Part shown: positions 1 to 64,000 of the stretch, one piece after another | How positions within the stretch are numbered: position 1 is the stretch's first letter | Layout: each line of letters starts with the position of its first letter | Origin: Bacteroidota bacterium | Lineage (GTDB): Bacteria > Bacteroidota > Bacteroidia > 2-12-FULL-35-15 | Reading direction: 5' to 3' | Length of the DNA: 64,000 bases | NCBI GenBank assembly: GCA_017303895.1 | Contig: JAFLBF010000016.1 | Span: 1-64,000, forward strand | Position numbers and translations under genes: made by a program | Notes under the pieces: generated by a model | What the model saw: only the letters and a program-made list of their open reading frames with translations | The model's database searches: none | Told to the model about the DNA's origin: nothing

Positions 1-93
1 AATTCTTGATTGTTTTATTGCATCTTCAATTAGCACTTTGTCAATTGTAAAGTGCTGACCTGTAAATCTTACAGGCAATTTATTTTTATTCAT
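1..93 (-). CDS. erm: 23S rRNA adenine N6-methyltransferase, erm(F)-like, 5' part only
   Basis: Only the first 31 codons are in the window; the gene runs off the left edge. The peptide reads MNKNKLPVRFTGQHFTIDKV and continues LIEDAIKQSRI. From memory this is nearly identical to the N-terminus of ErmF-type methylases, which dimethylate A2058 of 23S rRNA and give macrolide-lincosamide-streptogramin B resistance. FTGQHF and the following I-D motif belong to the start of the Rossmann methyltransferase fold. A plausible minus-strand promoter lies about 240 bases upstream, leaving a long leader. The gene sits in the cassette that ends at the first attC-like site (390-521) and points the opposite way to every other cassette gene. 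The catalytic region is not visible, so activity cannot be judged. Confidence 0.82.
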   Translation of the reverse strand, partial: MNKNKLPVRFTGQHFTIDKVLIEDAIKQSRI

Positions 94-330
94 TATGACT
101 TCTTACAGGTGAATACTTGAATTCAAATCGTAGCGATGTGAAAGACAGTATTACCTGACAGAGCAACTATGACAAAGAAATGCCTTCATTAAAAATGACG
201 ACACACCAAAACATAGGCTGTTTGTCTTGCCAAAAAGATTATGGGAAATTTATTTGGGACTGTCTATCACTTAGATAGTCGTCCAAGGTCTGCTGTAATA
301 CATAATGAAAAAAATCTAAATAATTGAATG

Positions 331-360
331 CAAAATTAGTAACTTTGCTTCAATTTACAA
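331..360 (-). promoter_or_regulatory. Putative Bacteroidota-type promoter for the erm-like gene
   Basis: On the minus strand TTG (360-358) is followed after 19 bases by TAATTTTG (338-331). This fits the TTG-N19/20-TAnnTTTG consensus of Bacteroidota sigma-ABfr promoters. It would give a leader of roughly 230 nt before the erm-like start. The motif is short and could occur by chance in AT-rich DNA. Confidence 0.45.
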
Positions 361-389
361 TAAGAAAATGAAATAAATAAAAGCCGAAC

Positions 390-521
390 GCACAACAAAG
401 TGTATATGCCATAAGGGTTTCAGTGGGTATTCAAGCATTGTAGCCCGCTCAAACTTTCGTGTCGGTGGACAGGGAACTACTCCGCAATCCCTTACGGCAC
501 ATACACTCGACCGTTACCGGC
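390..521 (+). repeat. attC-like site 1
   Basis: Ends the erm-bearing cassette and opens cassette 1. The arm around 399-417 (AGTGTATATGCCATAAGGG) pairs with the arm before the exit (CCCTTACGGCACATACACT, 489-507) with two mismatches. The entry end is GCACAAC (390-396) and the exit end GTTACCGGC (513-521). The matching start of the upstream cassette is outside the window. Confidence 0.65.
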
Positions 522-770
522 AACCCTGACCGACCGACCGTGCAGACATCAACCGCCTGACTTCTGACCGACCCAAACCCGACAACCAACCCGACCAACT
601 TTCCGACACGACAGCCGACCCTTCTGTATTTTTATTTTTTCCCACCGCACAAAAAAATTGAAGTTTTAACCCACGCCATTGGCACATTTTGTTTTGCCCC
701 GACACGCAAGCCGACCCTTCGGCAAAACAAAAAGAGCCAAGCCCACCCACCACCCAATAATAGAGGCTTG
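522..770. repeat. Left subterminal module of cassette 1
   Basis: Non-coding and strongly C-rich on the plus strand. It holds two structures. An AT stem-loop has arms 627-640 and 651-667 around the loop CCCACCGCAC. A double-stem hairpin (H1) pairs TTGGC (679-683) with GCCAA (736-740) and TTTTGTTTTGCC (687-698) with GGCAAAACAAAA (721-732), leaving a symmetric internal loop ACA/AGA. Short open frames here are not credible genes. Confidence 0.6.
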
Positions 771-802
771 AAAAGATTATTTTTTACAAAAACAAAAAAA
801 AT

Positions 803-833
803 TTGCACAATCAAAAAACTGTTTCTATATTTG
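803..833 (+). promoter_or_regulatory. Promoter of the tetR-family gene
   Basis: TTG (803-805), 20 bases, then TATATTTG (826-833) matches the Bacteroidota -33/-7 consensus. Transcription would begin near 840, inside the inverted repeat at 836-856, which suits autorepression by the encoded regulator. Confidence 0.65.
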
Positions 834-835
834 CC

Positions 836-856
836 GACCAAAATACGTTTTTAGTC
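836..856 (+). promoter_or_regulatory. Putative TetR operator O1
   Basis: A 21-bp imperfect dyad, GACCAAAATACG followed by TTTTTAGTC, directly follows the -7 box. A 21-bp sequence with the same frame (GACCAAAA-ACG-TAGTC) recurs at 1508-1528 before the pump genes. Confidence 0.6.
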
Positions 857-870
857 AAAAAGTGTAAGTA

Positions 871-1464
871 ATGGAAAAGGACGAAGTTATTGTTCAGGAT
901 ATAATAAATGGAGCTAAAAAGCTAATGCAGCAGTATGGTTTAAAAAAAACCACAATGGAAGATATTGCCAAAGCGGCGGGTAAAAGTAAAAGCACTCTGT
1001 ATTATTATTTTAAAGACAAGGAAGAAATATTTGACAAGGTTATCAATCTTGAAATTGACGAGTTTTTTAATGCAGTAAACACAGCAGTAAATAAACAAAC
1101 AGATGCAATTAGTATGCTTAAAACATACGTTGTAACTAAAATAAAAACATTGAGGGAAAAAATAAACCTATACCGTTTTGCCGTAGAAAACGATTTAGAA
1201 GGAAGAATAAATCAAGAGTTTACAAAACTGCGAAACAGATATGACAACGAAGAAAAAAAGCTAATAAGTTCTATCTTAACGAAAGGTGTTGAAACCAATT
1301 TGTTCAAAAAAGAAATCATACAGGAAACAGATGTTTTAAGTGAACTTTTAGTGAGTTGTATAAGAGGCGTAGAAATGGACATTATTGCACATAACAAAAA
1401 CAAGACATTAGCAGAAAAGGCAGATTTACTTGTTGAAATGCTGATTAAAGGAATGGGTAAATAA
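871..1464 (+). CDS. TetR/AcrR family transcriptional regulator
   Basis: A 197-residue protein with a TetR-type N-terminal helix-turn-helix at about residues 10-55 (TTMEDIAKAAGKSKSTLYYY is the recognition region, followed by FKDKEEIF). The rest is a helical ligand/dimer domain that is variable in this family. It probably represses the downstream RND efflux operon and itself: similar 21-bp candidate operators lie in front of both transcripts (836-856 and 1508-1528). The ligand cannot be read from sequence. A short terminator-like hairpin follows the stop, so the pump genes probably have their own promoter. It is the first gene of large cassette 1. Confidence 0.9.
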   Translation: MEKDEVIVQDIINGAKKLMQQYGLKKTTMEDIAKAAGKSKSTLYYYFKDKEEIFDKVINLEIDEFFNAVNTAVNKQTDAISMLKTYVVTKIKTLREKINLYRFAVENDLEGRINQEFTKLRNRYDNEEKKLISSILTKGVETNLFKKEIIQETDVLSELLVSCIRGVEMDIIAHNKNKTLAEKADLLVEMLIKGMGK

Positions 1465-1469
1465 ATTAA

Positions 1470-1493
1470 AAAGTGCTTTTCGGAGCATTTTTT
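1470..1493 (+). terminator. Weak terminator after tetR gene
   Basis: TGCT and AGCA around a six-base loop are followed by seven T residues. The stem is short, so read-through into the pump operon is likely. Confidence 0.45.
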
Positions 1494-1507
1494 TAGAATT
1501 AAAAACT

Positions 1508-1528
1508 GACCAAAAAACGAAAATAGTC
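1508..1528 (+). promoter_or_regulatory. Putative TetR operator O2
   Basis: The 21-bp sequence begins GACCAAAAAACG and ends TAGTC, then CAAA-type bases follow as in the copy at 836-856. It lies 25 bp before the start of the membrane fusion gene, as expected for an operator that controls the pump operon. Confidence 0.55.
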
Positions 1529-1552
1529 AAATAGTAAAATTAAATAAACAAG

Positions 1553-2584
1553 ATGATGAAACAAGTCAATTATTTAGCAGTAGCGGGAATACTTGTAATA
1601 GCAAGTTGCACCCACAAAGAAAACACATCAACCGCAGAAAGCAATAACGCTTTCAATGTTCAGGTAGAACAGCCGTTAAGTTACAACGGCAACATTCAGT
1701 CGGGTTATTCAGGAGTTGTGGAAGCACAAAAGACAACCGCTTTAAGTTTTGCCACAATGGGAACAATAACGGAAATTTTTGTAGAGGAAGGGCAGGCAGT
1801 AAGTAAAAGACAGTTGTTAGCCAAAGTCAATGCTTCCAATGCTCAAAACGCATATCAGGCGGCTTTGGCAAGCCAGCAACAGGCAGAAGATGCTTACCGG
1901 AGAATGAAACCAATGAAAGAAAATGGCACACTTCCCGAAATAAAATGGGTAGAAGTGGAAACAGGCTTGGCACAGGCAAAAGCAGCCGTAGCCATTACTC
2001 AAAAAGGTATCAGCGATTGTAGCTTGTATGCACCTGCAAGCGGTGTGATTGGCAAGAAAAATGTGCAGCCCGGTATGAATATAGTGCCGACAACAACCGC
2101 TTTGGAATTGCTGAACATACAATCTGTTTACGTTAAAATTCCTGTTTCAGAAAATGAGATAAGCCTGTTTAAAAAAGGCGGAACCGCACAAATCAGTATC
2201 AACGCCATTAATAAAACCGTAACAGGAGCGGTAAAGGAAATTGGTGTATCGGCAGATATTCTCTCACATACTTATCCTGTAAAAATAGAAGTTCAAAATA
2301 CCACAGGCGACATAAAGCCCGGAATGATATGTTCCGTTCAGGTTACAGCACAAGATAACCGTTCAGGAGTATTGGTTTCCAATAAAGCCCTGCAAAAAGA
2401 CGTAAACGGCAGTCAGTTCATTTATATTGAAAAAGGCGGACAAACCGAAAAGATACCTGTACAAACCATTGCCCTGATTGACAACAAAGTTTTGATACAA
2501 GGCGAAGTACCGCAAAACGCAAACATCATCATTTCAGGACAGCAAAAATTAAACAACGGTACACCTGTTAAAATCATTCAGTAA
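1553..2584 (+). CDS. Efflux RND transporter periplasmic adaptor (membrane fusion lipoprotein)
   Basis: A 343-residue HlyD/AcrA-type adaptor that links the inner-membrane RND pump to the outer-membrane channel. A lipoprotein signal ends in IAS-C19, so the mature protein should be lipid-anchored. The biotinyl-lipoyl-like part is visible around residues 60-90 (ATMGTITEIFVEEGQAVSK) and again after a short helical hairpin of about 60 residues (YAPASGVIGKKNVQPGMNI). The barrel and membrane-proximal domains follow. Two ATG codons stand at the start; either may be used. The gene opens a tightly packed operon: the RND gene begins two bases after this stop. Confidence 0.93.
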   Translation: MMKQVNYLAVAGILVIASCTHKENTSTAESNNAFNVQVEQPLSYNGNIQSGYSGVVEAQKTTALSFATMGTITEIFVEEGQAVSKRQLLAKVNASNAQNAYQAALASQQQAEDAYRRMKPMKENGTLPEIKWVEVETGLAQAKAAVAITQKGISDCSLYAPASGVIGKKNVQPGMNIVPTTTALELLNIQSVYVKIPVSENEISLFKKGGTAQISINAINKTVTGAVKEIGVSADILSHTYPVKIEVQNTTGDIKPGMICSVQVTAQDNRSGVLVSNKALQKDVNGSQFIYIEKGGQTEKIPVQTIALIDNKVLIQGEVPQNANIIISGQQKLNNGTPVKIIQ

Positions 2585-2586
2585 TT

Positions 2587-5500
2587 ATGACAAAAAAGAA
2601 TTTCAATATCATAGAATTGGCTATGAAGCATAAGCAGATAGCCATCATCATTACATCTATATTCGTGCTGTTTGGCGTGTTCTCACTGATAGTAATGCCG
2701 AGAAACGAATTTCCCGAATTTACTATTCGTCAGGGACTAATTGTAGGTGTTTATCCCGGTGCTAATTCCGAACAGGTAGAAGAACAATTAGCCACCAAAG
2801 TAGAAAGTTTTTTGTATGGCTTTGAAGAAGTAAACAGGGAAAAAACCTATTCTATTTCCAAAGAAGGAATGTTGATTGTATTTGTAGAAGTCAATACCAA
2901 TGTAAAAGACCCTGATGCTTTTTGGGATAAAATAAAATTCGGGTTAAGCGACCTCAAAATGCAGTTGCCACCGCAGGTTTTAGCACTGATAGCCAACAAT
3001 GATTTTGGCAACACATCAGCCATTTTGCTCACGGTGCAATCCGATAGTAAAACCTATAAGGAACTTGACCGTGAATTAAAAGTTATTGAAACCGAATTAC
3101 GAAAAATAAAGGCGGTTTCAAAAGTCAAACACTTTGGCTTAACACAAGAGCAAATTACCATTTATCCCGATAACGATAAGTTGGCTTATTACGGAGTAAA
3201 ACCAATGAGCGTTTTAGCTGCCGCACAGTTAGAGGGTGCTGTTTATTATGGCGGGGAGTTAGACAATGGCGAACTCATTACCCCGATACACATTCCCGCT
3301 ACTTACAATACGGAAGAAGATATTAAAAACCAAATCGTATATACCGACCCCACAGGAAATGTTATCCGTGTAAAAGACATAGCCCGTGTAGTAAGGGAAT
3401 ATCCAAAACCTGACGCTTACATTAAAAACAACGGTACAAACAGCCTGTTGATTTCGTTGGAAATGCAACCCGGCAACAACATTGTTGCTTTTGGTAAAAC
3501 AGTGGACGAAACATTGCAAACGCTGAAAGGTAAAATTTCGCCTGATGTGCAGGTAGCAAAAATCGCTGATATGCCGAAAGCCGTTGGGCATTCTATTACG
3601 CACTTTTTAAAAGAATTTGCTATTGCCATTTTCGCAGTAATTATTGTTACAATGCTCTTGTTGCCTTTCCGTGTAGCAGCCGTTGCAGGGGCAACCATTC
3701 CGATTTCCATTTTCATTACGATTGGTATTTTATATGCGTTAGGCGTAGAACTGCACACGGTTTCGTTGGCGGGTTTGATTGTAGTGTTAGGTATGGTGGT
3801 GGACAATGCGATTGTGGTATTGGACGGACACATTGAAAAATTAGACCACGGAGAAAATGCGTGGAACGCAGCTTGGAAAAGTGCCCAAGAACTTTTTGTT
3901 CCTGTGTTTTCTGCAACAATGGCAATTATAGCTACCTATATTCCTATGGTGTTTTTTCTTGACGGAATGGTGGGCGACTTTGTAGGTTCATTGCCCATAA
4001 CCATTGGAGTTGCATTGATTACATCGTTGCTAATAGCTTGTTTGCTTGTACCTTATATGAGTTATGTGTTCATCAAAAAGGGAATTAAAAAAGAAGAAGG
4101 TAAAAAGAAGAAAAAATCATTGTTGGATAGTGTACAGGCAGTTTATGACCGTACATTGGAATGGGCTTTCCGTATTCCCAAAACAACTATCCTGACAGGC
4201 GTTGTTTCGGTAGCGTTAGGTATAGCCATTCTTGCCTTAGTGCCACGTCAGTTATTCCCCAAAGTGGATAGAAACCAATTTGCAGTAGAAATATATTTAC
4301 CCGAAGGCAGTACATTAGAACAAACCGCTCTTGTATCTGACAGCTTGGAACAAATGCTGATGAAAGACAAGCGGGTAGTAAATGTAGCGGCATTTGTAGG
4401 TACAAGTTCACCCCGCTTTCATACCACTTATGCCCCGAATTTTCCCTCAAAAAATTATGCTCAGTTAGTTGTCAATACACAAACGGCAGATGATGCCCTT
4501 TCCATATTGAACGAATACGAAACGAAGTACAGAAACTTTTTTCCGAATGCTTATGTGCGAATGAAACAATTAGACCTGTTAAGTACCACCGCACCTATTG
4601 AAGTAAGGATTAGCGGGGATAATATAGACACTATCAAAACATTGGCACAGCAGGTAAAGGCTGTAATGGAAAAGAACGAAAATGTCATTTGGGCAAGAAC
4701 CGATTACCTTAATCCACGACAAGGCGTAAACATTAAGATAAACGATGAAACCGCTAACCGATTGGGACTGACCAAAGGCATAGTAGCTGCATCATTGGCA
4801 ACAGGTTTTTCGGGAATGCCCATTGGCACAATATGGGAGGGCGATTATCCTGTAACCGTAAAATTGGTAAATGAAGCACAACAGAAAAACGGTTTTGATG
4901 ATATAGCCAATCAAAATATAACATCGCCATTAACAGGTGCAACCGTTCCTGTTAGACAAATAGCAACAAGCATAACCAACGATTGGAGCGAAGGGCAAAT
5001 TATCCGCAGAAACGGTACAAGAACAATTACGGTTCGTGCTGATGTAAAACGTGGTGTATTGCCATACAAAGTATTATCTGACTTAAAAACGGACATCAAA
5101 GAATTACACAAGGGCGAACAAATTACGCTGACCTATGGCGGGGAAGAAGAAAGCGAAGTAGAAAACTATATTCCATTAGCCAAAGCCCTGTTTGCAGGTG
5201 TAATGCTGATTTTCTTTATCCTGTTGTTTCAGTTCAAAAAACCAAAATTGGTTTTCTTGGTAATGATGACAATGCCGTTAAGTTTTTTGGGTGCGGCATT
5301 GGGGTTAATCATTACAGGTTATCCGTTTGGTTTAACTTCTTTCTTAGGTATTATGAGCCTTATGGGTATTGTAGTCCGCAATGGAATTATCCTGATTGAT
5401 TATGCCGAAGAACTTAGAAGTAAAAACGGAATGTCGCTTTCCGAAGCAGCCATAGCCGCAGGCAAACGCAGAATGCGACCAATTTTCCTTACATCATTTG

Positions 5501-5658
5501 CGGCTGCCGTTGGCGTTGTGCCGATGATACTAAGCGGCTCTACCCTTTGGGGACCGCTTGGGGCGGTAGTGTGTTTCGGGTTATTGGTATCAATGATACT
5601 CACACTGTATATGATACCTGTAATGTACAATCAATTATTAAAAAAGAATTACGCTTAA
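2587..5658 (+). CDS. RND efflux transporter, AcrB/HAE1-like
   Basis: A 1023-residue inner-membrane proton-driven exporter of the ACR_tran family. The first membrane helix is near residues 17-37, a large periplasmic loop follows, helices 2-6 start near residue 340, and a second similar half ends near 1015. The family proton-relay motif in helix 4 reads GMVVDNAIVV: Asp406 is present, but the second acid of the classical DD pair is Asn407, a variant I believe occurs in other Bacteroidota pumps. Length is normal. It lies between its adaptor and its channel gene, so the three should form a tripartite pump. The substrate is not predictable; in this cassette it would plausibly be a drug or toxic compound. 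Confidence 0.95.
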   Translation: MTKKNFNIIELAMKHKQIAIIITSIFVLFGVFSLIVMPRNEFPEFTIRQGLIVGVYPGANSEQVEEQLATKVESFLYGFEEVNREKTYSISKEGMLIVFVEVNTNVKDPDAFWDKIKFGLSDLKMQLPPQVLALIANNDFGNTSAILLTVQSDSKTYKELDRELKVIETELRKIKAVSKVKHFGLTQEQITIYPDNDKLAYYGVKPMSVLAAAQLEGAVYYGGELDNGELITPIHIPATYNTEEDIKNQIVYTDPTGNVIRVKDIARVVREYPKPDAYIKNNGTNSLLISLEMQPGNNIVAFGKTVDETLQTLKGKISPDVQVAKIADMPKAVGHSITHFLKEFAIAIFAVIIVTMLLLPFRVAAVAGATIPISIFITIGILYALGVELHTVSLAGLIVVLGMVVDNAIVVLDGHIEKLDHGENAWNAAWKSAQELFVPVFSATMAIIATYIPMVFFLDGMVGDFVGSLPITIGVALITSLLIACLLVPYMSYVFIKKGIKKEEGKKKKKSLLDSVQAVYDRTLEWAFRIPKTTILTGVVSVALGIAILALVPRQLFPKVDRNQFAVEIYLPEGSTLEQTALVSDSLEQMLMKDKRVVNVAAFVGTSSPRFHTTYAPNFPSKNYAQLVVNTQTADDALSILNEYETKYRNFFPNAYVRMKQLDLLSTTAPIEVRISGDNIDTIKTLAQQVKAVMEKNENVIWARTDYLNPRQGVNIKINDETANRLGLTKGIVAASLATGFSGMPIGTIWEGDYPVTVKLVNEAQQKNGFDDIANQNITSPLTGATVPVRQIATSITNDWSEGQIIRRNGTRTITVRADVKRGVLPYKVLSDLKTDIKELHKGEQITLTYGGEEESEVENYIPLAKALFAGVMLIFFILLFQFKKPKLVFLVMMTMPLSFLGAALGLIITGYPFGLTSFLGIMSLMGIVVRNGIILIDYAEELRSKNGMSLSEAAIAAGKRRMRPIFLTSFAAAVGVVPMILSGSTLWGPLGAVVCFGLLVSMILTLYMIPVMYNQLLKKNYA

Positions 5659-5668
5659 AAATTAAGAA

Positions 5669-7018
5669 ATGAAAAAAATAATGATAGTCGCAGTTGCCTT
5701 GATTACATCGGCAACAGCATACAGCCAAACAACATTAACGTTGGAGCAAAGTAAATCGCTTGCATTGAAGAACAACAAAGCATTACAAAACAGTGCTTTG
5801 GAAATAGAAGCAGCACAGCAGGTAAAGAAAAATGCTTACACCAACTATTTCCCGAAAGTAAGTGCCAATGTCTTTGGTATGCAGGCAATCAATCCGCTGA
5901 TTGAATACAAAATGGAAGGTGGAAACTTACCTGTATATGACGGCAATCCTGCCAACCTGCCCACAGCTACACAGTTTGCCTATTTCCCCGGAATGGAATT
6001 AAGTATGTTTCAACGTTCGGCAATAGGAGTGCTGAATATAGCACAACCCATTTATGCAGGTGGGAAAATAAGCACAGGCAACAAATTGGCACAGCTTAAT
6101 GTAGATGTGAAAGAAAAGCAGCAACAGCTAACCGAAAATGAAATATTGCTTAAAACCGAACAACAGTATTGGCAGTTAATTTCCTTACAGGAAAAACAAA
6201 AGACACTTGAAAAATATGAGCTGTTATTAGGCGGTATCCGCAAGCAAGTTGATGATGCTTTTAAGGCAGGTTTGATAATCAAAAATGATGTACTGAAAGT
6301 TCAAATCAAACAAAGCGAATTGGAAGCCAATAAAAATAAATTGCTGAACGGAAAGAAATTAGCGACAATGCAATTCTGCCAAACCATAGGAATACCTTTT
6401 GACAGTACATTGGTATTGCAGGAAACGATTGATATAAGCCAAAGTCCGTTGGCATATTACACCGACCATTCCCCCGCTTTAACCAACCGTACAGAATACA
6501 AATTGTTGGAAAAATCTGTTGAAGCCACACGATTGCAAACAAAGATGAAAACAGGCGATTACTTGCCTACGGTTGCCGTTGGATTGGCAGGCTATCATCT
6601 TAATATGTTAGAAAAAGGAACAAAGAACTTTACTAACGGATTGGCTTATGTTTCGGTATCAATTCCTATTTCCGACTGGTGGGGCGGTTCGTACAGCATC
6701 AAAGAACAAAAAATAAAACAACAAATTGCTGAAAACACATTTGAGGACACAAAGGGTTTGCTCAATCTGCAAATGGAAAAGGCTTGGACAGACGTAAACG
6801 AAGCGTGGAAGCAAATAGCCATTATGAAAGAAACCACCATACAAGCCGAAGAAAATCTGAAAGTAAGTCAAACAGGCTATGAAAGCGGTGTAGTAACCTT
6901 ATCCGATTTATTGGAAGCACAGGCATTAGTTACTGAAACAGCCGATAAATTGACAGAAGCACAAACGCAATACAAGTTAGCGGTTACTACTTATTTGCAG
7001 GTAACAGGAAGAAAGTAA
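5669..7018 (+). CDS. TolC-family outer membrane efflux protein
   Basis: A 449-residue outer-membrane channel protein. The signal peptide is about 20 residues (cleavage near TAYSQ). Two repeats of the long alpha-helical hairpin typical of TolC can be followed (about 25-240 and 270-445), including the LSDLLEAQALVTETADKLTE segment near the C-terminus. It completes the tripartite pump with the two genes before it. A 59-bp segment of this gene (6788-6846) is repeated with three mismatches at 7902-7960, just past the next gene, which points to past recombination in the operon. Confidence 0.94.
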   Translation: MKKIMIVAVALITSATAYSQTTLTLEQSKSLALKNNKALQNSALEIEAAQQVKKNAYTNYFPKVSANVFGMQAINPLIEYKMEGGNLPVYDGNPANLPTATQFAYFPGMELSMFQRSAIGVLNIAQPIYAGGKISTGNKLAQLNVDVKEKQQQLTENEILLKTEQQYWQLISLQEKQKTLEKYELLLGGIRKQVDDAFKAGLIIKNDVLKVQIKQSELEANKNKLLNGKKLATMQFCQTIGIPFDSTLVLQETIDISQSPLAYYTDHSPALTNRTEYKLLEKSVEATRLQTKMKTGDYLPTVAVGLAGYHLNMLEKGTKNFTNGLAYVSVSIPISDWWGGSYSIKEQKIKQQIAENTFEDTKGLLNLQMEKAWTDVNEAWKQIAIMKETTIQAEENLKVSQTGYESGVVTLSDLLEAQALVTETADKLTEAQTQYKLAVTTYLQVTGRK

Positions 7019-7029
7019 AAAATTACCCT

Positions 7030-7911
7030 ATGGATTTGAGTTTAAAAATTGACATCGTTGAAGATATAAGTACTGAGGATTTTAAACAAAATTATTTCAT
7101 TCCTCAAAAACCTTTGCTTATCAACGGTGGCATTATCAAGAAAACAGAAGCGTACCGCAAATGGTCTATTGATTTTTTCAAAAAAGAAATGGGCAACATT
7201 GAAGTTGATATTTACGATAACGCTGTTATCAAATCAAAAACAACGGCTCTTACAAGTGGCGATTTAAAAATGAAGTTTGCCGATTTCTTAAACATCGTTG
7301 AAAAAAATGAGCCGACAACTTTGAGAATGTTTTTGTTTAACGGCTTTAAATATAAACCCGAATTAAGAAAAGATTTTCCTAAACCAAAAATCTTTTCGGG
7401 TTTACTCAATATGGGATTTTTGTTTTTTGGAGGTAATTCAACTTCGGTTCGTATGCACTTTGACATTGATTATTCCAACGTGTTGATGACACAAGTGAAA
7501 GGTCGTAAAAAAGTGATTTTGATTTCACCGAAGTATAATCGTTTCATTTACAAATTACCGTATAACAGTTTTTCGTTAGTAGATTTTGACAACATTGATT
7601 ACAAAAAACATCCTGCTTTAAAAAATATCAAAGGCTATGAATTTGTAATGGACGAGGGTGATAGTTTGTTTATGCCCTCTGCTTATTGGCATTTCAATGT
7701 TTATATAGACGGAGGTTATGCGCTTTCTTATCGCAAAACAGCACATAGTTTAAAAGATAAATACAACGGTTTTATGAACGTAACCTTTCGTTTACTCTTA
7801 GATAAATTGATGACTGCCGTAGCTAAAAACAAATGGACACAGTATAAAATCAATCAGGCAATAAAAACTGCCGAAAAGACTTTAATAATTGATTTCCCTG
7901 AACAGATGTAA
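7030..7911 (+). CDS. JmjC/cupin_8-like 2-oxoglutarate/Fe(II) oxygenase
   Basis: A 293-residue protein that fits the cupin-like JmjC hydroxylase group. The facial triad is visible as H143-F-D145 (SVRMHFDIDYSNVL) and H221 (SAYWHFNVY), in beta-strand settings typical of the double-stranded beta-helix, with a lysine-rich VKGRKKVILISP strand after the first pair. Members hydroxylate protein or small-molecule substrates using 2-oxoglutarate; the substrate here is unknown. It starts 12 bases after the channel gene and is probably co-transcribed, an unusual partner for an RND pump. Its stop codon lies inside a duplicated piece of the channel gene (7902-7960), so the original C-terminus may have been replaced. 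Confidence 0.72.
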   Translation: MDLSLKIDIVEDISTEDFKQNYFIPQKPLLINGGIIKKTEAYRKWSIDFFKKEMGNIEVDIYDNAVIKSKTTALTSGDLKMKFADFLNIVEKNEPTTLRMFLFNGFKYKPELRKDFPKPKIFSGLLNMGFLFFGGNSTSVRMHFDIDYSNVLMTQVKGRKKVILISPKYNRFIYKLPYNSFSLVDFDNIDYKKHPALKNIKGYEFVMDEGDSLFMPSAYWHFNVYIDGGYALSYRKTAHSLKDKYNGFMNVTFRLLLDKLMTAVAKNKWTQYKINQAIKTAEKTLIIDFPEQM

Positions 7912-7960
7912 ACGAAGCGTGGAAGCAAATAGCCATTATGAAAGAAACCACTTTACAAGC
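7902..7960 (+). repeat. Displaced duplicate of a tolC-like gene fragment
   Basis: These 59 bases match 6788-6846 in the channel gene at 56 positions. The copy lies out of coding context; it supplies the last two codons and the stop (TAA) of the cupin-like gene and part of the following spacer. It is the footprint of a duplication, insertion or gene swap next to the pump operon. Confidence 0.85.
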
Positions 7961-8013
7961 AAATCATCATTAAAAAGCCGAATAATAATTATTAACATTT
8001 AAAAACAAAAACA

Positions 8014-8760
8014 ATGGCATCAACATCAGAAACAGGACACGCAAAAAATGTTGCAAACTTTGAAGATTTAATCTCATTTTGCACAGGCTACGGAACTGCC
8101 TACAATCCGTCAAAAGCAGCAATTCAATTACCTGCTTTAAACACGCTTTACAGCAATGCACAAAATGCACTTGCAGGGCTTACAAGCAGCAAAATAGTTT
8201 TTGACAACGCAACCAATGCACGACAGGCAGCATTTGAACCGCTTAAAAAATTAGCGACAAGAATTGTAAACGCTTTAGATGCAACAGAAGCAACAGACGC
8301 TTTGTTAAAAGATGCGAGAACTATCAACAGCAAAATTCAGGGCAAGCGTTCAGGAAAATTAACCAAAGCAGATGCAGGAATAACGGAAGACGAACCGACA
8401 GAAACAGCTAAAACAATTTCCGTTTCACAGCAAAGTTTCGACAGCTTAATTGAGAACTTTGCCAAGCTGATTGAACTCGTAGGCAGCGAACCAAGCTACA
8501 CGCCCAACGAACCTGAATTGCAGGTTTCTACTTTAACAACAACACTTAATAACCTAAAGACAACCAACACAGGAGTTGTAAACAGCTACACCAATTACAG
8601 TAATACACGCATTACAAGGGACAGCATACTTTACGCCACCAATAGCGGACTTGTGGACACGGCTTTAGAAGTAAAGAAATATGTAAAATCCGTTTTCGGA
8701 GCAACAAGTCCGCAATTCAAACAAGTAAGCGGACTGGAGTTTAAGAAAAGGAAAAAATAG
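8014..8760 (+). CDS. Conserved hypothetical protein
   Basis: A 248-residue protein with no signal peptide or membrane segment. It looks mainly helical, with regularly spaced Asn/Thr/Ser-rich helices and a basic end (EFKKRKK). I recall similar hypothetical proteins from Bacteroidota but know no function. The start at 8014 follows an A-rich leader and begins MASTSETGHAKN. Its position behind the efflux operon in the same cassette does not reveal a role. Confidence 0.7.
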   Translation: MASTSETGHAKNVANFEDLISFCTGYGTAYNPSKAAIQLPALNTLYSNAQNALAGLTSSKIVFDNATNARQAAFEPLKKLATRIVNALDATEATDALLKDARTINSKIQGKRSGKLTKADAGITEDEPTETAKTISVSQQSFDSLIENFAKLIELVGSEPSYTPNEPELQVSTLTTTLNNLKTTNTGVVNSYTNYSNTRITRDSILYATNSGLVDTALEVKKYVKSVFGATSPQFKQVSGLEFKKRKK

Positions 8761-8764
8761 AAAG

Positions 8765-8989
8765 TTGCTTAGGTCGTTCAGACATTTTGCTTTGGCGACA
8801 GGAAAGTTTGCAATGACGAATAGAAAACTGCTTGTGGCGACAAGAAAGTTAGTGTTGGCGGACACGATATTTTCAATGTCATTTCCGAAGTTCGGCACGT
8901 CAGACAGTGAACCCGAAATGTCGGACAGTAATTTTCATTCGGACAGTTTGAATATTCCTTTGGCAACTATGAATGAACCATTGGAATAA
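8765..8989 (+). CDS. Possible small repeat-containing protein
   Basis: A 74-codon open frame starting four bases after the preceding stop. The product is built of degenerate short units with Phe and Ser/Thr at regular distance (FALATGKF, FAMTNRKL, LVATRKL, LADTIF, and later TSDSEPEMSDSNFHSDSLNI). The repeat pattern appears at the protein level, which favours translation, but no family is recognised and the frame could be a decayed repeat tract. Confidence 0.35.
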   Translation: MLRSFRHFALATGKFAMTNRKLLVATRKLVLADTIFSMSFPKFGTSDSEPEMSDSNFHSDSLNIPLATMNEPLE

Positions 8990-9204
8990 AGACAGACAGC
9001 AACCGCACAGGGTCAAGCACTTATGCAAGTCCCGCAAAAGCCCGCCCGCAGACCAAAACTTGCATAAGAGCTTGTCCCTTTTCCGCCCGACCAAAAACTT
9101 CAATTTTTTTCTTCCACGCTTCTAAAAAATAAAAATACCCAACCCGCACCGACCGACACGACAACCCCGACAATACAGGACAGACCACGAAAGACAGAAG
9201 GGCA
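8990..9204. repeat. Right subterminal module of cassette 1
   Basis: Non-coding and C-rich. It mirrors the left module: first a double-stem hairpin H2 (CAAGC 9014-9018 with GCTTG 9070-9074; TTATGCAAGT 9021-9030 with ACTTGCATAA 9058-9067; internal loop AC/GA), then AT arms 9094-9110 and 9124-9137 around the loop CTTCCACGCTTCT. The arms are exact reverse complements of those at 651-667 and 627-640, whereas the loops stay C-rich on the same strand. Confidence 0.6.
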
Positions 9205-9340
9205 GCCGGTAACAGCGGTTTGGCGTAATGGGGGCGGACGTTCTCCGTATGAAAATTTGTGCTAAATTTGAACTGTGTGCTTCGTATCAAGTGTTGTGCT
9301 GAAAAGCCCCCACTACGCCAAGCCGCAAAACGTTATAAGC
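9205..9340 (+). repeat. attC-like site 2
   Basis: Entry GCCGGTAAC (9205-9213), exit GTTATAAGC (9332-9340). The stem AGCGGTTTGGCGTA plus TGGGGGC pairs with GCCCCCACTACGCCAAGCCGC before the exit, with small bulges. The loop contains GTGCTTCGTATCAAGTG, similar to a part of site 6. Confidence 0.68.
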
Positions 9341-9600
9341 AAGGCGGACTGACATCTTCCAAAGACAATTTATCGGTAGACAAAAACATTTCGGTTCCAA
9401 AAAAAATTGGCTGACTTTCCGACACTCGGGCGACCGCTCGACCCCAACACGAGAAGTTTAAATTTTTACCCCACCGCACCTTCGGCAAAGCCGTTTTGGC
9501 TATCACACATTGCAGCACTTTTGCAAACCCACACAAGCCACCGCACAACCAAAGGCTCGCAAAAAAGCTGCAATCCTCTGCCCGCTCTATCATAATAATA
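9341..9600. repeat. Left subterminal module of cassette 2
   Basis: Non-coding and C-rich. It has AT arm 9455-9469 and hairpin H3: ATTGCAGC (9509-9516) with GCTGCAAT (9567-9574) and TTTTGC (9519-9524) with GCAAAA (9559-9564), internal loop AC/AA, and a terminal loop with CCACCGCACAACCAAA. Overlapping open frames here have the composition of shadow frames. Confidence 0.58.
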
Positions 9601-9701
9601 ATTTTAACATATTGGTATTCAAAAGCTGACAGTATAATTAATTTTACTAACTTAGTTTCGTTAATAACTCATTGTTTAATCTATTTTAAAACCAAATTAC
9701 T

Positions 9702-10454
9702 ATGGAAAATTCAAACTGCTTCCCAGGATCTCGTTACCCTCAATGGCCTTTCCCTTGGCCGTTTCCATTCCCTTTTCCTTTTCCCGACCCTTTTCCTCCT
9801 TATCTTAACACGATTACCTCAAGCTTTGGGAGTATTCACAACGAACTTTTAGATGGTTATGCTGTGGCATTCCCAGCGTTAAACGGTTCTCATCCCGAAA
9901 TCTGGAATTTTATGACGACAGGAACCACTCGCCTAACTGCTCAAGAAGGAATAACTGGAGGAAAACTTATCTCATTTAAGGCTGCTAACGATCACGCTGT
10001 AAACATTAAGGCAAGCCTCAATAATTATTTAAGAGAGCTTGTTAAGGATGGCGAAATGACACCGTTTATTGCCGATCAGACAAACATTATGCTTGCTATT
10101 ATAAAAGATATTGCTGATGGTACTGATATTTCTTTCCGACTAACAGCTTATGCCAATCGTATTGCTCTTAAGACTGACATATCAGCCGAAGACAAAATGA
10201 CTCTAATGGGTGGAGCTCAAGTGGGAATATATTCAGGTAATTTTTGGGATTACGCTTTAAAAACTGCATCAAGCCCTTATCATCAAATAGCGGTTGATTT
10301 AAATGCGGGAGGTAATCTATTCAAAATAAAGTGGGCTGATTTAATTGGTTTTGTTGTTGGCGCAGTAGCCGGTTCAGGGGGCGGACCCGTGGGTTCTGTT
10401 ACAACAGGAATTGCTTTAGGTGGATTTGCATCAGAAGTTTTTGGAGAAAAGTAA
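9702..10454 (+). CDS. Hypothetical protein with Pro/Phe-repeat N-terminus and Gly-rich hydrophobic C-terminus
   Basis: A 250-residue protein. Residues 13-33 are an unusual run of Phe-Pro units with Trp and Tyr (WPFPWPFPFPFPFPDPF). The centre (40-190) is a mixed helical region. The end (about 212-245) is hydrophobic and Gly/Ala-rich (FVVGAVAGSGGG, TTGIALGGFASEVFG), like a glycine-zipper membrane hairpin or a bacteriocin-like segment. No signal peptide is clear. A competing frame at 9496-9852 overlaps it but lacks coding character. Function is unknown. The Gly-rich tail suggests membrane insertion, and the neighbouring phosphatase might regulate it; both are inferences. Confidence 0.7.
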   Translation: MENSNCFPGSRYPQWPFPWPFPFPFPFPDPFPPYLNTITSSFGSIHNELLDGYAVAFPALNGSHPEIWNFMTTGTTRLTAQEGITGGKLISFKAANDHAVNIKASLNNYLRELVKDGEMTPFIADQTNIMLAIIKDIADGTDISFRLTAYANRIALKTDISAEDKMTLMGGAQVGIYSGNFWDYALKTASSPYHQIAVDLNAGGNLFKIKWADLIGFVVGAVAGSGGGPVGSVTTGIALGGFASEVFGEK

Positions 10455-10473
10455 AAACGCTTATGAGTCTGAA

Positions 10474-10505
10474 ATACACGCGATAGCTTACGCTATCGCG
10501 TGTAT
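10474..10505. terminator. Strong perfect hairpin between genes
   Basis: ATACACGCGATAGC pairs perfectly with GCTATCGCGTGTAT around the loop TTAC. There is no T tract directly after it, so it could be a transcript-end or RNA-stability structure, or a protein-binding palindrome, rather than a simple terminator. Confidence 0.5.
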
Positions 10506-10551
10506 TGGTATTTCATTAATATTCTAATGATCGCAAACTATTTCTCAACCA

Positions 10552-12672
10552 ATGCTACTTTCAAAAAAATCAATATATTATTTTGTACTCCTATTTACAT
10601 GCAATGTCCTTTCCTATGGCCAAACTTTTAAAAACGATTCTCTTTGGCACATATATAATACAAAGAGCATACATGACACCATACGATTGGATGCTTTACA
10701 TAATATCACTTGGAATATTATGTATTCTAATCCTGATTCTGCCAATAAAATTGCATTAAAACAATTAAATCATGCCCAACAAAAAGGACTTCAATATTGG
10801 GAAGCAGATGCATTAAAAACAATCGGGAATTACTATAGCATTGTCGGTGAACCGCAAAAAGCGTTGGAAAAATATTTTCTATCGCTCGATATTTTTAAAC
10901 AATTAAATAATACTTCTGGTATTGCGAGTGTTTTTTCGTCAATTGGATATGCTTATAGCGACTTATCCAATTATCCTCAATCACTTGATTTTTTTTTCAA
11001 AGCAGCGAAAATAAATGAATTCAACAATAACATTAATAAGAACGCTGGAATATATATTGGCATTGCTAATGTATATGTGCAATTAGAGGATTACAACAAA
11101 GCATTAAACTTTTATAACAAAGCCATGAAAATTGGCGAAATATCAAATAACAAAGATGTACAAGGGGTTTGTCTTGCTAATATTGGTTCTGTTTACAATA
11201 AAACTGGTAATCAAGCTCTCGCAATAGAATATTTTTCTAAAAGTCTGGCATTGAATAAAAAAAGCGGCAATAAAAAATCAGAGGCTACAAACATTTATAA
11301 TATCGGTGAAGCTTATTTTAATAATGGAGAATTTGAAACCTCTCTTAGTTATTTTATTGAATCTGCCAAGGTAAGGGAAGAATTGAGGGATATTAATGGG
11401 CTCACTGCAAATTATCTTTATATCGGCTTAATTTTCACTAAGACTAATAAATATAAAGATGCGGAGAAATATCTACAGAAAAGTTTAGAACTGGCTAATG
11501 ATATTGGAGATTTAGAGAGGATAAATGAAACTCATTTTTATCTTTCAGAACTTTATAACATTGTTGGAAAATCTGCCTTGTCATTAGAACACTATAAACA
11601 ATACATAGTATACAGGGACAGCGTGCATAATAGCGAAAACATTAAAAAGCTTGCATATACTGAAATCCAATATGAGTTTGATAAAAAAGAGATGATAGCT
11701 AAAGCCGAGCAGGAAAAAAAAGACGCTGTTGCCCTTAAGGAAAAACAACAGCAACAAGTTATAGTATATATCACAAGTGGTGGTTTACTGATATTTTTAT
11801 TGTTGGCAGTTTTTATTTACAAGGGATATTCTCAAAAGAAAAAATTAAGTTTAAATCTTGCATATAAAAATCAGGAAATTACCGACAGTATTAATTATGC
11901 AAAAAGAATACAAGAAGCAATTTTACCAACAGAGGATGAATTCAAAACCGCTTTCCCTGATTCATTTATTTTATTTAAACCAAAAGATATTGTGAGTGGC
12001 GATTTTTATTGGATTGGTACAAACCCAAAAGAATTTCCTTCAATAGACAAAGAGCGCGTTAGTAATGGATGGAGAGTTAAAAATCCTTTGGTAGCAGCTG
12101 TTGATTGCACTGGGCACGGTGTTCCTGGTTCTTTAATGAGCATGATGGGAAATTCGCTTTTGAATAAAATCGTTGACACCCATAAAATTTCTAGTCCAAA
12201 TGAAATTCTTAATTTGTTGAGAACCGAAATTATAAACTCCTTAAAACAACATGGCGAGAAAGAAAATAAAGACGGAATGGATATTGCCTTATGTACCGTT
12301 TATGATGACAGAATAGAATATGCAGGGGCAAACAATCCAATTTACGTTATTCGGAAAAATGGTAATTTGGAAGAGATCAAAGCGGATAAAATGCCTGTCG
12401 GCTATTCTGGAATTCAATTGAAACCTTATACCAATCATTCTGTAAAAATGGAACGAGGCGATAGTTTTTATATTTTTACCGATGGATATGCCGACCAGTT
12501 TGGTGGGAAGGACAATAAAAAATTTAAGTACAAGCAGTTTAAAGATTTGCTTGTTACAATTAATTCCAAATCCATGCAAAGTCAAAAGGAAATACTAAAT
12601 GAAACGATAGAAAACTGGAAAGGAACAAATGAACAAACAGATGATATACTGGTTATCGGAATCCGGATTTAA
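10552..12672 (+). CDS. TPR-repeat sensor with SpoIIE/PP2C-type serine phosphatase domain
   Basis: A 706-residue protein. A signal peptide (about 1-23, ending SYGQ) leads to six or more TPR units in the periplasm (about 35-370), then one membrane helix (403-424), a short coiled coil, and a cytoplasmic SpoIIE-like phosphatase. PP2C metal residues are visible: D484 in DIVSGDFYW, D518 in AVDCTGHGVPGS, D644 in FTDGYADQ and D697/D698 in EQTDDILV. Such enzymes dephosphorylate anti-sigma-factor antagonists or similar partners; no kinase or antagonist gene is nearby. The domain order is common in Bacteroidota. It lies in cassette 2 between a repeat protein and a beta-barrel. Confidence 0.88.
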   Translation: MLLSKKSIYYFVLLFTCNVLSYGQTFKNDSLWHIYNTKSIHDTIRLDALHNITWNIMYSNPDSANKIALKQLNHAQQKGLQYWEADALKTIGNYYSIVGEPQKALEKYFLSLDIFKQLNNTSGIASVFSSIGYAYSDLSNYPQSLDFFFKAAKINEFNNNINKNAGIYIGIANVYVQLEDYNKALNFYNKAMKIGEISNNKDVQGVCLANIGSVYNKTGNQALAIEYFSKSLALNKKSGNKKSEATNIYNIGEAYFNNGEFETSLSYFIESAKVREELRDINGLTANYLYIGLIFTKTNKYKDAEKYLQKSLELANDIGDLERINETHFYLSELYNIVGKSALSLEHYKQYIVYRDSVHNSENIKKLAYTEIQYEFDKKEMIAKAEQEKKDAVALKEKQQQQVIVYITSGGLLIFLLLAVFIYKGYSQKKKLSLNLAYKNQEITDSINYAKRIQEAILPTEDEFKTAFPDSFILFKPKDIVSGDFYWIGTNPKEFPSIDKERVSNGWRVKNPLVAAVDCTGHGVPGSLMSMMGNSLLNKIVDTHKISSPNEILNLLRTEIINSLKQHGEKENKDGMDIALCTVYDDRIEYAGANNPIYVIRKNGNLEEIKADKMPVGYSGIQLKPYTNHSVKMERGDSFYIFTDGYADQFGGKDNKKFKYKQFKDLLVTINSKSMQSQKEILNETIENWKGTNEQTDDILVIGIRI

Positions 12673-12703
12673 AAATACTTTTCTTTAATTAAAACTTTGT
12701 AAT

Positions 12704-13393
12704 ATGAAAACATTTTATTTAACAACAGTAATGTTATTGGTTGGGCTTTTGTCGTTCGGACAATCTGATTCAACGAAAATAAATAGCAAACAATTTCATA
12801 CATACTATGGACTTCAAGTTCCTGACATTTCTGAACTAAATTCGGTTTTTGGGTTAACGAATTACCCTCAGCTAAATTCAAATAATTTTTCCGTTGGCTT
12901 GGGAATGGTTAAATTTTCACGAAAGAAAATCGTTTTTCAACAAGAACTATTTGTTTATTCCCAATCAAGAAAAAACGATTCTATCACATCCTCAATCAGA
13001 AGCATAAGTTTTGGACAATCGCTGTTTGGTTATTCCTATGTTAATAATAAAAAGTTCCAAATGTATTCCAGCTTTGGTTTAACCTATATGAGTACAACTG
13101 TTAAAGTGATAAAGGAAATATCTTCCTCAACCCAATTTAATCAATATGCTTCGGCTATTGGCAATCATCTTGAAATGACATCAAATAATTTTTTGGCAGA
13201 CATCACTACGCATTTAACCTATTCTATAAAAATGCCCGACACTAAAAATCGTCTTATACTTGGCATCAGAGCGGCTTACTATTTCCCATTTGAAAATTCG
13301 AAATGGACGATGAACAAGACAAAACTTGACAATGGCCCCAATATTAATCCAGGTGGTTATTCATTGAATTTTGTTTTAGGATTTTCATATTAG
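12704..13393 (+). CDS. Predicted outer-membrane beta-barrel protein, unknown function
   Basis: A 229-residue protein. A signal peptide of about 19 residues ends LSFGQ. The remainder alternates aromatic and polar residues in strand-like stretches (FSVGLGMVKFSRKKIVFQQE, YSSFGLTYMSTTV, LILGIRAAYYFPF) and ends NFVLGFSY with the terminal aromatic residue typical of outer-membrane barrels. No family can be named. It begins 31 bases after the phosphatase gene and is probably in the same transcript. Confidence 0.72.
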   Translation: MKTFYLTTVMLLVGLLSFGQSDSTKINSKQFHTYYGLQVPDISELNSVFGLTNYPQLNSNNFSVGLGMVKFSRKKIVFQQELFVYSQSRKNDSITSSIRSISFGQSLFGYSYVNNKKFQMYSSFGLTYMSTTVKVIKEISSSTQFNQYASAIGNHLEMTSNNFLADITTHLTYSIKMPDTKNRLILGIRAAYYFPFENSKWTMNKTKLDNGPNINPGGYSLNFVLGFSY

Positions 13394-13663
13394 CACATAG
13401 ACTTCCAAACCCACAATGGCAAGCACATTTGCATTTCGCACAATCCCACCGCACAACCAAAAAATGCAAAAGAACTTGCCATTCTCCCACCCGCCTGTGT
13501 ATGCGTGACGTGAAAAAAAAGAAAAAAATGCCTTCCCTTCTGTAAAAATTTAAACTGCGACCGCTCAAGCCTCCCACAGCAGACCGAGAAAAATGTTCCA
13601 TAGACAGGCAGGTGCAAATCATATGCTGACATAGCAATAAACAACAGTGGACAAAACCGCCCA
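13394..13663. repeat. Right subterminal module of cassette 2
   Basis: Non-coding and C-rich. Hairpin H4 pairs AATGGCAAG (13415-13423) with CTTGCCATT (13475-13483) and TTTGCATTT (13428-13436) with AAATGCAAA (13462-13470), with internal loop CACA/AGAA and a terminal loop holding CCACCGCACAACCAAA. Arm 13542-13556 pairs with the left-end arm at 9455-9469. Confidence 0.6.
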
Positions 13664-13800
13664 GCTTATAACACGGGGCAATTGCGCAATTTGGCGGACG
13701 CGGGAATATAAAGTTTTGTATCTTTAAACAACCGTTGGTGGGTATAGAGACAGGAAGCTCCGAAAGCCAAACTGCGCAAGCCCCGAAACCGTTACCACCA
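13664..13800 (+). repeat. attC-like site 3
   Basis: Entry GCTTATAAC (13664-13672), exit GTTACCACCA (13791-13800). ACGGGGCAATTGCGC pairs with GCGCAAGCCCCG near the exit. The loop contains GTATCTTTAAACAACC and GTGGGTATAGAGACAGGAAG, a block also found in site 4. Confidence 0.68.
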
Positions 13801-13814
13801 ATTGTTAAGGACGA

Positions 13815-15080
13815 ATGAACAGACATCATAAAAGACAAATACTTTTCGTTCTATTAGCCTTAAGTTTCTTTACGACCTTTTCGCAGACAAATACGTTTCT
13901 GGACAAATTTTCAAAGCTTTTTGACTGCTCTATCATTCCCAAGACAAACGTTAACTTTAAAGAATACTACGAAATAACAGTTCAACAAGCGCTTGACCAT
14001 TCAAATCCCAAAGACAAATTTAATCAACGCATTTACATCGGACTTCAAGACTTTAATGCCCCGACAATAATCGTGACTGACGGTTACGCCATTGACTACG
14101 CTTCTAAATCGGATTATTCAAATGAGTTAGCAAAAGAACTCAAAGCAAACATTGTAGTGGTCGAACACCGTTTTTTCGGTAAATCAGTTCCGGACAGCCT
14201 TAACTGGAATCTTTTGACAATGAAACAATCCGCTGACGATTACCATTTTATAAAATCAATGCTTGACAAAATATTAATCGGCAAATGGCTTTCAACAGGA
14301 ATAAGTAAAGGCGGACAAGCTGCGTTATCTTACAAAATGTTTTATCCAAACGACATTTGCGCTTCGGTTTCGTATGGCGCTGCAATAAAAAGTAAACAAA
14401 CAGTTTTCACGGACACAATTCTTTTAAATTTATCTCAAACCTCTTGCGGTAAAAATATTAACGAACTCCAAAACTATTTATTTAAGCATAAAAATATTTT
14501 ACTCCCCTATTTCGCTGACTTTGCCTCTCAAAAACATTATGACTTTAAACCTCTCGACAACGAAGCCGTATTAGATTATTTATTGCTTGAACTTCCATTT
14601 TCATTTTGGCAGAACGGTAATAAATGCAGCGACATTCCCGACACAACTTATACTCCTGAAAATTTAATGAGTTATTTAATCAAAGTTGTTCCACCTCGTT
14701 TTTTCTCGACAACAAACAAAAAGCAACTTGAATCTGCCTTTTTTATGTTCTACAATGAATTGGGTTATTATGAATACACCATCAAGCCATTTGCGAAATA
14801 CCTTAAACAGAAAGACTACTCAAATAAATATTTCGCCCCTCAAAATACTACCATTCAATACGACAACAGTTTTCATAAAATGGTAAATTCTTTTATAAAT
14901 AGTGATAACTCAAAATGTGTATTCTTCATCTATGGTCAAAACGACCCTTGGGCTTTGCAGACAACAACAAGTAAAAATATTTTCATCGTTCCCGCTGGCA
15001 GTCATAAAAGCAGAATTGCTGATTTCTCGACTGAGCAACAAGCAGACATTTATAATAAAATAAAGACTTGCTTAAAGTAA
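13815..15080 (+). CDS. Secreted serine peptidase, S37 (PS-10) family-like
   Basis: A 421-residue alpha/beta-hydrolase peptidase. The signal peptide is about 1-24 (cleavage near TFSQ). The S37-type features are VVVEHRFFGKS and the nucleophile elbow GISKGGQ with S164; the acid is probably D377 (YGQNDPW) and the base H397 (AGSHKSRI). The family includes bacterial tripeptidyl aminopeptidases that trim N-termini outside the cytoplasm. It is the single gene of a 1.3-kb cassette: the start lies 24 bases after the cassette begins, preceded by AAGGAC as ribosome-binding site. The cassette ends share 15 of 16 complementary bases (13791-13806, 15090-15105). Confidence 0.8.
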   Translation: MNRHHKRQILFVLLALSFFTTFSQTNTFLDKFSKLFDCSIIPKTNVNFKEYYEITVQQALDHSNPKDKFNQRIYIGLQDFNAPTIIVTDGYAIDYASKSDYSNELAKELKANIVVVEHRFFGKSVPDSLNWNLLTMKQSADDYHFIKSMLDKILIGKWLSTGISKGGQAALSYKMFYPNDICASVSYGAAIKSKQTVFTDTILLNLSQTSCGKNINELQNYLFKHKNILLPYFADFASQKHYDFKPLDNEAVLDYLLLELPFSFWQNGNKCSDIPDTTYTPENLMSYLIKVVPPRFFSTTNKKQLESAFFMFYNELGYYEYTIKPFAKYLKQKDYSNKYFAPQNTTIQYDNSFHKMVNSFINSDNSKCVFFIYGQNDPWALQTTTSKNIFIVPAGSHKSRIADFSTEQQADIYNKIKTCLK

Positions 15081-15095
15081 CAGGACATAAACAAC

Positions 15096-15283
15096 TGGTG
15101 GTAACAGCAAATAAACGTAAGCGGGCAGAATCGGTCATCGTTCGCGCGCAAAACAGCGGTCCCTTCGGGAAATTTTATTTGCGGCTCACTAAAAACCTAA
15201 GTATCTTTAAATAACCTTTTGTGGGTATAGACACAGGAAGCTTCGAAAGCCCGCCTACGTCTATTTGCAAAACGTTATGCGGT
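15096..15283 (+). repeat. attC-like site 4
   Basis: Entry TGGTGGTAAC (15096-15105), exit GTTATGCGGT (15274-15283). GCAAATAAACGTAAGCGGGC pairs with GCCCGCCTACGTCTATTTGC with two mismatches. The loop block around 15203-15250 resembles site 3. Confidence 0.7.
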
Positions 15284-15310
15284 ATGTTAGGACTACCCAA
15301 CCATTAAACA

Positions 15311-15508
15311 ATGACACGAACAATAATTGCAATCGGACTTTTAATTTTAGCTGGACTATCTGTGATGTTTTATGCCATTGGCAGTCATGGACGACTTATA
15401 TTTAGACCACATATGACTCAGGATTGGATTATTTGGGGTATTGCAATTATTTCGATAGTGATAAGTATTTTTCTTTTTATTAAACGACCGAACAAAAAAC
15501 AATGTTGA
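15311..15508 (+). CDS. Small two-helix membrane protein
   Basis: A 65-residue protein with two hydrophobic helices (about 4-24 and 38-56) and a basic tail (KRPNKKQC). No family is recognised. It is the first gene of a 0.6-kb cassette, 37 bases after the cassette start, and its stop overlaps the next start (ATGTTGA), so the two products are probably made together. Confidence 0.6.
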   Translation: MTRTIIAIGLLILAGLSVMFYAIGSHGRLIFRPHMTQDWIIWGIAIISIVISIFLFIKRPNKKQC

Positions 15509-15897
15509 AACGTATATTGACAAAAGGATTGTTGGCTAGCGGAATTCAAGTTCTGTTTTATTTTATAGCACTTTACATTTTGTGGTATTCGACTGTTGGT
15601 TTCTTTCGACCCGTCAACAGAGAAATTAGCGAACTTGCAGTTGACATATCAATTCCTCTTTTTGCAATTATGGTTACGGTTCAAAATCTAGCAACGAGCA
15701 TCGTAAATAGAAAATGGCTAACAGTTACCTTGTTTGTATTTACAATGACAATTTATTTAATTGGTTGGGGCGAAGACATTAATAGTTTTCCGTTTTCAGC
15801 GACAATATTTATCATCACCGGAATACTATCCCTATCACTCAAGTTTTACATCGATAAAAAAATTGACAGCTATACAGATAGGAAACACACCGCATAA
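15502..15897 (+). CDS. Small four-helix membrane protein
   Basis: A 131-residue protein with four predicted membrane helices (about 10-32, 46-66, 73-90 and 96-114) and a charged C-terminus. No family is recognised. Its start overlaps the previous stop by seven bases. Its stop codon lies within the cassette end ACCGCATAAC, so coding runs into the recombination site, as often seen in integron cassettes. Confidence 0.6.
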   Translation: MLKRILTKGLLASGIQVLFYFIALYILWYSTVGFFRPVNREISELAVDISIPLFAIMVTVQNLATSIVNRKWLTVTLFVFTMTIYLIGWGEDINSFPFSATIFIITGILSLSLKFYIDKKIDSYTDRKHTA

Positions 15898-16088
15898 CAC
15901 GGGGCAGTTGCGTCAGCGGGCAGAATACAAGTTTTTTGCTTACAAGTTGTGCGCTGACGCGCGATTTTGTATTTTTACTGTAAGCAAAATAAAAAGGCAG
16001 CTTTGGTGAAATTAATTTTGTTGGTTGCGAGTAGACAATGATGATGTTCCTAATTTCCGCCGAACGCAAGCCCCGAAACCGTTAGCGG
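15889..16088 (+). repeat. attC-like site 5
   Basis: Entry ACCGCATAAC (15889-15898), exit GTTAGCGG (16081-16088). ACGGGGCAGTTGCGTCAGCGG pairs with the exit arm CCGCCGAACGCAAGCCCCG with bulges. This site is long and has an extra inner hairpin (TTTTGCTTACA with TGTAAGCAAAA). Confidence 0.68.
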
Positions 16089-16124
16089 TCAGCTTAAAAG
16101 ACGACTGCACAACAGACAAATAAA

Positions 16125-16628
16125 ATGTGGACGATAATAAAAGGCAATTACAAAACTATTTTGACAACAACAGGACTTTTTCTTGTTGGATTTATAGTTG
16201 CGTACTTATTTGAAGACTACTACCGACAACTTGTTAGGTTTTCGTTCAAGTTTTTTAATGGTGACAACATTCTGTTTATTGGCAAGAACTTCCACTTGTT
16301 TGCCAGCTACAGTTTTGTTACTGCATTCGGACTTTTTGTTTCGTTGACATTTTTGTTATTAAAGTTTTCTTCTCGACCTAACAGACTAAAAAGAACCTGC
16401 ATAGCAATTATTTTTTTCTTCGCCACGACAATTTTAGTAACTGCATTTGACAGTATGCGACTAGTGGTTGAATGCACAGCTTGTAATGACGGAATTAGAC
16501 GTTTAACTTTCAATCAACCTACATATGATAAATATTTTATAATTAGTTTGACTATTGCTGTTGCTTACTTGTTGACTACATATTTATTAGAAAGAAAACG
16601 ACTAAGAAAAAGTAATGAAACGATATAG
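16125..16628 (+). CDS. Multi-pass membrane protein of a single-gene cassette
   Basis: A 167-residue protein with four hydrophobic helices (about 12-28, 48-75, 87-105 and 136-155). A short loop with CTACNDG lies between helices three and four. No family is recognised. It is the only gene of a 0.57-kb cassette; its start lies 44 bases after the cassette begins. Confidence 0.6.
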   Translation: MWTIIKGNYKTILTTTGLFLVGFIVAYLFEDYYRQLVRFSFKFFNGDNILFIGKNFHLFASYSFVTAFGLFVSLTFLLLKFSSRPNRLKRTCIAIIFFFATTILVTAFDSMRLVVECTACNDGIRRLTFNQPTYDKYFIISLTIAVAYLLTTYLLERKRLRKSNETI

Positions 16629-16645
16629 AAAGACAGAAAGCCGAA

Positions 16646-16781
16646 CCGCTAACACGGGTTTTGCGTCAGGCGGGGTGGCGTGCAAACTTGGAGCTTTGTG
16701 CTTCTATTCAAGTTCAGTGCAGGTTGACAGTTTTGTGCTCCGAAACCCGCCCGAACGCAAAGCCCGAAACCGTTATATGCC
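16646..16781 (+). repeat. attC-like site 6
   Basis: Entry CCGCTAAC (16646-16653), exit GTTATATGCC (16772-16781). ACGGGTTTTGCGTCAGGCGGG pairs with the arm CCCGCCCGAACGCAAAGCCCG before the exit. The loop has GTGCTTCTATTCAAGTTC, related to site 2. The matching end (GGCATATAAC) of the following cassette is not found downstream. Confidence 0.68.
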
Positions 16782-16800
16782 ACTTTAGGACGACACGACA

Positions 16801-17317
16801 ATGAAAGAACAAATAGAAAAAATATTGCCAACTGACGACAAAAAACGAAAATGGATTTCGGTCGGACTAACTGTTATAATTTCAGGACTTTTGACACTTT
16901 GGTTTTGTAGAACCAATAACAGTTTGGGACGAACCACGACTTTTAAAATTTGACGTTGTAGAACAACCCGAACCAATGAAAGAATTAAGTTTTTGGGACA
17001 TTGACGCACCTCACTTGCACGACTATTTTGTTTCTAAACAAGGACAATTCAAATTGACAGAATTACCAAATGGGAACACGCTTTTAGAAGGAACAACTTG
17101 GTATTATCACAACATAAGACCAACATTTTATTGGCAACTTTGGAGTGACCATATCATTCACAAAATACACGAACGAGTTTTGACACACATAAAGAAAAAC
17201 GCTGAGAATGAGAACAAAAGCGGTAGAGCAGCATCTCCTTTTACGGTAACTGCTCCAGCTTCAATTGCCGGGGAAACCCTTTCTGCTATTGTTGCAACCA
17301 TTGAGAAAGTAAAATAA
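16801..17317 (+). pseudogene. Frameshifted gene of the terminal, truncated cassette
   Basis: From 16801 the frame reads MKEQIEKILPTDDKKRKW and a membrane helix, then stops at 16951-16953. Shifting by one base near 16,895-16,910 (at a TTTT run) continues with VEPITVWDEPRLLKFDVVEQ and joins the frame that runs to 17317 (PTFYWQLWSDHIIHKIHERV). The parts clearly form one protein of about 172 residues with an N-terminal anchor; its function is unknown. Either a real frameshift or a sequencing error in the T run explains the break. The last 25 or so residues (FTVTAPASIAGETL and on) differ in style and may derive from chromosomal DNA at the array boundary. Confidence 0.65.
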
Positions 17318-17406
17318 AGGGATGTATATCGAATAAAAAGCAATCTCTATTTTTACGACTGTCCACTTTCGTTTTTAAAAATATTGCTTTTTATTCTCAT
17401 CCCTTT
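17316..17406. terminator. Long imperfect inverted repeat at the accessory/core boundary
   Basis: AAAGGGATG (17316-17324) pairs with CATCCCTTT (17398-17406), and GAATAAAAAGCAAT (17331-17344) with ATTGCTTTTTATTC (17383-17396). With its T run it could terminate transcription from the array. GATC-rich core DNA begins shortly after it. Confidence 0.5.
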
Positions 17407-17483
17407 TTCTATATTTACATCCGTAATACTATTTGGCTACTCCATGTTTGCTTAATGGTGATCACAATTATTAAGCATTAATT

Positions 17484-18569
17484 ATGGACATAAAATACAA
17501 AGAAACGACCTCTGCCGATTTTTTTTATACACTGAATCAACGTGTCAACGACTTTTTTAAGAATAAACATCTTTCGCCAAAAACAAATGCTTTTGGAGTA
17601 TTCAAAGCGATCCTCTTCCTACTAGTATTTTTTGCTTTGTATGCAGGGGTGATATTTGCCGAAGGCAATAATGCTTTATTGCTGATCTGTTATGCTTTAT
17701 TAGGTTTTATCCAGATCTGTATTGTTCTGAATCTTGGACATGAAGGTGTTCACAGCTCTTTCTCCGATAAAAAATGGGTCAATAATTTGTTTGCCTACAC
17801 ATTTGATATGATCGGCTCTTCCGGTTATTTATGGCGTATGCGACATGTCTATTCCCATCATCCACACCCGATGATCCCGGAACATGATGTGGATATCCAA
17901 CAAACAGGTTTGCTTACCTTCATGCCTATGAAAGAGCCAAAATCTTTTTTCAGAAATCAGCATATTTATGTACCATTCTTGTATTGTTTTTACACCTTGA
18001 ATGCTATTTTTAAGCGCGACTGGGAAGATTTTTTTTCATATAGAATAGGAACAAAAGTGGTGAAACATTCTCCTTTGGCGGTTTTTTCATTTATTCTTTC
18101 TAAGTTATTGTATTATACTTATGCACTCGTTCTTCCATTAATGTTATCCGGTTGTTATTGGCCGGTTGTATTATTAGGTTTTGTTTTTATGCATATAATG
18201 GCTAGTTTGTCGGCAGCAGTGGCTCTATTTCCTGCTCATCTCTACGAAGAATCTATTTTTCCTGAGCCAAATGAAAAAGGAGAAATGAATACCGATTGGG
18301 CGATGCACCAAATGAGTGTGACCATGGATTTTGGAACGAACAAAAATGCTGTTGCTTTCTTTTTTGGTGGGATCAATTATCATGTAGTTCACCATTTATT
18401 CCCTGCTGTAGCACATGTGCATTTTCCTGAGATCCAGAAAATATTGGAACAAACGGCTAAAGAATTTAACATTGAATATAAACATCGTCCATCGCTCCGC
18501 AATGCCCTTCACTCACATTGGTTATTGTTAAAAAAGAATGGTGTGGCGCACATGAGCGAGATCTATTAA
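17484..18569 (+). CDS. Membrane fatty acid desaturase (acyl-CoA/acyl-lipid type)
   Basis: A 361-residue integral-membrane di-iron desaturase. The three histidine boxes are complete: GHEGVH (H86, H90), HVYSHH (H121, H125, H126) and YHVVHH (H300, H303, H304), placed around hydrophobic hairpins (about 45-85 and 190-235) as in the FA_desaturase family. The third box resembles front-end or linoleoyl-CoA-type enzymes, but no fused cytochrome b5 is present, so regiochemistry is uncertain. It introduces double bonds to adjust membrane fluidity. It is monocistronic and is the first clear core gene after the cassette array. Confidence 0.9.
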   Translation: MDIKYKETTSADFFYTLNQRVNDFFKNKHLSPKTNAFGVFKAILFLLVFFALYAGVIFAEGNNALLLICYALLGFIQICIVLNLGHEGVHSSFSDKKWVNNLFAYTFDMIGSSGYLWRMRHVYSHHPHPMIPEHDVDIQQTGLLTFMPMKEPKSFFRNQHIYVPFLYCFYTLNAIFKRDWEDFFSYRIGTKVVKHSPLAVFSFILSKLLYYTYALVLPLMLSGCYWPVVLLGFVFMHIMASLSAAVALFPAHLYEESIFPEPNEKGEMNTDWAMHQMSVTMDFGTNKNAVAFFFGGINYHVVHHLFPAVAHVHFPEIQKILEQTAKEFNIEYKHRPSLRNALHSHWLLLKKNGVAHMSEIY

Positions 18570-18607
18570 AGAATTTTTCATTGAATTTTTTCTTTCATTT
18601 TTGTTTT

Positions 18608-18629
18608 GATTTGTAATTGCTTACAAATC
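18608..18629 (+). terminator. Hairpin after the desaturase gene
   Basis: GATTTGTAA and TTACAAATC form a perfect 9-bp stem with loop TTGC, 39 bases after the stop. No T tract follows, so a termination role is only possible. Confidence 0.35.
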
Positions 18630-18675
18630 AGATGTTTGTCGATTTTGCTTACCCTCTAAAAGCATTTATAGGTGC

Positions 18676-18705
18676 TTGTACAACTAAAATAAAAGGTTAT
18701 TTTTG
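18676..18705 (+). promoter_or_regulatory. Promoter of the E2 gene
   Basis: TTG (18676-18678), 19 bases, TATTTTTG (18698-18705): a full match to the Bacteroidota promoter consensus, 42 bp before the start codon. Confidence 0.6.
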
Positions 18706-18746
18706 TAACCTCTTTAAACTACTATTAATTTATTTAGAATAACACA

Positions 18747-20075
18747 ATGGCACAAGTAGAGTTGATCATGCCTAAAATGGGCGAAAGTGTTGCAGAAGCA
18801 ACGATCATTAAATGGTTAAAAAAAGAAGGCGATAAAATTGCAGCTGATGAAACCGTATTAGAAATTGCTACCGATAAAGTAGATTCTGAAATTCCTTCTA
18901 CTGCTGAAGGAACTTTGATAAAACGTTTATTCAATGAAGGTGATGTCGTTCAGGTTGGAAAAGCAATTGCTATTATCAGTACCGATGCTAATGCTGTTGT
19001 AGAAGCGCCTAAAGTAGAAGCTCCTGTTGCAGCGCAAACAACTGTTCAGAAAGAAGTGGCAGTTGCTCCTGTGGCAGAAGTTGTGGCTATTGAGAAAAAT
19101 TCTGCATCAGGCAAATTCTACTCTCCTTTGGTTCGTACCATTGCACAAAAGGAAGGTATCTCCATGGCTGAGTTGGATAGCATTGCCGGTACAGGTGCCG
19201 GTGGAAGAGTAACAAAGAATGATGTATTGGCTTATATCCCGAATAAAGGAAAACAAACAGCCCAGGTGCAAACTATACCTCAGCCACAAGTGGTAAAAGA
19301 AGTTGCGGCTCCTGCTGCTAATACTTCCGCTCCTGCTCAAAACAAACCTGCAGTTTCGGTAAATGCTGGTGACGAGATCATTGAAATGGATCGTATGCGT
19401 AAGATCATTGCCGATCACATGGTCATGAGTAAACATACATCTCCACACGTTACTTCCTTTGTGGAAGCTGATGTAACGAATATCGTTAACTGGAGAGAGA
19501 AAGTGAAAAAGAACTTTGAAAAACGTGAAGGAGAAAAGTTAACATTCACGCCAATTTTCATTGAAGCATTAACAAAAGCGATCAAAGATTTCCCGATGAT
19601 CAATATCTCTGTTGATGGAAACAAGATCATCAAACGTAAGAATATCAATATCGGTATGGCAGCTGCTTTACCAACAGGCAACTTGATCGTTCCTGTGATC
19701 AAAAATGCAGATCAGTTAAATTTAGTTGGTTTGACCAAACAAGTAAATGACTTAGCTAACCGTGCCCGTGCAGGAAAATTATCTCCTGATGAAATTTCAG
19801 GCGGGACATACACATTAACGAATGTCGGTTCATTTGGGAATGTATTCGGTACGCCAATCATTAATCAGCCACAAGTTGCTATTTTAGCAGTTGGTGCTAT
19901 TAAAAAGAAGCCGGCTGTGATTGAAACACCTCAAGGGGATTTGATAGGTATCCGTCACTTTATGTTCTTATCACATTCTTATGATCACCGTGTTGTTGAT
20001 GGATCATTGGGTGGGCAGTTTGTTCGAAGAGTTGCTGATTATTTAGAACAATGGGATGTAAACAGAGAGATCTAA
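18747..20075 (+). CDS. 2-oxoacid dehydrogenase E2 (dihydrolipoamide acyltransferase)
   Basis: A 442-residue E2 core subunit. An N-terminal lipoyl domain (1-76) has the lipoylated Lys44 in EIATDKVDSE. An Ala/Pro/Val-rich linker follows, then the E3-binding domain at about 125-165 (SPLVRTIAQKEGI, GTGAGGRVTKNDV), a second linker, and the catalytic domain from about 210 with H414 and D418 in SYDHRVVDGSLGG. It transfers the acyl group from E1 to CoA. The single lipoyl domain and the end of the catalytic core suit branched-chain or 2-oxoglutarate complexes better than pyruvate, but the choice is uncertain. No E1 or E3 gene is adjacent. Confidence 0.92.
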   Translation: MAQVELIMPKMGESVAEATIIKWLKKEGDKIAADETVLEIATDKVDSEIPSTAEGTLIKRLFNEGDVVQVGKAIAIISTDANAVVEAPKVEAPVAAQTTVQKEVAVAPVAEVVAIEKNSASGKFYSPLVRTIAQKEGISMAELDSIAGTGAGGRVTKNDVLAYIPNKGKQTAQVQTIPQPQVVKEVAAPAANTSAPAQNKPAVSVNAGDEIIEMDRMRKIIADHMVMSKHTSPHVTSFVEADVTNIVNWREKVKKNFEKREGEKLTFTPIFIEALTKAIKDFPMINISVDGNKIIKRKNINIGMAAALPTGNLIVPVIKNADQLNLVGLTKQVNDLANRARAGKLSPDEISGGTYTLTNVGSFGNVFGTPIINQPQVAILAVGAIKKKPAVIETPQGDLIGIRHFMFLSHSYDHRVVDGSLGGQFVRRVADYLEQWDVNREI

Positions 20076-20096
20076 TGTTTTTAATATATTCACGTA

Positions 20097-20127
20097 ATGA
20101 GCAATACCATTTGGATATTGCTCATTT
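20097..20127 (+). terminator. Hairpin after the E2 gene
   Basis: AATGAGCAATA pairs with the arm TATTGCTCATT around ACCATTTGG-type bases. Only a short T stretch follows. Confidence 0.45.
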
Positions 20128-20152
20128 CGTTTAAAAAAAGAAACCCGATTAT

Positions 20153-22219
20153 ATGAAAAAAATAACTTTTATTTCAGCAGTACTTCTAGTTTTTATGCTG
20201 GTGAATTATTCCGTATTCGCCATTTCGCCTATTGGTGATAAAGAATACAAAAAGATCTTTGAGCAAGCGGAGACCTATTTTGAGAATGAGAATTATACTG
20301 CTGCAATGGAATTATACAAGCAGTTGGATTCGATTGATAATGGTTCCAATGCCAACACGAAATTTAAGATCGGATTCTGTTACCTGTATGCACCTACCTA
20401 CAAAACCAAAGCGATCCCTTATTTGGAGGAGGCCGCTAAAAAGATCTCTAATAGTTATGAAATGGGAGAGATCAAAGAAAAGAGCGCTCCTTATTCTACC
20501 TATTATTATCTGGCAAAAGCCTATCATTTGAATTATGAATTTGATAAAGCCATCGCTATGTATGAAAAATACAAAGCAGGGATAGAGGTAAATGAAAAGA
20601 CCAAAGCAGAGATAGATGAGATAATACATGATGTAGAAACCTGTAACAACGGAAAAGAATTGATCCAAAAGCCATTAAAGGTTGTTGTTACAAATTTGGG
20701 TGAAAACATTAATACGAAGTATGCTGATTATTCTCCGGTCGTGTCTTTAGATGAAGAGACATTGATCTTCACAACCCGAAGAAAAGGTGGCGCCAGTGAC
20801 AGGATAGAACCGAATGGTCAATATTTTGAAGATATTTATATTGCAAATGCCAAAGATGAGAAATGGCAGGCTGCAAAACCAATTGGTCCAAAGATCAATT
20901 CTCAAGGACATGAAGCTACTATCAATTTATCTGCGGATGGATTAAAATTATTGGTGTATAAAGATGACGGTGGAAATGGAAACGTCTATTTAAGTGAATT
21001 TAAAGGAAATGAATGGCAGGAGATCGAATACATTTCAGCTCCGATCAATTCCGCTTCATGGGAAACACATGCTTGTTTTAGTTCTGACAATCGAATCCTT
21101 TATTTTACGAGTAACAGAACCGGAGGATATGGAGGAAGGGATATTTATAAATGTAAACGGTTGCCAAACGGAGAGTGGGGACCAGCTGAAAATCTAGGCC
21201 CGATCATTAATACTCCTTATGATGAAGACGGTGTATTCATTCATCCGGATGGGAAACAGATCTACTTTGCATCAAAAGGACATAAATCGATGGGTGGTTT
21301 TGATATTTTTACTTCCTATATAGGCGATGAGGAAAACGGTTATTGGACGGCACCTGTTAATTTTGGTTATCCGGTGAATACACCCGATGACGAGGTGTTC
21401 TTTGTTACTACTGCTGATGGCTTACGCGGCTTTTACTCTTCCGACAAAGAAGGTGGATATGGTGAAAAAGATATTTATATGATCACCTTTCCGGAATTTG
21501 AACCTCGTGATATTACAGTTTTGGTAGGGAAGATCATTAATTATACAAAAGAAGACATCTCCAGCAGTAAGATATATTTGATCAACACCTCTAACAATGA
21601 TACTATTCAAACCTTAAATATAAATGGAGCAACCGGAAAATTTGGAACGAATCTTCCTGTTGGAACAACGATTAAAGCTGTGTATGTTGTAAATGGAAAA
21701 GAATTGTTGAATGAGGCGTTGGACGTTCCTAAAGGTAAACGTTATCAAGTGATCAAGCGTGAGTTGCCTTATGGAACTCCTCCAGATAGTGCTGCTATAG
21801 CAGACTCGTTGGCCCGTTACGCTGCTTCAAAACAGTGTGATCCGGTAAAATCGAGTTATTCTATGTTCTTTAAATATAATAAGAAACAGATTGATGTTAA
21901 ATCGGTTGAGTTCACAAATTTCATAGATGCCATCGCTTTATGTTTGAAGAATAATCCAAATCTTCAGATCTATATTGAATCAAGTGCATCGCAAGTGCCA
22001 ACTTCCACTTATGGAACCAATGAGCGTTTAGCAACAGCCCGCGCTAAAGAAGCGAAAGAGAAAGTTCTAAAAGCATTAACAGGGAAAGGATTTAAGCAAT
22101 CGGAACTTAAGTTCGCTGATTTCAGATCACTGGTTCAAGGACCGGAATATAACAAAGATGCACAACAAAACGCTGCAACCTATGAGCAGTACCAGTACAT
22201 AAAAGTGACTATTAAATAA
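20153..22219 (+). CDS. PorE-like TPR/PD40 protein with divergent OmpA-like tail (paralogue 1)
   Basis: A 688-residue secreted envelope protein. Signal peptide about 1-23; TPR-like helices about 30-165; PD40 beta-propeller blades about 185-450 (YSPVVSLDEETLIFTTRR, WETHACFSSDNRILYFTSNR, GGYGGRDIYKCKRLPNGEWG); a small carboxypeptidase-regulatory-like domain about 455-535; and a C-terminal domain about 565-688. The order matches PorE-type proteins that tie the type IX secretion machinery to peptidoglycan. The tail keeps the OmpA outline (FFKYNKKQIDV) but has SSASQVP where OmpA proteins have GHTD and ends YEQYQYIKV instead of NRRVE, so peptidoglycan binding is doubtful. It is followed by a strong terminator. 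Confidence 0.82.
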   Translation: MKKITFISAVLLVFMLVNYSVFAISPIGDKEYKKIFEQAETYFENENYTAAMELYKQLDSIDNGSNANTKFKIGFCYLYAPTYKTKAIPYLEEAAKKISNSYEMGEIKEKSAPYSTYYYLAKAYHLNYEFDKAIAMYEKYKAGIEVNEKTKAEIDEIIHDVETCNNGKELIQKPLKVVVTNLGENINTKYADYSPVVSLDEETLIFTTRRKGGASDRIEPNGQYFEDIYIANAKDEKWQAAKPIGPKINSQGHEATINLSADGLKLLVYKDDGGNGNVYLSEFKGNEWQEIEYISAPINSASWETHACFSSDNRILYFTSNRTGGYGGRDIYKCKRLPNGEWGPAENLGPIINTPYDEDGVFIHPDGKQIYFASKGHKSMGGFDIFTSYIGDEENGYWTAPVNFGYPVNTPDDEVFFVTTADGLRGFYSSDKEGGYGEKDIYMITFPEFEPRDITVLVGKIINYTKEDISSSKIYLINTSNNDTIQTLNINGATGKFGTNLPVGTTIKAVYVVNGKELLNEALDVPKGKRYQVIKRELPYGTPPDSAAIADSLARYAASKQCDPVKSSYSMFFKYNKKQIDVKSVEFTNFIDAIALCLKNNPNLQIYIESSASQVPTSTYGTNERLATARAKEAKEKVLKALTGKGFKQSELKFADFRSLVQGPEYNKDAQQNAATYEQYQYIKVTIK

Positions 22220-22237
22220 TCACTTTCCAGTTTAATT

Positions 22238-22268
22238 AAAAGCGTGCCCTGCAAGGCACGCTTTTTTT
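22238..22268 (+). terminator. Rho-independent terminator
   Basis: AAAAGCGTGCC, loop CTGCAA, GGCACGC, then seven T residues; it closes the transcript of the preceding PD40 gene. Confidence 0.88.
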
Positions 22269-22396
22269 GTTCTTATTTTAAAATGTCTGCCTGGCACAGT
22301 CAAATACTGGAATCTATAAAATTATTGCCTTTGAATTATTTGGTAGGGCATAAACAGAAGTGTTGCGTTTATTCTGCAAAATAATAGCTGTAATCT

Positions 22397-22426
22397 TTGT
22401 CTTATTGCTTAGGAATGATATATTTG
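22397..22426 (+). promoter_or_regulatory. Promoter of the second PD40 gene
   Basis: TTG (22397-22399), 19 bases, TATATTTG (22419-22426), 16 bp before the start codon, giving a very short leader. Confidence 0.6.
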
Positions 22427-22442
22427 TGAATCAATTGATCTT

Positions 22443-24708
22443 ATGAAACAAAGATTATTACTCATTTTTCTTTTTATCACTTCAGTATGCTTCTCTCAAG
22501 GAGATAAATCTGCTTATCGTGAAAAGTTCACTCAGGGAAACTTATTGATCCTGGAGGAGAATTATGAAATGGCATTAGCCTATTTTTTGGAAGCTTACGC
22601 AATTGATTCTACGAATGCCAATATAAATTATAAAGTTGGGTTTTGTTATTTGCAATCGGCTAATCAAAAAAACAAGGCACTTCCTTTTCTTCGAAAAGCA
22701 GTTCAGGGAATTGAGCGTAATTATGTGGACATGGAGCCTCGCGAAAAAGGAGCTCCTGAGATGGCTTACTATTATCTTGGTTTGGCTTATCGTTTACAAT
22801 ATAATTTCAATGAGTCGAATGCTTATTTTAATAAATTTAAGGATATTGTTGGGAATAAAAATACGGTGTTGATAAAGGACTTGGAAAAACAAATTGAAAC
22901 CAACTTTAATGCAATTGAATATACCAAAGATACGGCCGAAGTCACCATTGTTAGTTTAGGCGACAGCATTAATTCAAAATATCCTGAATATAGCCCCGTT
23001 ATTTCTGCTGACGAATCGGTTATCATTTTTACTTCCAGAAGAAATACAAATCTGGGGGCTTCAAATGCAGCAGGAGAGGCTATCGCTGAAGATATCTATT
23101 ACTCTCTAAAAAAGAAAGATGGAACATGGTCTTCTCCCCGCTCAATCAGTGAGAATATCAATACATTCGGAAATGAGGCAAATATTGGTTTGTCGGCAGA
23201 TGGTCAGCAATTATTCATTTATAAAGATGTAAATGGAGGCGACATTTACTACAGTAATTTAGAAGGGGATTCCTGGAGCATGCCTTTGGCACTAACGTCA
23301 TCTATTAATAGTAAATATTGGGAAACACATGCCACACTTACTGCGGATGGTAATACCCTTTATTTTGTAAGTGATAAAAAAGAAGGAGGCTTTGGCGGAA
23401 GAGATATATGGCGTTGTGTTAAGTTGCCTAATGGACAATGGAGTATGCCCCTCAATTTAGGACCTCAGATAAATACATCTTATGACGAGGATGCTCCTTT
23501 TATTCATCCGGATGGAGTTACGTTGTTTTTTAGTTCTAATGGGCATAAGAGTATTGGTGGATTTGATATTTTCAAAGTCGTAAAAAATGATGAAGGTAAA
23601 TGGGGGACTCCGGAGAATATGAAGGCACCTATCAATACCCCTGATGATGATATTTTTTATGTGCAGTCCGGTGATGGTAAACGAGGCTATTTTTCTTCCG
23701 TTCGAAAAGAAGGTTTAGGCGAAAAAGATCTATATATGATCAATTTTGAAAAATCGATCGCAGAGCCACTTACTTTGTTAAAAGGATATTTAACCTTTGA
23801 CGGAACGGATAAAGTGCCAGCGAATATTAGTATTACTGCTACGGATATGGAATCAGGTTTAGTTGTGCAGGATGTTCGTCCGAATGCTTTAACCGGTAAG
23901 TATATTTTGATATTAAATCCGGGTGATGAAGGCAAAACCTATACCATCAGCTATGAAGCCGAAGGTTATCAGCCTATCAGTGAAACCATCACCATTCCAC
24001 CCAATTCATCTTATCAAGAGATTGAAAAAGAGTTGTTGTTAAGAGGAATTAATTTTGAAAGTAAGGCACTTGGTACGATTACCCTTAAGGGTACAATCAA
24101 AAACATTAAGGCCGAAAATATCTCAGGAGCGAAGATCATTGTGAAGGATAACAAGACCGGTGCTTTGTTGAATACATATTATACCAATTCTGATTCAGGA
24201 TCATTCTATTTTGTTTTAAATAGAGGAAATGACTATAATCTCTCTTTCGAAGCTGATGGTTATTTATTCCAGTCGGAGAATGTAAATGTTCCCAAAAAGC
24301 CGGAGTATTCCGAAATTGTAAAAGACATAGTCCTTGAAAAGGTGAAGGCTGGGGCTAAAATCGTGTTAAATAATATCTTTTTCGATTCGAATAAAGCTAC
24401 GTTGAGAAAAGAGTCGAATCTTGAAATTGAAAAAGTAGTTCAATTAATGAAGGAATACCCGGATGTTAAGATAGAAGTAGCCGGACATACGGATAGTAAG
24501 GGTAGATGCCACCAATTTAAAGCTTTCTCAGATGCGTTCACAATCGGTTGTGGATGCTCTTGGCAAAAAAGGAATCGATATAAAACGACTGGTGGCGAAG
24601 GGATATGGCGAAACAATGCCTATTGCTCCCAATATGCTACCGGATGGCAAGCCCGATCTAAAAGGTATGCAACAAAACAGGCGCGTAGAATTGAAGATTG
24701 TTGAATAA
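22443..24708 (+). pseudogene. PorE-like TPR/PD40/OmpA protein, frameshifted in the OmpA domain (paralogue 2)
   Basis: The uninterrupted frame gives 753 residues and stops at 24704. Signal peptide about 1-18, TPR helices, PD40 blades (about 180-430), two carboxypeptidase-regulatory-like domains (about 440-530 and 545-635), and an OmpA domain starting NIFFDSNKATLRKESNLEIE. At the HTDSKG motif (about 24,500-24,506) the frame is lost. A one-base shift restores DATNLKLSQMRSQSVVDALG, KKGIDIKRLVAKGYGE and NRRVELKIVE, ending at 24706-24708. The restored tail has the HTD and NRR peptidoglycan-binding features. It may be a recent inactivating mutation or a sequencing error; the protein is otherwise intact. 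Confidence 0.85.
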
Positions 24709-24832
24709 AAAGTTTTTTATTAGTAAATTCTTCATTTTTTAACGCTATAATCTCCATTTTTTTATATTTTTGCTTGATTTTATGATTTAGACCAATTTGC
24801 AAAATTGCAAGTTAGGTGTTTTATTGCTTTAG

Positions 24833-27265
24833 ATGAATATGAAAAAATATATACTACTTGTTCTAGCAGCGTTTACTATGCATTCTGTTTTGAGTGCACA
24901 ATCAAAAGCTGATTATCGTCAAAAGTTTACAGAAGGGAATTATCTTATTCTGGAGGGGAACTACTTTCAAGCATTGAAAAATTTCTTGGAGGCCTACCAA
25001 ATCGATTCTTCCAGCTCAAATATTAATTATAAAGTGGGGATTTGCTATTTGAATACCATTACTGAAAAGAGTAAGGCTTTATACTACCTTGAAAAGGCTG
25101 TTTTAAAGACAACCACAAAATATACCGATTTAGAACCCAGAGAAGAGAATGCGCCTGTAAATGCCTTTTATTACTATGGAAAAGCCTTGCATCAAAATTA
25201 TAAATTTGACGAAGCGATAGCAAATTATGAAAAATTCAAATCCTATTTAAAAGCAAGCCAAAAGGATATGATCGCTGATGTAGATCGTCAGATAGCGATT
25301 GCGAATAATGCCAAGGCATTGGTGTCGGCTCCGATCAACGTAGTGATCAAAAATTTGGGAGACAGCATTAATACTGCTTATCCTGATTACAGTCCGGTAT
25401 TGTCTGCTGACGAAGAAACAATGATCTTCACATCGCGAAGACCAGGAAGTACAGGTGGGGATAAAACAATAGAAGATCAGTTTTATGAGGATATTTATAT
25501 TTCATATAAAAAAACAGATAGTACCTGGACTGCTCCTGTGTCTGTAAGTAGTAATGTAAATACTTTTACACATGAAGCGTCTGTAGGCTTAACTGCAGAT
25601 GCACAAACATTATTGATCTATAAAGATGCAAATGGTGGAGATATTTATTACAGTACCTTGGATGGAGAAAATTGGACATTCCCAATGGCTATGGGATCGG
25701 ATATAAATTCACCTAGTTGGGAGACAAGTGCCTGTCTTTCTCCTGATGGGAATACGCTTTATTATGTAAGTGATAGAAAAGAAGGCAGTTTAGGTGGACG
25801 CGATATCTGGAAATGTGTAAAATTACCAAATGGCAAATGGAGTCGTTCTATGAATGTGGGGGCTCCGATCAATACTCCTTTTGATGAAGAATCGCCTTTT
25901 ATTCATCCAAGTGGTAATATTTTATTTTTTAGCTCCAATGGGCATAAGACCATCGGTGGATTCGATATTTTCTTCTCTACTTTGAATGAGGGTAATTGGG
26001 AGGCACCACTAAATATTGGTTATCCGATCAATACAACCGATGATGATGTGTTCTATGTGACTTCACCGGATGGGAAACGAGGGTATTATGCATCTTCTTC
26101 CAGAGCAGAAGGATATGGGGAAAAAGATATTTACATCATTACAATTCCTGAACGAAAAGAGCAACCATTGGTGTTGATCAAAGGTGTGATCATTCCTGCA
26201 GAAGGGACACAATTACCTTCTGACCTGGAAATTGTGGCTACAAACAATGAAACAGGTATTGTAACGGGGGTGTATAAGCCTTTGATGAGAGATGGTAGTT
26301 TCACCATTATCATCCCGCCAAACAGTAATTATACTTTATCCTACCAGAAAGATGGTCAAGAGTTTTACTCTGAAGTAATGGAAGTGCCTGCCGATGCTGC
26401 GTATCAGGAGATCAACCGTGAGTTGAAATTAAAACCGGTAAATTTTGGACAGGTAGTTTCTGTTGAAACAAAAGATTCTACACAACAGACGGCAAATTCA
26501 TCTGTTTCCTATTTTACTGTTGAGGGACGTTTATACGATGAAAAGAACAATCCTTTAAATGCATTAAAAGTGAATTTGATGGATGCAAATGGTAATATTC
26601 TCAAAACAACGAATACAAATGAATTAGGTTGGTTCTTATTTAACGAATTGCCTACTAGTGGTGATTATATCGTGGCATTGGATGAGGAAGATCCTCATTT
26701 TATCAGTAAAAAATCATTTGCTGAGTTTAAGGATGACAAAGGGAATGTATTGAAAACAAAGAATGTTGGCAATAAATATCAATTGGTTGATAATAAAAAA
26801 ACATCTGTTTCATTTAGAAATAATAAGAAGGCAATTGCTGCACAAAAAGGACAAAAAGAGCAACCTCATCATGAGCAGTTAGCAAGTGTAGATAAATTGA
26901 ATTTCAAAATGAATTTTAAGTATAATGTTACTCAGATTGATGTGAATGATGGGCCTTATACCGAGTTTATTAATAACTTGATGGATCTTTACAATAAGAA
27001 TGGAACGATCAATGTTACGCTCATGTCGTGTGCTTCTACTGTTCCAACTAGAGCCTTTGCTTCTAATAAGGAATTATCTTCAGCCAGAGCAGATAAAGCC
27101 AAAGAACAATTGTTGGATGCCTTAAAGGCAAAAGGTGTGGATGCTTCAAAGGTTAATTTCGTTAAAGTAAGATCGGTTGTAGACGGTCCTGCTTATAATT
27201 CAGATTACATTTTGAATAGAGCAACCTATGAAAAATACCAGTTTATTAAGATATCTGCATATTAA
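24833..27265 (+). CDS. PorE-like TPR/PD40 protein with divergent OmpA-like tail (paralogue 3)
   Basis: An 810-residue protein similar to paralogue 2 at the N-terminus (KADYRQKFTEGNYLILEGNY versus KSAYREKFTQGNLLILEENY). Signal peptide about 1-22, TPR helices about 25-165, PD40 blades about 180-435, two carboxypeptidase-regulatory-like modules (about 440-530 and 560-640), and a C-terminal domain (about 695-810) related to that of paralogue 1: SCASTVP replaces GHTD and YEKYQFIKI replaces NRRVE. The tandem order with the two previous genes shows local duplication. The likely role is as a periplasmic scaffold of type IX secretion or gliding. ATG at 24833 and at 24839 are both possible starts. Confidence 0.82.
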   Translation: MNMKKYILLVLAAFTMHSVLSAQSKADYRQKFTEGNYLILEGNYFQALKNFLEAYQIDSSSSNINYKVGICYLNTITEKSKALYYLEKAVLKTTTKYTDLEPREENAPVNAFYYYGKALHQNYKFDEAIANYEKFKSYLKASQKDMIADVDRQIAIANNAKALVSAPINVVIKNLGDSINTAYPDYSPVLSADEETMIFTSRRPGSTGGDKTIEDQFYEDIYISYKKTDSTWTAPVSVSSNVNTFTHEASVGLTADAQTLLIYKDANGGDIYYSTLDGENWTFPMAMGSDINSPSWETSACLSPDGNTLYYVSDRKEGSLGGRDIWKCVKLPNGKWSRSMNVGAPINTPFDEESPFIHPSGNILFFSSNGHKTIGGFDIFFSTLNEGNWEAPLNIGYPINTTDDDVFYVTSPDGKRGYYASSSRAEGYGEKDIYIITIPERKEQPLVLIKGVIIPAEGTQLPSDLEIVATNNETGIVTGVYKPLMRDGSFTIIIPPNSNYTLSYQKDGQEFYSEVMEVPADAAYQEINRELKLKPVNFGQVVSVETKDSTQQTANSSVSYFTVEGRLYDEKNNPLNALKVNLMDANGNILKTTNTNELGWFLFNELPTSGDYIVALDEEDPHFISKKSFAEFKDDKGNVLKTKNVGNKYQLVDNKKTSVSFRNNKKAIAAQKGQKEQPHHEQLASVDKLNFKMNFKYNVTQIDVNDGPYTEFINNLMDLYNKNGTINVTLMSCASTVPTRAFASNKELSSARADKAKEQLLDALKAKGVDASKVNFVKVRSVVDGPAYNSDYILNRATYEKYQFIKISAY

Positions 27266-27280
27266 TTCTTAGTTCATATT

Positions 27281-27317
27281 AAAAGAAAAGGCTGCATAAT
27301 ATGCAGCCTTTTCTTTT
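27281..27317. terminator. Bidirectional terminator
   Basis: AAAAGAAAAGGCTGCAT and its complement form a near-perfect stem with an A run on one side and a T run on the other. It ends paralogue 3. Confidence 0.8.
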
Positions 27318-27328
27318 GGTATAAGGAA

Positions 27329-27359
27329 CAAAAAAAACAGTCCCGATCTCTCGGGACTG
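27329..27359 (-). terminator. Terminator for the minus-strand T9SS protein gene
   Basis: Read on the minus strand, CAGTCCCGA, loop GAGA and TCGGGACTG are followed by a T8-9 tract, about 100 bases after the stop of the minus-strand gene. Confidence 0.82.
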
Positions 27360-27463
27360 CCTTCACAGTGTTTCATGCTGCAAAATTTAGGGGTGATAAA
27401 AATTGCTCTAATCTATCTATAAGACAACTAATGGAGTAAAAAGGTTGCATACCCCATAAAAAA

Positions 27464-28981
27464 TTATTTTACGATCATTTTACGACTCTTTACCAGTCCT
27501 TTTTGTGTACTGATATTTGCAATATACATTCCGGGTGCAAGGTGTTGTAAATCAATTATTTGTGTTTGTCTTTGTAATGATGTTTCCAATTGCTTTTGCC
27601 CAATAATATTCATAACAGTTAATACCGGTTGTTCGGATTGTTCAATGTCATGTTGGATCGTAAATAGTCCTTCATTAGGGTTAGGGAACAAATTAACCCT
27701 ATTTTCATTTTCTGCCTGGTTCATTCCGGTAACTACTCCCGGGTCAAAAGAAGACCGTATAACGATCGTTTCGATGGTTTGTTCAGCAGGTGTTCCATTA
27801 TCTGTAGCCGTTACGGTTACATAATATAATCCCGTAGGAAGATCTTTTGCTACAAATTTGCAATTGAAGCTTTGGTAAGTTGGGGTATTCATTAATTGCG
27901 TTGTTGAAAAAGCCATGGGCTCAGAACATGAAAAATTGATGTTCAAAGTCTGATTTATTTCAGGTGTTGCAACACCGATCAAGAATTCTACTGAATCGGT
28001 TGCTACAGAACGCAAGGTATCTCCTGTGTAAACATCTATCGTGTCACAAATATTATTATTGATAATAATAGGAGGGATATTGTTGCCGGAAACGGAAGTG
28101 TTAAAGTGCATTCCTTGATTATCAAGCCAATCAATGCCATCGGGAGCATTGTAAGGACCATCAAAAGCCAATGTCGGCTGATTGAATGTTCCAACTTGAA
28201 AATAATCGGCACCATTACCTTGGTTAACACCAACCGTTGCAGGAGAACCAAATCCACCACCACCGGTTATATCGCCTGTGGTCCATTGCATATCGCCATA
28301 ACAAAATCCTACATTCTTACCTGCCGGTAAAAGCGTATCTGTTCCATCGGTAATAATCAACTGGAAGGTATTCAATTTGTCGAAATGCATGTCAAAATAC
28401 CCTACATTTTCCCATTTAACGATCATGGCAGTTGGCGTGATCCTATAAAGCACTCCTGAGCCCAATGTTTGAGAGAAATCTCTGGTATCGGCATCTGCCC
28501 AAAACGGAGCGATCATGTTGTAACTCGGATCAGGAAATGGATTTGCAGTAAAAGTGGAATAAGGGCTATTAAAAGAGATGTTCCCATTATTATTAATAAA
28601 TACACTGTTGCGAGGGGTTCCGTAATAATTAAACGTAAATGGTAGATTGATCTGTATGGACGATGCATCATCATTCATATAGTTCGGCATATATACATTC
28701 CCATTCGTTGTTCCAATATAATTTACAAATGGAACGTAGGAATAGGTGCTATCAAGCGGTTGCATACAACTGCAGATAGTGCTAGGCGTTTTTCTTTGTC
28801 CTTGATACTTGATCTCTGGTCCTTGTGGTGCAACAGCATCCGTAAAAATGTAGTTTTTGCTTAGGTCCAGTTGATGGTTTTTCTTTAAAATATCATACTG
28901 AGCTTTACTGATATTGATCTGATTTTGACTAAAGGCAGTAAATGTGGTAAGTCCCAATGCGAGTAGTAGCGTTTTTTTCAT
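27464..28981 (-). CDS. T9SS substrate with type A sorting domain
   Basis: A 505-residue secreted protein. The signal peptide is about 1-18 (TAFSQ). The body is rich in Asn, Thr and aromatic residues; around 90-330 lies a region like nidogen-type or lectin-like surface domains (MIAPFWADADTRD, VKWENVGYFD, LNTFQLIITDG). An Ig-like stretch follows, then the type A C-terminal sorting domain from about 430 (VNLFPNPNEGLFTI, MNIIGQKQ, APGMYIANI, SRKMIVK). That domain directs export by type IX secretion and surface attachment. The function of the body is unknown. It is transcribed alone, with a strong terminator. Confidence 0.85.
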   Translation of the reverse strand: MKKTLLLALGLTTFTAFSQNQINISKAQYDILKKNHQLDLSKNYIFTDAVAPQGPEIKYQGQRKTPSTICSCMQPLDSTYSYVPFVNYIGTTNGNVYMPNYMNDDASSIQINLPFTFNYYGTPRNSVFINNNGNISFNSPYSTFTANPFPDPSYNMIAPFWADADTRDFSQTLGSGVLYRITPTAMIVKWENVGYFDMHFDKLNTFQLIITDGTDTLLPAGKNVGFCYGDMQWTTGDITGGGGFGSPATVGVNQGNGADYFQVGTFNQPTLAFDGPYNAPDGIDWLDNQGMHFNTSVSGNNIPPIIINNNICDTIDVYTGDTLRSVATDSVEFLIGVATPEINQTLNINFSCSEPMAFSTTQLMNTPTYQSFNCKFVAKDLPTGLYYVTVTATDNGTPAEQTIETIVIRSSFDPGVVTGMNQAENENRVNLFPNPNEGLFTIQHDIEQSEQPVLTVMNIIGQKQLETSLQRQTQIIDLQHLAPGMYIANISTQKGLVKSRKMIVK

Positions 28982-29058
28982 GCCAATGGTTTGAGTGTTT
29001 CATTATCAATGATGATAATTAAAATGACATGGTTGCACTGGTGATTAAATAATCTAAA

Positions 29059-29418
29059 CTAAAGTTTGTTGTGTATATCTAAAAGTCCTTTTTTGATGGC
29101 TCGTAACTTACTCTCAATGTCTGAGAATTGACTTTTTTCAACTTTGGCTTCGTGCTTTAATGTTTTTTTGTTTTCCTTAAGGTATTTCTTGGCACCATCC
29201 AATGTTAAACCTTGTTCTTTTACCAGGTTAAAGATGATCTTGAAATTATCGATATCCTCGGGAGTAAATAAGCGGTTCCCTTTTTTATTCTTTTTGGGCT
29301 TTAATACATCAAATTCTTTCTCCCAGAAACGGATCAAAGAGGCATTTACCTTAAACAGCTCAGCCACTTCACCAATAGTGTAGTATAGTTTTACCGTTTC
29401 TGTTTCTTTGTAAGGCAT
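29059..29418 (-). CDS. MerR family transcriptional regulator
   Basis: A 119-residue protein with the MerR winged helix near residues 12-80: YTIGEVAELFKVNASLIRFW, then EKEFDVLKPKKNKKGNRLFT and PEDIDNFKIIFNLVKEQG. A short helical tail replaces the long sensor coiled coil, and no metal-binding cysteines are present. Its start codon overlaps the stop of the M23 peptidase gene (TAATG), so translation is coupled. I recall this pairing next to alaS in other Bacteroidota genomes. The target is unknown. Confidence 0.88.
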   Translation of the reverse strand: MPYKETETVKLYYTIGEVAELFKVNASLIRFWEKEFDVLKPKKNKKGNRLFTPEDIDNFKIIFNLVKEQGLTLDGAKKYLKENKKTLKHEAKVEKSQFSDIESKLRAIKKGLLDIHNKL

Positions 29419-30389
29419 TAGTCGAATGATTGAGATGATTGAGAAGAAAGTTCGATCAACTTTTGATATTGTTCCGGAGTAAGATCGTTGTAATAATAAT
29501 TGATCGGATTCATCTTTTCGCCATTTTTCATTACTTCATAATGAACATGTGGTGCGGTTGACAAGCCTGTGCTACCTACATAACCGATCAATTGTCCGCG
29601 TTTTACTTTCTGTCCCGGACGCACAACAAATTTTACCATGTGTCCATATAATGTTTTATAGCCATAGCCATGGTTAATCACAACGTGATTACCGTATCCT
29701 TGAGCCAATGCATCGGCACGTTCAATGGTGCCATCACCAGTGGAATAGATCTCAGTTCCTTGCGGAGCAGCAAAGTCCATTCCCGGATGAAATTCAGGTG
29801 TTTTATAGATCGGGTGTGTTCTCCAGCCAAATCCTGATGGTTGATGCCTTAAGTCTTCGTTAGAGATAGGTTGAATAGCAGGGATGGATGCCAATAATTG
29901 TTCTTTCCCTTTCACCAATTTCACCACCTCATCAAACGATTTCGATTGAATATATAGCTGCTTGCTGATGCGGTCCAGCTTTTTAGTGGTTTCGATCATC
30001 AGATCAGAGTTATTAAAGCCTTGCAGTTTTTTATAACGGTCAACCCCTCCAAAACCTGCTTTACGAATGCTTTCTGGGATGGAGTCGGCCTCAAATATGG
30101 TTCTGTAAATATTGTTATCTCGATCCTGAATATCGTCCAACACCTCAATAGCCTCGCTCATACGGGTGTTTAATAATTCGTATTGAAGCGTCAATTCGGC
30201 AATTTCACGTTGTAATTGCTTTTCTTTTGGTGAGTCCAAATATTCGTAGGCCAGCAAAATAGTGATAGTAGCAAATACCAATCCTGTGGCCAAGTATGAC
30301 AAAGCCTGCCAGATGCGTTTACGCAAAGGGACAGTTACCTTTTCATAGGTAAGGGATTTGGTATTGAACTTATATTTTATTTTGCTCAT
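29418..30389 (-). CDS. M23 family metallopeptidase (membrane-anchored murein endopeptidase)
   Basis: A 323-residue protein. One N-terminal membrane helix (about 33-48) is followed by a coiled coil (about 55-90), a helical linker, and a LytM/M23 domain from about 185. Zinc ligands are visible: H201 and D205 in FHPGMDFAAP, and H281/H283 in APHVHYEV; the supporting GNHVVINHGYGYKTLYGH segment is intact. It probably cleaves peptidoglycan cross-bridges or activates amidases in cell-wall growth. It is divergent from alaS with 90 bases between, and its stop overlaps the MerR start. Confidence 0.93.
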   Translation of the reverse strand: MSKIKYKFNTKSLTYEKVTVPLRKRIWQALSYLATGLVFATITILLAYEYLDSPKEKQLQREIAELTLQYELLNTRMSEAIEVLDDIQDRDNNIYRTIFEADSIPESIRKAGFGGVDRYKKLQGFNNSDLMIETTKKLDRISKQLYIQSKSFDEVVKLVKGKEQLLASIPAIQPISNEDLRHQPSGFGWRTHPIYKTPEFHPGMDFAAPQGTEIYSTGDGTIERADALAQGYGNHVVINHGYGYKTLYGHMVKFVVRPGQKVKRGQLIGYVGSTGLSTAPHVHYEVMKNGEKMNPINYYYNDLTPEQYQKLIELSSQSSQSFD

Positions 30390-30409
30390 AAGTTTCTACT
30401 CGTCAACTA

Positions 30410-30439
30410 CTGCGAATTTACGTAAATAAACTAAATTTG
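30410..30439 (+). promoter_or_regulatory. Probable alaS promoter
   Basis: TAAATTTG (30432-30439) fits the -7 box, with CTG (30410-30412) 19 bases upstream in place of the usual TTG. Confidence 0.42.
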
Positions 30440-30479
30440 CAATCTTGAAAATTTGATAGAATAACGATTTTACAATAAT

Positions 30480-33137
30480 ATGGAAGCAAATAAAGTACGT
30501 CAGACATTTTTAGATTTTTTTAAGAGTAAACAACACGAGATCGTTCCTTCTGCGCCAATGGTGGTGAAGAATGATCCTACCTTGATGTTCAATAACAGTG
30601 GAATGGCTCCTTTTAAGGACCTTTTCCTTGGAAATGCGCCTATTAAATTTCCCCGTGTAGCCGATACACAAAAATGTTTGCGTGTAAGCGGTAAGCATAA
30701 CGATTTAGAAGAGGTTGGGGTTGATACTTATCACCATACCATGTTTGAAATGTTAGGAAACTGGAGCTTTGGTGATTACTTTAAAAAAGAAGCCATTACA
30801 TGGGCATGGGAATTACTGACAGAAGTGTACAAGATCGATAAGTCACGTTTATATGTTACCGTATTTGAAGGTAGCAAAGAAGATAATTTGGGATTTGATC
30901 AGGAGGCCTATGATATTTGGAAACAGTTCATTCCGGAAGAACGAATCTTAAGAGGAAATAAAAAAGATAACTTCTGGGAAATGGGAGATATAGGTCCTTG
31001 TGGTCCGTGTACCGAGATCCATTATGATGGACGTACCTCAGAAGAGATAGCGAAAGTGCCGGGAGCTCAACGTGTGAACAATGACGATCCGCAAGTGATC
31101 GAGATCTGGAACAATGTATTCATGGAATTTGAGCGTAAAGCAGATGGGTCCTTGGTAAAATTACCAAAACAGCATGTGGATACAGGAATGGGTTTTGAGC
31201 GTTTGGTGCGTGTATTGCAAGGCAAGCAATCGAATTACGATACCGATGTATTCAAACCTGTTATTGATAAAATAGAAGAGTTATCGGGCTTAAGATATAA
31301 ACCTGAGGAAGAAGAAAAGCATCCGAAACAATTGATCATAAATATTGCGATGCGTGTGATAGCGGATCATATCCGTGCGATCTCTTTCAGTATTGCAGAT
31401 GGTCAGTTGCCATCGAATACAGGTGCAGGGTATGTGATCAGACGTATCTTAAGACGTGCGATCCGTTATGGATACCAATCGTTGAATTTGAAAGAGCCTT
31501 TCATGCACCGTTTGGTGCCGGTTCTTTCCCATCAGTTAGGACATGCTTTCCCTGAATTGGTATCACAAAAATTATTGATCGAAAAAGTGATCAAAGAAGA
31601 AGAGGTGTCTTTCTTCCGTACACTGGAAAATGGATTAAAGCGTATCGACAATGTATGTATTGCTTTGGTGGGAGAGAAAAAACAAATTGTAGATGGACCA
31701 ACCGTATTTGAATTGTATGATACCTATGGTTTCCCTGTGGATCTGACATCCTTGATCGCGCGTGGATATGGATTAAGTATTGATGAGGCCGGTTTTCAGG
31801 TAGAATTGGAAAAGCAAAAGAACCGTTCGCGTGAAGCAACAGCGGTTGATACCGGTGATTGGATGTTAGTGGATGGAAGAAAAGCAGAAGAAGGTGGTAG
31901 AATATTTATCGGCTACAAACAATTGGAAGCTGAATCGAAGATCATTCAGTATCGCAAAGTAAAAGCAAAAGGAAAAGAACAGTTTCAAATTGTGTTGGAC
32001 CAAACTCCTTTTTATGCCGAAAGTGGAGGACAGGTAGGAGATACCGGTGTGTTAGAATCTGCTAATGATAAATTGATTGTTACGGATACCAAGAAAGAGA
32101 ATGGGATCATTATCCACTTTACCGATAAATTACCGGAGAATTTTTCACAAACATTTGTAGCAAAAGTAAATGGCGAAAAGCGTCATTTAACAGAGAATAA
32201 TCACAGCTCAACCCACTTGTTACACGCAGCATTGCGTTCGGTATTAGGAACACATGTGGAGCAAAAAGGATCTTTGGTAAATGAAGAATATTTACGATTC
32301 GACTTTTCTCATTTTTCAAAAGTAACAGAGGAAGAGATCGCTAAGATCGAAGCCATTGTGAATGCTAAGATCAGAGAGAACATTGCATCCGATATCAAAG
32401 AAATGGCCATTGATGATGCCCGTAAATTAGGAGCAATGGCTTTGTTTGGCGAAAAATATGGTGACACCGTTCGTGTTGTTACTTTCGACAAAAATTATTC
32501 AATAGAATTGTGTGGTGGCACACATGTGCCTGCAACCGGTCAGATCGGTCTGTTTAAGATCGTTTCGGAAGGTGCTGTTGCAGCCGGTATCAGACGTATT
32601 GAAGCGATTACATCAGTAAAAGCGGAACAATATTTTAACCAGCAGATCACTTTGGTGAACGAAGTGAAAGCCTTGTTAAAAAATCCGAAAGATGTAGTGA
32701 AGAGCGTTCAGTCCTTGATGGAAGAGAATTCTGCTTTGCAAAAACAGATCGAACAGATGTTACGTGATAAAGCAAAAGGTTTGAAATCGGAATTGCTTAC
32801 GAAGAAACAGACGATCAATGGCATCAACTTTATTGCAGAGAAAATAGAGTTGGATTCAGCAGACGCGATCAAAGATCTTTCCTTTGAATTACGTAATCAG
32901 ATCGATAATTTGTTTATGGTATTAGGCGCTGAGGTTAAAGGAAAACCAAGTCTTTCGATTATCATCTCTGATAATTTAGTGAAGGATAAAAATCTGAATG
33001 CGGGAACAATTGTACGTGAATTAGGAAAAGAGATCCAGGGTGGAGGAGGAGGACAGCCGTTCTATGCAACTGCAGGCGGAACCAATGCGCAAGGAATTGC
33101 AAAAGCACTAGAAAAAGCTAAAACCTATTTGAATTAA
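30480..33137 (+). CDS. alaS: Alanine-tRNA ligase
   Basis: An 885-residue class II synthetase that charges tRNA-Ala. The catalytic domain begins at residue 1 with the motif [20 protein letters not shown] and [16 protein letters not shown]. The editing domain has its zinc ligands H575 and H579 ([10 protein letters not shown]) and C678 and H682 ([10 protein letters not shown]). A coiled coil and a Gly-rich C-Ala domain ([14 protein letters not shown]) finish the protein. Length is normal for the family. It is followed by a long perfect palindromic terminator. Confidence 0.98.
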
Positions 33138-33177
33138 AAACGAAAAGCTCCTGAAATTTCAGGAGCTTTTCGTTTTT
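33136..33177. terminator. Perfect 42-bp bidirectional terminator overlapping a coding end
   Basis: The 21-base arm AAAAACGAAAAGCTCC plus TGAAA is followed directly by its exact complement. It ends alaS on the plus strand. On the minus strand the last codons and stop (33159-33161) of the neighbouring membrane protein lie inside it. Confidence 0.88.
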
Positions 33178-33701
33178 AATTTTTGTTTCTGGTAGAGTAA
33201 ATAAACTATCCCGATCGCTATCCCTAATTCTCCGCCCATATAGCTGTAATTATGAATGTGGCCTACACATATAAATCTTGATTGGTCAATAAGATCATCC
33301 GGTAAATACCAGTCGCAGGGGAAATATTGAGCATGATATTTCCAGTTGAGGTAGCCGCAGAACGATAACGTAATGGTGGCGATAAAAGTGAAAGCGATCG
33401 TTTTGAAAAAAGTAGCATACACTGTTTTTGAATAGGGAAAGAATAGTAGAATAATTGCATAAATGATCCCGATAAATAATCCCATCCACCAAGTTGCCAT
33501 GACACCTACAACACTCACTAATAATCTAACATTGTCAATGTAAACGCTACTATCTTCAACTAATCCAAACTGAATGAATTTGAAATTTGTATAATATTCA
33601 GGTGCGATCGAGTAGGTGATCTGGTCATGCACAATGCCAAATACCGATGCGAACAGAATAGAGCTGAATACAACAAAAATGAATAAGATGGATTTTTTCA
33701 A
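33159..33701 (-). CDS. Membrane protein of unknown function
   Basis: A 180-residue protein with four predicted helices: about 5-25, 60-85 (VVGVMATWWMGLFIGIIYAI), 95-118 and 150-168. A periplasmic loop has CDWYLPDDLIDQSRFICVGH with two Cys. No family is recognised. It ends inside the shared terminator with alaS. The next minus-strand gene upstream ends only 11 bases from its start, so co-transcription is possible. Confidence 0.72.
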   Translation of the reverse strand: MKKSILFIFVVFSSILFASVFGIVHDQITYSIAPEYYTNFKFIQFGLVEDSSVYIDNVRLLVSVVGVMATWWMGLFIGIIYAIILLFFPYSKTVYATFFKTIAFTFIATITLSFCGYLNWKYHAQYFPCDWYLPDDLIDQSRFICVGHIHNYSYMGGELGIAIGIVYLLYQKQKLKTKSS

Positions 33702-33712
33702 ATGTTTCTCTC

Positions 33713-35977
33713 TTAGTGTTGTATCGCAACGCGTTTTACAAGAGAAGTATTGTTGCTCATATCAATGATCTTGCAGAAATAGATACCATTCGGGATCAAT
33801 TCAGTGTTGATGTTTGATAAATTGGAAGTGATCTGCTCCGTTAAAATGGTTTGTCCTACCACATTATAAAGCTGTAATTGATAATGGTCTTTTTTGAAAT
33901 CATATAAACGGATCGTAAAATTCGAACTGCTTGGATTCGGATAGATATCAAAATTCCAGGTAATGTTCTCATACATATCTTCCACTGTAATAATGCTTCC
34001 GGTTCCTTTGTAAAAGGAAACGCCCCCCTGATAATTTCCTACAACAAGATCAATAAAGCCATCGTTATTGATATCAGTTCCGGTAGGAGCAGTTCGTGTT
34101 CCTTGATTGATATTCATATAAACAGAATCGACCAAGGTAAATGCACCATTCAGATTGCCATCGATGTGATCATACAGCATTAACGTTCCTCTTTCTGCTC
34201 CTGCAAAAATTTTGGTTTGACCGCCATCTCTAAATACAAATGGGAAGCTGTAGCCGGTGGTGTAAAAAGGAAGATTCACTTTTATGTTGCCCCAAAAATG
34301 AGAAACAGAATCCACTACAGGTGTGCCTGTGCTACTTGTTCTGCGATAATAGGCCAGTTTTCCATTACGGGCACCGATCACAATATCGTTCTTCCCATCA
34401 TTATCCACATCAAAGATCTGTGGTGCGGCAAAGTCGCCCACATCAATGATTCTATTGGCCGAGTTTTTAAAGTTGGCCTGACTCAACACAAAATTGGCAG
34501 GAGCACCTATTGCAGCTATGTTCTGGAAATAATGAATTCGTCCATCATACGCTCCTAATATCATATCTGCATCGGTATCGCCATCCATGTCTCCAAAAGC
34601 AGGAACCATGTTTGTGATGCCGTATGTACTTAAGTTTTTATAATCGCGGGTGATCAATTCAAATTGAGGTGCAGTTGTAGTTCCAATATTTTTGAATTGT
34701 GCAATTTTATGTTCAAAGCCTGCGGAATTGTAATAACCGTAATTTCCGATGAAAAGATCTTTTAGTCCATCATTATCATAGTCAAAGAACACCGGATAGG
34801 CTCCTTCACCCAACTCGATCATTTTGTCCTGTAATATATTAGTTTGTTGAAACTGAAAAACAGGGAAGGAGTTGGTTCCTGTATTTTGATAATACCAGAT
34901 ACTGTTTGCATTTTCGGAGGCATTGGGAGCATTTGGACTTACTAAAAGATCCTTTTTTCCGTCATTGTTCACGTCCTGATAAAAAGCACAAGGGAAAAGT
35001 GTCATATCCACGTCCTGGCTACCCCCATTGCTGAATGGGAAGGCTACATCTTCGCTGCTAAAACTGGCATCAGTAGTTGTGCCATTGTTGGTCAGCATGG
35101 TCAGATTTGGGTAAGAAACATCACCAACAATAAATTCCTTGTCACCATCATTATCAAGGTCGATACACAATTCGCAGGATCCTGCATGACGTTCGGCTGA
35201 ACGTAGTTGTCCTTCATATCCGGTCAATTCCGGGTTAATTACATTTCCGATGCATGTATCATATAAAGTATAATCATTACTTAAAGAGTTTTCGGCAGCA
35301 TATCCCCAGCAGCGGTTAGCCATTTGAAATTTCAGACTGTCGCAACCAAAACCTAGTTCAATGCTCATGTTTTTATGGTATTCCATATAGGTACCGGTAA
35401 TAGCAAAGGTTACAACGTCTACATCGCCATCATTATCGATATCAGAAATTGCCGGAATGTCAACAGAACTTACGTATAGATTGATCAAGGAGCCGCTAGG
35501 CGGATTGTAGATCGATCTTTGCTGGGTTACGACCTTTTGAAACTGAAGGCCTGTAGCTAGTGTAGAGGTGTTCTTGTAAATATCAAAGCCTCCTCCCACA
35601 TCAGAATAACTAAAAATATCCTCTTTCCCGTCACAGTTAAAATCATAAAGTAGCGCCCAGTCGTGTAGTTTCGGGAATTTGGTCTCAAAATAGGGGTTGT
35701 ATTTATAATCGACTGTATTGGCAGTTCCATTATTGATAAAGGTCCGGATCTTGTTTCCGGTGCGGTCGAATACAAAAAGGTCCTTATCTCCATCCATATC
35801 CATATCTACAGATGAAATTTGGGTAAAATTTAAACCTCCGGCCCATGGATTGGCAACAAAACTACTGTTGATCTTCACAGGGATGCTGTCATACCATTGA
35901 AAATAGGGCTGAGCTGCTGTTTGGAGGCTCAAAATAGAGCTGAATATGAGAATGGAGAATATAAGTCTGAAATTCAT
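33713..35977 (-). CDS. VCBS/FG-GAP repeat T9SS substrate with type A sorting domain
   Basis: A surface or secreted protein of about 754 residues. I prefer the start at 35977 (MNFRLIFSILIFSSILSLQ) because it gives a clean signal peptide; an in-frame ATG at 36004 would add nine residues. Seven or more FG-GAP/VCBS-type calcium-binding loops repeat as D-x-D-x-D-G-x-x-D (VDMDMDGDKDLFVF, DIDNDGDVDVVTF, DVNNDGKKDLLV, DYDNDGLKDLFIG, DMDGDTDADMILG, DVDNDGKNDIVIG), building a beta-propeller. The C-terminal sorting domain reads WNFDIYPNPSSSNFTIRL, then NVVGQ, GIYFCKI and VKRVAIQH. It is exported by type IX secretion; its ligand is unknown. Confidence 0.88.
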   Translation of the reverse strand: MNFRLIFSILIFSSILSLQTAAQPYFQWYDSIPVKINSSFVANPWAGGLNFTQISSVDMDMDGDKDLFVFDRTGNKIRTFINNGTANTVDYKYNPYFETKFPKLHDWALLYDFNCDGKEDIFSYSDVGGGFDIYKNTSTLATGLQFQKVVTQQRSIYNPPSGSLINLYVSSVDIPAISDIDNDGDVDVVTFAITGTYMEYHKNMSIELGFGCDSLKFQMANRCWGYAAENSLSNDYTLYDTCIGNVINPELTGYEGQLRSAERHAGSCELCIDLDNDGDKEFIVGDVSYPNLTMLTNNGTTTDASFSSEDVAFPFSNGGSQDVDMTLFPCAFYQDVNNDGKKDLLVSPNAPNASENANSIWYYQNTGTNSFPVFQFQQTNILQDKMIELGEGAYPVFFDYDNDGLKDLFIGNYGYYNSAGFEHKIAQFKNIGTTTAPQFELITRDYKNLSTYGITNMVPAFGDMDGDTDADMILGAYDGRIHYFQNIAAIGAPANFVLSQANFKNSANRIIDVGDFAAPQIFDVDNDGKNDIVIGARNGKLAYYRRTSSTGTPVVDSVSHFWGNIKVNLPFYTTGYSFPFVFRDGGQTKIFAGAERGTLMLYDHIDGNLNGAFTLVDSVYMNINQGTRTAPTGTDINNDGFIDLVVGNYQGGVSFYKGTGSIITVEDMYENITWNFDIYPNPSSSNFTIRLYDFKKDHYQLQLYNVVGQTILTEQITSNLSNINTELIPNGIYFCKIIDMSNNTSLVKRVAIQH

Positions 35978-36057
35978 TGTTTTTGAGGTATTAGATGCTA
36001 ACAAAGTTAATAAAAATAAGGTAAAAAGCAGATGTTTTCATCAATCTTATCATAAAA

Positions 36058-36088
36058 TTGGTAAATAATAATTGTTATTCTATATTTG
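36058..36088 (+). promoter_or_regulatory. secDF promoter
   Basis: TTG (36058-36060), 20 bases, TATATTTG (36081-36088): a full Bacteroidota consensus match, leaving a leader of about 80 nt before the start codon. Confidence 0.65.
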
Positions 36089-36175
36089 CACCCTTATTTT
36101 AGGATTAAAACTGAATTTCAGGCAATGAATTTTGCTTGAATTTTATTTAAGAAATAACAATTTAATTAATCAATT

Positions 36176-39100
36176 ATGCAGAACAAAGGAGCTATCAGGC
36201 TGTTTGCGATTTTACTGGCACTTGCATGTGCTTATTATTTAATGTTTACTTGGAAAGCAGTTTCTATTGAGGGAGATGCAGAGGCGTTTGCACAAAATTA
36301 TATAGCGCAGGCTGATGTGCAGGAAGCAGCAAAGAAAGCATCTGAAAATCCAACAGAGCAAAAAACATATTTGGATTCAGTACTTGCTTCTAAAAGAAAT
36401 GGCTATTTAGATTCATTAAAGAAATTGCCGGTTTACGATCTTGGCTTTACTTCTTATACGTATGAAGAGGTGAGAAACCGTCAGTTGAATTTAGGTCTTG
36501 ACTTAAAAGGTGGTATGAACGTAACCTTGGAAGTTGCTGTAGCTGATATCATCAGAGGTTTATCAAACAATAGTAACGATCCTGCTTTTGTAAAAGCATT
36601 GGCAAGTGCAACTGAATTACAAAAGAAATCAACAAAAGATTTTGTTACTCTTTTTGGTGAAGAATATAAAAAAGCAAATCCGAATGGTCGTTTGGCGATC
36701 AATTTCCAAACAATTGAATTAAAAGGAAAGATCGATTTCAATACAACGGATGAAGATGTATTGAAATTTTTACGTGAGCGTATTGAAGAAGCGATTGCAA
36801 CTTCTGAAAATACATTACGTGCCCGTATCGATAAATTTGGGGTAAGTACTCCAAATATTCAACGTTTAGCTTCTTCAGGTCGTATCTTGATCGAGTTGCC
36901 GGGTGTTACAGACAAGGCTCGTGTGCGTAAATTATTACAAGGAAGTGCTAATTTGGAATTCTGGGAAACCTACGATAACCAAGAGATCTATCCATTGTTA
37001 GAGCAAGCGAACACACGTTTGAAAGAGATCTTAACACCGGTTGATTCTTCAGCTACTGCTGTTGATACTGCTGCTGTTGCAGGTACAAATCCTGATTCAA
37101 CGAAAGCTACTGCTGCTACAACAGCTCCTGATACAACTAAATCTGCTTCAACATTGGCTAGTCAGTTAGGAACCGACAAAAAAGATTCTTCGAAAGCAGG
37201 AGAAACTTCAGCGGATACATTGGCTAGAATGAGAAAAGAGAATCCATTGTTTGCCGTTTTAGGTGCTGCAATTGGTCGTAACGAGCAAGGACAACCTGTT
37301 TTGGGGCAAGGTCCGGTAGTGGGTTATGCTGCTATCAGAGATACTGCAAAAGTGAATGAGTATTTGAATAACCCGAAGATCAAGAGTATCTTCCCTCCAC
37401 GTTCAAAATTCTTCTGGAGTTTTAAACCGATCGATAAAGAAGAAACAACATTACAGTTGATCGCTATCCGTACTACTTCTCGCGATGGTAAAGCACCGTT
37501 GTCAGGTGATATCATTGCTGATGCCCGTAAAATGTTCGAACAAGGTTCAGGCTCTCCTTCTATTTCAATGAGTATGAAAACAGAAGCGGCTAATATCTGG
37601 AAGCGTTTAACAAGAGAGAATGTTGGTAAGTCAATTGCAATCGTTTTAGATAACAGTGTTTATTCATTCCCGACAGTACAAGGTGAAATTGCAGGTGGTA
37701 ATTCATCGATCACCGGTAACTTTACAATCAATGAGGCGGATGACTTAGTGAACATCCTAAAAGCGGGTAAATTACCTGCTCCTGCTAAGATCGTTGAAGA
37801 GACTGTGGTTGGTCCGACCTTAGGTCAGGAAGCGATCAGCAAAGGTTTATTCTCAACCATCATTGCATTGGTATTGGTTTTATTGTTCATGGGCTTCTAT
37901 TACAACAAAGCTGGTTGGGTAGCTTCATTAGCGATGATCATCAATAACTTATTCGTGATCGGTATCCTTGCTTCTTTCCAAGCGGTATTAACATTACCTG
38001 GTATCGCAGGTATCGTATTAACGATCGCGATGTCTGTGGATGCGAACATCTTGATCTATGAGCGTGTTCGTGAAGAATTAGCTTTAGGCAAAGCAATCGG
38101 TACAGCTATTAAAGAAGGTTATAAGAATGCCATGTCTTCTGTGATCGATTCACACATTACAGGTTTATTATTAGGTATCATCTTATTTGTATTCGGAACA
38201 GGTCCTATTCAAGGTTTTGCGACTACATTAATGATAGGTATCGTATCGTCCTTGTTCTGTGCGATCTTCATTACCCGTTTGGTATTCGATCGTTGGTTAG
38301 AAAAAGGAAAATCAATTCCTTTTGCAAATGCTATGACAGATGGAGCTTTCAAAAAGATCAATATCAATTTCGTTGGAAAACGTAAGTTGTATTATATCTT
38401 CTCTTCATTAGTGATCGCAGCAGGTATCTTCGCTTATGTAACAAAAGGTGGATTTAGCTTAGGGGTTGACTTTAAAGGAGGTCGTTCTTATGTGGTTCGT
38501 TTTGATGATGTGAAGTCAACCGAAGAGGTTCGTAATGCATTAACTACAGCCTTCGAAGGCGAAGCACCGGAAGTGAAAACGTATGGTGAAAGTACTCAGC
38601 AACGTATCACTACCACTTATTTGATTGGTGATGGATCGGATGATGCAGAAGCAAAAGTGGAAGGTAAATTAAATGAAGGATTAAAAACACTTGGTGTAAA
38701 ATACGAAGTGATGAGTTCTCAAAAAGTTGGAGAAACAGTATCCCGTGATATCAAAGAAAAAGCGGTATGGGCTGTATTGTTGTCTTGCTTAGTGATGTTC
38801 GTATTCATCTTTATTCGATTCAAAAAATGGCAGTATGGTTTGGGTGCGGTTGTGGCCTTATTCCATGACGTAGCGATCGTACTTTCTGTGTATATCATTT
38901 TTGACGGTATTTTACCTTTCTCATTAGAGATCACTCAGGATTTTATTGCAGCCGTGTTAACGGTTATGAGTTACTCCATGGTGGATAGTGTGGTTGTATT
39001 CGACCGTATTCGTGAGTACTTAACGGAGCGTAATAAGTCTGATCTTGATAAGCACGAACGTGAAAGAGTGATCAATTTTGCATTGAACAGTACATTAAGT

Positions 39101-39286
39101 CGTACCATCAATACCGCATTAACGATCTTCTTCGTAATGTTAGCGATCTTTATTTTTGGTGGTGAAACCATCAGAGGATTCTCTTTCGCATTGTTGATCG
39201 GTATCGCTATCGGTACTTATTCTTCTATCTGTATTGCAACTCCGATCGTTATCGATCTTGAAAGAGATAAAGAAGAGAAAAAGTAA
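36176..39286 (+). CDS. secDF: Protein translocase subunit SecDF (fused)
   Basis: A 1036-residue fusion of SecD and SecF, the membrane motor that uses the proton gradient to pull secreted proteins through SecYEG. The SecD half starts with a membrane helix (about 7-27) and the motif NLGLDLKGGMNVTLEV (D1), with the large periplasmic P1 domain to about 540. An Ala/Thr/Ser-rich low-complexity insert lies near 290-345. Six helices follow, with SVDANILIYERVREEL (D4). The SecF half starts near 735 with SLGVDFKGGRSYVVRF and has SYSMVDSVVVFDRIREYL. Fusion is normal in Bacteroidota. Confidence 0.97.
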   Translation: MQNKGAIRLFAILLALACAYYLMFTWKAVSIEGDAEAFAQNYIAQADVQEAAKKASENPTEQKTYLDSVLASKRNGYLDSLKKLPVYDLGFTSYTYEEVRNRQLNLGLDLKGGMNVTLEVAVADIIRGLSNNSNDPAFVKALASATELQKKSTKDFVTLFGEEYKKANPNGRLAINFQTIELKGKIDFNTTDEDVLKFLRERIEEAIATSENTLRARIDKFGVSTPNIQRLASSGRILIELPGVTDKARVRKLLQGSANLEFWETYDNQEIYPLLEQANTRLKEILTPVDSSATAVDTAAVAGTNPDSTKATAATTAPDTTKSASTLASQLGTDKKDSSKAGETSADTLARMRKENPLFAVLGAAIGRNEQGQPVLGQGPVVGYAAIRDTAKVNEYLNNPKIKSIFPPRSKFFWSFKPIDKEETTLQLIAIRTTSRDGKAPLSGDIIADARKMFEQGSGSPSISMSMKTEAANIWKRLTRENVGKSIAIVLDNSVYSFPTVQGEIAGGNSSITGNFTINEADDLVNILKAGKLPAPAKIVEETVVGPTLGQEAISKGLFSTIIALVLVLLFMGFYYNKAGWVASLAMIINNLFVIGILASFQAVLTLPGIAGIVLTIAMSVDANILIYERVREELALGKAIGTAIKEGYKNAMSSVIDSHITGLLLGIILFVFGTGPIQGFATTLMIGIVSSLFCAIFITRLVFDRWLEKGKSIPFANAMTDGAFKKININFVGKRKLYYIFSSLVIAAGIFAYVTKGGFSLGVDFKGGRSYVVRFDDVKSTEEVRNALTTAFEGEAPEVKTYGESTQQRITTTYLIGDGSDDAEAKVEGKLNEGLKTLGVKYEVMSSQKVGETVSRDIKEKAVWAVLLSCLVMFVFIFIRFKKWQYGLGAVVALFHDVAIVLSVYIIFDGILPFSLEITQDFIAAVLTVMSYSMVDSVVVFDRIREYLTERNKSDLDKHERERVINFALNSTLSRTINTALTIFFVMLAIFIFGGETIRGFSFALLIGIAIGTYSSICIATPIVIDLERDKEEKK

Positions 39287-39300
39287 TATGTTAAAATTTA

Positions 39301-39341
39301 AAAGAAACCCGGTAAAGCAATTTATCGGGTTTCTTTTTTTG
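39301..39341 (+). terminator. Rho-independent terminator after secDF
   Basis: AAAGAAACCCG and CGGGTTTCTTT pair (inner part TAAA/TTTA) and a T run follows. The -7 box of the next gene (39342-39349) begins directly behind it. Confidence 0.8.
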
Positions 39342-39349
39342 TATTTTTG
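39342..39349 (+). promoter_or_regulatory. -7 box of the tatA-like gene
   Basis: TATTTTTG fits the -7 consensus 17 bases before the start codon. No good TTG is found at the proper distance, since the terminator stem occupies that place. Confidence 0.4.
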
Positions 39350-39366
39350 TAGAACAAAATTTACGA

Positions 39367-39696
39367 ATGGCAGCATCAATTTTTCTTTTTCTGAACATGG
39401 GTGGAGGTGAGGTATTCCTTATCATCCTCGTGGTGTTGATGTTATTCGGATCGGATAAACTTCCTGGAATAGCAAAAGGATTGGGGCGTGGATTGAGGGA
39501 GCTAAATGATGCAAAAGATCAATTACAACAGGAGATCCATAAGAACACAGGTGGCCTAACCGAGGAAATTCGTAAGCATACTTCCGAGATCCAATCGGAG
39601 ATCGACAAAGCCAATCAAAGTATCAGTCGCCAGGTGACAGAGGTAACACAGGTGGTCAATGACGAAGGGCAGAATATTACCGATACGCTTAAATAA
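39367..39696 (+). CDS. tatA: Sec-independent translocase TatA/Hcf106-like
   Basis: A 109-residue protein. One membrane helix at about 14-31 (EVFLIILVVLMLFGSDKLP) leads into the short hinge and amphipathic helix GIAKGLGRGLRELNDAKDQL, which is the TatA/B signature. A longer polar helical tail with many Gln/Glu/Lys follows; this length is between TatA and TatB. It forms the pore that exports folded proteins. No tatC is adjacent. Confidence 0.9.
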   Translation: MAASIFLFLNMGGGEVFLIILVVLMLFGSDKLPGIAKGLGRGLRELNDAKDQLQQEIHKNTGGLTEEIRKHTSEIQSEIDKANQSISRQVTEVTQVVNDEGQNITDTLK

Positions 39697-39733
39697 TACA
39701 GCTGTTTCAACTTCTTTTTTTCATAAATTTTGA

Positions 39734-39741
39734 TATATTTG
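39734..39741 (+). promoter_or_regulatory. -7 box of the following T9SS gene
   Basis: TATATTTG lies 24 bases before the start codon, with no clear -33 TTG at the usual distance. Confidence 0.4.
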
Positions 39742-39765
39742 TTATACTAACCTAACAAATAGATC

Positions 39766-41592
39766 ATGAAAAAAATTGCTACACTTTTTCTTACGTTTTT
39801 GTGCTATGTGAGTTATACGCAAGCACAAACATCGGGCGGACCGGATGCTTATGGCTATATCTGGCGCGATAGTAACGATCCTCAGGGTCCGGCTTATAAT
39901 TGGATCGATATTTTGCCTTTGCCGGGAGCTTCTGAAGTTCGTTTTTTGGCAGATGACAATATCAAAGGTTCATTTCCGATCGGATTCTCATTTCATTATT
40001 ATTGGTATGATGTAACTCAATTTTGGGTAGGCTCGAATGGGTATATTGGATTTACAAATGGGCAGATCTCGCATCCATTTCCAATGATCCCTTCAACCTC
40101 ATTGCCTCAAAATTATTTAGGGATCATGACATCCGACTTGATCTTTGATCCGGGTAACAATGCTGAATGCTGGAGATGGACCAGTGCCGATAACGATACA
40201 TTGGTTGTTTCTTATATTGATGTTCCATTTTGGGATCAAACTTCAGGATGGGTTGGTTCGAATACTTTTCAGGTGATTTTAAGTGCAGTAGATAGTTCGA
40301 TCACTTATCAGTACCAAACACAGTCGGGTTCACCCGCTAACTTGACAAGTTATGCAAGTATTGGTATTGAAAATAATTCAGGGAATATTGGTTTGCAACA
40401 TTCTTATAATGCTTTGCCGGCTTCTAGTTATGCCATAAAATATTATTATCCAAGCAATACAACATTTGCTGTTTCCGATGCATCTACTTCGTATAATGAT
40501 AATACTGAAACAGGTGGATTATTCCTTTCAAAAAATGGCAGTTCATTCACAATGACCACCGAAGTCAAAAATACAGGGAATCAGAATTTATCACCATTCA
40601 ATGTGTTTACACGTGTTGTGAATGGAGCAAATGCTATTCAGGCTCAAAACAATACTACTACGAATACATTAACACCGGGACAAACTCAAGTTATTACCGG
40701 AACAAATGTGTTTAATCCAACCGTTGCAGGAACATTCCGTTTCTTAACCAATACGCAATTGAGTGGTGATGCAACACCAAGTAACGATCAAAAGGTTCAG
40801 GAGTTGGTGGTTGTTGATACAACACAGTCAACTATTCGTTTGTCGTATGATAATGGAGTAGAAGCAGGTTTGGGTGGCTTAAGTTGGCAAGGTGGAAATG
40901 GTGGAGCGGCCATTTATTTTAAACCACCATTTTACCCATGTAATTTGACTGAGATGTATGCTTATATAGTGGATAACCCTATGGCAGCAGGATGTTCTAT
41001 GGTTGTATATGATGATAATGGAACTGCAGGTGCAGCAGGAACACGATTAGATTCTGTTTATATGGGGCCATCCATAATTGCCATTGCATCTTGGAACACT
41101 GCAACCTTGCCAACACCATTAACAATTAATTCAGGTGGAGTATATGTGGCATGGGTAATGGATGGTGATGGTTTGACATTAGGACAAAATCAATTGTTGC
41201 CTGTCTCAAACAGAACATTTGAAATATTAGGGAATGCCTGGGCTGATTACAGATACAGAGAAACAGAAGATCTAATGATCAATGTCGGCATTAAACGTAT
41301 CAGTGGTGTGAGTGTAGAAGAAAATGTAGCAGAAACTTATTTCTATAACTTCTACCCAAGTCCGGCTAATAATTCCATAGCGATCGATTTTAGTTTCCCT
41401 TCAGAAGTAAATAAATTAAGCTATGAAATTTATGATGTTCAGGGGCGTTTGATGGACAAGAAAGATCTGACAAATTCATTTATTAATGGAAAATTGATCT
41501 TTAATACAGAATCTTATACTTCAGGTATTTATTCCTGCAGAATAGTAGTAGATGGTCATAGCATTGTTCGCAGATTCTCGATTGCTAAATAA
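39766..41592 (+). CDS. T9SS substrate with type A sorting domain
   Basis: A 608-residue secreted protein. Signal peptide about 1-20 (SYTQA-Q). The first domain (about 25-235) is a beta-rich region with FPIGFSFHYYWYDVTQFWVG and SNGYIGFTNG, seen in many Bacteroidota surface proteins. An Ig-like/CARDB-type domain follows (about 255-355: TEVKNTGNQNLSPFNVFTRV), then a beta-sandwich (360-505), and the sorting domain from about 525 (YNFYPSPANNSIAIDF, YDVQGRL, SGIYSCRIV, VRRFSIAK). It is probably surface-exposed; no catalytic motif is visible. A bidirectional terminator follows. Confidence 0.85.
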   Translation: MKKIATLFLTFLCYVSYTQAQTSGGPDAYGYIWRDSNDPQGPAYNWIDILPLPGASEVRFLADDNIKGSFPIGFSFHYYWYDVTQFWVGSNGYIGFTNGQISHPFPMIPSTSLPQNYLGIMTSDLIFDPGNNAECWRWTSADNDTLVVSYIDVPFWDQTSGWVGSNTFQVILSAVDSSITYQYQTQSGSPANLTSYASIGIENNSGNIGLQHSYNALPASSYAIKYYYPSNTTFAVSDASTSYNDNTETGGLFLSKNGSSFTMTTEVKNTGNQNLSPFNVFTRVVNGANAIQAQNNTTTNTLTPGQTQVITGTNVFNPTVAGTFRFLTNTQLSGDATPSNDQKVQELVVVDTTQSTIRLSYDNGVEAGLGGLSWQGGNGGAAIYFKPPFYPCNLTEMYAYIVDNPMAAGCSMVVYDDNGTAGAAGTRLDSVYMGPSIIAIASWNTATLPTPLTINSGGVYVAWVMDGDGLTLGQNQLLPVSNRTFEILGNAWADYRYRETEDLMINVGIKRISGVSVEENVAETYFYNFYPSPANNSIAIDFSFPSEVNKLSYEIYDVQGRLMDKKDLTNSFINGKLIFNTESYTSGIYSCRIVVDGHSIVRRFSIAK

Positions 41593-41611
41593 TTTTTTCT
41601 ATTATACGAAT

Positions 41612-41645
41612 AAAAAGGCTCTTCATTTTTGAAGAGCCTTTTTTT
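41612..41645. terminator. Bidirectional terminator
   Basis: AAAAAGGCTCTTC, loop ATTTTT, GAAGAGCCTTTTTTT separates two convergent genes and ends both. Confidence 0.88.
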
Positions 41646-43134
41646 ATAGGTCTGCCATAGATCTGTTTTTGATCTTCGCCTCCATCCATTTGGCAACATC
41701 AAAATAGCGTAAAGAAAAATTGGATTCCGGATCATCCATTAGCCTTAAAACAAGCTTATGGTAATCCTGGAAATGTGTTTTGATGTCTTTCGTTTTGTTC
41801 TTTTTGATCAGTTTCGTGAAGAATTCGATCATTAGTTCTTCTGCCTTGGTTAATCGATCTTGTTGGATCAACAATCGTTTTGTGGAATTGATCAAACTGC
41901 CGAGTAACGATTCGTTTCCAAGTTCATAGTGAATGATCATATTGAAAATATGGCCTCGACTGTATTTCCCAAGGTCATCGTCAAAGATCTGATTCATATA
42001 CTTTAATGATCGTTTGTAGTCTGCCAGATAAAAACTGGCAATCGCCATTGATTTGGCTGTATTTAGTAGAATGGTCCGGATCACATGCGGTTTGTAAGCA
42101 TCAATATGATCTTCGATGAGCTGAATGATCGCTCTGCTTTTTTCATATTCTTTTATGGCCGTATAAATATCCAATTGATAGGGTTTAGTAAAAAAGAAAA
42201 GATTGGCCTCAAATGCTTTGTCTTGTTTTATTTGAAGTCTGCCGGGGCTACTTTCTATTTTTTCTATGTCTCCCATCAGTTCCTTGTAATTTTTTAAATT
42301 GATCTTGCCCATGGCAACATTTGCAAACACTAGAAGATAATCGATCGGATGTTGTTGGATGATCTTTGGAGCAGACTCCATCAATTGCATCATTTTTTCA
42401 AAATACAATATGCTGGCCGGTTCGTCATTTACAATTCCATAATACATCGCTTTTGTTTGAAACAAGAACATCTTTGCTTTGTATGTTTCTGCCTTTTCTT
42501 CATCCAGCATCAGGTCGTGTTTCATCAGAAGCTGTAGCTCCTTCAAATGCTCTGTTTTGTTGGTCGATCTGAAGGTGATCTCCTTGAAATTCATCTCAAA
42601 GGCAAGGTTCTTATAGTCGTATTGATTGGCGAGTTTTTTTAATAAGCTCTTGCTATCGTCAATCGATGAAAGTAGTTTTTTATAATCTTGCTCTTTGTTA
42701 TAGATCTCCTGTTCTAATTCCAGTGTTCTGATCAACTGCGATTCGGCATGTGATTCATGTGCTGTTTTTTTTGCTTTGGTAATCAGCTTCAGGCATTGTT
42801 GGTGTAATCCTTTGTGTAATAATATCTCGATGTGTTTATTGATCTTATCGATCTTTGCTTCTGAACTGGTAATACCATGGAAATCATTTAAACTTTTCAG
42901 TAAAAGATTGTATAGATAATTTTTTTCAACGTGTAAATTTTTTAAAGATGATCTTTTTGAGTTTTTAGTCTTTAATTCCTGCTCATATTCTTTTTTGGAG
43001 TTGTTGATGGCATCAAACAAGCTGATGTAATTGTTTTCCCCTTCTTTAACATGTCCTTTGGAATAGATCTTAAAATGTCTTTTTTCGGACGAAGACATGG
43101 AATGAATTAGCTCAGAAATAGCTTCTTGTTTCAT
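41644..43134 (-). CDS. Helical repeat protein of unknown function
   Basis: A 496-residue cytoplasmic protein without signal peptide. It is almost wholly helical and charged, beginning MKQEAISELIHSMSSSEKRH, then FKIYSKGH. TPR-like pairs of helices are suggested from about 95 to 440, but no canonical TPR consensus is strong. I recall similar hypothetical proteins in Bacteroidota, without a function. It is divergent from the giant adhesin operon, with 176 AT-rich bases between, and convergent with the T9SS gene. Confidence 0.7.
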   Translation of the reverse strand: MKQEAISELIHSMSSSEKRHFKIYSKGHVKEGENNYISLFDAINNSKKEYEQELKTKNSKRSSLKNLHVEKNYLYNLLLKSLNDFHGITSSEAKIDKINKHIEILLHKGLHQQCLKLITKAKKTAHESHAESQLIRTLELEQEIYNKEQDYKKLLSSIDDSKSLLKKLANQYDYKNLAFEMNFKEITFRSTNKTEHLKELQLLMKHDLMLDEEKAETYKAKMFLFQTKAMYYGIVNDEPASILYFEKMMQLMESAPKIIQQHPIDYLLVFANVAMGKINLKNYKELMGDIEKIESSPGRLQIKQDKAFEANLFFFTKPYQLDIYTAIKEYEKSRAIIQLIEDHIDAYKPHVIRTILLNTAKSMAIASFYLADYKRSLKYMNQIFDDDLGKYSRGHIFNMIIHYELGNESLLGSLINSTKRLLIQQDRLTKAEELMIEFFTKLIKKNKTKDIKTHFQDYHKLVLRLMDDPESNFSLRYFDVAKWMEAKIKNRSMADL

Positions 43135-43231
43135 TTTAGAAATATAAAAAATATAAATATAAATAATTGATAATCAATACTTAAAATTAATATTATTTAT
43201 TTTAGAAACAAAAAAAATTGCTTAGTTTTTT

Positions 43232-43262
43232 TTGAAATATGGCTGATAATCAGGTATTTTTG
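43232..43262 (+). promoter_or_regulatory. Promoter of the adhesin-sprF-porE-like operon
   Basis: TTG (43232-43234), 20 bases, TATTTTTG (43255-43262): a full consensus match, 48 bp before the adhesin start. Confidence 0.65.
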
Positions 43263-43310
43263 ACTAATTAAATAAAAAGCAAGATAAACCCAATAAAACT
43301 ACCCACTAAA

Positions 43311-46300
43311 ATGAAAAAACTACTGATTTTATCTGCAGCTGTTTTTTTGTTGTTCACTTCAACAAAAGCACAAACAACTACTGCATTTAGAAAGAATTAC
43401 AATCAAGCATTATTCGATCTTCCAGGCAATATTGTGGAAGGTTTAACTGCCAATACGTATGTGATGGCCGGAACGAATATGACCTTTATTCCGATCTATG
43501 GAACTGTAACCGAATTGAACGATACAGGAGCGATCAACTGGTCGTACCGCTTTTCGGATGCATCCATTGGCTTCCAATTGAACGACATAAAAAAAGATGC
43601 TGCGAATAACCAGTATATTGTTTGTGGTGGAAGTGAGTCCAATGCTGCAGTATTCATGGTTTTGAATTCAACCGGAGCAATTGTTTTGCAAAAAAAATTC
43701 AGTATTTCTCAGGCGAACAGTGCTTGGTTTAATCGCATCATTAAAGCTTCGGATGGCGGATATGTGGCTGTTGGATATGTAACAGGACACGATCCGGATG
43801 GTGCAGGTGCTGAAATTGATTTTAATCCGATCAATTACAATGATGCTAACGGTGATCCTCAAACTGAATACATTGGTTCTCCTTTGATCGTGAAATTTGA
43901 TGCAAGCGGAAACCATGTTTGGCATAGAGTGTTCAGATACTATGTAACTTCTAATGTTCCTGCTAACAGGATCTATAACGATGCAAGTTTTGTGGATGTT
44001 GTTGAGGTGAGTGATGGTTATGTGGCTGTTGGAAGTTATGATGTAAATAATCACTTGTCGGCAACTAATTCTGATGGTGATGACGCTACACCTACTGATG
44101 CTTTGATATTAAAAACAACAACAGCAGGAGCAATTACTTATCACAAACAAATTGATAATCCAAGTAATTCAACTACTCAAAACAGTAAATATTTTGGAGC
44201 AGTAAATAAAACAGCAGCGGGTGATATTATTGCAGGTGGAACAGATAACAGCAGAGAGCTTATTCAAAAGTTTGTAGGGGCTGGTGGTTTTTCAAATACG
44301 TTTAGTCGTTTGTTTACATATTCTACTTCTTTTGCAGGTGCCGATCCTGTTGATATTTCGCAAATTTATGAAGTGAGCGGTAGTACGGATCTTGTGACCA
44401 TGGCCATGTACATCCGTCCATTGAGTTTTGGTTTTCACAATTCTATTCATAGGGTTAACCCTACTGCAACAACCAATGTGTTTGCAAAACGTTATAATTT
44501 TAATTTAATTTCTATCTTACCTCGTGGAGGACAAACATCAGATAATGGTTACATTTCTATGTCAATGACTGCAGGTGGAACGAATTATGATTACCACGTA
44601 ATAAAAACCGATCCAAGTGGAGATACTCCATCTTCCGGTTGTCCTGCAACATCATTTACTCCTTCAGCAGCAGCCGGTCCTACAACATTTGCTGATCCAA
44701 TTTATAATTCATGGTCAGGTACTCCGGGGTCTGATGTAATTGCTGTTTCACGAACAGCTATTACACCAACACCTTCTTATGTTTGTACAAAAGTAGCTTG
44801 TGTTGCTCCAGCAGCTCCTGTTGTAGGAACCATCACACAGCCAACTTGTTCAACAACTACTGGTAGTGTTGCTTTCACAGGTTTACCTGCTTCAGGAACA
44901 TGGACCATCACTGCATCACCAGGTGGTGCTACAGCAACAGGGACAGGTACTACTGGTTCTATTAGTGGTTTAACTGCTGGTACAACGTATACATTCACTG
45001 TCCAAACAGTGGCGGGTTGTCCTTCTCCTGCTTCAGGAAATGCGATCATCAACACAGCACCAACAGTACCAACCGCTCCAACGATCGGTACGATCACACA
45101 ACCAAGCTGTACGGTTGCAACAGGTAGTGTGGCATTAAGTGGTTTACCATCATCCGGAACATGGACAGTAACCGGTTCACCAAGTGGAACGGCTACAGGT
45201 ACAGGAACAACAACAACTATTTCCGGTCTTGCTCCTGGAACATACACATTCACTGTAAGCAATGGAACATGTTCTTCTACATCTTCTTTGAATGCCGTTT
45301 TAAATACACAACCAACAACGCCTACTGCTCCGGTAGTAGGTGCTATCACTCAACCTAACTGTACGGTTACAACTGGAAGTGTGGCATTAAGTGGATTGCC
45401 TTCATCAGGTACCTGGACTATTACTGCATCACCCGGTGGTGCTACGGCTACAGGAACTGGTACTACAACAACTTTTACAGGATTAACTGCCGGTGCTACT
45501 TATACATTTACTGTAAGCAATGGTACTTGTACTTCTTCTGCTTCTACAAACGCAGTTGTTAATCCATTGGTGGGTGTGCCAACAGCTCCTGCTATCGGAA
45601 CCATCACTCAACCAACATGTACCGTTGCAACTGGTAGTGTTGCTTTAAGCGGATTACCATCATCAGGTACTTGGACCGTAACCGGTTCTCCAAGTGGTAC
45701 TGCTACCGGTAGCGGAACAACAACAACCATCTCCGGATTAGCTCCGGGTTCTTATACCTTTATTGTGAATGATGGAACGTGTAATTCTCCATCCTCATTA
45801 ACGGCTGTTGTAAATGCTCAACCTACAACTCCAACAGCTCCTGTTATCGGAACCATCACTCAACCAACATGTACTGTTGCAACAGGTAGTGTTGCTTTAA
45901 GCGGATTGCCATCATCAGGAACATGGACCGTTACCGGTTCTCCTAGCGGAACGGCTACAGGAACAGGAACAACTACTACCATCTCAGGATTAGCTGCTGG
46001 TACCTATACATTCACTGTTAGCAATGGAACCTGTACTTCTACAACTTCTGTTAATGCAGTTGTAAATACACAGCCAACAACTCCGGTTGCCCCTGCTGTA
46101 GGAACCATCACTCAACCGACTTGTTCGGTTGCAACAGCTGATGTTGCTCTGAGTGGATTGCCTGCAGGATCATGGACAGTGACCATCACTCCCGGTGGAA
46201 CTACTGTTAACGGTTCCGGAACAACAACTACTATTACCGGATTAACAGCTGGTAATACCTATACATTTACTGTCAGCGATGGAACATGTACTTCTACATC

Positions 46301-48080
46301 TTCTACCAATGCAGTGATCAATGCTCAACCTACTACACCATCCACTCCTGTTCTTGGAACAGTTACTCAACCAACTTGTACCATCTCAACAGGTGATGTT
46401 GCTTTAAGCGGATTGCCTGCAGGACCATGGACCATCACCGCTACACCGGGTGGAACAACACAAACAGGTTCAGGAACTACTGCTACTTTCACAGGATTAG
46501 CAGGTGGTGCTACATATACCTTTACCGTGAATGATGGAACTTGTACTTCTGCTGCTTCTGCATCAGTAACAATCAACACCTTTGCCGGTGCTCCAACTGC
46601 TCCTCTATTAGGAACCATCACTCAACCTACTTGTGCTACTACTACTGCAAGTGTTGTGTTGAACGGTTTACCTGCTTCAGGATCATGGACCGTTACTACC
46701 ACACCTGGTGGTGCAACAACTACCGGTTCCGGAACAACAACAACTATTAGCGGATTAACTCCAGGAGCAACCTATACATTTACTGTTGATAATGGAACAT
46801 GTACTTCTACTGCTTCTGCTAATGCTGTGGTGAATAGCGTACCAACACCACCAACTGCTACTGGTGGTACACCATTAGTATTAGGTTGTAGCCCAGCCAG
46901 CGGAACCATCAGTGCTTCTTCTACCACATCAGGCGCAAGCTACTCATGGGCAGGTCCCGGTATCGTTAGCGGTGGCGCTACATCAACTGCTACTGTTAAT
47001 GCCGTAGGAACATATACGGTTACCATCACTGATCCTGCAACTTCTTGTACCTCTACCACTACGGTTGGTGTTACAAGTAATACAACAGCACCAAATGTAA
47101 GTGCAGGTGGAACATTAACATTGACTTGTGCTGCTAACAGCGGAACCATCAGTGCTTCTTCTACTACTACAGGTGCAACGTATAACTGGACAGGTGCCGG
47201 TATCACTGCCGGTGGAACAACTGCTACACCTACTGTAAATGCGGCAGGTACTTATACCGTTACAGTTACTGATCCTGCGAATGGATGTACTGCAACCACA
47301 ACGGTATCGGTAAGTGCTAATAGCACTGCTCCAAATGTTACAGCAGGTGCTACTACACCGATCAATTGTACTTCGGGTATTGGAACCGTAAGTGCAAGCT
47401 CTACTACAACAGGTGCTACGTATTCATGGGCCGGACCGGGAGTAGTAAGTGGCGGAACAACAGCTACACCGAATGTAAATGCTGCAGGTACTTATACCGT
47501 AACGGTTACTGATCCAAGCAACGGATGTACTGCAACTACTATTGTTACTGCAGCAAATAGTCCGGGACCAATTGCCAGTGCTGGAACAGATGTGACCATC
47601 ACAGGTGGTACATCTACTACATTAACAGCTACCGGTGGAGGAACATACGTATGGAGTACAGGGGAAACAACAAGTGCTATCACTGTTACTCCTACTGCTA
47701 CTACCGATTATTGTGTGACAGTTACTGATACGGCAGGATGTTCTGACTCTGCTTGCGTTAGAGTAACTGTGGATATTGTGTGCGGTGAATTATTCGTACC
47801 GAATGCATTCTCGCCTAACGGAGATAATCACAATGATAAATTTAGAGTGAAAGTAAATCCTGATTGTGTAATGGAAGTACAATTATTTGTGTACGACCGT
47901 TGGGGAGAAAAAGTGTTTGAAGCATCAACAGCTGATGCTGCAAGCGTTACCGGATGGGATGGAACATTTAACGGCAAAGCATTAGATAATGCGGTGTTTG
48001 TTTGGTACCTGAACATTACACTTACCAATGATCCTACCAATCAGATCAAACAAAAAGGAAATGTTAGTTTGATCCGATAA
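43311..48080 (+). CDS. Giant repeat adhesin with gliding-type (type B) C-terminal domain
   Basis: A 1589-residue secreted protein. Signal peptide about 1-20 (TSTKAQ). The N-terminal domain (about 25-480) resembles a beta-propeller with FDASGNHVWHRVF-type blades. Then come eight tandem units of 84-87 residues starting (G)TITQPTC, with GSVALSGLPSSGTWTVTGSP as typical core (44,826 to about 46,850). Three units of about 80 residues follow (GTISASSTT, SYSWAGPG, GTYTVTVTDP), then a PKD-like unit and the C-terminal domain from about 1490: ELFVPNAFSPNGDNHNDKF, VYDRWGEKVFEA, GWDGTFNGK. That end is the type B sorting domain used by SprB-like gliding adhesins, which require a SprF partner; a PorP/SprF-like gene is next. 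Confidence 0.9.
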   Translation: MKKLLILSAAVFLLFTSTKAQTTTAFRKNYNQALFDLPGNIVEGLTANTYVMAGTNMTFIPIYGTVTELNDTGAINWSYRFSDASIGFQLNDIKKDAANNQYIVCGGSESNAAVFMVLNSTGAIVLQKKFSISQANSAWFNRIIKASDGGYVAVGYVTGHDPDGAGAEIDFNPINYNDANGDPQTEYIGSPLIVKFDASGNHVWHRVFRYYVTSNVPANRIYNDASFVDVVEVSDGYVAVGSYDVNNHLSATNSDGDDATPTDALILKTTTAGAITYHKQIDNPSNSTTQNSKYFGAVNKTAAGDIIAGGTDNSRELIQKFVGAGGFSNTFSRLFTYSTSFAGADPVDISQIYEVSGSTDLVTMAMYIRPLSFGFHNSIHRVNPTATTNVFAKRYNFNLISILPRGGQTSDNGYISMSMTAGGTNYDYHVIKTDPSGDTPSSGCPATSFTPSAAAGPTTFADPIYNSWSGTPGSDVIAVSRTAITPTPSYVCTKVACVAPAAPVVGTITQPTCSTTTGSVAFTGLPASGTWTITASPGGATATGTGTTGSISGLTAGTTYTFTVQTVAGCPSPASGNAIINTAPTVPTAPTIGTITQPSCTVATGSVALSGLPSSGTWTVTGSPSGTATGTGTTTTISGLAPGTYTFTVSNGTCSSTSSLNAVLNTQPTTPTAPVVGAITQPNCTVTTGSVALSGLPSSGTWTITASPGGATATGTGTTTTFTGLTAGATYTFTVSNGTCTSSASTNAVVNPLVGVPTAPAIGTITQPTCTVATGSVALSGLPSSGTWTVTGSPSGTATGSGTTTTISGLAPGSYTFIVNDGTCNSPSSLTAVVNAQPTTPTAPVIGTITQPTCTVATGSVALSGLPSSGTWTVTGSPSGTATGTGTTTTISGLAAGTYTFTVSNGTCTSTTSVNAVVNTQPTTPVAPAVGTITQPTCSVATADVALSGLPAGSWTVTITPGGTTVNGSGTTTTITGLTAGNTYTFTVSDGTCTSTSSTNAVINAQPTTPSTPVLGTVTQPTCTISTGDVALSGLPAGPWTITATPGGTTQTGSGTTATFTGLAGGATYTFTVNDGTCTSAASASVTINTFAGAPTAPLLGTITQPTCATTTASVVLNGLPASGSWTVTTTPGGATTTGSGTTTTISGLTPGATYTFTVDNGTCTSTASANAVVNSVPTPPTATGGTPLVLGCSPASGTISASSTTSGASYSWAGPGIVSGGATSTATVNAVGTYTVTITDPATSCTSTTTVGVTSNTTAPNVSAGGTLTLTCAANSGTISASSTTTGATYNWTGAGITAGGTTATPTVNAAGTYTVTVTDPANGCTATTTVSVSANSTAPNVTAGATTPINCTSGIGTVSASSTTTGATYSWAGPGVVSGGTTATPNVNAAGTYTVTVTDPSNGCTATTIVTAANSPGPIASAGTDVTITGGTSTTLTATGGGTYVWSTGETTSAITVTPTATTDYCVTVTDTAGCSDSACVRVTVDIVCGELFVPNAFSPNGDNHNDKFRVKVNPDCVMEVQLFVYDRWGEKVFEASTADAASVTGWDGTFNGKALDNAVFVWYLNITLTNDPTNQIKQKGNVSLIR
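44826..46855 (+). repeat. Eight tandem 252-261-bp coding repeats
   Basis: Unit starts (GG before TACGATCAC/AACCATCAC) lie at 44826, 45087, 45339, 45597, 45849, 46101, 46356 and 46611. Units 2, 4 and 5 are especially alike at DNA level, so the tract could expand or contract by recombination. Confidence 0.85.
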
Positions 48081-48108
48081 TGAATTGTAAAACACTTTAA
48101 AAACGATC

Positions 48109-49164
48109 TTGAAAATGAAAACTTTAAATATAAAAAATACAATCATCGCAGGAGCAGCCTTATTGTCTGTTTCTGCTATTAACGCACAGGATGTTCACTT
48201 CTCTCAATTTAGAGAAACACCGGTGTTCTTAAATCCCGGTCGTACAGCTCTTGATAGAGATGTACGTGTGATCTTAAATTATAAAGACCAATGGAGAAGT
48301 GTAGCTTCTCCTTATAAAACATTTGGATTCTCCGGTGAGATGGCTGTTGCCAAAAAGAAAAATAAAAATGCACATTTAGGAATTGGCTTAACTGTATTTT
48401 CTGATAAATCGGGCGATTCCAATATGGGAATTACTGTGGGGACATTAAATGTTTCTGCCATCATTAAAACAGGTGAGAACAGCTCCTTAGGCGTAGGTTT
48501 GATGGGTGGTTTTGGTCAACGCTCTGTTAGTTATTCCGCTTTGCGTTGGGAAGAACAATATCAGAATGGAGCATTTGATGCAGCTAACAATACGAATGAG
48601 CCTACAGGTGCTACCAGCTATACATTGCCGGATGCAGCAGCCGGTATTGCATGGAGTTATGGAAAAGGAGAAAAATATATTTCTGCTAATAATGGTGTTA
48701 GAGCAACAGTTGGATTTGCTGCACATCACTTTGGATTCCAGAAATATTCTTTCTACAAACAAACAGGAGAGAAATTGTTCTCTAAATATGTTGGTCATGC
48801 TAATGTGGATATCGGGATCGCGAATTCTAATTTGATCATTGTACCCGGAATTATGTTCACCATGCAAGGACCATCGAAAGAGATCGTGGCAGGAAGTATG
48901 TTTAAATATGTGCTTTCAGAGAATTCAAAATATACCGGCAATAAAAAAGGTTCTGCGATTGGTATCGGTGTAGATTACCGTTTTGGAGATGCTGCTATTG
49001 CTACATTAATGTATGAATTCTCGAACTTTGCGATAGGTGCCGGATACGATTTTAACTTATCTAAATTAAAAACTGTAAGCTCTGCTCGTGGTGGATTTGA
49101 AATCTCTTTACGTTTCGTAAGTCCGAATCCATTTAATGTAGGTGCTAATAAATCACGTATTTAA
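48109..49164 (+). CDS. PorP/SprF family type IX secretion membrane protein
   Basis: A 351-residue outer-membrane protein. Signal peptide about 1-24 (SAINAQ), followed by the PorP/SprF hallmark DVHFSQFRETPVFLNPGRTA and LNYKDQWRSVASPYKTFGFS. It ends in barrel-like strands (RGGFEISLRFVSP). Members of this family help a cognate type B substrate across or onto the outer membrane; here the substrate is almost certainly the adhesin encoded 28 bases upstream. Confidence 0.93.
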   Translation: MKMKTLNIKNTIIAGAALLSVSAINAQDVHFSQFRETPVFLNPGRTALDRDVRVILNYKDQWRSVASPYKTFGFSGEMAVAKKKNKNAHLGIGLTVFSDKSGDSNMGITVGTLNVSAIIKTGENSSLGVGLMGGFGQRSVSYSALRWEEQYQNGAFDAANNTNEPTGATSYTLPDAAAGIAWSYGKGEKYISANNGVRATVGFAAHHFGFQKYSFYKQTGEKLFSKYVGHANVDIGIANSNLIIVPGIMFTMQGPSKEIVAGSMFKYVLSENSKYTGNKKGSAIGIGVDYRFGDAAIATLMYEFSNFAIGAGYDFNLSKLKTVSSARGGFEISLRFVSPNPFNVGANKSRI

Positions 49165-49185
49165 GAAATAGCCTCAATATAATTT

Positions 49186-50781
49186 ATGAAAAAGCTACTA
49201 CTAACAGGCTTATTTACCGTATCATCTATTGTTACATCTTTTGCTCAAGTAACGGAAGAAAAAACAATAGGTGATACACTTAAAGTGACGATCAAAAATA
49301 TTGGTCAAGAGATCAATTCTACTTTTTCTGATTATTCTTCGGTAATATCAGCCGATGGTAAGATCATGTTCTTTACATCGCGCAGGCCAAGTACAGAAAA
49401 AGATATCAAAAAGAATAAAGAAGGTTTAGAAAAGATCTATTTCTCTACTTACAGTGATAAACAAAAAAAGTGGAATCCTGCTACATCTATTCCCGAGCCT
49501 GTGAATGCTCCGGGAAGACATAATTCCAATATCGCACTTTCTAATGATGGATCATGGTTATTGATCTATCGTGATGATGAAAATGGAAATGGTGACATTT
49601 ATGAATCACGACAAAAAGGGATCACTTGGTCGGAGCCTACAAAACTACCGGAGCCTGTGAATTCCAAAAGTCATGAGTCATCAGCGAGTATTGCTCCTGA
49701 TGGAAGAACGATCTATTTCGTAAGTGATCGTCCGGAAGGCAGTAAAGGCGGTCGTGATATATGGTATTGTACCAAAGATGAAAATGGGAAGTGGGGAAAG
49801 GCGATCAATATTGGTGAACCTATCAATACAAAAGATGACGAAGAGGCCGTGTTCATTCACCCCGATGGTAAAACTCTTTATTTCAGTTCTACGCGAAAAG
49901 GAGGCTTGGGTGGTTACGATATTTATATGACCACTAATGAAAGAGGTTTATGGAGTACTCCGGTAAATATGGGTGCGCCTATCAATACAGCCGATAATGA
50001 TCTGTTCTTTGTGTTGACTGCAAGTGGTAAAACTGCTTATTACTCATCCAGCAGAAAAGGATCTTTGGGCGAGAAAGATGTATTTGAGATCAACTTTACG
50101 GCTTTGGAAAAAAAGAAAGACAAAGGTCCGCGTTTAGCTTTATTGAAAGGAAAGATCTATGATGCAAAGACGAAACAACCCATTGAGGCTACTATTGAAT
50201 TAACGAATGTAAAAACAGGGGAGAAGGTGTCCAACTTTACTTCAAACAGTCAGTCGGGTAGTTATATGGTGAGTTTGCCTGCAGGTGTAAATTACGGGAT
50301 CTATGTTTCCGCGAATGGTTATTTGTTCCACTCCGAAAACTTTGATATGCCCGATGCGCAAGAGTATATTGAGATCGAGAAAGATATTTATTTAAATAAG
50401 ATCGAAAAGGGTGCAAAGATCGTGTTGAACAATATTTTCTTTGACTATAATAAAGCAACCTTACGTAGTGAATCGTTTTCTGAATTAGGACGTGTAGTAA
50501 AAGTGTTGAATGAAAATCCGAGTATCCAAATTGAGATCTCCGGTCATACCGATACACGTGGTAGTGCAGAATACAACCAAAAATTGTCGGAAGACCGTTC
50601 TAAGTCGGTGGTTGATTATTTGATCAAACAAGGGATTCCTACAAGTCGTTTGAAATACAAAGGATATGGTGAATCACAACCGATCAATTCCGATGCTGTG
50701 ATAGAGGCGGAGCCTCTTGAAACACGTAAAGAAGAGTTGCATCAGCAGAACAGAAGAACAGAATTTAAGATCTTACAATAA
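49186..50781 (+). CDS. PorE-like PD40/OmpA protein (paralogue 4)
   Basis: A 531-residue protein without the TPR part of the other three paralogues. Signal peptide about 1-20; PD40 blades about 35-305 (SDYSSVISADGKIMFFTSRR, ASIAPDGRTIYFVSDRPEGS); a carboxypeptidase-regulatory domain about 318-395 (LKGKIYDAKTKQPIEATIEL); and a complete OmpA domain about 405-531 with NIFFDYNKATLRSESFSELG, ISGHTDTRGSAEYNQKLSED and NRRTEFKIL. The HTD and NRR residues needed for peptidoglycan binding are present. It is the third gene of the adhesin-SprF operon, 21 bases downstream, and probably anchors that secretion or gliding unit to the cell wall. Confidence 0.9.
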   Translation: MKKLLLTGLFTVSSIVTSFAQVTEEKTIGDTLKVTIKNIGQEINSTFSDYSSVISADGKIMFFTSRRPSTEKDIKKNKEGLEKIYFSTYSDKQKKWNPATSIPEPVNAPGRHNSNIALSNDGSWLLIYRDDENGNGDIYESRQKGITWSEPTKLPEPVNSKSHESSASIAPDGRTIYFVSDRPEGSKGGRDIWYCTKDENGKWGKAINIGEPINTKDDEEAVFIHPDGKTLYFSSTRKGGLGGYDIYMTTNERGLWSTPVNMGAPINTADNDLFFVLTASGKTAYYSSSRKGSLGEKDVFEINFTALEKKKDKGPRLALLKGKIYDAKTKQPIEATIELTNVKTGEKVSNFTSNSQSGSYMVSLPAGVNYGIYVSANGYLFHSENFDMPDAQEYIEIEKDIYLNKIEKGAKIVLNNIFFDYNKATLRSESFSELGRVVKVLNENPSIQIEISGHTDTRGSAEYNQKLSEDRSKSVVDYLIKQGIPTSRLKYKGYGESQPINSDAVIEAEPLETRKEELHQQNRRTEFKILQ

Positions 50782-50782
50782 A

Positions 50783-50810
50783 AAAAGAGGTGTCGTTCGA
50801 CACCTCTTTT
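50783..50810. terminator. Bidirectional terminator
   Basis: AAAAGAGGTGTCG, loop TT, CGACACCTCTTTT between convergent genes; it ends the adhesin operon and the MFS gene. Confidence 0.85.
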
Positions 50811-52048
50811 TATTTTACACTGATCCCTCTTTTTTCCGAATCATAGATCAGTATCGAATACCAGATAACACCCACAATATACATTCCTGCTGTGATCAAA
50901 AAGATGTTGACGTATCGTACATCCAAATGGCGTAAAATGCCAAAAACAACTGCGCTGAAGTAGGTGGAGCCAGACCAGATCGCAGAAGTTAAGGCACTGG
51001 TCATTTCCCGGTTCTTTTCACCTACATAGTTCATGGTGATCTCGGAAGTCATCGGTGCTGCCGTATTCATAAGTGGCTGACGAAGTAGGTAGAAGATCAC
51101 CGCAACATAAACAGCAATACTATACTCACTATAATATTGAGTAGTAGCCATAATGATCAATGCGATGATTGCTAGTGATTGTGTGGTTGGTACCGCTTTT
51201 TTGTAGCCATATTTTTTCTTGATACTAGGCACGAGCATAGCAATATATGTGACTAAACACGCTGCTAAAAAATTGATAATAGAAATGGCTGCAGTACTCA
51301 TGTTGTGCACATTCGAAAAGAATAAGCTGATAAATGGAATGGTGAATCCGGCCCCGATAGCAATGATCGTTGTTGGAGTAAGTGCTTTGATGATCAATTT
51401 CCAGTCATAATCACGGATAGATGCTTTTTTCTTCTCTTGAGGAGATGGCACCTGTTCTTCTTTTTTAATTTTCACCACAAAATGAACACCAACAAAACCA
51501 ATGATCGCAATGGCAAATAATAAATTGCGTTCATTGAACAGATCCGGATCTATCTGGTTAAAAACAGCAACGATCAAACTGCTGATGATACTAGCTAAAC
51601 TCCACATAACATAATTGAGTGTGATCGCAAGGGTGTGTTGCTCGCTGGGAGCATTTCGCAGGATATAAGGTAAAACAGGTATTTGAATGAAGGTGTAGCA
51701 AGTGCCCCATAGCAAGTGGGCGATCAGGATCAAGCTCATATAATGCAAATGAACACCTACTAAAATTAAGAATCCAAAAAGAGGAACACCAATGGCTGCC
51801 ACATAAAATAGTGGAAGGATCTTTCTGTTCTTAATATAAATTCCCAATGAAACTGCCAGGGCTAACATTCCAAAATAGCGGTAAGAAGTGAAGTGAGCAT
51901 ATTCTGCATCGGAATACCCTTCTGCTTTCATATAGAGTGGGAGGATAGCAACAAATGCAACATTGATCAGCTGAACAAAGAATTCAACAGCGATCAAATT
52001 TAAAATAGGCTTATCTAATTTGGAATAGTCTTTAATAAGGGAAAGCAT
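50810..52048 (-). CDS. MFS transporter
   Basis: A 412-residue integral-membrane protein with about twelve hydrophobic helices in two halves, separated by a charged central loop near 200-225 (KIKKEEQVPSPQEKKKASI). The pattern fits the major facilitator superfamily, but no diagnostic substrate motif is seen. It starts three bases after the stop of miaA in the same direction, so both may share a transcript. Confidence 0.85.
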   Translation of the reverse strand: MLSLIKDYSKLDKPILNLIAVEFFVQLINVAFVAILPLYMKAEGYSDAEYAHFTSYRYFGMLALAVSLGIYIKNRKILPLFYVAAIGVPLFGFLILVGVHLHYMSLILIAHLLWGTCYTFIQIPVLPYILRNAPSEQHTLAITLNYVMWSLASIISSLIVAVFNQIDPDLFNERNLLFAIAIIGFVGVHFVVKIKKEEQVPSPQEKKKASIRDYDWKLIIKALTPTTIIAIGAGFTIPFISLFFSNVHNMSTAAISIINFLAACLVTYIAMLVPSIKKKYGYKKAVPTTQSLAIIALIIMATTQYYSEYSIAVYVAVIFYLLRQPLMNTAAPMTSEITMNYVGEKNREMTSALTSAIWSGSTYFSAVVFGILRHLDVRYVNIFLITAGMYIVGVIWYSILIYDSEKRGISVK

Positions 52049-52051
52049 ATT

Positions 52052-52969
52052 TTATGGTAACTCTTTTATTGTTTTTTGCACGTAGGAAATAATATCATTT
52101 ATTTTTTTAGGTTCAAACCATTTGATCTGTTCATCTCTCCTAAACCAGGTAAGCTGACGTTTTGCAAAGTTCCGGGTATGTTGTTTGATCAATTCTACCG
52201 CTTCGTTTAGTGATATTTTTCCTTCTAAATGATCAAACAGTTCTTTGTATCCAACAGTTTGTAATGCGTTTTTGTTTTTAAAAGGGATCAGTTGTTTCAC
52301 TTCTTCCAACAAGCCTTGTTGCATCATGACATCCACCCGCTGATTGATCCGCTCATACAATTCTTCTCTATCTGTATTTAATCCGATCTTGATACACTTA
52401 AAATTTCTTTCTTTTTTTGCTCCTGTTCGTTGCTTGCTATAGGGTTTTCCGGTACTCAAACAAACTTCTAATGCTCTTAATAAACGTTGGGGGTTGTTAA
52501 GATCCACCTGAGCATAATAGTCAGGATCAAGTTCTTTGAGTTGTTCTTGAAGTGCTGTTATTCCATGTGTTTGATAGGTTGCTTCCAGTTGTTTCCGGAT
52601 GTTCTCATTGGCTTCGGGTAATTCATCTAATCCGTTGCATACGGCATCTACATATAATCCCGATCCACCTACTAAAAGAATAAGATCTTTTTCTTTGAAA
52701 AGTTTATCTAATAATTGAATAGCATCTGTTTCATATTTCCCGACATTATATTCTTCTGAGATAGAGTGGGAGTCGATAAAATAATGAGTAACACCCAGCA
52801 TCTCTTCCTGTGTGGGTTTGGCAGTGCCAATGCTCATTTCCTTGAAAAATTGTCTTGAATCGGCAGAGAGGATACTGGTATTAAAATGTTTTGCCAGTTG
52901 AATACTTAAGGCGGTTTTACCTATGGCTGTTGGTCCGGCAATAACAAGAAGTGTTGGCGTATGTTTCAC
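52052..52969 (-). CDS. miaA: tRNA dimethylallyltransferase
   Basis: A 305-residue enzyme that adds dimethylallyl to A37 of tRNAs reading codons that begin with U. The P-loop is GPTAIGKT (12-19), followed by the family signature SADSRQFFKEMSIGTAKPT. The mid-region GGSGLYVDAVCNGLDELPE and the tRNA-binding motif NPQRLLRALEV are present, as is the end FAKRQLTWFRRD. Length is normal. The MFS gene follows with a gap of three bases. Confidence 0.96.
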   Translation of the reverse strand: MKHTPTLLVIAGPTAIGKTALSIQLAKHFNTSILSADSRQFFKEMSIGTAKPTQEEMLGVTHYFIDSHSISEEYNVGKYETDAIQLLDKLFKEKDLILLVGGSGLYVDAVCNGLDELPEANENIRKQLEATYQTHGITALQEQLKELDPDYYAQVDLNNPQRLLRALEVCLSTGKPYSKQRTGAKKERNFKCIKIGLNTDREELYERINQRVDVMMQQGLLEEVKQLIPFKNKNALQTVGYKELFDHLEGKISLNEAVELIKQHTRNFAKRQLTWFRRDEQIKWFEPKKINDIISYVQKTIKELP

Positions 52970-53002
52970 CTAAAGGCAAGTATTGATTGAAAAAGGAAAG
53001 AA

Positions 53003-53671
53003 TTAATAGTCTTCTTTTCCTTCATCAAAATGTTCATTATCGTCAAATTCAGAAGCTCCAAAATCCTCTTCCTCATTACTTTCCTCTTCTTCTGTTTCTT
53101 CTTCTTCACCTTCTTCGCCCTCTAATAATGCTGTTTCGTCTTCGCTGTGTGCACTTGCATAGGCTTCATCATCAGCATGTTCTTCGTCATCAAAATCTTC
53201 ATCGTCTTCATCAACAGGAGCAGCCATATTTGTTGCTTTGTATTGTTTAGGAGCTTCACCGGCCGATTTTACAATTTTAGGATAACTGATCTTGGCATCA
53301 TCAGCCACGATCTTGATCAATTCCACTAAAAAGGTCCAGCCTGTTTTTAGATCGTACACATAAACAAATTTTTGATGGGGATCATCGATCAAAGCAGCCA
53401 TTTTGCATTTGTTCATTTGGCGCTTAGGAGGCATTTTTTTTAATGCACGTAATTCTTTTTCATCCTCACTGATCGGGCGAAGAGTGATCTCGTCACCTTT
53501 TCTGAAATAATCATCACTGATATAGAAAGAGGCATCATGCAAATTATCGAAGCCGATGGATTGCACGATCACATTATGAAAATCTTCAAAATTTTGAGTG
53601 GATTTGATCTCTATCTCACGATATACTTCTTCATTGTCTTCAAACGTAACTCTAAATCTGTAAACAGCCAT
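53003..53671 (-). CDS. pRiA4b ORF-3-like protein with acidic tail
   Basis: A 222-residue protein. The N-terminal 130 residues match the PRiA4_ORF3 (IS1096 TnpR-like) family pattern: MAVYRFRVTFEDNEEVYREI, then FEDFHNVIVQSIGFDN, DASFYISDDYFRKGDE and FVYVYDLKTGWTFLVEL. The last 70 residues are almost all Asp/Glu/Ser/Ala. The family name comes from a plasmid ORF, but chromosomal Bacteroidota members are common; the function is unknown. There is no sign of an insertion element here. Confidence 0.85.
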   Translation of the reverse strand: MAVYRFRVTFEDNEEVYREIEIKSTQNFEDFHNVIVQSIGFDNLHDASFYISDDYFRKGDEITLRPISEDEKELRALKKMPPKRQMNKCKMAALIDDPHQKFVYVYDLKTGWTFLVELIKIVADDAKISYPKIVKSAGEAPKQYKATNMAAPVDEDDEDFDDEEHADDEAYASAHSEDETALLEGEEGEEEETEEEESNEEEDFGASEFDDNEHFDEGKEDY

Positions 53672-53723
53672 TCTTTCTTTTTATTTGTTTTTAGTGCTAC
53701 AAAAATAACAAAAATTATAATTG

Positions 53724-55130
53724 CTAACTTGCTTTTAAGCCCAACTTTTCGCCTTCTTTCAGCATAAATTGATGGGCTTCTTCATAATCATTTTTTATAA
53801 TTCCATCCAGGATTGCTTCACGTATGGCATTTTTGATGATCCCCACTTCACGTCCTGCTTTAATGTTAAATGTTTGCATGATATGCTCCCCTGTGATCGG
53901 TGGTTGCCAATTGCGAATATTGTCTTTTTCTTCTACCTCTTTGAGTTTTTGCCTAACCAGTTCGAAGTTTTTGAGGTATTTCTGAACTTTATATTCATTT
54001 TTAGAAGTGATATCGGCTTCACACAATTTCATCAGGTCATCAATATCATCTCCTGCTTCAAATAATAATCTTCTGACTGCACTATCGGTTACTTCGCTTT
54101 TCGCCAATACGATCGGTCGAAGGTGAAGCAGCACCAATTTTTGTACGTACTTCATTTTTTCATTGAGTGGAAGTTTTAAATTGGCGAAGATCTTCGGAAC
54201 CATTTTAGCTCCTTTATCTTCATGTCCATGAAATGTCCAGCCATGATCCGGTTCAAAACGTTTGGTTGGTGGTTTGGCGATGTCGTGTAAAATAGCAGCC
54301 CATCTCAACCATAGATCGTCAGTTGTTTTACAGATGTTATCTAATACTTCCAGCGTATGATAAAAATTATCTTTATGACCTTTCCCATTTCTGATCTCCA
54401 CGCCATGTAAGGCAGTCATCTCGGGAAAAATGTGATGCAATAATCCGGTATCGAATAATAGTTTAAATCCGGTGGAAGGTTTCTTGGCTAATATGATCTT
54501 ATTCAGTTCATCAGTGATCCTTTCATTGGAAATGATCTTGATCCTGTCTTTGTTCTTTGTAATGCTGGCAAGTGATGCCGGTTCGATCGTATAATCCAGT
54601 TGTGTGGCAAAGCGTATGGCACGCATCATGCGCAAAGGATCATCGGAGTATGTAATATCCGGATCGAGTGGTGTGCGTATTGTTTTTAAGGCCATATCCT
54701 TTTGTCCATCAAAAGGATCAAGCAGCTCACCATAGTTCGCTTTATTAAGTGCAATGGCTAATGCATTGATCGTAAAATCTCTTCTGTTCTGATCGTCTTC
54801 CAGCGTTCCGTTTTCTACCAATGGTTTTCTGCTTTCGCTTCTGTATGATTCTTTGCGGGCGCCTACAAATTCAATATCATAATCTTCATAGACAATTTGT
54901 GCGGTGCCAAAATTTTTAAAGACATTCACATGGTATTGATTGCCTAATTTTTGTGCAACACGTTCGGCCAATTCAATTCCCGATCCAATGGCAACAATGT
55001 CAATATCTTTACAAGGACGGTCTAGTAAAAGGTCGCGAACCCAGCCTCCAATAACAAATGCTTGTACATTCATTTCATCGGCACAATCAGCAACTATTTT
55101 AAAAATGGGATGCGTTAATTTTGTTTTCAC
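53724..55130 (-). CDS. cca: CCA-adding tRNA nucleotidyltransferase (HD-domain type)
   Basis: A 468-residue class II nucleotidyltransferase. The head has the GGWVRD motif and the catalytic [12 protein letters not shown] acids, then [11 protein letters not shown] and [16 protein letters not shown] of the RNA-binding neck. An HD domain is present as [18 protein letters not shown] near residue 275. Enzymes of this build repair or add the 3' CCA of tRNAs; the HD part may act as phosphohydrolase. The upstream threonylcarbamoyl-AMP synthase gene ends two bases before it, which makes a small tRNA-modification operon. Confidence 0.94.
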
Positions 55131-55132
55131 GT

Positions 55133-55696
55133 TTACTTTCTGATGATCTTGATCTCTCCGTTCAGTGCTACTTTGATGATGGTGGATGGTTGTGTGTTGT
55201 TCATCTCATTTTGTCGGAGATTAACAATGTAATCCACTTTGTTGAGAATGTCGAGTTTAATATCTTTAAAAGAAGAAGGTGCTTGTTCACCGCTGATGTT
55301 GGCCGATGTAGAAACGATCGGTTTTCCGAATTTATGGATCAGGTTTTTGCAAAATTCATCTTTTACCAAGCGGATGCCTACACTGCCATCAGCAGCGATC
55401 ACATTTTCTGCAAGCATGCGTGCATCGGGATAAATAATGGTCAATGGGTGTTCGGCCGCTTCGATCAAGTCCCAGGCAATAGCCGGTACTTCTTTCACAT
55501 ATCTGTTGAGCATGGTTTCATCACATACCAATGTAACCATACTTTTATATTCGGCACGTTGTTTTATTTTAAAAACTTTGTTAACTGCTTCTTTGTTGCG
55601 CGCATCACAGCCAATACCCCAAACAGTATCTGTTGGGTAGAGGATGGTACCTCCTTTGCGAAGTACTTCTAATGCATTTTTTATTTCTTCCTCCAT
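55133..55696 (-). CDS. tsaC: L-threonylcarbamoyladenylate synthase (Sua5/YrdC/YwlC)
   Basis: A 187-residue enzyme that makes threonylcarbamoyl-AMP for t6A37 of tRNAs. The family start [20 protein letters not shown] is intact, followed by [15 protein letters not shown] with the KxR motif, [22 protein letters not shown] and [20 protein letters not shown]. Length matches the short (YrdC/TsaC) form without the Sua5 extension. It is the first gene before cca. Confidence 0.95.
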
Positions 55697-55752
55697 GTTG
55701 AAGCGAGTTTGGAACTATTACGAATATACGAATAATACTTATTCACTATTAT

Positions 55753-56871
55753 TTAGTGTTTATATAATTCGATCAATTGGGAGGTGATGGTTTTCGGATG
55801 AAATTTTTGAGCGTACTCAAACCCTTTGATCGCTATTTGCTGACGATTCGCTTCGTTATTCAATAAATAATTGATCTTTTCAGCCAATTCATTTTCATTA
55901 CCCGGATCAATGTATAAAGTATCCGGACCACCTGCTTCAGGGAAACAAGCTCCTTTTGTTGTAATAACAGGAACTTTACTTGTAAGTGCTTCAATGATCG
56001 GGATGCCGAAACCTTCAAATATGGATGGAAAAATAAAAATACTTGCTGCACGGTAAATAGCAGGAAGCTCGTCATTACTTACATTCTCTAAGAAATGGAC
56101 ACGTTGCTCCAATTTGTTGGCTTTTAAATAGGCTTTTACTTTTTCAAAATAGCTCGTTTTTTTACCGACCACAAACAAAGGAATATCCTTTACTTTTTTT
56201 AATGCTTTTGCGATCGTGAGTAAGTTCTTTCGTTCTTCTATTGTGCCCACATAAAAAAGAAACTGAGCAGGTAAATTGTATTTTGTTTTTACGGATTGTT
56301 CGAAAGCTTTGTCAGGTGCTTGATAAAAGGCATCATCACAACTTTGGTAGATCACCTGAATTTTATTTTCGGGAATGAAATAATATTTTTCAATATCTCT
56401 CTTCGTTTCTTCACTTATAGCAATGATGGTATCGGCAATATCACAAGCATGACGGAATTTTTTATTATAGATCTTTCTATCAAGGAATGGATATAGTTCC
56501 GGATAACGAAGGAAGATCAGGTCGTGGGTGGTCACGATCTTTTTTCCTTTGAACTGTTGAATGTTAAATGGCAGTTCATTGCTTAAACCATGATATACAT
56601 CGATGTGATGTTGATTCAATAGTTCAGTAATGCCGTATGATCTCCAGCGTGAACGCAGTTTTTTATCAATAAAACTTTGAGGAGTATGAATATGGATGTT
56701 GGATGTTTTTTCGATCTGCTGTTCGAATGCATTGCCCGAACGCTTTGTTGTATAAAGAAAAAGTTCGTTTTCCGGATAATGGCTATGCAAGGATTTAACC
56801 AGCGTACGGGAATAATTTCCTAATCCGCTATTATTCAAAAAAGCACGTTTGGCATCAAATCCTATCTTCAT
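55753..56871 (-). CDS. Glycosyltransferase family 4 protein
   Basis: A 372-residue GT-B enzyme. The N-terminal domain starts MKIGFDAKRAFLNNSGLGNY; the donor-binding domain has FLFYVGTIEERKNLLTIAKA and the E-x7-E motif EGFGIPIIEA. It transfers a sugar from a nucleotide donor to cell-surface glycans, most likely; the substrate is unknown. It stands alone among housekeeping genes, with a heptanucleotide repeat tract between its start and dapD. Confidence 0.9.
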   Translation of the reverse strand: MKIGFDAKRAFLNNSGLGNYSRTLVKSLHSHYPENELFLYTTKRSGNAFEQQIEKTSNIHIHTPQSFIDKKLRSRWRSYGITELLNQHHIDVYHGLSNELPFNIQQFKGKKIVTTHDLIFLRYPELYPFLDRKIYNKKFRHACDIADTIIAISEETKRDIEKYYFIPENKIQVIYQSCDDAFYQAPDKAFEQSVKTKYNLPAQFLFYVGTIEERKNLLTIAKALKKVKDIPLFVVGKKTSYFEKVKAYLKANKLEQRVHFLENVSNDELPAIYRAASIFIFPSIFEGFGIPIIEALTSKVPVITTKGACFPEAGGPDTLYIDPGNENELAEKINYLLNNEANRQQIAIKGFEYAQKFHPKTITSQLIELYKH

Positions 56872-56902
56872 TTCAAAACGATCTATAAAACTTTAATTTT
56901 TC

Positions 56903-56958
56903 AACTTCCAACTTCCGACCTCCAACTTCCGACCTCCGACTTCCGACCTCCGACTTCC
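56903..56958. repeat. Eight tandem heptanucleotides (RACYTCC)
   Basis: Units AACTTCC, AACTTCC, GACCTCC, AACTTCC, GACCTCC, GACTTCC, GACCTCC, GACTTCC follow each other without gaps, between the start of the glycosyltransferase and the end of dapD, both on the minus strand. Confidence 0.9.
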
Positions 56959-56959
56959 C

Positions 56960-57766
56960 TTAAACCGCCACATCATATTCTCTTAACGCATTGTTAAGAG
57001 ATGTTTTTAAGTCGGTACTTTCTTTTCGCTGTCCGATGATCAAGGCACAAGGCACTTGGAATTCACCTGCAGGGAATTTTTTGGTGTATGAACCCGGGAT
57101 CACTACTGAACGGGCAGGAACAATACCTTTATATTCTTTAGGTTCGCTGCCTGTAACATCAATGATCTTGGTAGATTTGGTCAATACCACATTCGCACCC
57201 AATACCGCTTCTTTCATGACACGCACACCTTCCACAACAATGCAACGCGAACCGATAAAGCAGCCATCTTCAATGATCACCGGTGATGCCTGAACAGGTT
57301 CCAGTACACCGCCAATTCCAACACCACCGCTCAAATGCACATCTTTTCCTATTTGTGCACAAGATCCAACCGTTGCCCAAGTATCTACCATGGTGCCGCT
57401 ATCCACATATCCGCCAATATTTACATAGCTGGGCATCATGATCACCCCTTTTGCGAGGTAAGCACCATAACGTGCCACCGCATTCGGAACTACACGCACA
57501 CCCAATTGCTCGTAATTGGTCTTTAATTTCATTTTATCATAATATTCAAAAATGCCCACCTCTATGGTTTGCATTTGCTGAATCGGGAAATAAAGGATCA
57601 CCGCTTTTTTTACCCATTCATTCACCTGCCAGTCGTTGCCCTTAGGTTCTGCCACACGTAATTTACCCTTATCTAAAAGCTCGATCACTTCACGGATAGT
57701 AGCTTGTGTTTTTTCTTCTTTTAACAGTTCTCTGTTTTTCCAGGCTGCTTCAATTATTTGTTGCAT
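56960..57766 (-). CDS. dapD: 2,3,4,5-tetrahydropyridine-2,6-dicarboxylate N-succinyltransferase
   Basis: A 268-residue enzyme of lysine and diaminopimelate synthesis that succinylates tetrahydrodipicolinate with succinyl-CoA. A helical N-terminal domain is followed by a left-handed parallel beta-helix with hexapeptide repeats (VMMPSYVNIGGYVDSGTMVD, VGSCAQIGKDVHLSGGVGIG, IIEDGCFIGSRCIVVEGV). The conserved GSCAQIGK and LSGGVGIGGVLEP stretches are intact. Length is typical. Confidence 0.96.
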   Translation of the reverse strand: MQQIIEAAWKNRELLKEEKTQATIREVIELLDKGKLRVAEPKGNDWQVNEWVKKAVILYFPIQQMQTIEVGIFEYYDKMKLKTNYEQLGVRVVPNAVARYGAYLAKGVIMMPSYVNIGGYVDSGTMVDTWATVGSCAQIGKDVHLSGGVGIGGVLEPVQASPVIIEDGCFIGSRCIVVEGVRVMKEAVLGANVVLTKSTKIIDVTGSEPKEYKGIVPARSVVIPGSYTKKFPAGEFQVPCALIIGQRKESTDLKTSLNNALREYDVAV

Positions 57767-57866
57767 AGGTGATAGGAATATTTAATTTCTTTATGGGCGC
57801 AAATATACCAAAAAGTATGTGCTTGGAGGGGTAGCTTCCCTGAACTATTTTTATTATTTTTGTGGC

Positions 57867-58280
57867 ATGGCAAGGATCATGGCAATTGATTATGGAAGTA
57901 AGCGGGTGGGAATAGCAGTTACCGATCCTTTGCAGATCATTGCGAATGGCTTAACCACTGTCCACTCAAAGGATCTGATCGATTTTTTGAAAAAATACAT
58001 GGAGAAGGAGCAGGTGGAGTGTATTGTGGTAGGGGAGCCGAAGCGATTGAATAATGAGGCCTCTGATTCGGCCCGTTTTATTGAGCCTTTTGTGGTACAT
58101 TTAAAACGGACATTTCCGCAGATTAAAGTGGAACGCATTGATGAGCGCTTTACATCCAAAATGGCTTTTCAAACCATGATCGATAGTGGATTAAAGAAGA
58201 AAGACCGGCAGAATAAAGAGCTGGTGGACGAAATTAGTGCCACGATCATGTTGCAGGATTATATGAATAGGATGAAGTAG
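57867..58280 (+). CDS. ruvX: Putative pre-16S rRNA nuclease / Holliday junction resolvase, YqgF family
   Basis: About 138 residues from the start at 57867 (MARIMAIDYGSKRVGIAVTD). An in-frame ATG at 57819 would add sixteen residues that do not look conserved; ATG at 57879 is also possible. The RNase H-like fold shows the first acid in AIDYG, VECIVVGEPKRLNNEASDSA, and the later DERFTSKMA and DEISATIML acids. It acts in 16S rRNA 5' maturation or DNA junction resolution. A TATTTTTG -7-like box (57855-57862) lies directly before the start, so the leader would be very short. Confidence 0.92.
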   Translation: MARIMAIDYGSKRVGIAVTDPLQIIANGLTTVHSKDLIDFLKKYMEKEQVECIVVGEPKRLNNEASDSARFIEPFVVHLKRTFPQIKVERIDERFTSKMAFQTMIDSGLKKKDRQNKELVDEISATIMLQDYMNRMK

Positions 58281-58289
58281 TGAGTAAAA

Positions 58290-58310
58290 AGTATCAGGTA
58301 TCAAGTATCA
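58290..58310. repeat. Three tandem heptanucleotides (RGTATCA)
   Basis: AGTATCA, GGTATCA and AGTATCA follow in a row, ten bases after the ruvX stop. Confidence 0.8.
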
Positions 58311-58350
58311 AGAATGGGGTGGTATAACCCTTAATAAATAAAAATTAAAA

Positions 58351-58950
58351 ATGATTTTACCAATTGTAGCATATGGCGACCCTGTACTTCGTAAGATGGG
58401 CGTTGATATTGATAAAGATTATCCGAATTTGGAGCAATTGATCGCTGACATGTTCGATACCATGAACAATGCTTTGGGTGTTGGATTGGCTGCTCCTCAA
58501 ATAGGTAGAGCGATCCGTTTATTCATTGTGGATACCAAGCCTTTTGCCGAGCGCGATGAGGATGATGAGGACGATGATGAATTTACACCGGAAGAACGTG
58601 CACAGTTGGAGGAATTCAAGCAAGTATTCATTAATGCCCGAATTGTAGAAGAAGAAGGCGAGGAATGGGCCTTTAATGAAGGATGTTTAAGTATCCCGAA
58701 GATCCGTGAGGATGTTTATCGTAAGCCTAAATTACGCATCAAATATCTGGATGAGAAATTTGTGGAGCATGATAAAGTATTTGAAGGTTTGATAGCGCGA
58801 GTTATTCAACATGAATACGATCATATTGAAGGGAAATTGTTTACCGATAAGATCAGTCCGTTAAGAAGAAGAATGATCCAGGGGAAATTGAATGATATTT
58901 CTAAAGGGAAAGTACAGATCGGCTATAAAATGCGTTTCCCTGTCAAATAG
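58351..58950 (+). CDS. def: Peptide deformylase with acidic insert
   Basis: A 199-residue enzyme that removes the formyl group from new proteins. The three motifs are complete: GVGLAAPQIG (43-52), EGCLSIP with metal ligand C112, and HEYDH (H154, E155, H158). Between motif one and two, residues about 67-90 form an acidic insert (ERDEDDEDDDEFTPEERAQL) that lengthens the protein beyond the usual 165-185 residues. I recall a similar acidic loop in other Bacteroidota deformylases. The start follows an A-rich leader. Confidence 0.95.
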   Translation: MILPIVAYGDPVLRKMGVDIDKDYPNLEQLIADMFDTMNNALGVGLAAPQIGRAIRLFIVDTKPFAERDEDDEDDDEFTPEERAQLEEFKQVFINARIVEEEGEEWAFNEGCLSIPKIREDVYRKPKLRIKYLDEKFVEHDKVFEGLIARVIQHEYDHIEGKLFTDKISPLRRRMIQGKLNDISKGKVQIGYKMRFPVK

Positions 58951-58973
58951 TTAAAATTGTTTTAATCTGATTT

Positions 58974-59522
58974 ATGAGATCCATTCGTTTTTATTCCGTT
59001 TTATGTGTTGCGCTTTTGGTATCGTCTTGTGGTTCTGAAAAACAGCAGGAAAATGCAGGCACTGCCGATGATCGTAGTATTTTGCTTGAGCGGATCAAAA
59101 CCTTTGAGAAGGAATTGTATGTAGCTGAAAAATTAGATCCGATAAAAGCCGATATGGCCATCACTTCTTATTCTGAATTCATTGAAAAATTTCCGGACGA
59201 TTCGCTGACCCCTGATTTTTTATTTAAAGCAGGTGAGGTAGCAACCGCCAATATGCAGTATAAACAAGCGGTTGGTTATTATAAAGGTTTAACTAACCGA
59301 TTTCCTGATTATAAATACAAAGAAGAAGCGTTCTATTTACAAGCACATATTTGGGATAACTTCTTGAATAACGATGATTCTGCACGTGTGATCTATGAAA
59401 TGGTGATCCAAAAATTCCCAACATCACACTATGCTGAGGATGCGAAAGCGGCTATTCAAAATCTTGGGAAAACAGATGAGCAACTCATCGAGGAGTTCAA
59501 GAAAAAGAATCTAGGAAAATAG
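58974..59522 (+). CDS. Tetratricopeptide-repeat lipoprotein
   Basis: A 182-residue lipoprotein. The lipobox is LVSSC (Cys19). TPR-like helices follow (about 55-165: DSLTPDFLFKAGEVATANMQ, YKQAVGYYKGLTNRFPDYKY, DSARVIYEMVIQKFPTSHYA), resembling BamD/YbgF-type proteins but shorter. It likely works at the outer membrane as a scaffold; it is too short for a standard BamD. It starts 23 bases after def in the same direction. Confidence 0.85.
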   Translation: MRSIRFYSVLCVALLVSSCGSEKQQENAGTADDRSILLERIKTFEKELYVAEKLDPIKADMAITSYSEFIEKFPDDSLTPDFLFKAGEVATANMQYKQAVGYYKGLTNRFPDYKYKEEAFYLQAHIWDNFLNNDDSARVIYEMVIQKFPTSHYAEDAKAAIQNLGKTDEQLIEEFKKKNLGK

Positions 59523-59523
59523 T

Positions 59524-60312
59524 TTATTGGTTGAACTCTTTCTCCAATAATTCCTTCAGTCGCTCCTGAGTTAAGGTATGTTTTAATTCCCCTTCTTTCG
59601 AAAAAGAAATTTCACCCGTTTGTTCGGATACCACAATAGCAATGGCATCGGTATTTTCCGTGATGCCCACTGCTGCCCGGTGTCGCATTCCCAAATGAGC
59701 AGGGAAGTCGGCATTTTCTGTTACGGGTAACACACAGCGTGCTGCCACAATGGTGTTATTGGAAATAATAATAGCACCATCGTGCAATGGTGAGTTTTTG
59801 TAAAAAATACTTTCGATCATTCGTACCGATACTTTTGCATCGATCGTATCGCCTGTATTGGCATAAAATTTTAAGTCGTTGTTCTTTGTGATGATGATGA
59901 TCGCACCGGTTTTGGTTTCACTCATGTGTTTGCAAGCTTTAATGATCGCATTGATGTCCAATGATACCTGCGCGTTTACTTGCCATTTGAAATCAAAAAG
60001 CCCTTTTCCTAATTTCCCTTTGGAGAAAAATTCAGTGGTGCCTATGAACAATAAGAATCGTCTTAATTCCTGCTGAAATACGATCAATAATGCAATAAAG
60101 CCAACATCAATGAACTTGCCTAATATGCTTCCAAATAGCTGCATATTCAATGCTTTTACAATTATCCAGAGTAAATAGAACAGGAGTATGCCTATGAATA
60201 TATTAACGGCTACGGTTCCTTTGATCAGGTAATACAGCTGATAGATCAAAACCGCAACCAGTAGTATATCTACTACATCAATAAGTTGTATCTTGATAAA
60301 AAGCGGTAGCAT
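59524..60312 (-). CDS. cdaA: Diadenylate cyclase CdaA
   Basis: A 262-residue membrane enzyme that makes c-di-AMP from two ATP. Three N-terminal helices (about 10-75) precede the DAC domain with SPLHDGAIIISNN (DGA motif) and GMRHRAAVGITENTDAIAIV (RHR motif). Length and order match the CdaA type. No cdaR or glmM is nearby, unlike Firmicutes. The gene is convergent with the TPR lipoprotein gene, with stops a base apart. Confidence 0.95.
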   Translation of the reverse strand: MLPLFIKIQLIDVVDILLVAVLIYQLYYLIKGTVAVNIFIGILLFYLLWIIVKALNMQLFGSILGKFIDVGFIALLIVFQQELRRFLLFIGTTEFFSKGKLGKGLFDFKWQVNAQVSLDINAIIKACKHMSETKTGAIIIITKNNDLKFYANTGDTIDAKVSVRMIESIFYKNSPLHDGAIIISNNTIVAARCVLPVTENADFPAHLGMRHRAAVGITENTDAIAIVVSEQTGEISFSKEGELKHTLTQERLKELLEKEFNQ

Positions 60313-60425
60313 AAAAGGTTGAAACTTTATTCTGTAAACTTACTAAAAAAATATTGATAAAAAGTGTCTTAATTTTTAGCGAATCTGACAATTGCGTTTT
60401 ACATTTATCGGACAAAAGAATTGAA

Positions 60426-61187
60426 GTGAAAGTCACATTTTTAGGAACAGGAACATCTCAAGGAGTACCCATCATTGCTTGTCAGTGTGCGGTGTGTTTA
60501 TCAGCAGATACTCGCGATAAACGTTTGCGTTCCTCAATAATGGTGGAGCATCAGGGGAAGGATTTTGTGATCGATACCGGACCTGATTTCCGCCAGCAGA
60601 TGTTACGTGAGGATGTAAGAAATGTAGATGCTGTCCTGTTTACCCACGAGCATAAGGATCATACTGCGGGTTTTGATGATATCCGTGCATTTAATTTTGT
60701 GAATCAGAAAAAGATGGAGGTGTATGCTTCGGCACGTGTGCAGGAAGCTATTCGAAGAGAGTTTGCTTATATCTTTAGTGATTTTAAGTATCCCGGCATT
60801 CCGGAGATCAATCTTCATTTATTAGAAAATAAACCGATCACGATCCAGGGAGTGGAGGTAATGCCCATCGAAGTGATGCATTATAAATTGCCTGTTTTTG
60901 GTTTTCGCATTGGCGACCTTACGTATATAACCGATGCTAATTTTATTGCAGAGGAAGAAAAAGAAAAGATCAAAGGTTCAAAAGTATTAGTTCTAAATGC
61001 CCTGCGAAGAGAGCAACACATCTCTCATTTTACCTTGGCTCAAGCTATCGACCTGGTAGAAGAGCTGCAACCCGATGTGGCTTATTTTACACATATCAGT
61101 CATCAGTTGGGTTTGCACGAACAAGTGCAAAAAGAGTTGCCAACACACATTCAGCTGGCATATGACGGATTACAGATAGAGCTCTGA
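60426..61187 (+). CDS. MBL-fold metal-dependent hydrolase (PhnP-like)
   Basis: A 253-residue protein when started from GTG at 60426, which gives the expected family beginning (M/V)KVTFLGTGTSQGVPIIAC. An upstream ATG at 60354 in the same frame would add 24 residues with no similarity to the fold, so I prefer GTG. The motif HEHKDHTAGFDDIRAF carries the zinc ligands, and later EVMHYKLPVFGFRIG, YITDAN and YFTHISHQLG supply the remaining ligands. Related enzymes are phosphodiesterases such as PhnP; the substrate here is unknown. C-Q-C-A-V-C near the start is a Cys-rich segment also found in this family. Confidence 0.88.
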   Translation: MKVTFLGTGTSQGVPIIACQCAVCLSADTRDKRLRSSIMVEHQGKDFVIDTGPDFRQQMLREDVRNVDAVLFTHEHKDHTAGFDDIRAFNFVNQKKMEVYASARVQEAIRREFAYIFSDFKYPGIPEINLHLLENKPITIQGVEVMPIEVMHYKLPVFGFRIGDLTYITDANFIAEEEKEKIKGSKVLVLNALRREQHISHFTLAQAIDLVEELQPDVAYFTHISHQLGLHEQVQKELPTHIQLAYDGLQIEL

Positions 61188-61270
61188 AACCTTAGGATCT
61201 TTATTTTTTTGTCTTGACTTTTCCCTTTTTTTTTACTTTCTTTATAATATAATCTCTAATCTAAACCCAA

Positions 61271-64000
61271 ATGCTACTAAAAAAAATAAGTTCAATTGCG
61301 CTGTCACTTTTTGTGTCGGCTACAATGATCGCATCAGAAGGAGGTATTATTTCCAATGCCAACAAAAATGATGTACGATACATTACCAACACCAAGCGAT
61401 TGCCCGATGCTGCCTATCAGTTCGAATTGCGTAATCGTGATAACTGGAAAAATTTTACGAATGCCAATGGTACCTGGTATGTGATCTTCAATGAAGAGAA
61501 TGCCAAGCCACATCGTGCTTTCGGAAAGCCGATCACTGTTTTTGGTATGAATGCCGAAACAAAAGCCATGAATTTTATCACTACCAAGTTAAATGGTTTT
61601 AATATTCCGGTGGCTGATCTGCAATATGTAAACACATCCACCTCTGAAAATTTTCAGTATGTGCATTATTACCAAAAATATCAGGGATTAAAAGTGTTGA
61701 CTTCCGATCTGTTTGTGAAAATGACTCCTGCCGGACAAGTGATCACTTTTGGTTGTGATGTATTCAATGATATTACGATTTCAACAAATCCTGCTATTTC
61801 TACTGCTGCTGCTATTCAAGCAGCACAAGCCGGATTAAATGAAACGATAGTCAATACAACGATTAACAATCAATTGTTTGTTTTGCCTGTTCCAGAGTTC
61901 AAACAAAATAAATACAAACTGGTGTATGAAGTAACTGTTGAAACAGTTGATAATACCAATGTGCCTGCGAAATACAGAACATTAGTGGATGCAGAAACAG
62001 GAACAGTTGTTTCACGTACCAATAAAGTATTGCATTTTGCACCAACCCCTACTCCTCCTGCTGCTACGGATGTAACGATCACCGGTACAGTGTATCCAAC
62101 ACATCCGTATGATCCAAGTACAGTACAACCATTGCGCAATTTGAAAATGGTGGAGAGTGCTACAACTTATAATACAGATGCAAGTGGTTATATCGGGTTA
62201 ACAAATACGGCCAGCACTACAGCTACATTTACTCTAGAAGGTTTATGGTCGAAAGTAGTTAGCAATAGTGTAACACCTTCTTATACCGCTACTTTAAATC
62301 CGGGCACAAATACATTGACATTTGATGCCAATGCAAACATCCGTGAATTATCGGCTTACTATCATGTAAACATTATTCATGATTATATGAAAACAAAATT
62401 TCCGTCATTTACTGATATGGATAATCCATTGACCACCAATGTGGATGTTTCCGGAACTTGCAATGCTTTTTATAATGGTATTTCTATTAATTTTTATGCT
62501 GCAGGTGGCGGCTGTAATTCATTGGCACAAGTGGGCGATGTGGTGTATCATGAGTATGGACACGGGATCAATGATAAATTCTATCAGGATCAAGGTGGTT
62601 CATTCGATAATGGTGCCATGGGCGAAGGCTATGCCGATATCTGGGCATTGGGTGTTACTGCAAATCCTGTTTTAGGAATTGGAATGGATGATGTAGATCC
62701 AACGGTTTTTGTTAGACGTTATGATATTGATAAAAAAGTATATCCTCAGGATCTGGTAGGCGAGGTACATGCCGATGGAGAGATCATTGCCGGTGCATGG
62801 TGGGATACCGGAGTGAACTTTGGTAACTTGCAACAAATGATGGATCTCTATAAAGAAACATTCTTTGCATTGGTAACCGGACCCGATGGAACTGAAGGTC
62901 AGGTATATGTTGATATTTTGATTGAAGCATTAACAGGCGATGATGTACCTACCAATGGTGGTGATAACGATATTACCAATGGTACACCAAATGATAATGC
63001 TATTGTTGATGCTTTCGAAGAGCATGGGATCACTTTATTATCGAATGCAGTGGTAACACATACTCCTGTGGAATCGTCTTTAGCCAATCAAGGAATTGCT
63101 ATTAATGCAAACATCACCGTTACCTATCCTTGGGCAATGGCTGCTGCTAAAATGTTCTATAAAGTGAATCGATTAGGAGCATGGACCGGTGTTGCTATGA
63201 GTAATACTTCCGGTTCGGCTTATTCAGGAACAATTCCTGCTCAACCGCAAGGAACTGTTATAGGTTATTATATTGGATTGGAAGGAACAAATGGAAATTT
63301 AAGTGCTGTTCAGCCAATGGCTGCAAACCTTGCAAATCCAAACATTCCACACTTTATTTTATGTGGTGTGAATTTAATGAGTCAGGAAGATTTTGATGAT
63401 AACATTGGAAACTGGACCTTGGGAATTCCTTCTGATGATGCAACTTCTGGTGTTTGGGTGGCTGATGTGCCAATAGGATCCTTTTCTACACCTGGCGACC
63501 CTTCAACCATGGTACAGCCCGATTTTCAACATACTGTTGGCGGACAGTTTTGTGCTGTTACAGGGAATGCTCCTTCTACCACTAGTGGTTTAGGAACAAA
63601 TGATGTGGATGCTGGCGAAACAACTTTAGGGTCACCTGTATATAATTTGAGTACTTACACCAATCCGATCTTTACTTATTACCGCTGGTATATCAATAAT
63701 CCGCCAACAGGTGCTAATCCTGCCAACGATTATTGGGAAGTACAAATTTCGAACGATGGTGCCAATTGGGTAAAAGTAGAAAGAACAAATGTTTCTGATA
63801 AAAGCTGGAGACGATATGCTTTCCGTGTGAAAGATTATGTTACTCTTTCGTCAACTGTTCAGGTACGTTTTGTGGCTGAAGATAGCTTGATCACCGGTGC
63901 TAACCTAAATGGTGGTAGTTTGGTAGAAGCAGCAATTGATGATTTCTACTTATACGAAGAAGCTACCGTTGGTGTAGCTGAAAATGATGTAGTGGCAGCA
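61271..64000 (+). CDS. Secreted M36 (fungalysin)-type metallopeptidase, 3' end outside the window
   Basis: The frame is open from ATG at 61271 to the window edge (910 codons). Signal peptide about 1-22. The propeptide region (about 40-330) has FTP/PepSY-like parts (FQYVHYYQKYQGLKVLTSDL). The catalytic zinc motif is HEYGH (H427, E428, H431), with E452 in GEGYADIWA, as in gluzincins of family M36. A beta-sandwich region follows from about 620 (VTHTPVESSLANQGIAINAN). The last residues (VGVAENDVVAA) look like the lead-in to a type A sorting domain, so it is probably secreted by the type IX system. Short minus-strand frames across it are not genes. Confidence 0.88.
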   Translation, partial: MLLKKISSIALSLFVSATMIASEGGIISNANKNDVRYITNTKRLPDAAYQFELRNRDNWKNFTNANGTWYVIFNEENAKPHRAFGKPITVFGMNAETKAMNFITTKLNGFNIPVADLQYVNTSTSENFQYVHYYQKYQGLKVLTSDLFVKMTPAGQVITFGCDVFNDITISTNPAISTAAAIQAAQAGLNETIVNTTINNQLFVLPVPEFKQNKYKLVYEVTVETVDNTNVPAKYRTLVDAETGTVVSRTNKVLHFAPTPTPPAATDVTITGTVYPTHPYDPSTVQPLRNLKMVESATTYNTDASGYIGLTNTASTTATFTLEGLWSKVVSNSVTPSYTATLNPGTNTLTFDANANIRELSAYYHVNIIHDYMKTKFPSFTDMDNPLTTNVDVSGTCNAFYNGISINFYAAGGGCNSLAQVGDVVYHEYGHGINDKFYQDQGGSFDNGAMGEGYADIWALGVTANPVLGIGMDDVDPTVFVRRYDIDKKVYPQDLVGEVHADGEIIAGAWWDTGVNFGNLQQMMDLYKETFFALVTGPDGTEGQVYVDILIEALTGDDVPTNGGDNDITNGTPNDNAIVDAFEEHGITLLSNAVVTHTPVESSLANQGIAINANITVTYPWAMAAAKMFYKVNRLGAWTGVAMSNTSGSAYSGTIPAQPQGTVIGYYIGLEGTNGNLSAVQPMAANLANPNIPHFILCGVNLMSQEDFDDNIGNWTLGIPSDDATSGVWVADVPIGSFSTPGDPSTMVQPDFQHTVGGQFCAVTGNAPSTTSGLGTNDVDAGETTLGSPVYNLSTYTNPIFTYYRWYINNPPTGANPANDYWEVQISNDGANWVKVERTNVSDKSWRRYAFRVKDYVTLSSTVQVRFVAEDSLITGANLNGGSLVEAAIDDFYLYEEATVGVAENDVVAA

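What the first reader, a model, noticed from the sequence alone, without database searches (positions are those of the whole stretch)
390..16781. Integron-like cassette array: unit ends co-vary in all five complete cassettes
Six attC-like hairpins separate the accessory genes. In every complete unit the first bases are complementary to that unit's own last bases (GTTACCGGC/GCCGGTAAC; GTTATAAGC/GCTTATAAC; GTTACCACCA/TGGTGGTAAC; GTTATGCGGT/ACCGCATAAC; GTTAGCGG/CCGCTAAC), while the two ends of any one hairpin differ in these bases. This is the signature left when circular cassettes insert one after another at attC sites. Pairing is 9-16 bases, longer than the usual seven. Chromosomal arrays of this type in Bacteroidota are, to my knowledge, little described, and no integrase is in the window.
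Basis: partly seen in the sequence, partly recalled or inferred. Interest (0 to 1): 0.92.

Follow-up and report, generated by a model that had tools for sequence, protein, structure and literature searches.

The report
Integron-like gene-cassette arrays in Bacteroidota
The window holds a train of swappable gene cassettes like those of integrons (the systems that collect antibiotic-resistance genes in other bacteria), but it belongs to a very widespread Bacteroidota version that appears to be run by a different recombinase lineage, one that lacks the part thought essential in all known integron integrases.

Summary
Six hairpin sites (393-16775) bound five complete units. Each unit's first 9-10 bases pair with its own last bases; the two ends of one hairpin share only GTTA/TAAC, or three bases at the first site. 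The true pairing is the best of all 720 assignments.

The same sites, more than 20 in this draft genome, recur in 33/36 congeners and 176/247 genomes of the class. The array is split over contigs. On contig C14 it runs away from a 357-aa tyrosine recombinase, with an attI-like site about 160 bp before the gene. Near-identical platforms in this genome and in another (G260) are the same up to attI GTTA and then carry unrelated cassettes. One cassette (87% identical) sits in two genomes between different neighbours, cut exactly at G|TTA on both sides.

The recombinase keeps all catalytic residues but lacks the ~41-residue IntI-specific insertion and lies outside the IntI clade. Its relatives co-occur with (odds ratio 12-13) and neighbour these sites; canonical IntI does not (odds ratio 0.6).

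Best reading: an integron-like cassette-capture system, a new variant of the integron kind, common in a phylum thought nearly integron-free. Recombinase activity is inferred, not shown.

The parts
393..516 (+). S1, diverged attC-like site (CAAC...CGACC GTTA); ends the cassette that is cut by the contig start
   Evidence: Scan; CM R1 45 bits, E=1.4e-7. The preceding DNA (window 6-397) is 81% identical to a cassette end in G260.
513..9331 (+). Unit 1 (8.8 kb): GTTACCGGC...GCCGGTAAC; TetR regulator, MFP-, RND- and TolC-like efflux genes, cupin_8/JmjC protein, 248-aa ORF
   Evidence: End complementarity 9 nt; ORFs; Pfam hits for TetR and cupin_8/JmjC; efflux assignments from own reading of the ORFs
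9210..9335 (+). S2, attC-like hairpin site
   Evidence: CM R1 120 bits, E=4.5e-25
9332..13790 (+). Unit 2 (4.5 kb): GTTATAAGC...GCTTATAAC; 250-aa ORF, TPR-SpoIIE phosphatase, 229-aa beta-barrel-like ORF
13669..13794 (+). S3, attC-like hairpin site
   Evidence: CM R1 73 bits
13791..15273 (+). Unit 3 (1.5 kb): GTTACCACCA...TGGTGGTAAC; S37/S28-type serine peptidase
   Evidence: Pfam PF05576. Hairpin-free homologues in G001 and G005; homology begins 6-20 nt inside the unit.
15102..15277 (+). S4, attC-like hairpin site
   Evidence: CM R1 69.5 bits
15274..16080 (+). Unit 4 (0.8 kb): GTTATGCGGT...ACCGCATAAC; two small ORFs that look like membrane proteins
   Evidence: membrane character from own reading of the sequence
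15895..16084 (+). S5, attC-like hairpin site with a long internal loop
   Evidence: Scan score 18.2; CM R1 36.5 bits, E=1.5e-5
16081..16771 (+). Unit 5 (0.7 kb): GTTAGCGGT...ACCGCTAAC; 167-aa ORF that looks like a membrane protein
   Evidence: membrane character from own reading of the sequence
16650..16775 (+). S6, last attC-like site; the DNA after 16772 has no further site
   Evidence: CM R1 102.5 bits

Best explanation
The region is part of a chromosomal integron-like cassette array. Each cassette is usually one gene or a small operon in one orientation, plus a folded recombination site (attC-like). Inferred mechanism: a circular cassette, with its site folded on the bottom strand into a hairpin closed by a 9-15 bp end helix made of the cassette's own two ends, is cut at G|TTA and joined by a tyrosine recombinase at the attI-like site next to the recombinase gene; excision runs at two sites in the array. 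The cognate enzyme is most likely the 357-aa recombinase on contig C14 (5774-6847). It belongs to a Bacteroidota family related to IntI and XerA but without the IntI-specific insertion and with an extra N-terminal domain of about 75 residues. Shown by sequence: sites, unit-wise covariation, attI, exact module boundaries, association with the recombinase. Inferred: the chemistry, the single-stranded substrate and the enzyme's identity.
For: Own genome: attC-like sites on contig C14 run divergently from the recombinase, and the first unit's start GTTAGTGGC lies 157 nt from the gene. G260 carries a platform 98.8% identical over 6.4 kb that matches up to ...AATAAAGAGTTA and then differs. Own C13 and G233 share a cassette (87%) whose ends GTTACTGGC/GCCAGTAAC lie at the junctions while both neighbours differ. 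G017/G260 share a segment whose ends fall 1-2 nt from site edges. The 96 cassettes examined carry 161 ORFs in site orientation and 11 opposite; 57 have one ORF; cargo is almost never shared between genomes. Stem covariation: 19 of 21 stem pairs change on both sides, score 0.467 against 0.145 shuffled. An A.C mismatch after about 13 bp (G.T wobble on the bottom strand) is in 52 of 55 sites selected without regard to it. Recombinase and sites co-occur: 120 of 130 recombinase-positive genomes have sites against 56 of 117 (OR 13, p=2.5e-15); phylum sample OR 12, p=5e-22; 35 of 112 listed sites lie within 20 kb of it, about 1.3 expected. attI-like starts are found where predicted, 92-1034 nt from the gene, in most arrays tested (13 of 15 with a first site). 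Catalytic residues all present; closest solved structure IntI4, 2a3v.
Against: No activity has been measured. Many genomes (56 of 117 without the recombinase at this threshold) carry sites without it, as CALINs do, so it is not shown to be the only enzyme; G510 has sites across 30 kb and no hit at E<=1e-60. The recombinase lacks the insertion held to be essential for canonical attC recombination (PMC8138268), so how it would read a folded site is open. Genomes are not phylogenetically independent, so the p-values are too small.
Confidence: 0.88

Rival explanations
1. A canonical IntI integron, with an IntI elsewhere in the genome or lost, whose cassettes remain as a CALIN.
For: All features of site, attI and cassettes are integron features; genuine IntI occurs in other classes of the phylum, and some R1-like sites lie near IntI there (L303).
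Against: No IntI over the cut-off in this genome. In the phylum sample 93 genomes have one over the cut-off, and only one genome of the window's class (G173) appears among the matches. IntI presence is not positively associated with this site type (OR 0.59). R' of the window does not fit GTTRRRY in any of six sites (direct reading). The patchless recombinase is adjacent to arrays and attI.
Confidence: 0.05
2. Cassettes are moved by the housekeeping XerC/XerD or by another recombinase; the patchless enzyme is a bystander in a mobile island.
For: Xer-type proteins are in this genome too; sites occur in genomes without the patchless enzyme; G510 has sites over 30 kb without it.
Against: Adjacency far above chance and attI-like sites next to this gene in many families; integron-like C-terminal SPLD and closest structural match IntI4.
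Confidence: 0.07
3. The hairpins are transcription terminators or REP-like repeats between ordinary operons, without recombination.
For: GC-rich stems at gene ends could also terminate transcription; no Rfam match decides otherwise.
Against: Terminators do not explain unit-wise end covariation, exact module swaps at G|TTA, attI or the link to a recombinase.
Confidence: 0.01

Closest known systems
Chromosomal integrons / CALINs (IntI, attI, attC; IntegronFinder definition, PMC9024848)
   Same: Arrays of mostly single-gene cassettes in one orientation; folded sites between them; insertion at G|TT; attI beside the recombinase gene; cassette ends complementary; cargo extremely diverse.
   Different: Recombinase lacks the IntI-specific insertion and is outside the IntI clade. 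R' is GTTA + unit-specific bases, not GTTRRRY. End helix 9-10 bp plus an interrupted extension instead of 7. Spacers 1 and 5 nt. One conserved A.C (bottom G.T) mismatch at fixed depth; long variable loop.
'Integron-like' subgroup of simple tyrosine recombinases (Smyshlyaev et al. 2021, PMC8138268)
   Same: Xer-like two-domain recombinases grouped with integron integrases; [quoted passage not shown]
   Different: In the passages retrieved, that paper links no arrays to insertion-free members; whether these proteins fall in that exact subgroup was not tested.
XerA/XerC/XerD (NF040815, 4a8e, 5hxy)
   Same: Similar catalytic fold and a short loop where IntI has its insertion; NF040815 is the best NCBIfam model (190 bits, below its cut-off of 220).
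   Different: Here with attI and cassette arrays, an N-terminal extra domain and an IntI-like C-terminus (SPLD); the genome has its own separate Xer-type proteins.

Membership tests
Integron (IntI-type) | Integrase with the IntI-specific insertion near patch III | tested here: not met
   IntI4 residues ~214-248 have no counterpart; KGxxDR to HxLRH spacing 58-59 aa against 100 in IntI; TIGR02249 187 bits against cut-off 265
Integron (IntI-type) | Integrase inside the IntI clade | tested here: not met
   Ten IntI sequences form one clade, support 100/99, excluding all patchless proteins; deeper order unresolved
Integron (IntI-type) | Catalytic R-K-H-R-H-Y of a tyrosine recombinase | tested here: met
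   Alignments
Integron (general) | attI next to the integrase gene, first cassette joined at G|TT | tested here: met
Integron (general) | attC: imperfect inverted repeat that covaries as a structure | tested here: met
Integron (general) | attC core RYYYAAC / GTTRRRY | tested here: not met
   Direct reading: 0 of 6 R' in the window fit GTTRRRY; only GTTA is constant in most sites found here
Integron (general) | Extrahelical bases that give strand polarity | tested here: inconclusive
   No constant bulge; instead a near-constant A.C mismatch (bottom G.T) about 13 bp in, 52 of 55 sites
Integron (general) | Cassettes are mobile modules bounded at G|TT | tested here: met
   Same cassette with different neighbours and exact ends
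Integron (general) | Recombination activity; circular cassette; bottom-strand substrate | not testable with these tools
   Needs experiment

The most novel reading that the evidence does not exclude
A second, IntI-independent integron lineage is the main gene-capture system of Bacteroidota. It uses an insertion-free Xer/IntI-like recombinase with an N-terminal domain and longer, cassette-specific end helices to recognise folded sites, so the IntI insertion is not required for integron recombination.
Probability: 0.65. Interest if true: 0.95.

Novelty: new variant of a known kind. Interest (0 to 1): 0.88.

Why it matters
Surveys find complete integrons almost absent from Bacteroidetes (one in PMC9024848), and identification depends on the IntI insertion and on attC models built without this phylum (PMC8352920, PMC9668308). 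If these arrays are what they appear to be, roughly 70% of the sampled genomes of the class carry a cassette system that standard tools are unlikely to report, with largely unknown cargo. The insertion-free recombinase makes it testable what in IntI is really needed to recombine folded single-stranded DNA, and how integrons arose from Xer-type enzymes.

Tried and rejected
Aligning whole sites with MAFFT alone misplaced the long-loop sites; replaced by a structure scan and a hand-set structure. Rfam has no family for the sites. A named-organism search (genome contigs) gave many remote Xer-like proteins without arrays, which shows that distant homology alone does not predict arrays. A possible counter-example (SpoIIE gene next to the peptidase gene in G005 without a hairpin) was checked: the SpoIIE protein there has another architecture, so it is not the same gene pair. 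A scan for canonical attC sites beside genuine IntI in ten genomes of other classes, plus G173, found clear ones only in G306, so it is a weak control. Resemblance of the N-terminal domain to HARP-type domains is a recollection only; Pfam gives nothing.

Full report
WHAT IS IN THE WINDOW. The window is the start of contig C8 of a draft genome (G000, 3.6 Mb in 32 contigs). Six sites share one plan: unit-specific bases + TAAC, one unpaired base, a stem of about 20 bp, a long variable loop, the stem's other arm, five unpaired bases, GTTA + unit-specific bases. S1 (393-516) is a diverged member. Between them lie five complete units of 8819, 4459, 1483, 807 and 691 bp. Within a unit the first 9-10 bases pair with its last; no other pairing of ends exceeds 6, and the true assignment is the best of 720. 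Cargo: an efflux operon with TetR and a cupin/JmjC protein; a TPR-SpoIIE protein with two other ORFs; an S37-type peptidase; small ORFs that look like membrane proteins.

THE SITES ARE A SELECTED STRUCTURE. In 24 sites from several genomes 19 of 21 stem pairs change on both sides, covariation score 0.467 against 0.145 shuffled and 0.06-0.15 for slid partners; the structure string was derived from the same sequences, which favours it somewhat. Stems of quite different sequence keep an A.C mismatch about 13 bp from the spacer: 52 of 55 sites picked by stem score only; the other three are isolated hits outside arrays. On the bottom strand this is a G.T wobble, and A.C-type departures outnumber G.T-type ones 70 to 33 on the top strand, which favours the bottom strand as the folded one. 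Strand preference is inference.

THE ARRAY IS WIDER THAN THE WINDOW. More sites lie on contigs C13, C14, C2, C7, C1, C12 and C27; C13, C14 and C8 break inside array DNA. On C14 three sites run on the minus strand away from a recombinase gene at 5774-6847. The first unit starts GTTAGTGGC, 157 nt from that gene, and ends GCCACTAAC. That the contigs form one array is inference.

MODULES MOVE AS UNITS. G260, labelled another family of the class, has 6.4 kb 98.8% identical to C14, from the attI point through the recombinase. Read toward the array, both are identical up to ...GCGTATAATAAAGAGTTA; own DNA then continues GTGGCAAG and G260 CAGGTAAG, with no further similarity. Own C13 and G233 share a 3.2-kb cassette (87%); left junction GAAACC|GTTACTGGC against TCAGAC|GTTACTGGC, right end GCCAGTAAC + site, followed by GTTAGCCGC against GTTATATGC. 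Own C13 and G260 share another cassette after different sites, joined at the same GTTA. G017 and G260 share a 4.6-kb segment with ends 1-2 nt from site edges. Not every shared segment ends at a site that the scan found; some sites fall below its threshold. The unit-3 peptidase gene exists in G001 and G005 without hairpins and in other neighbourhoods, with homology starting 6-20 nt inside the unit. Across 96 cassettes, 161 ORFs follow the site orientation and 11 oppose it; 57 carry one ORF; median length 1.3 kb; cargo is almost never shared at protein level. In that set the mismatch was part of the selection, so it is not used as evidence there.

THE RECOMBINASE. It has the full catalytic set. 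phmmer aligns it to IntI4 (2a3v) in two blocks that skip IntI4 residues ~214-248. Against IntI1 and phylum IntI proteins the KGxxDR-HxLRH spacing is 58-59 against 100 residues. TIGR02249 gives 187 bits against a cut-off of 265, the XerA model 190 against 220. The AlphaFold2 model (mean pLDDT 81, pTM 0.52) is closest to IntI4, then XerA. Ten IntI sequences form one clade (100/99) excluding the patchless proteins; the deeper order is unresolved, so loss of the insertion and independent origin cannot be told apart. The N-terminal ~75 residues have no Pfam match.

ASSOCIATION. Sites are in 33 of 36 congeners and 176 of 247 genomes of the class; the recombinase profile hits 130 of 247; 120 have both (OR 13, p=2.5e-15). 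In 345 genomes of the phylum: recombinase and sites OR 12 (p=5e-22); canonical IntI and sites OR 0.59. Of 112 listed sites in recombinase-bearing genomes 35 lie within 20 kb of it; about 1.3 expected. Relatives are not independent, so the effect sizes matter more than the p-values. The own, G260, G017 and G075 arrays are divergent from the gene; most others run co-directionally downstream. In 13 of 15 arrays with a detectable first site the attI start predicted from the first cassette's own end was found, 92-1034 nt from the gene, often after TTGCGtAtA-like sequence; not found for G017 and F. enshiense. Cultured examples: Flavobacterium enshiense DK69 and a Chryseobacterium plasmid.

MECHANISM. 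Most likely a circular cassette, folded on one strand, has an end helix made of its own two ends closing the hairpin; the recombinase joins it at attI G|TTA. In the integrated array a site carries one end of each of two cassettes and can pair only four bases outside the stem, which explains the covariation and might favour insertion over excision. All enzymatic steps are inferred.

COMPARISON AND NOVELTY. It works like an integron and meets the general integron features, but fails two IntI features (insertion, clade) and the GTTRRRY core. Published surveys report only In0 and a single complete integron (Salinibacter) for Bacteroidetes (PMC9024848), the attC taxon models omit the phylum (PMC8352920), and IntI detection requires the insertion (PMC9668308). 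Ten searches of open-access papers found no description of these arrays; subscription papers and preprints were not searched. PMC8138268 notes that the insertion is not fully conserved in its integron-like subgroup, the nearest published hint.

Noticed in passing
own contig C14:5605-11966 and G260:C2:63275-69648: 98.8% identity over 6.4 kb between two genomes labelled as different families; the other end lies close to a tRNA pair in the related G017 locus. Either horizontal transfer of the integron platform or a mis-binned contig.
   Followed up: partly
window 6785-6846 and 7899-7960: 62-nt direct repeat, 94% identical, inside the TolC-like gene and again after the cupin_8 gene of unit 1; suggests that the cupin gene was inserted with a partial duplication.
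   Followed up: no
window 513-9331: Unit 1 is 8.8 kb with six genes, including a whole RND-type efflux operon, far above the median cassette length of 1.3 kb.
   Followed up: no
window 9009-9079 and 13415-13483: Strong short inverted repeats (91% and 86%) at gene ends inside units, apart from the attC-like sites.
   Followed up: no
G510:C1:2621956-2652591: Complete genome with sites spread over 30 kb but no hit to the patchless recombinase profile at E<=1e-60; may use another enzyme.
   Followed up: no
L303 (G277) 2840-5505; L301, L296: R1-like sites in genomes of other classes that carry a genuine IntI; weak matches that may link the two site types.
   Followed up: partly
L215 (Chryseobacterium sp. 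SNU WT5 plasmid, NZ_CP041688.1): Plasmid-borne copy of the recombinase with four R1 sites downstream, so the system can be mobile.
   Followed up: partly
own C13 (L019) 9884: A truncated site (TAACACGGG and then unrelated DNA) where G260 has the complete site: a decayed array end.
   Followed up: yes
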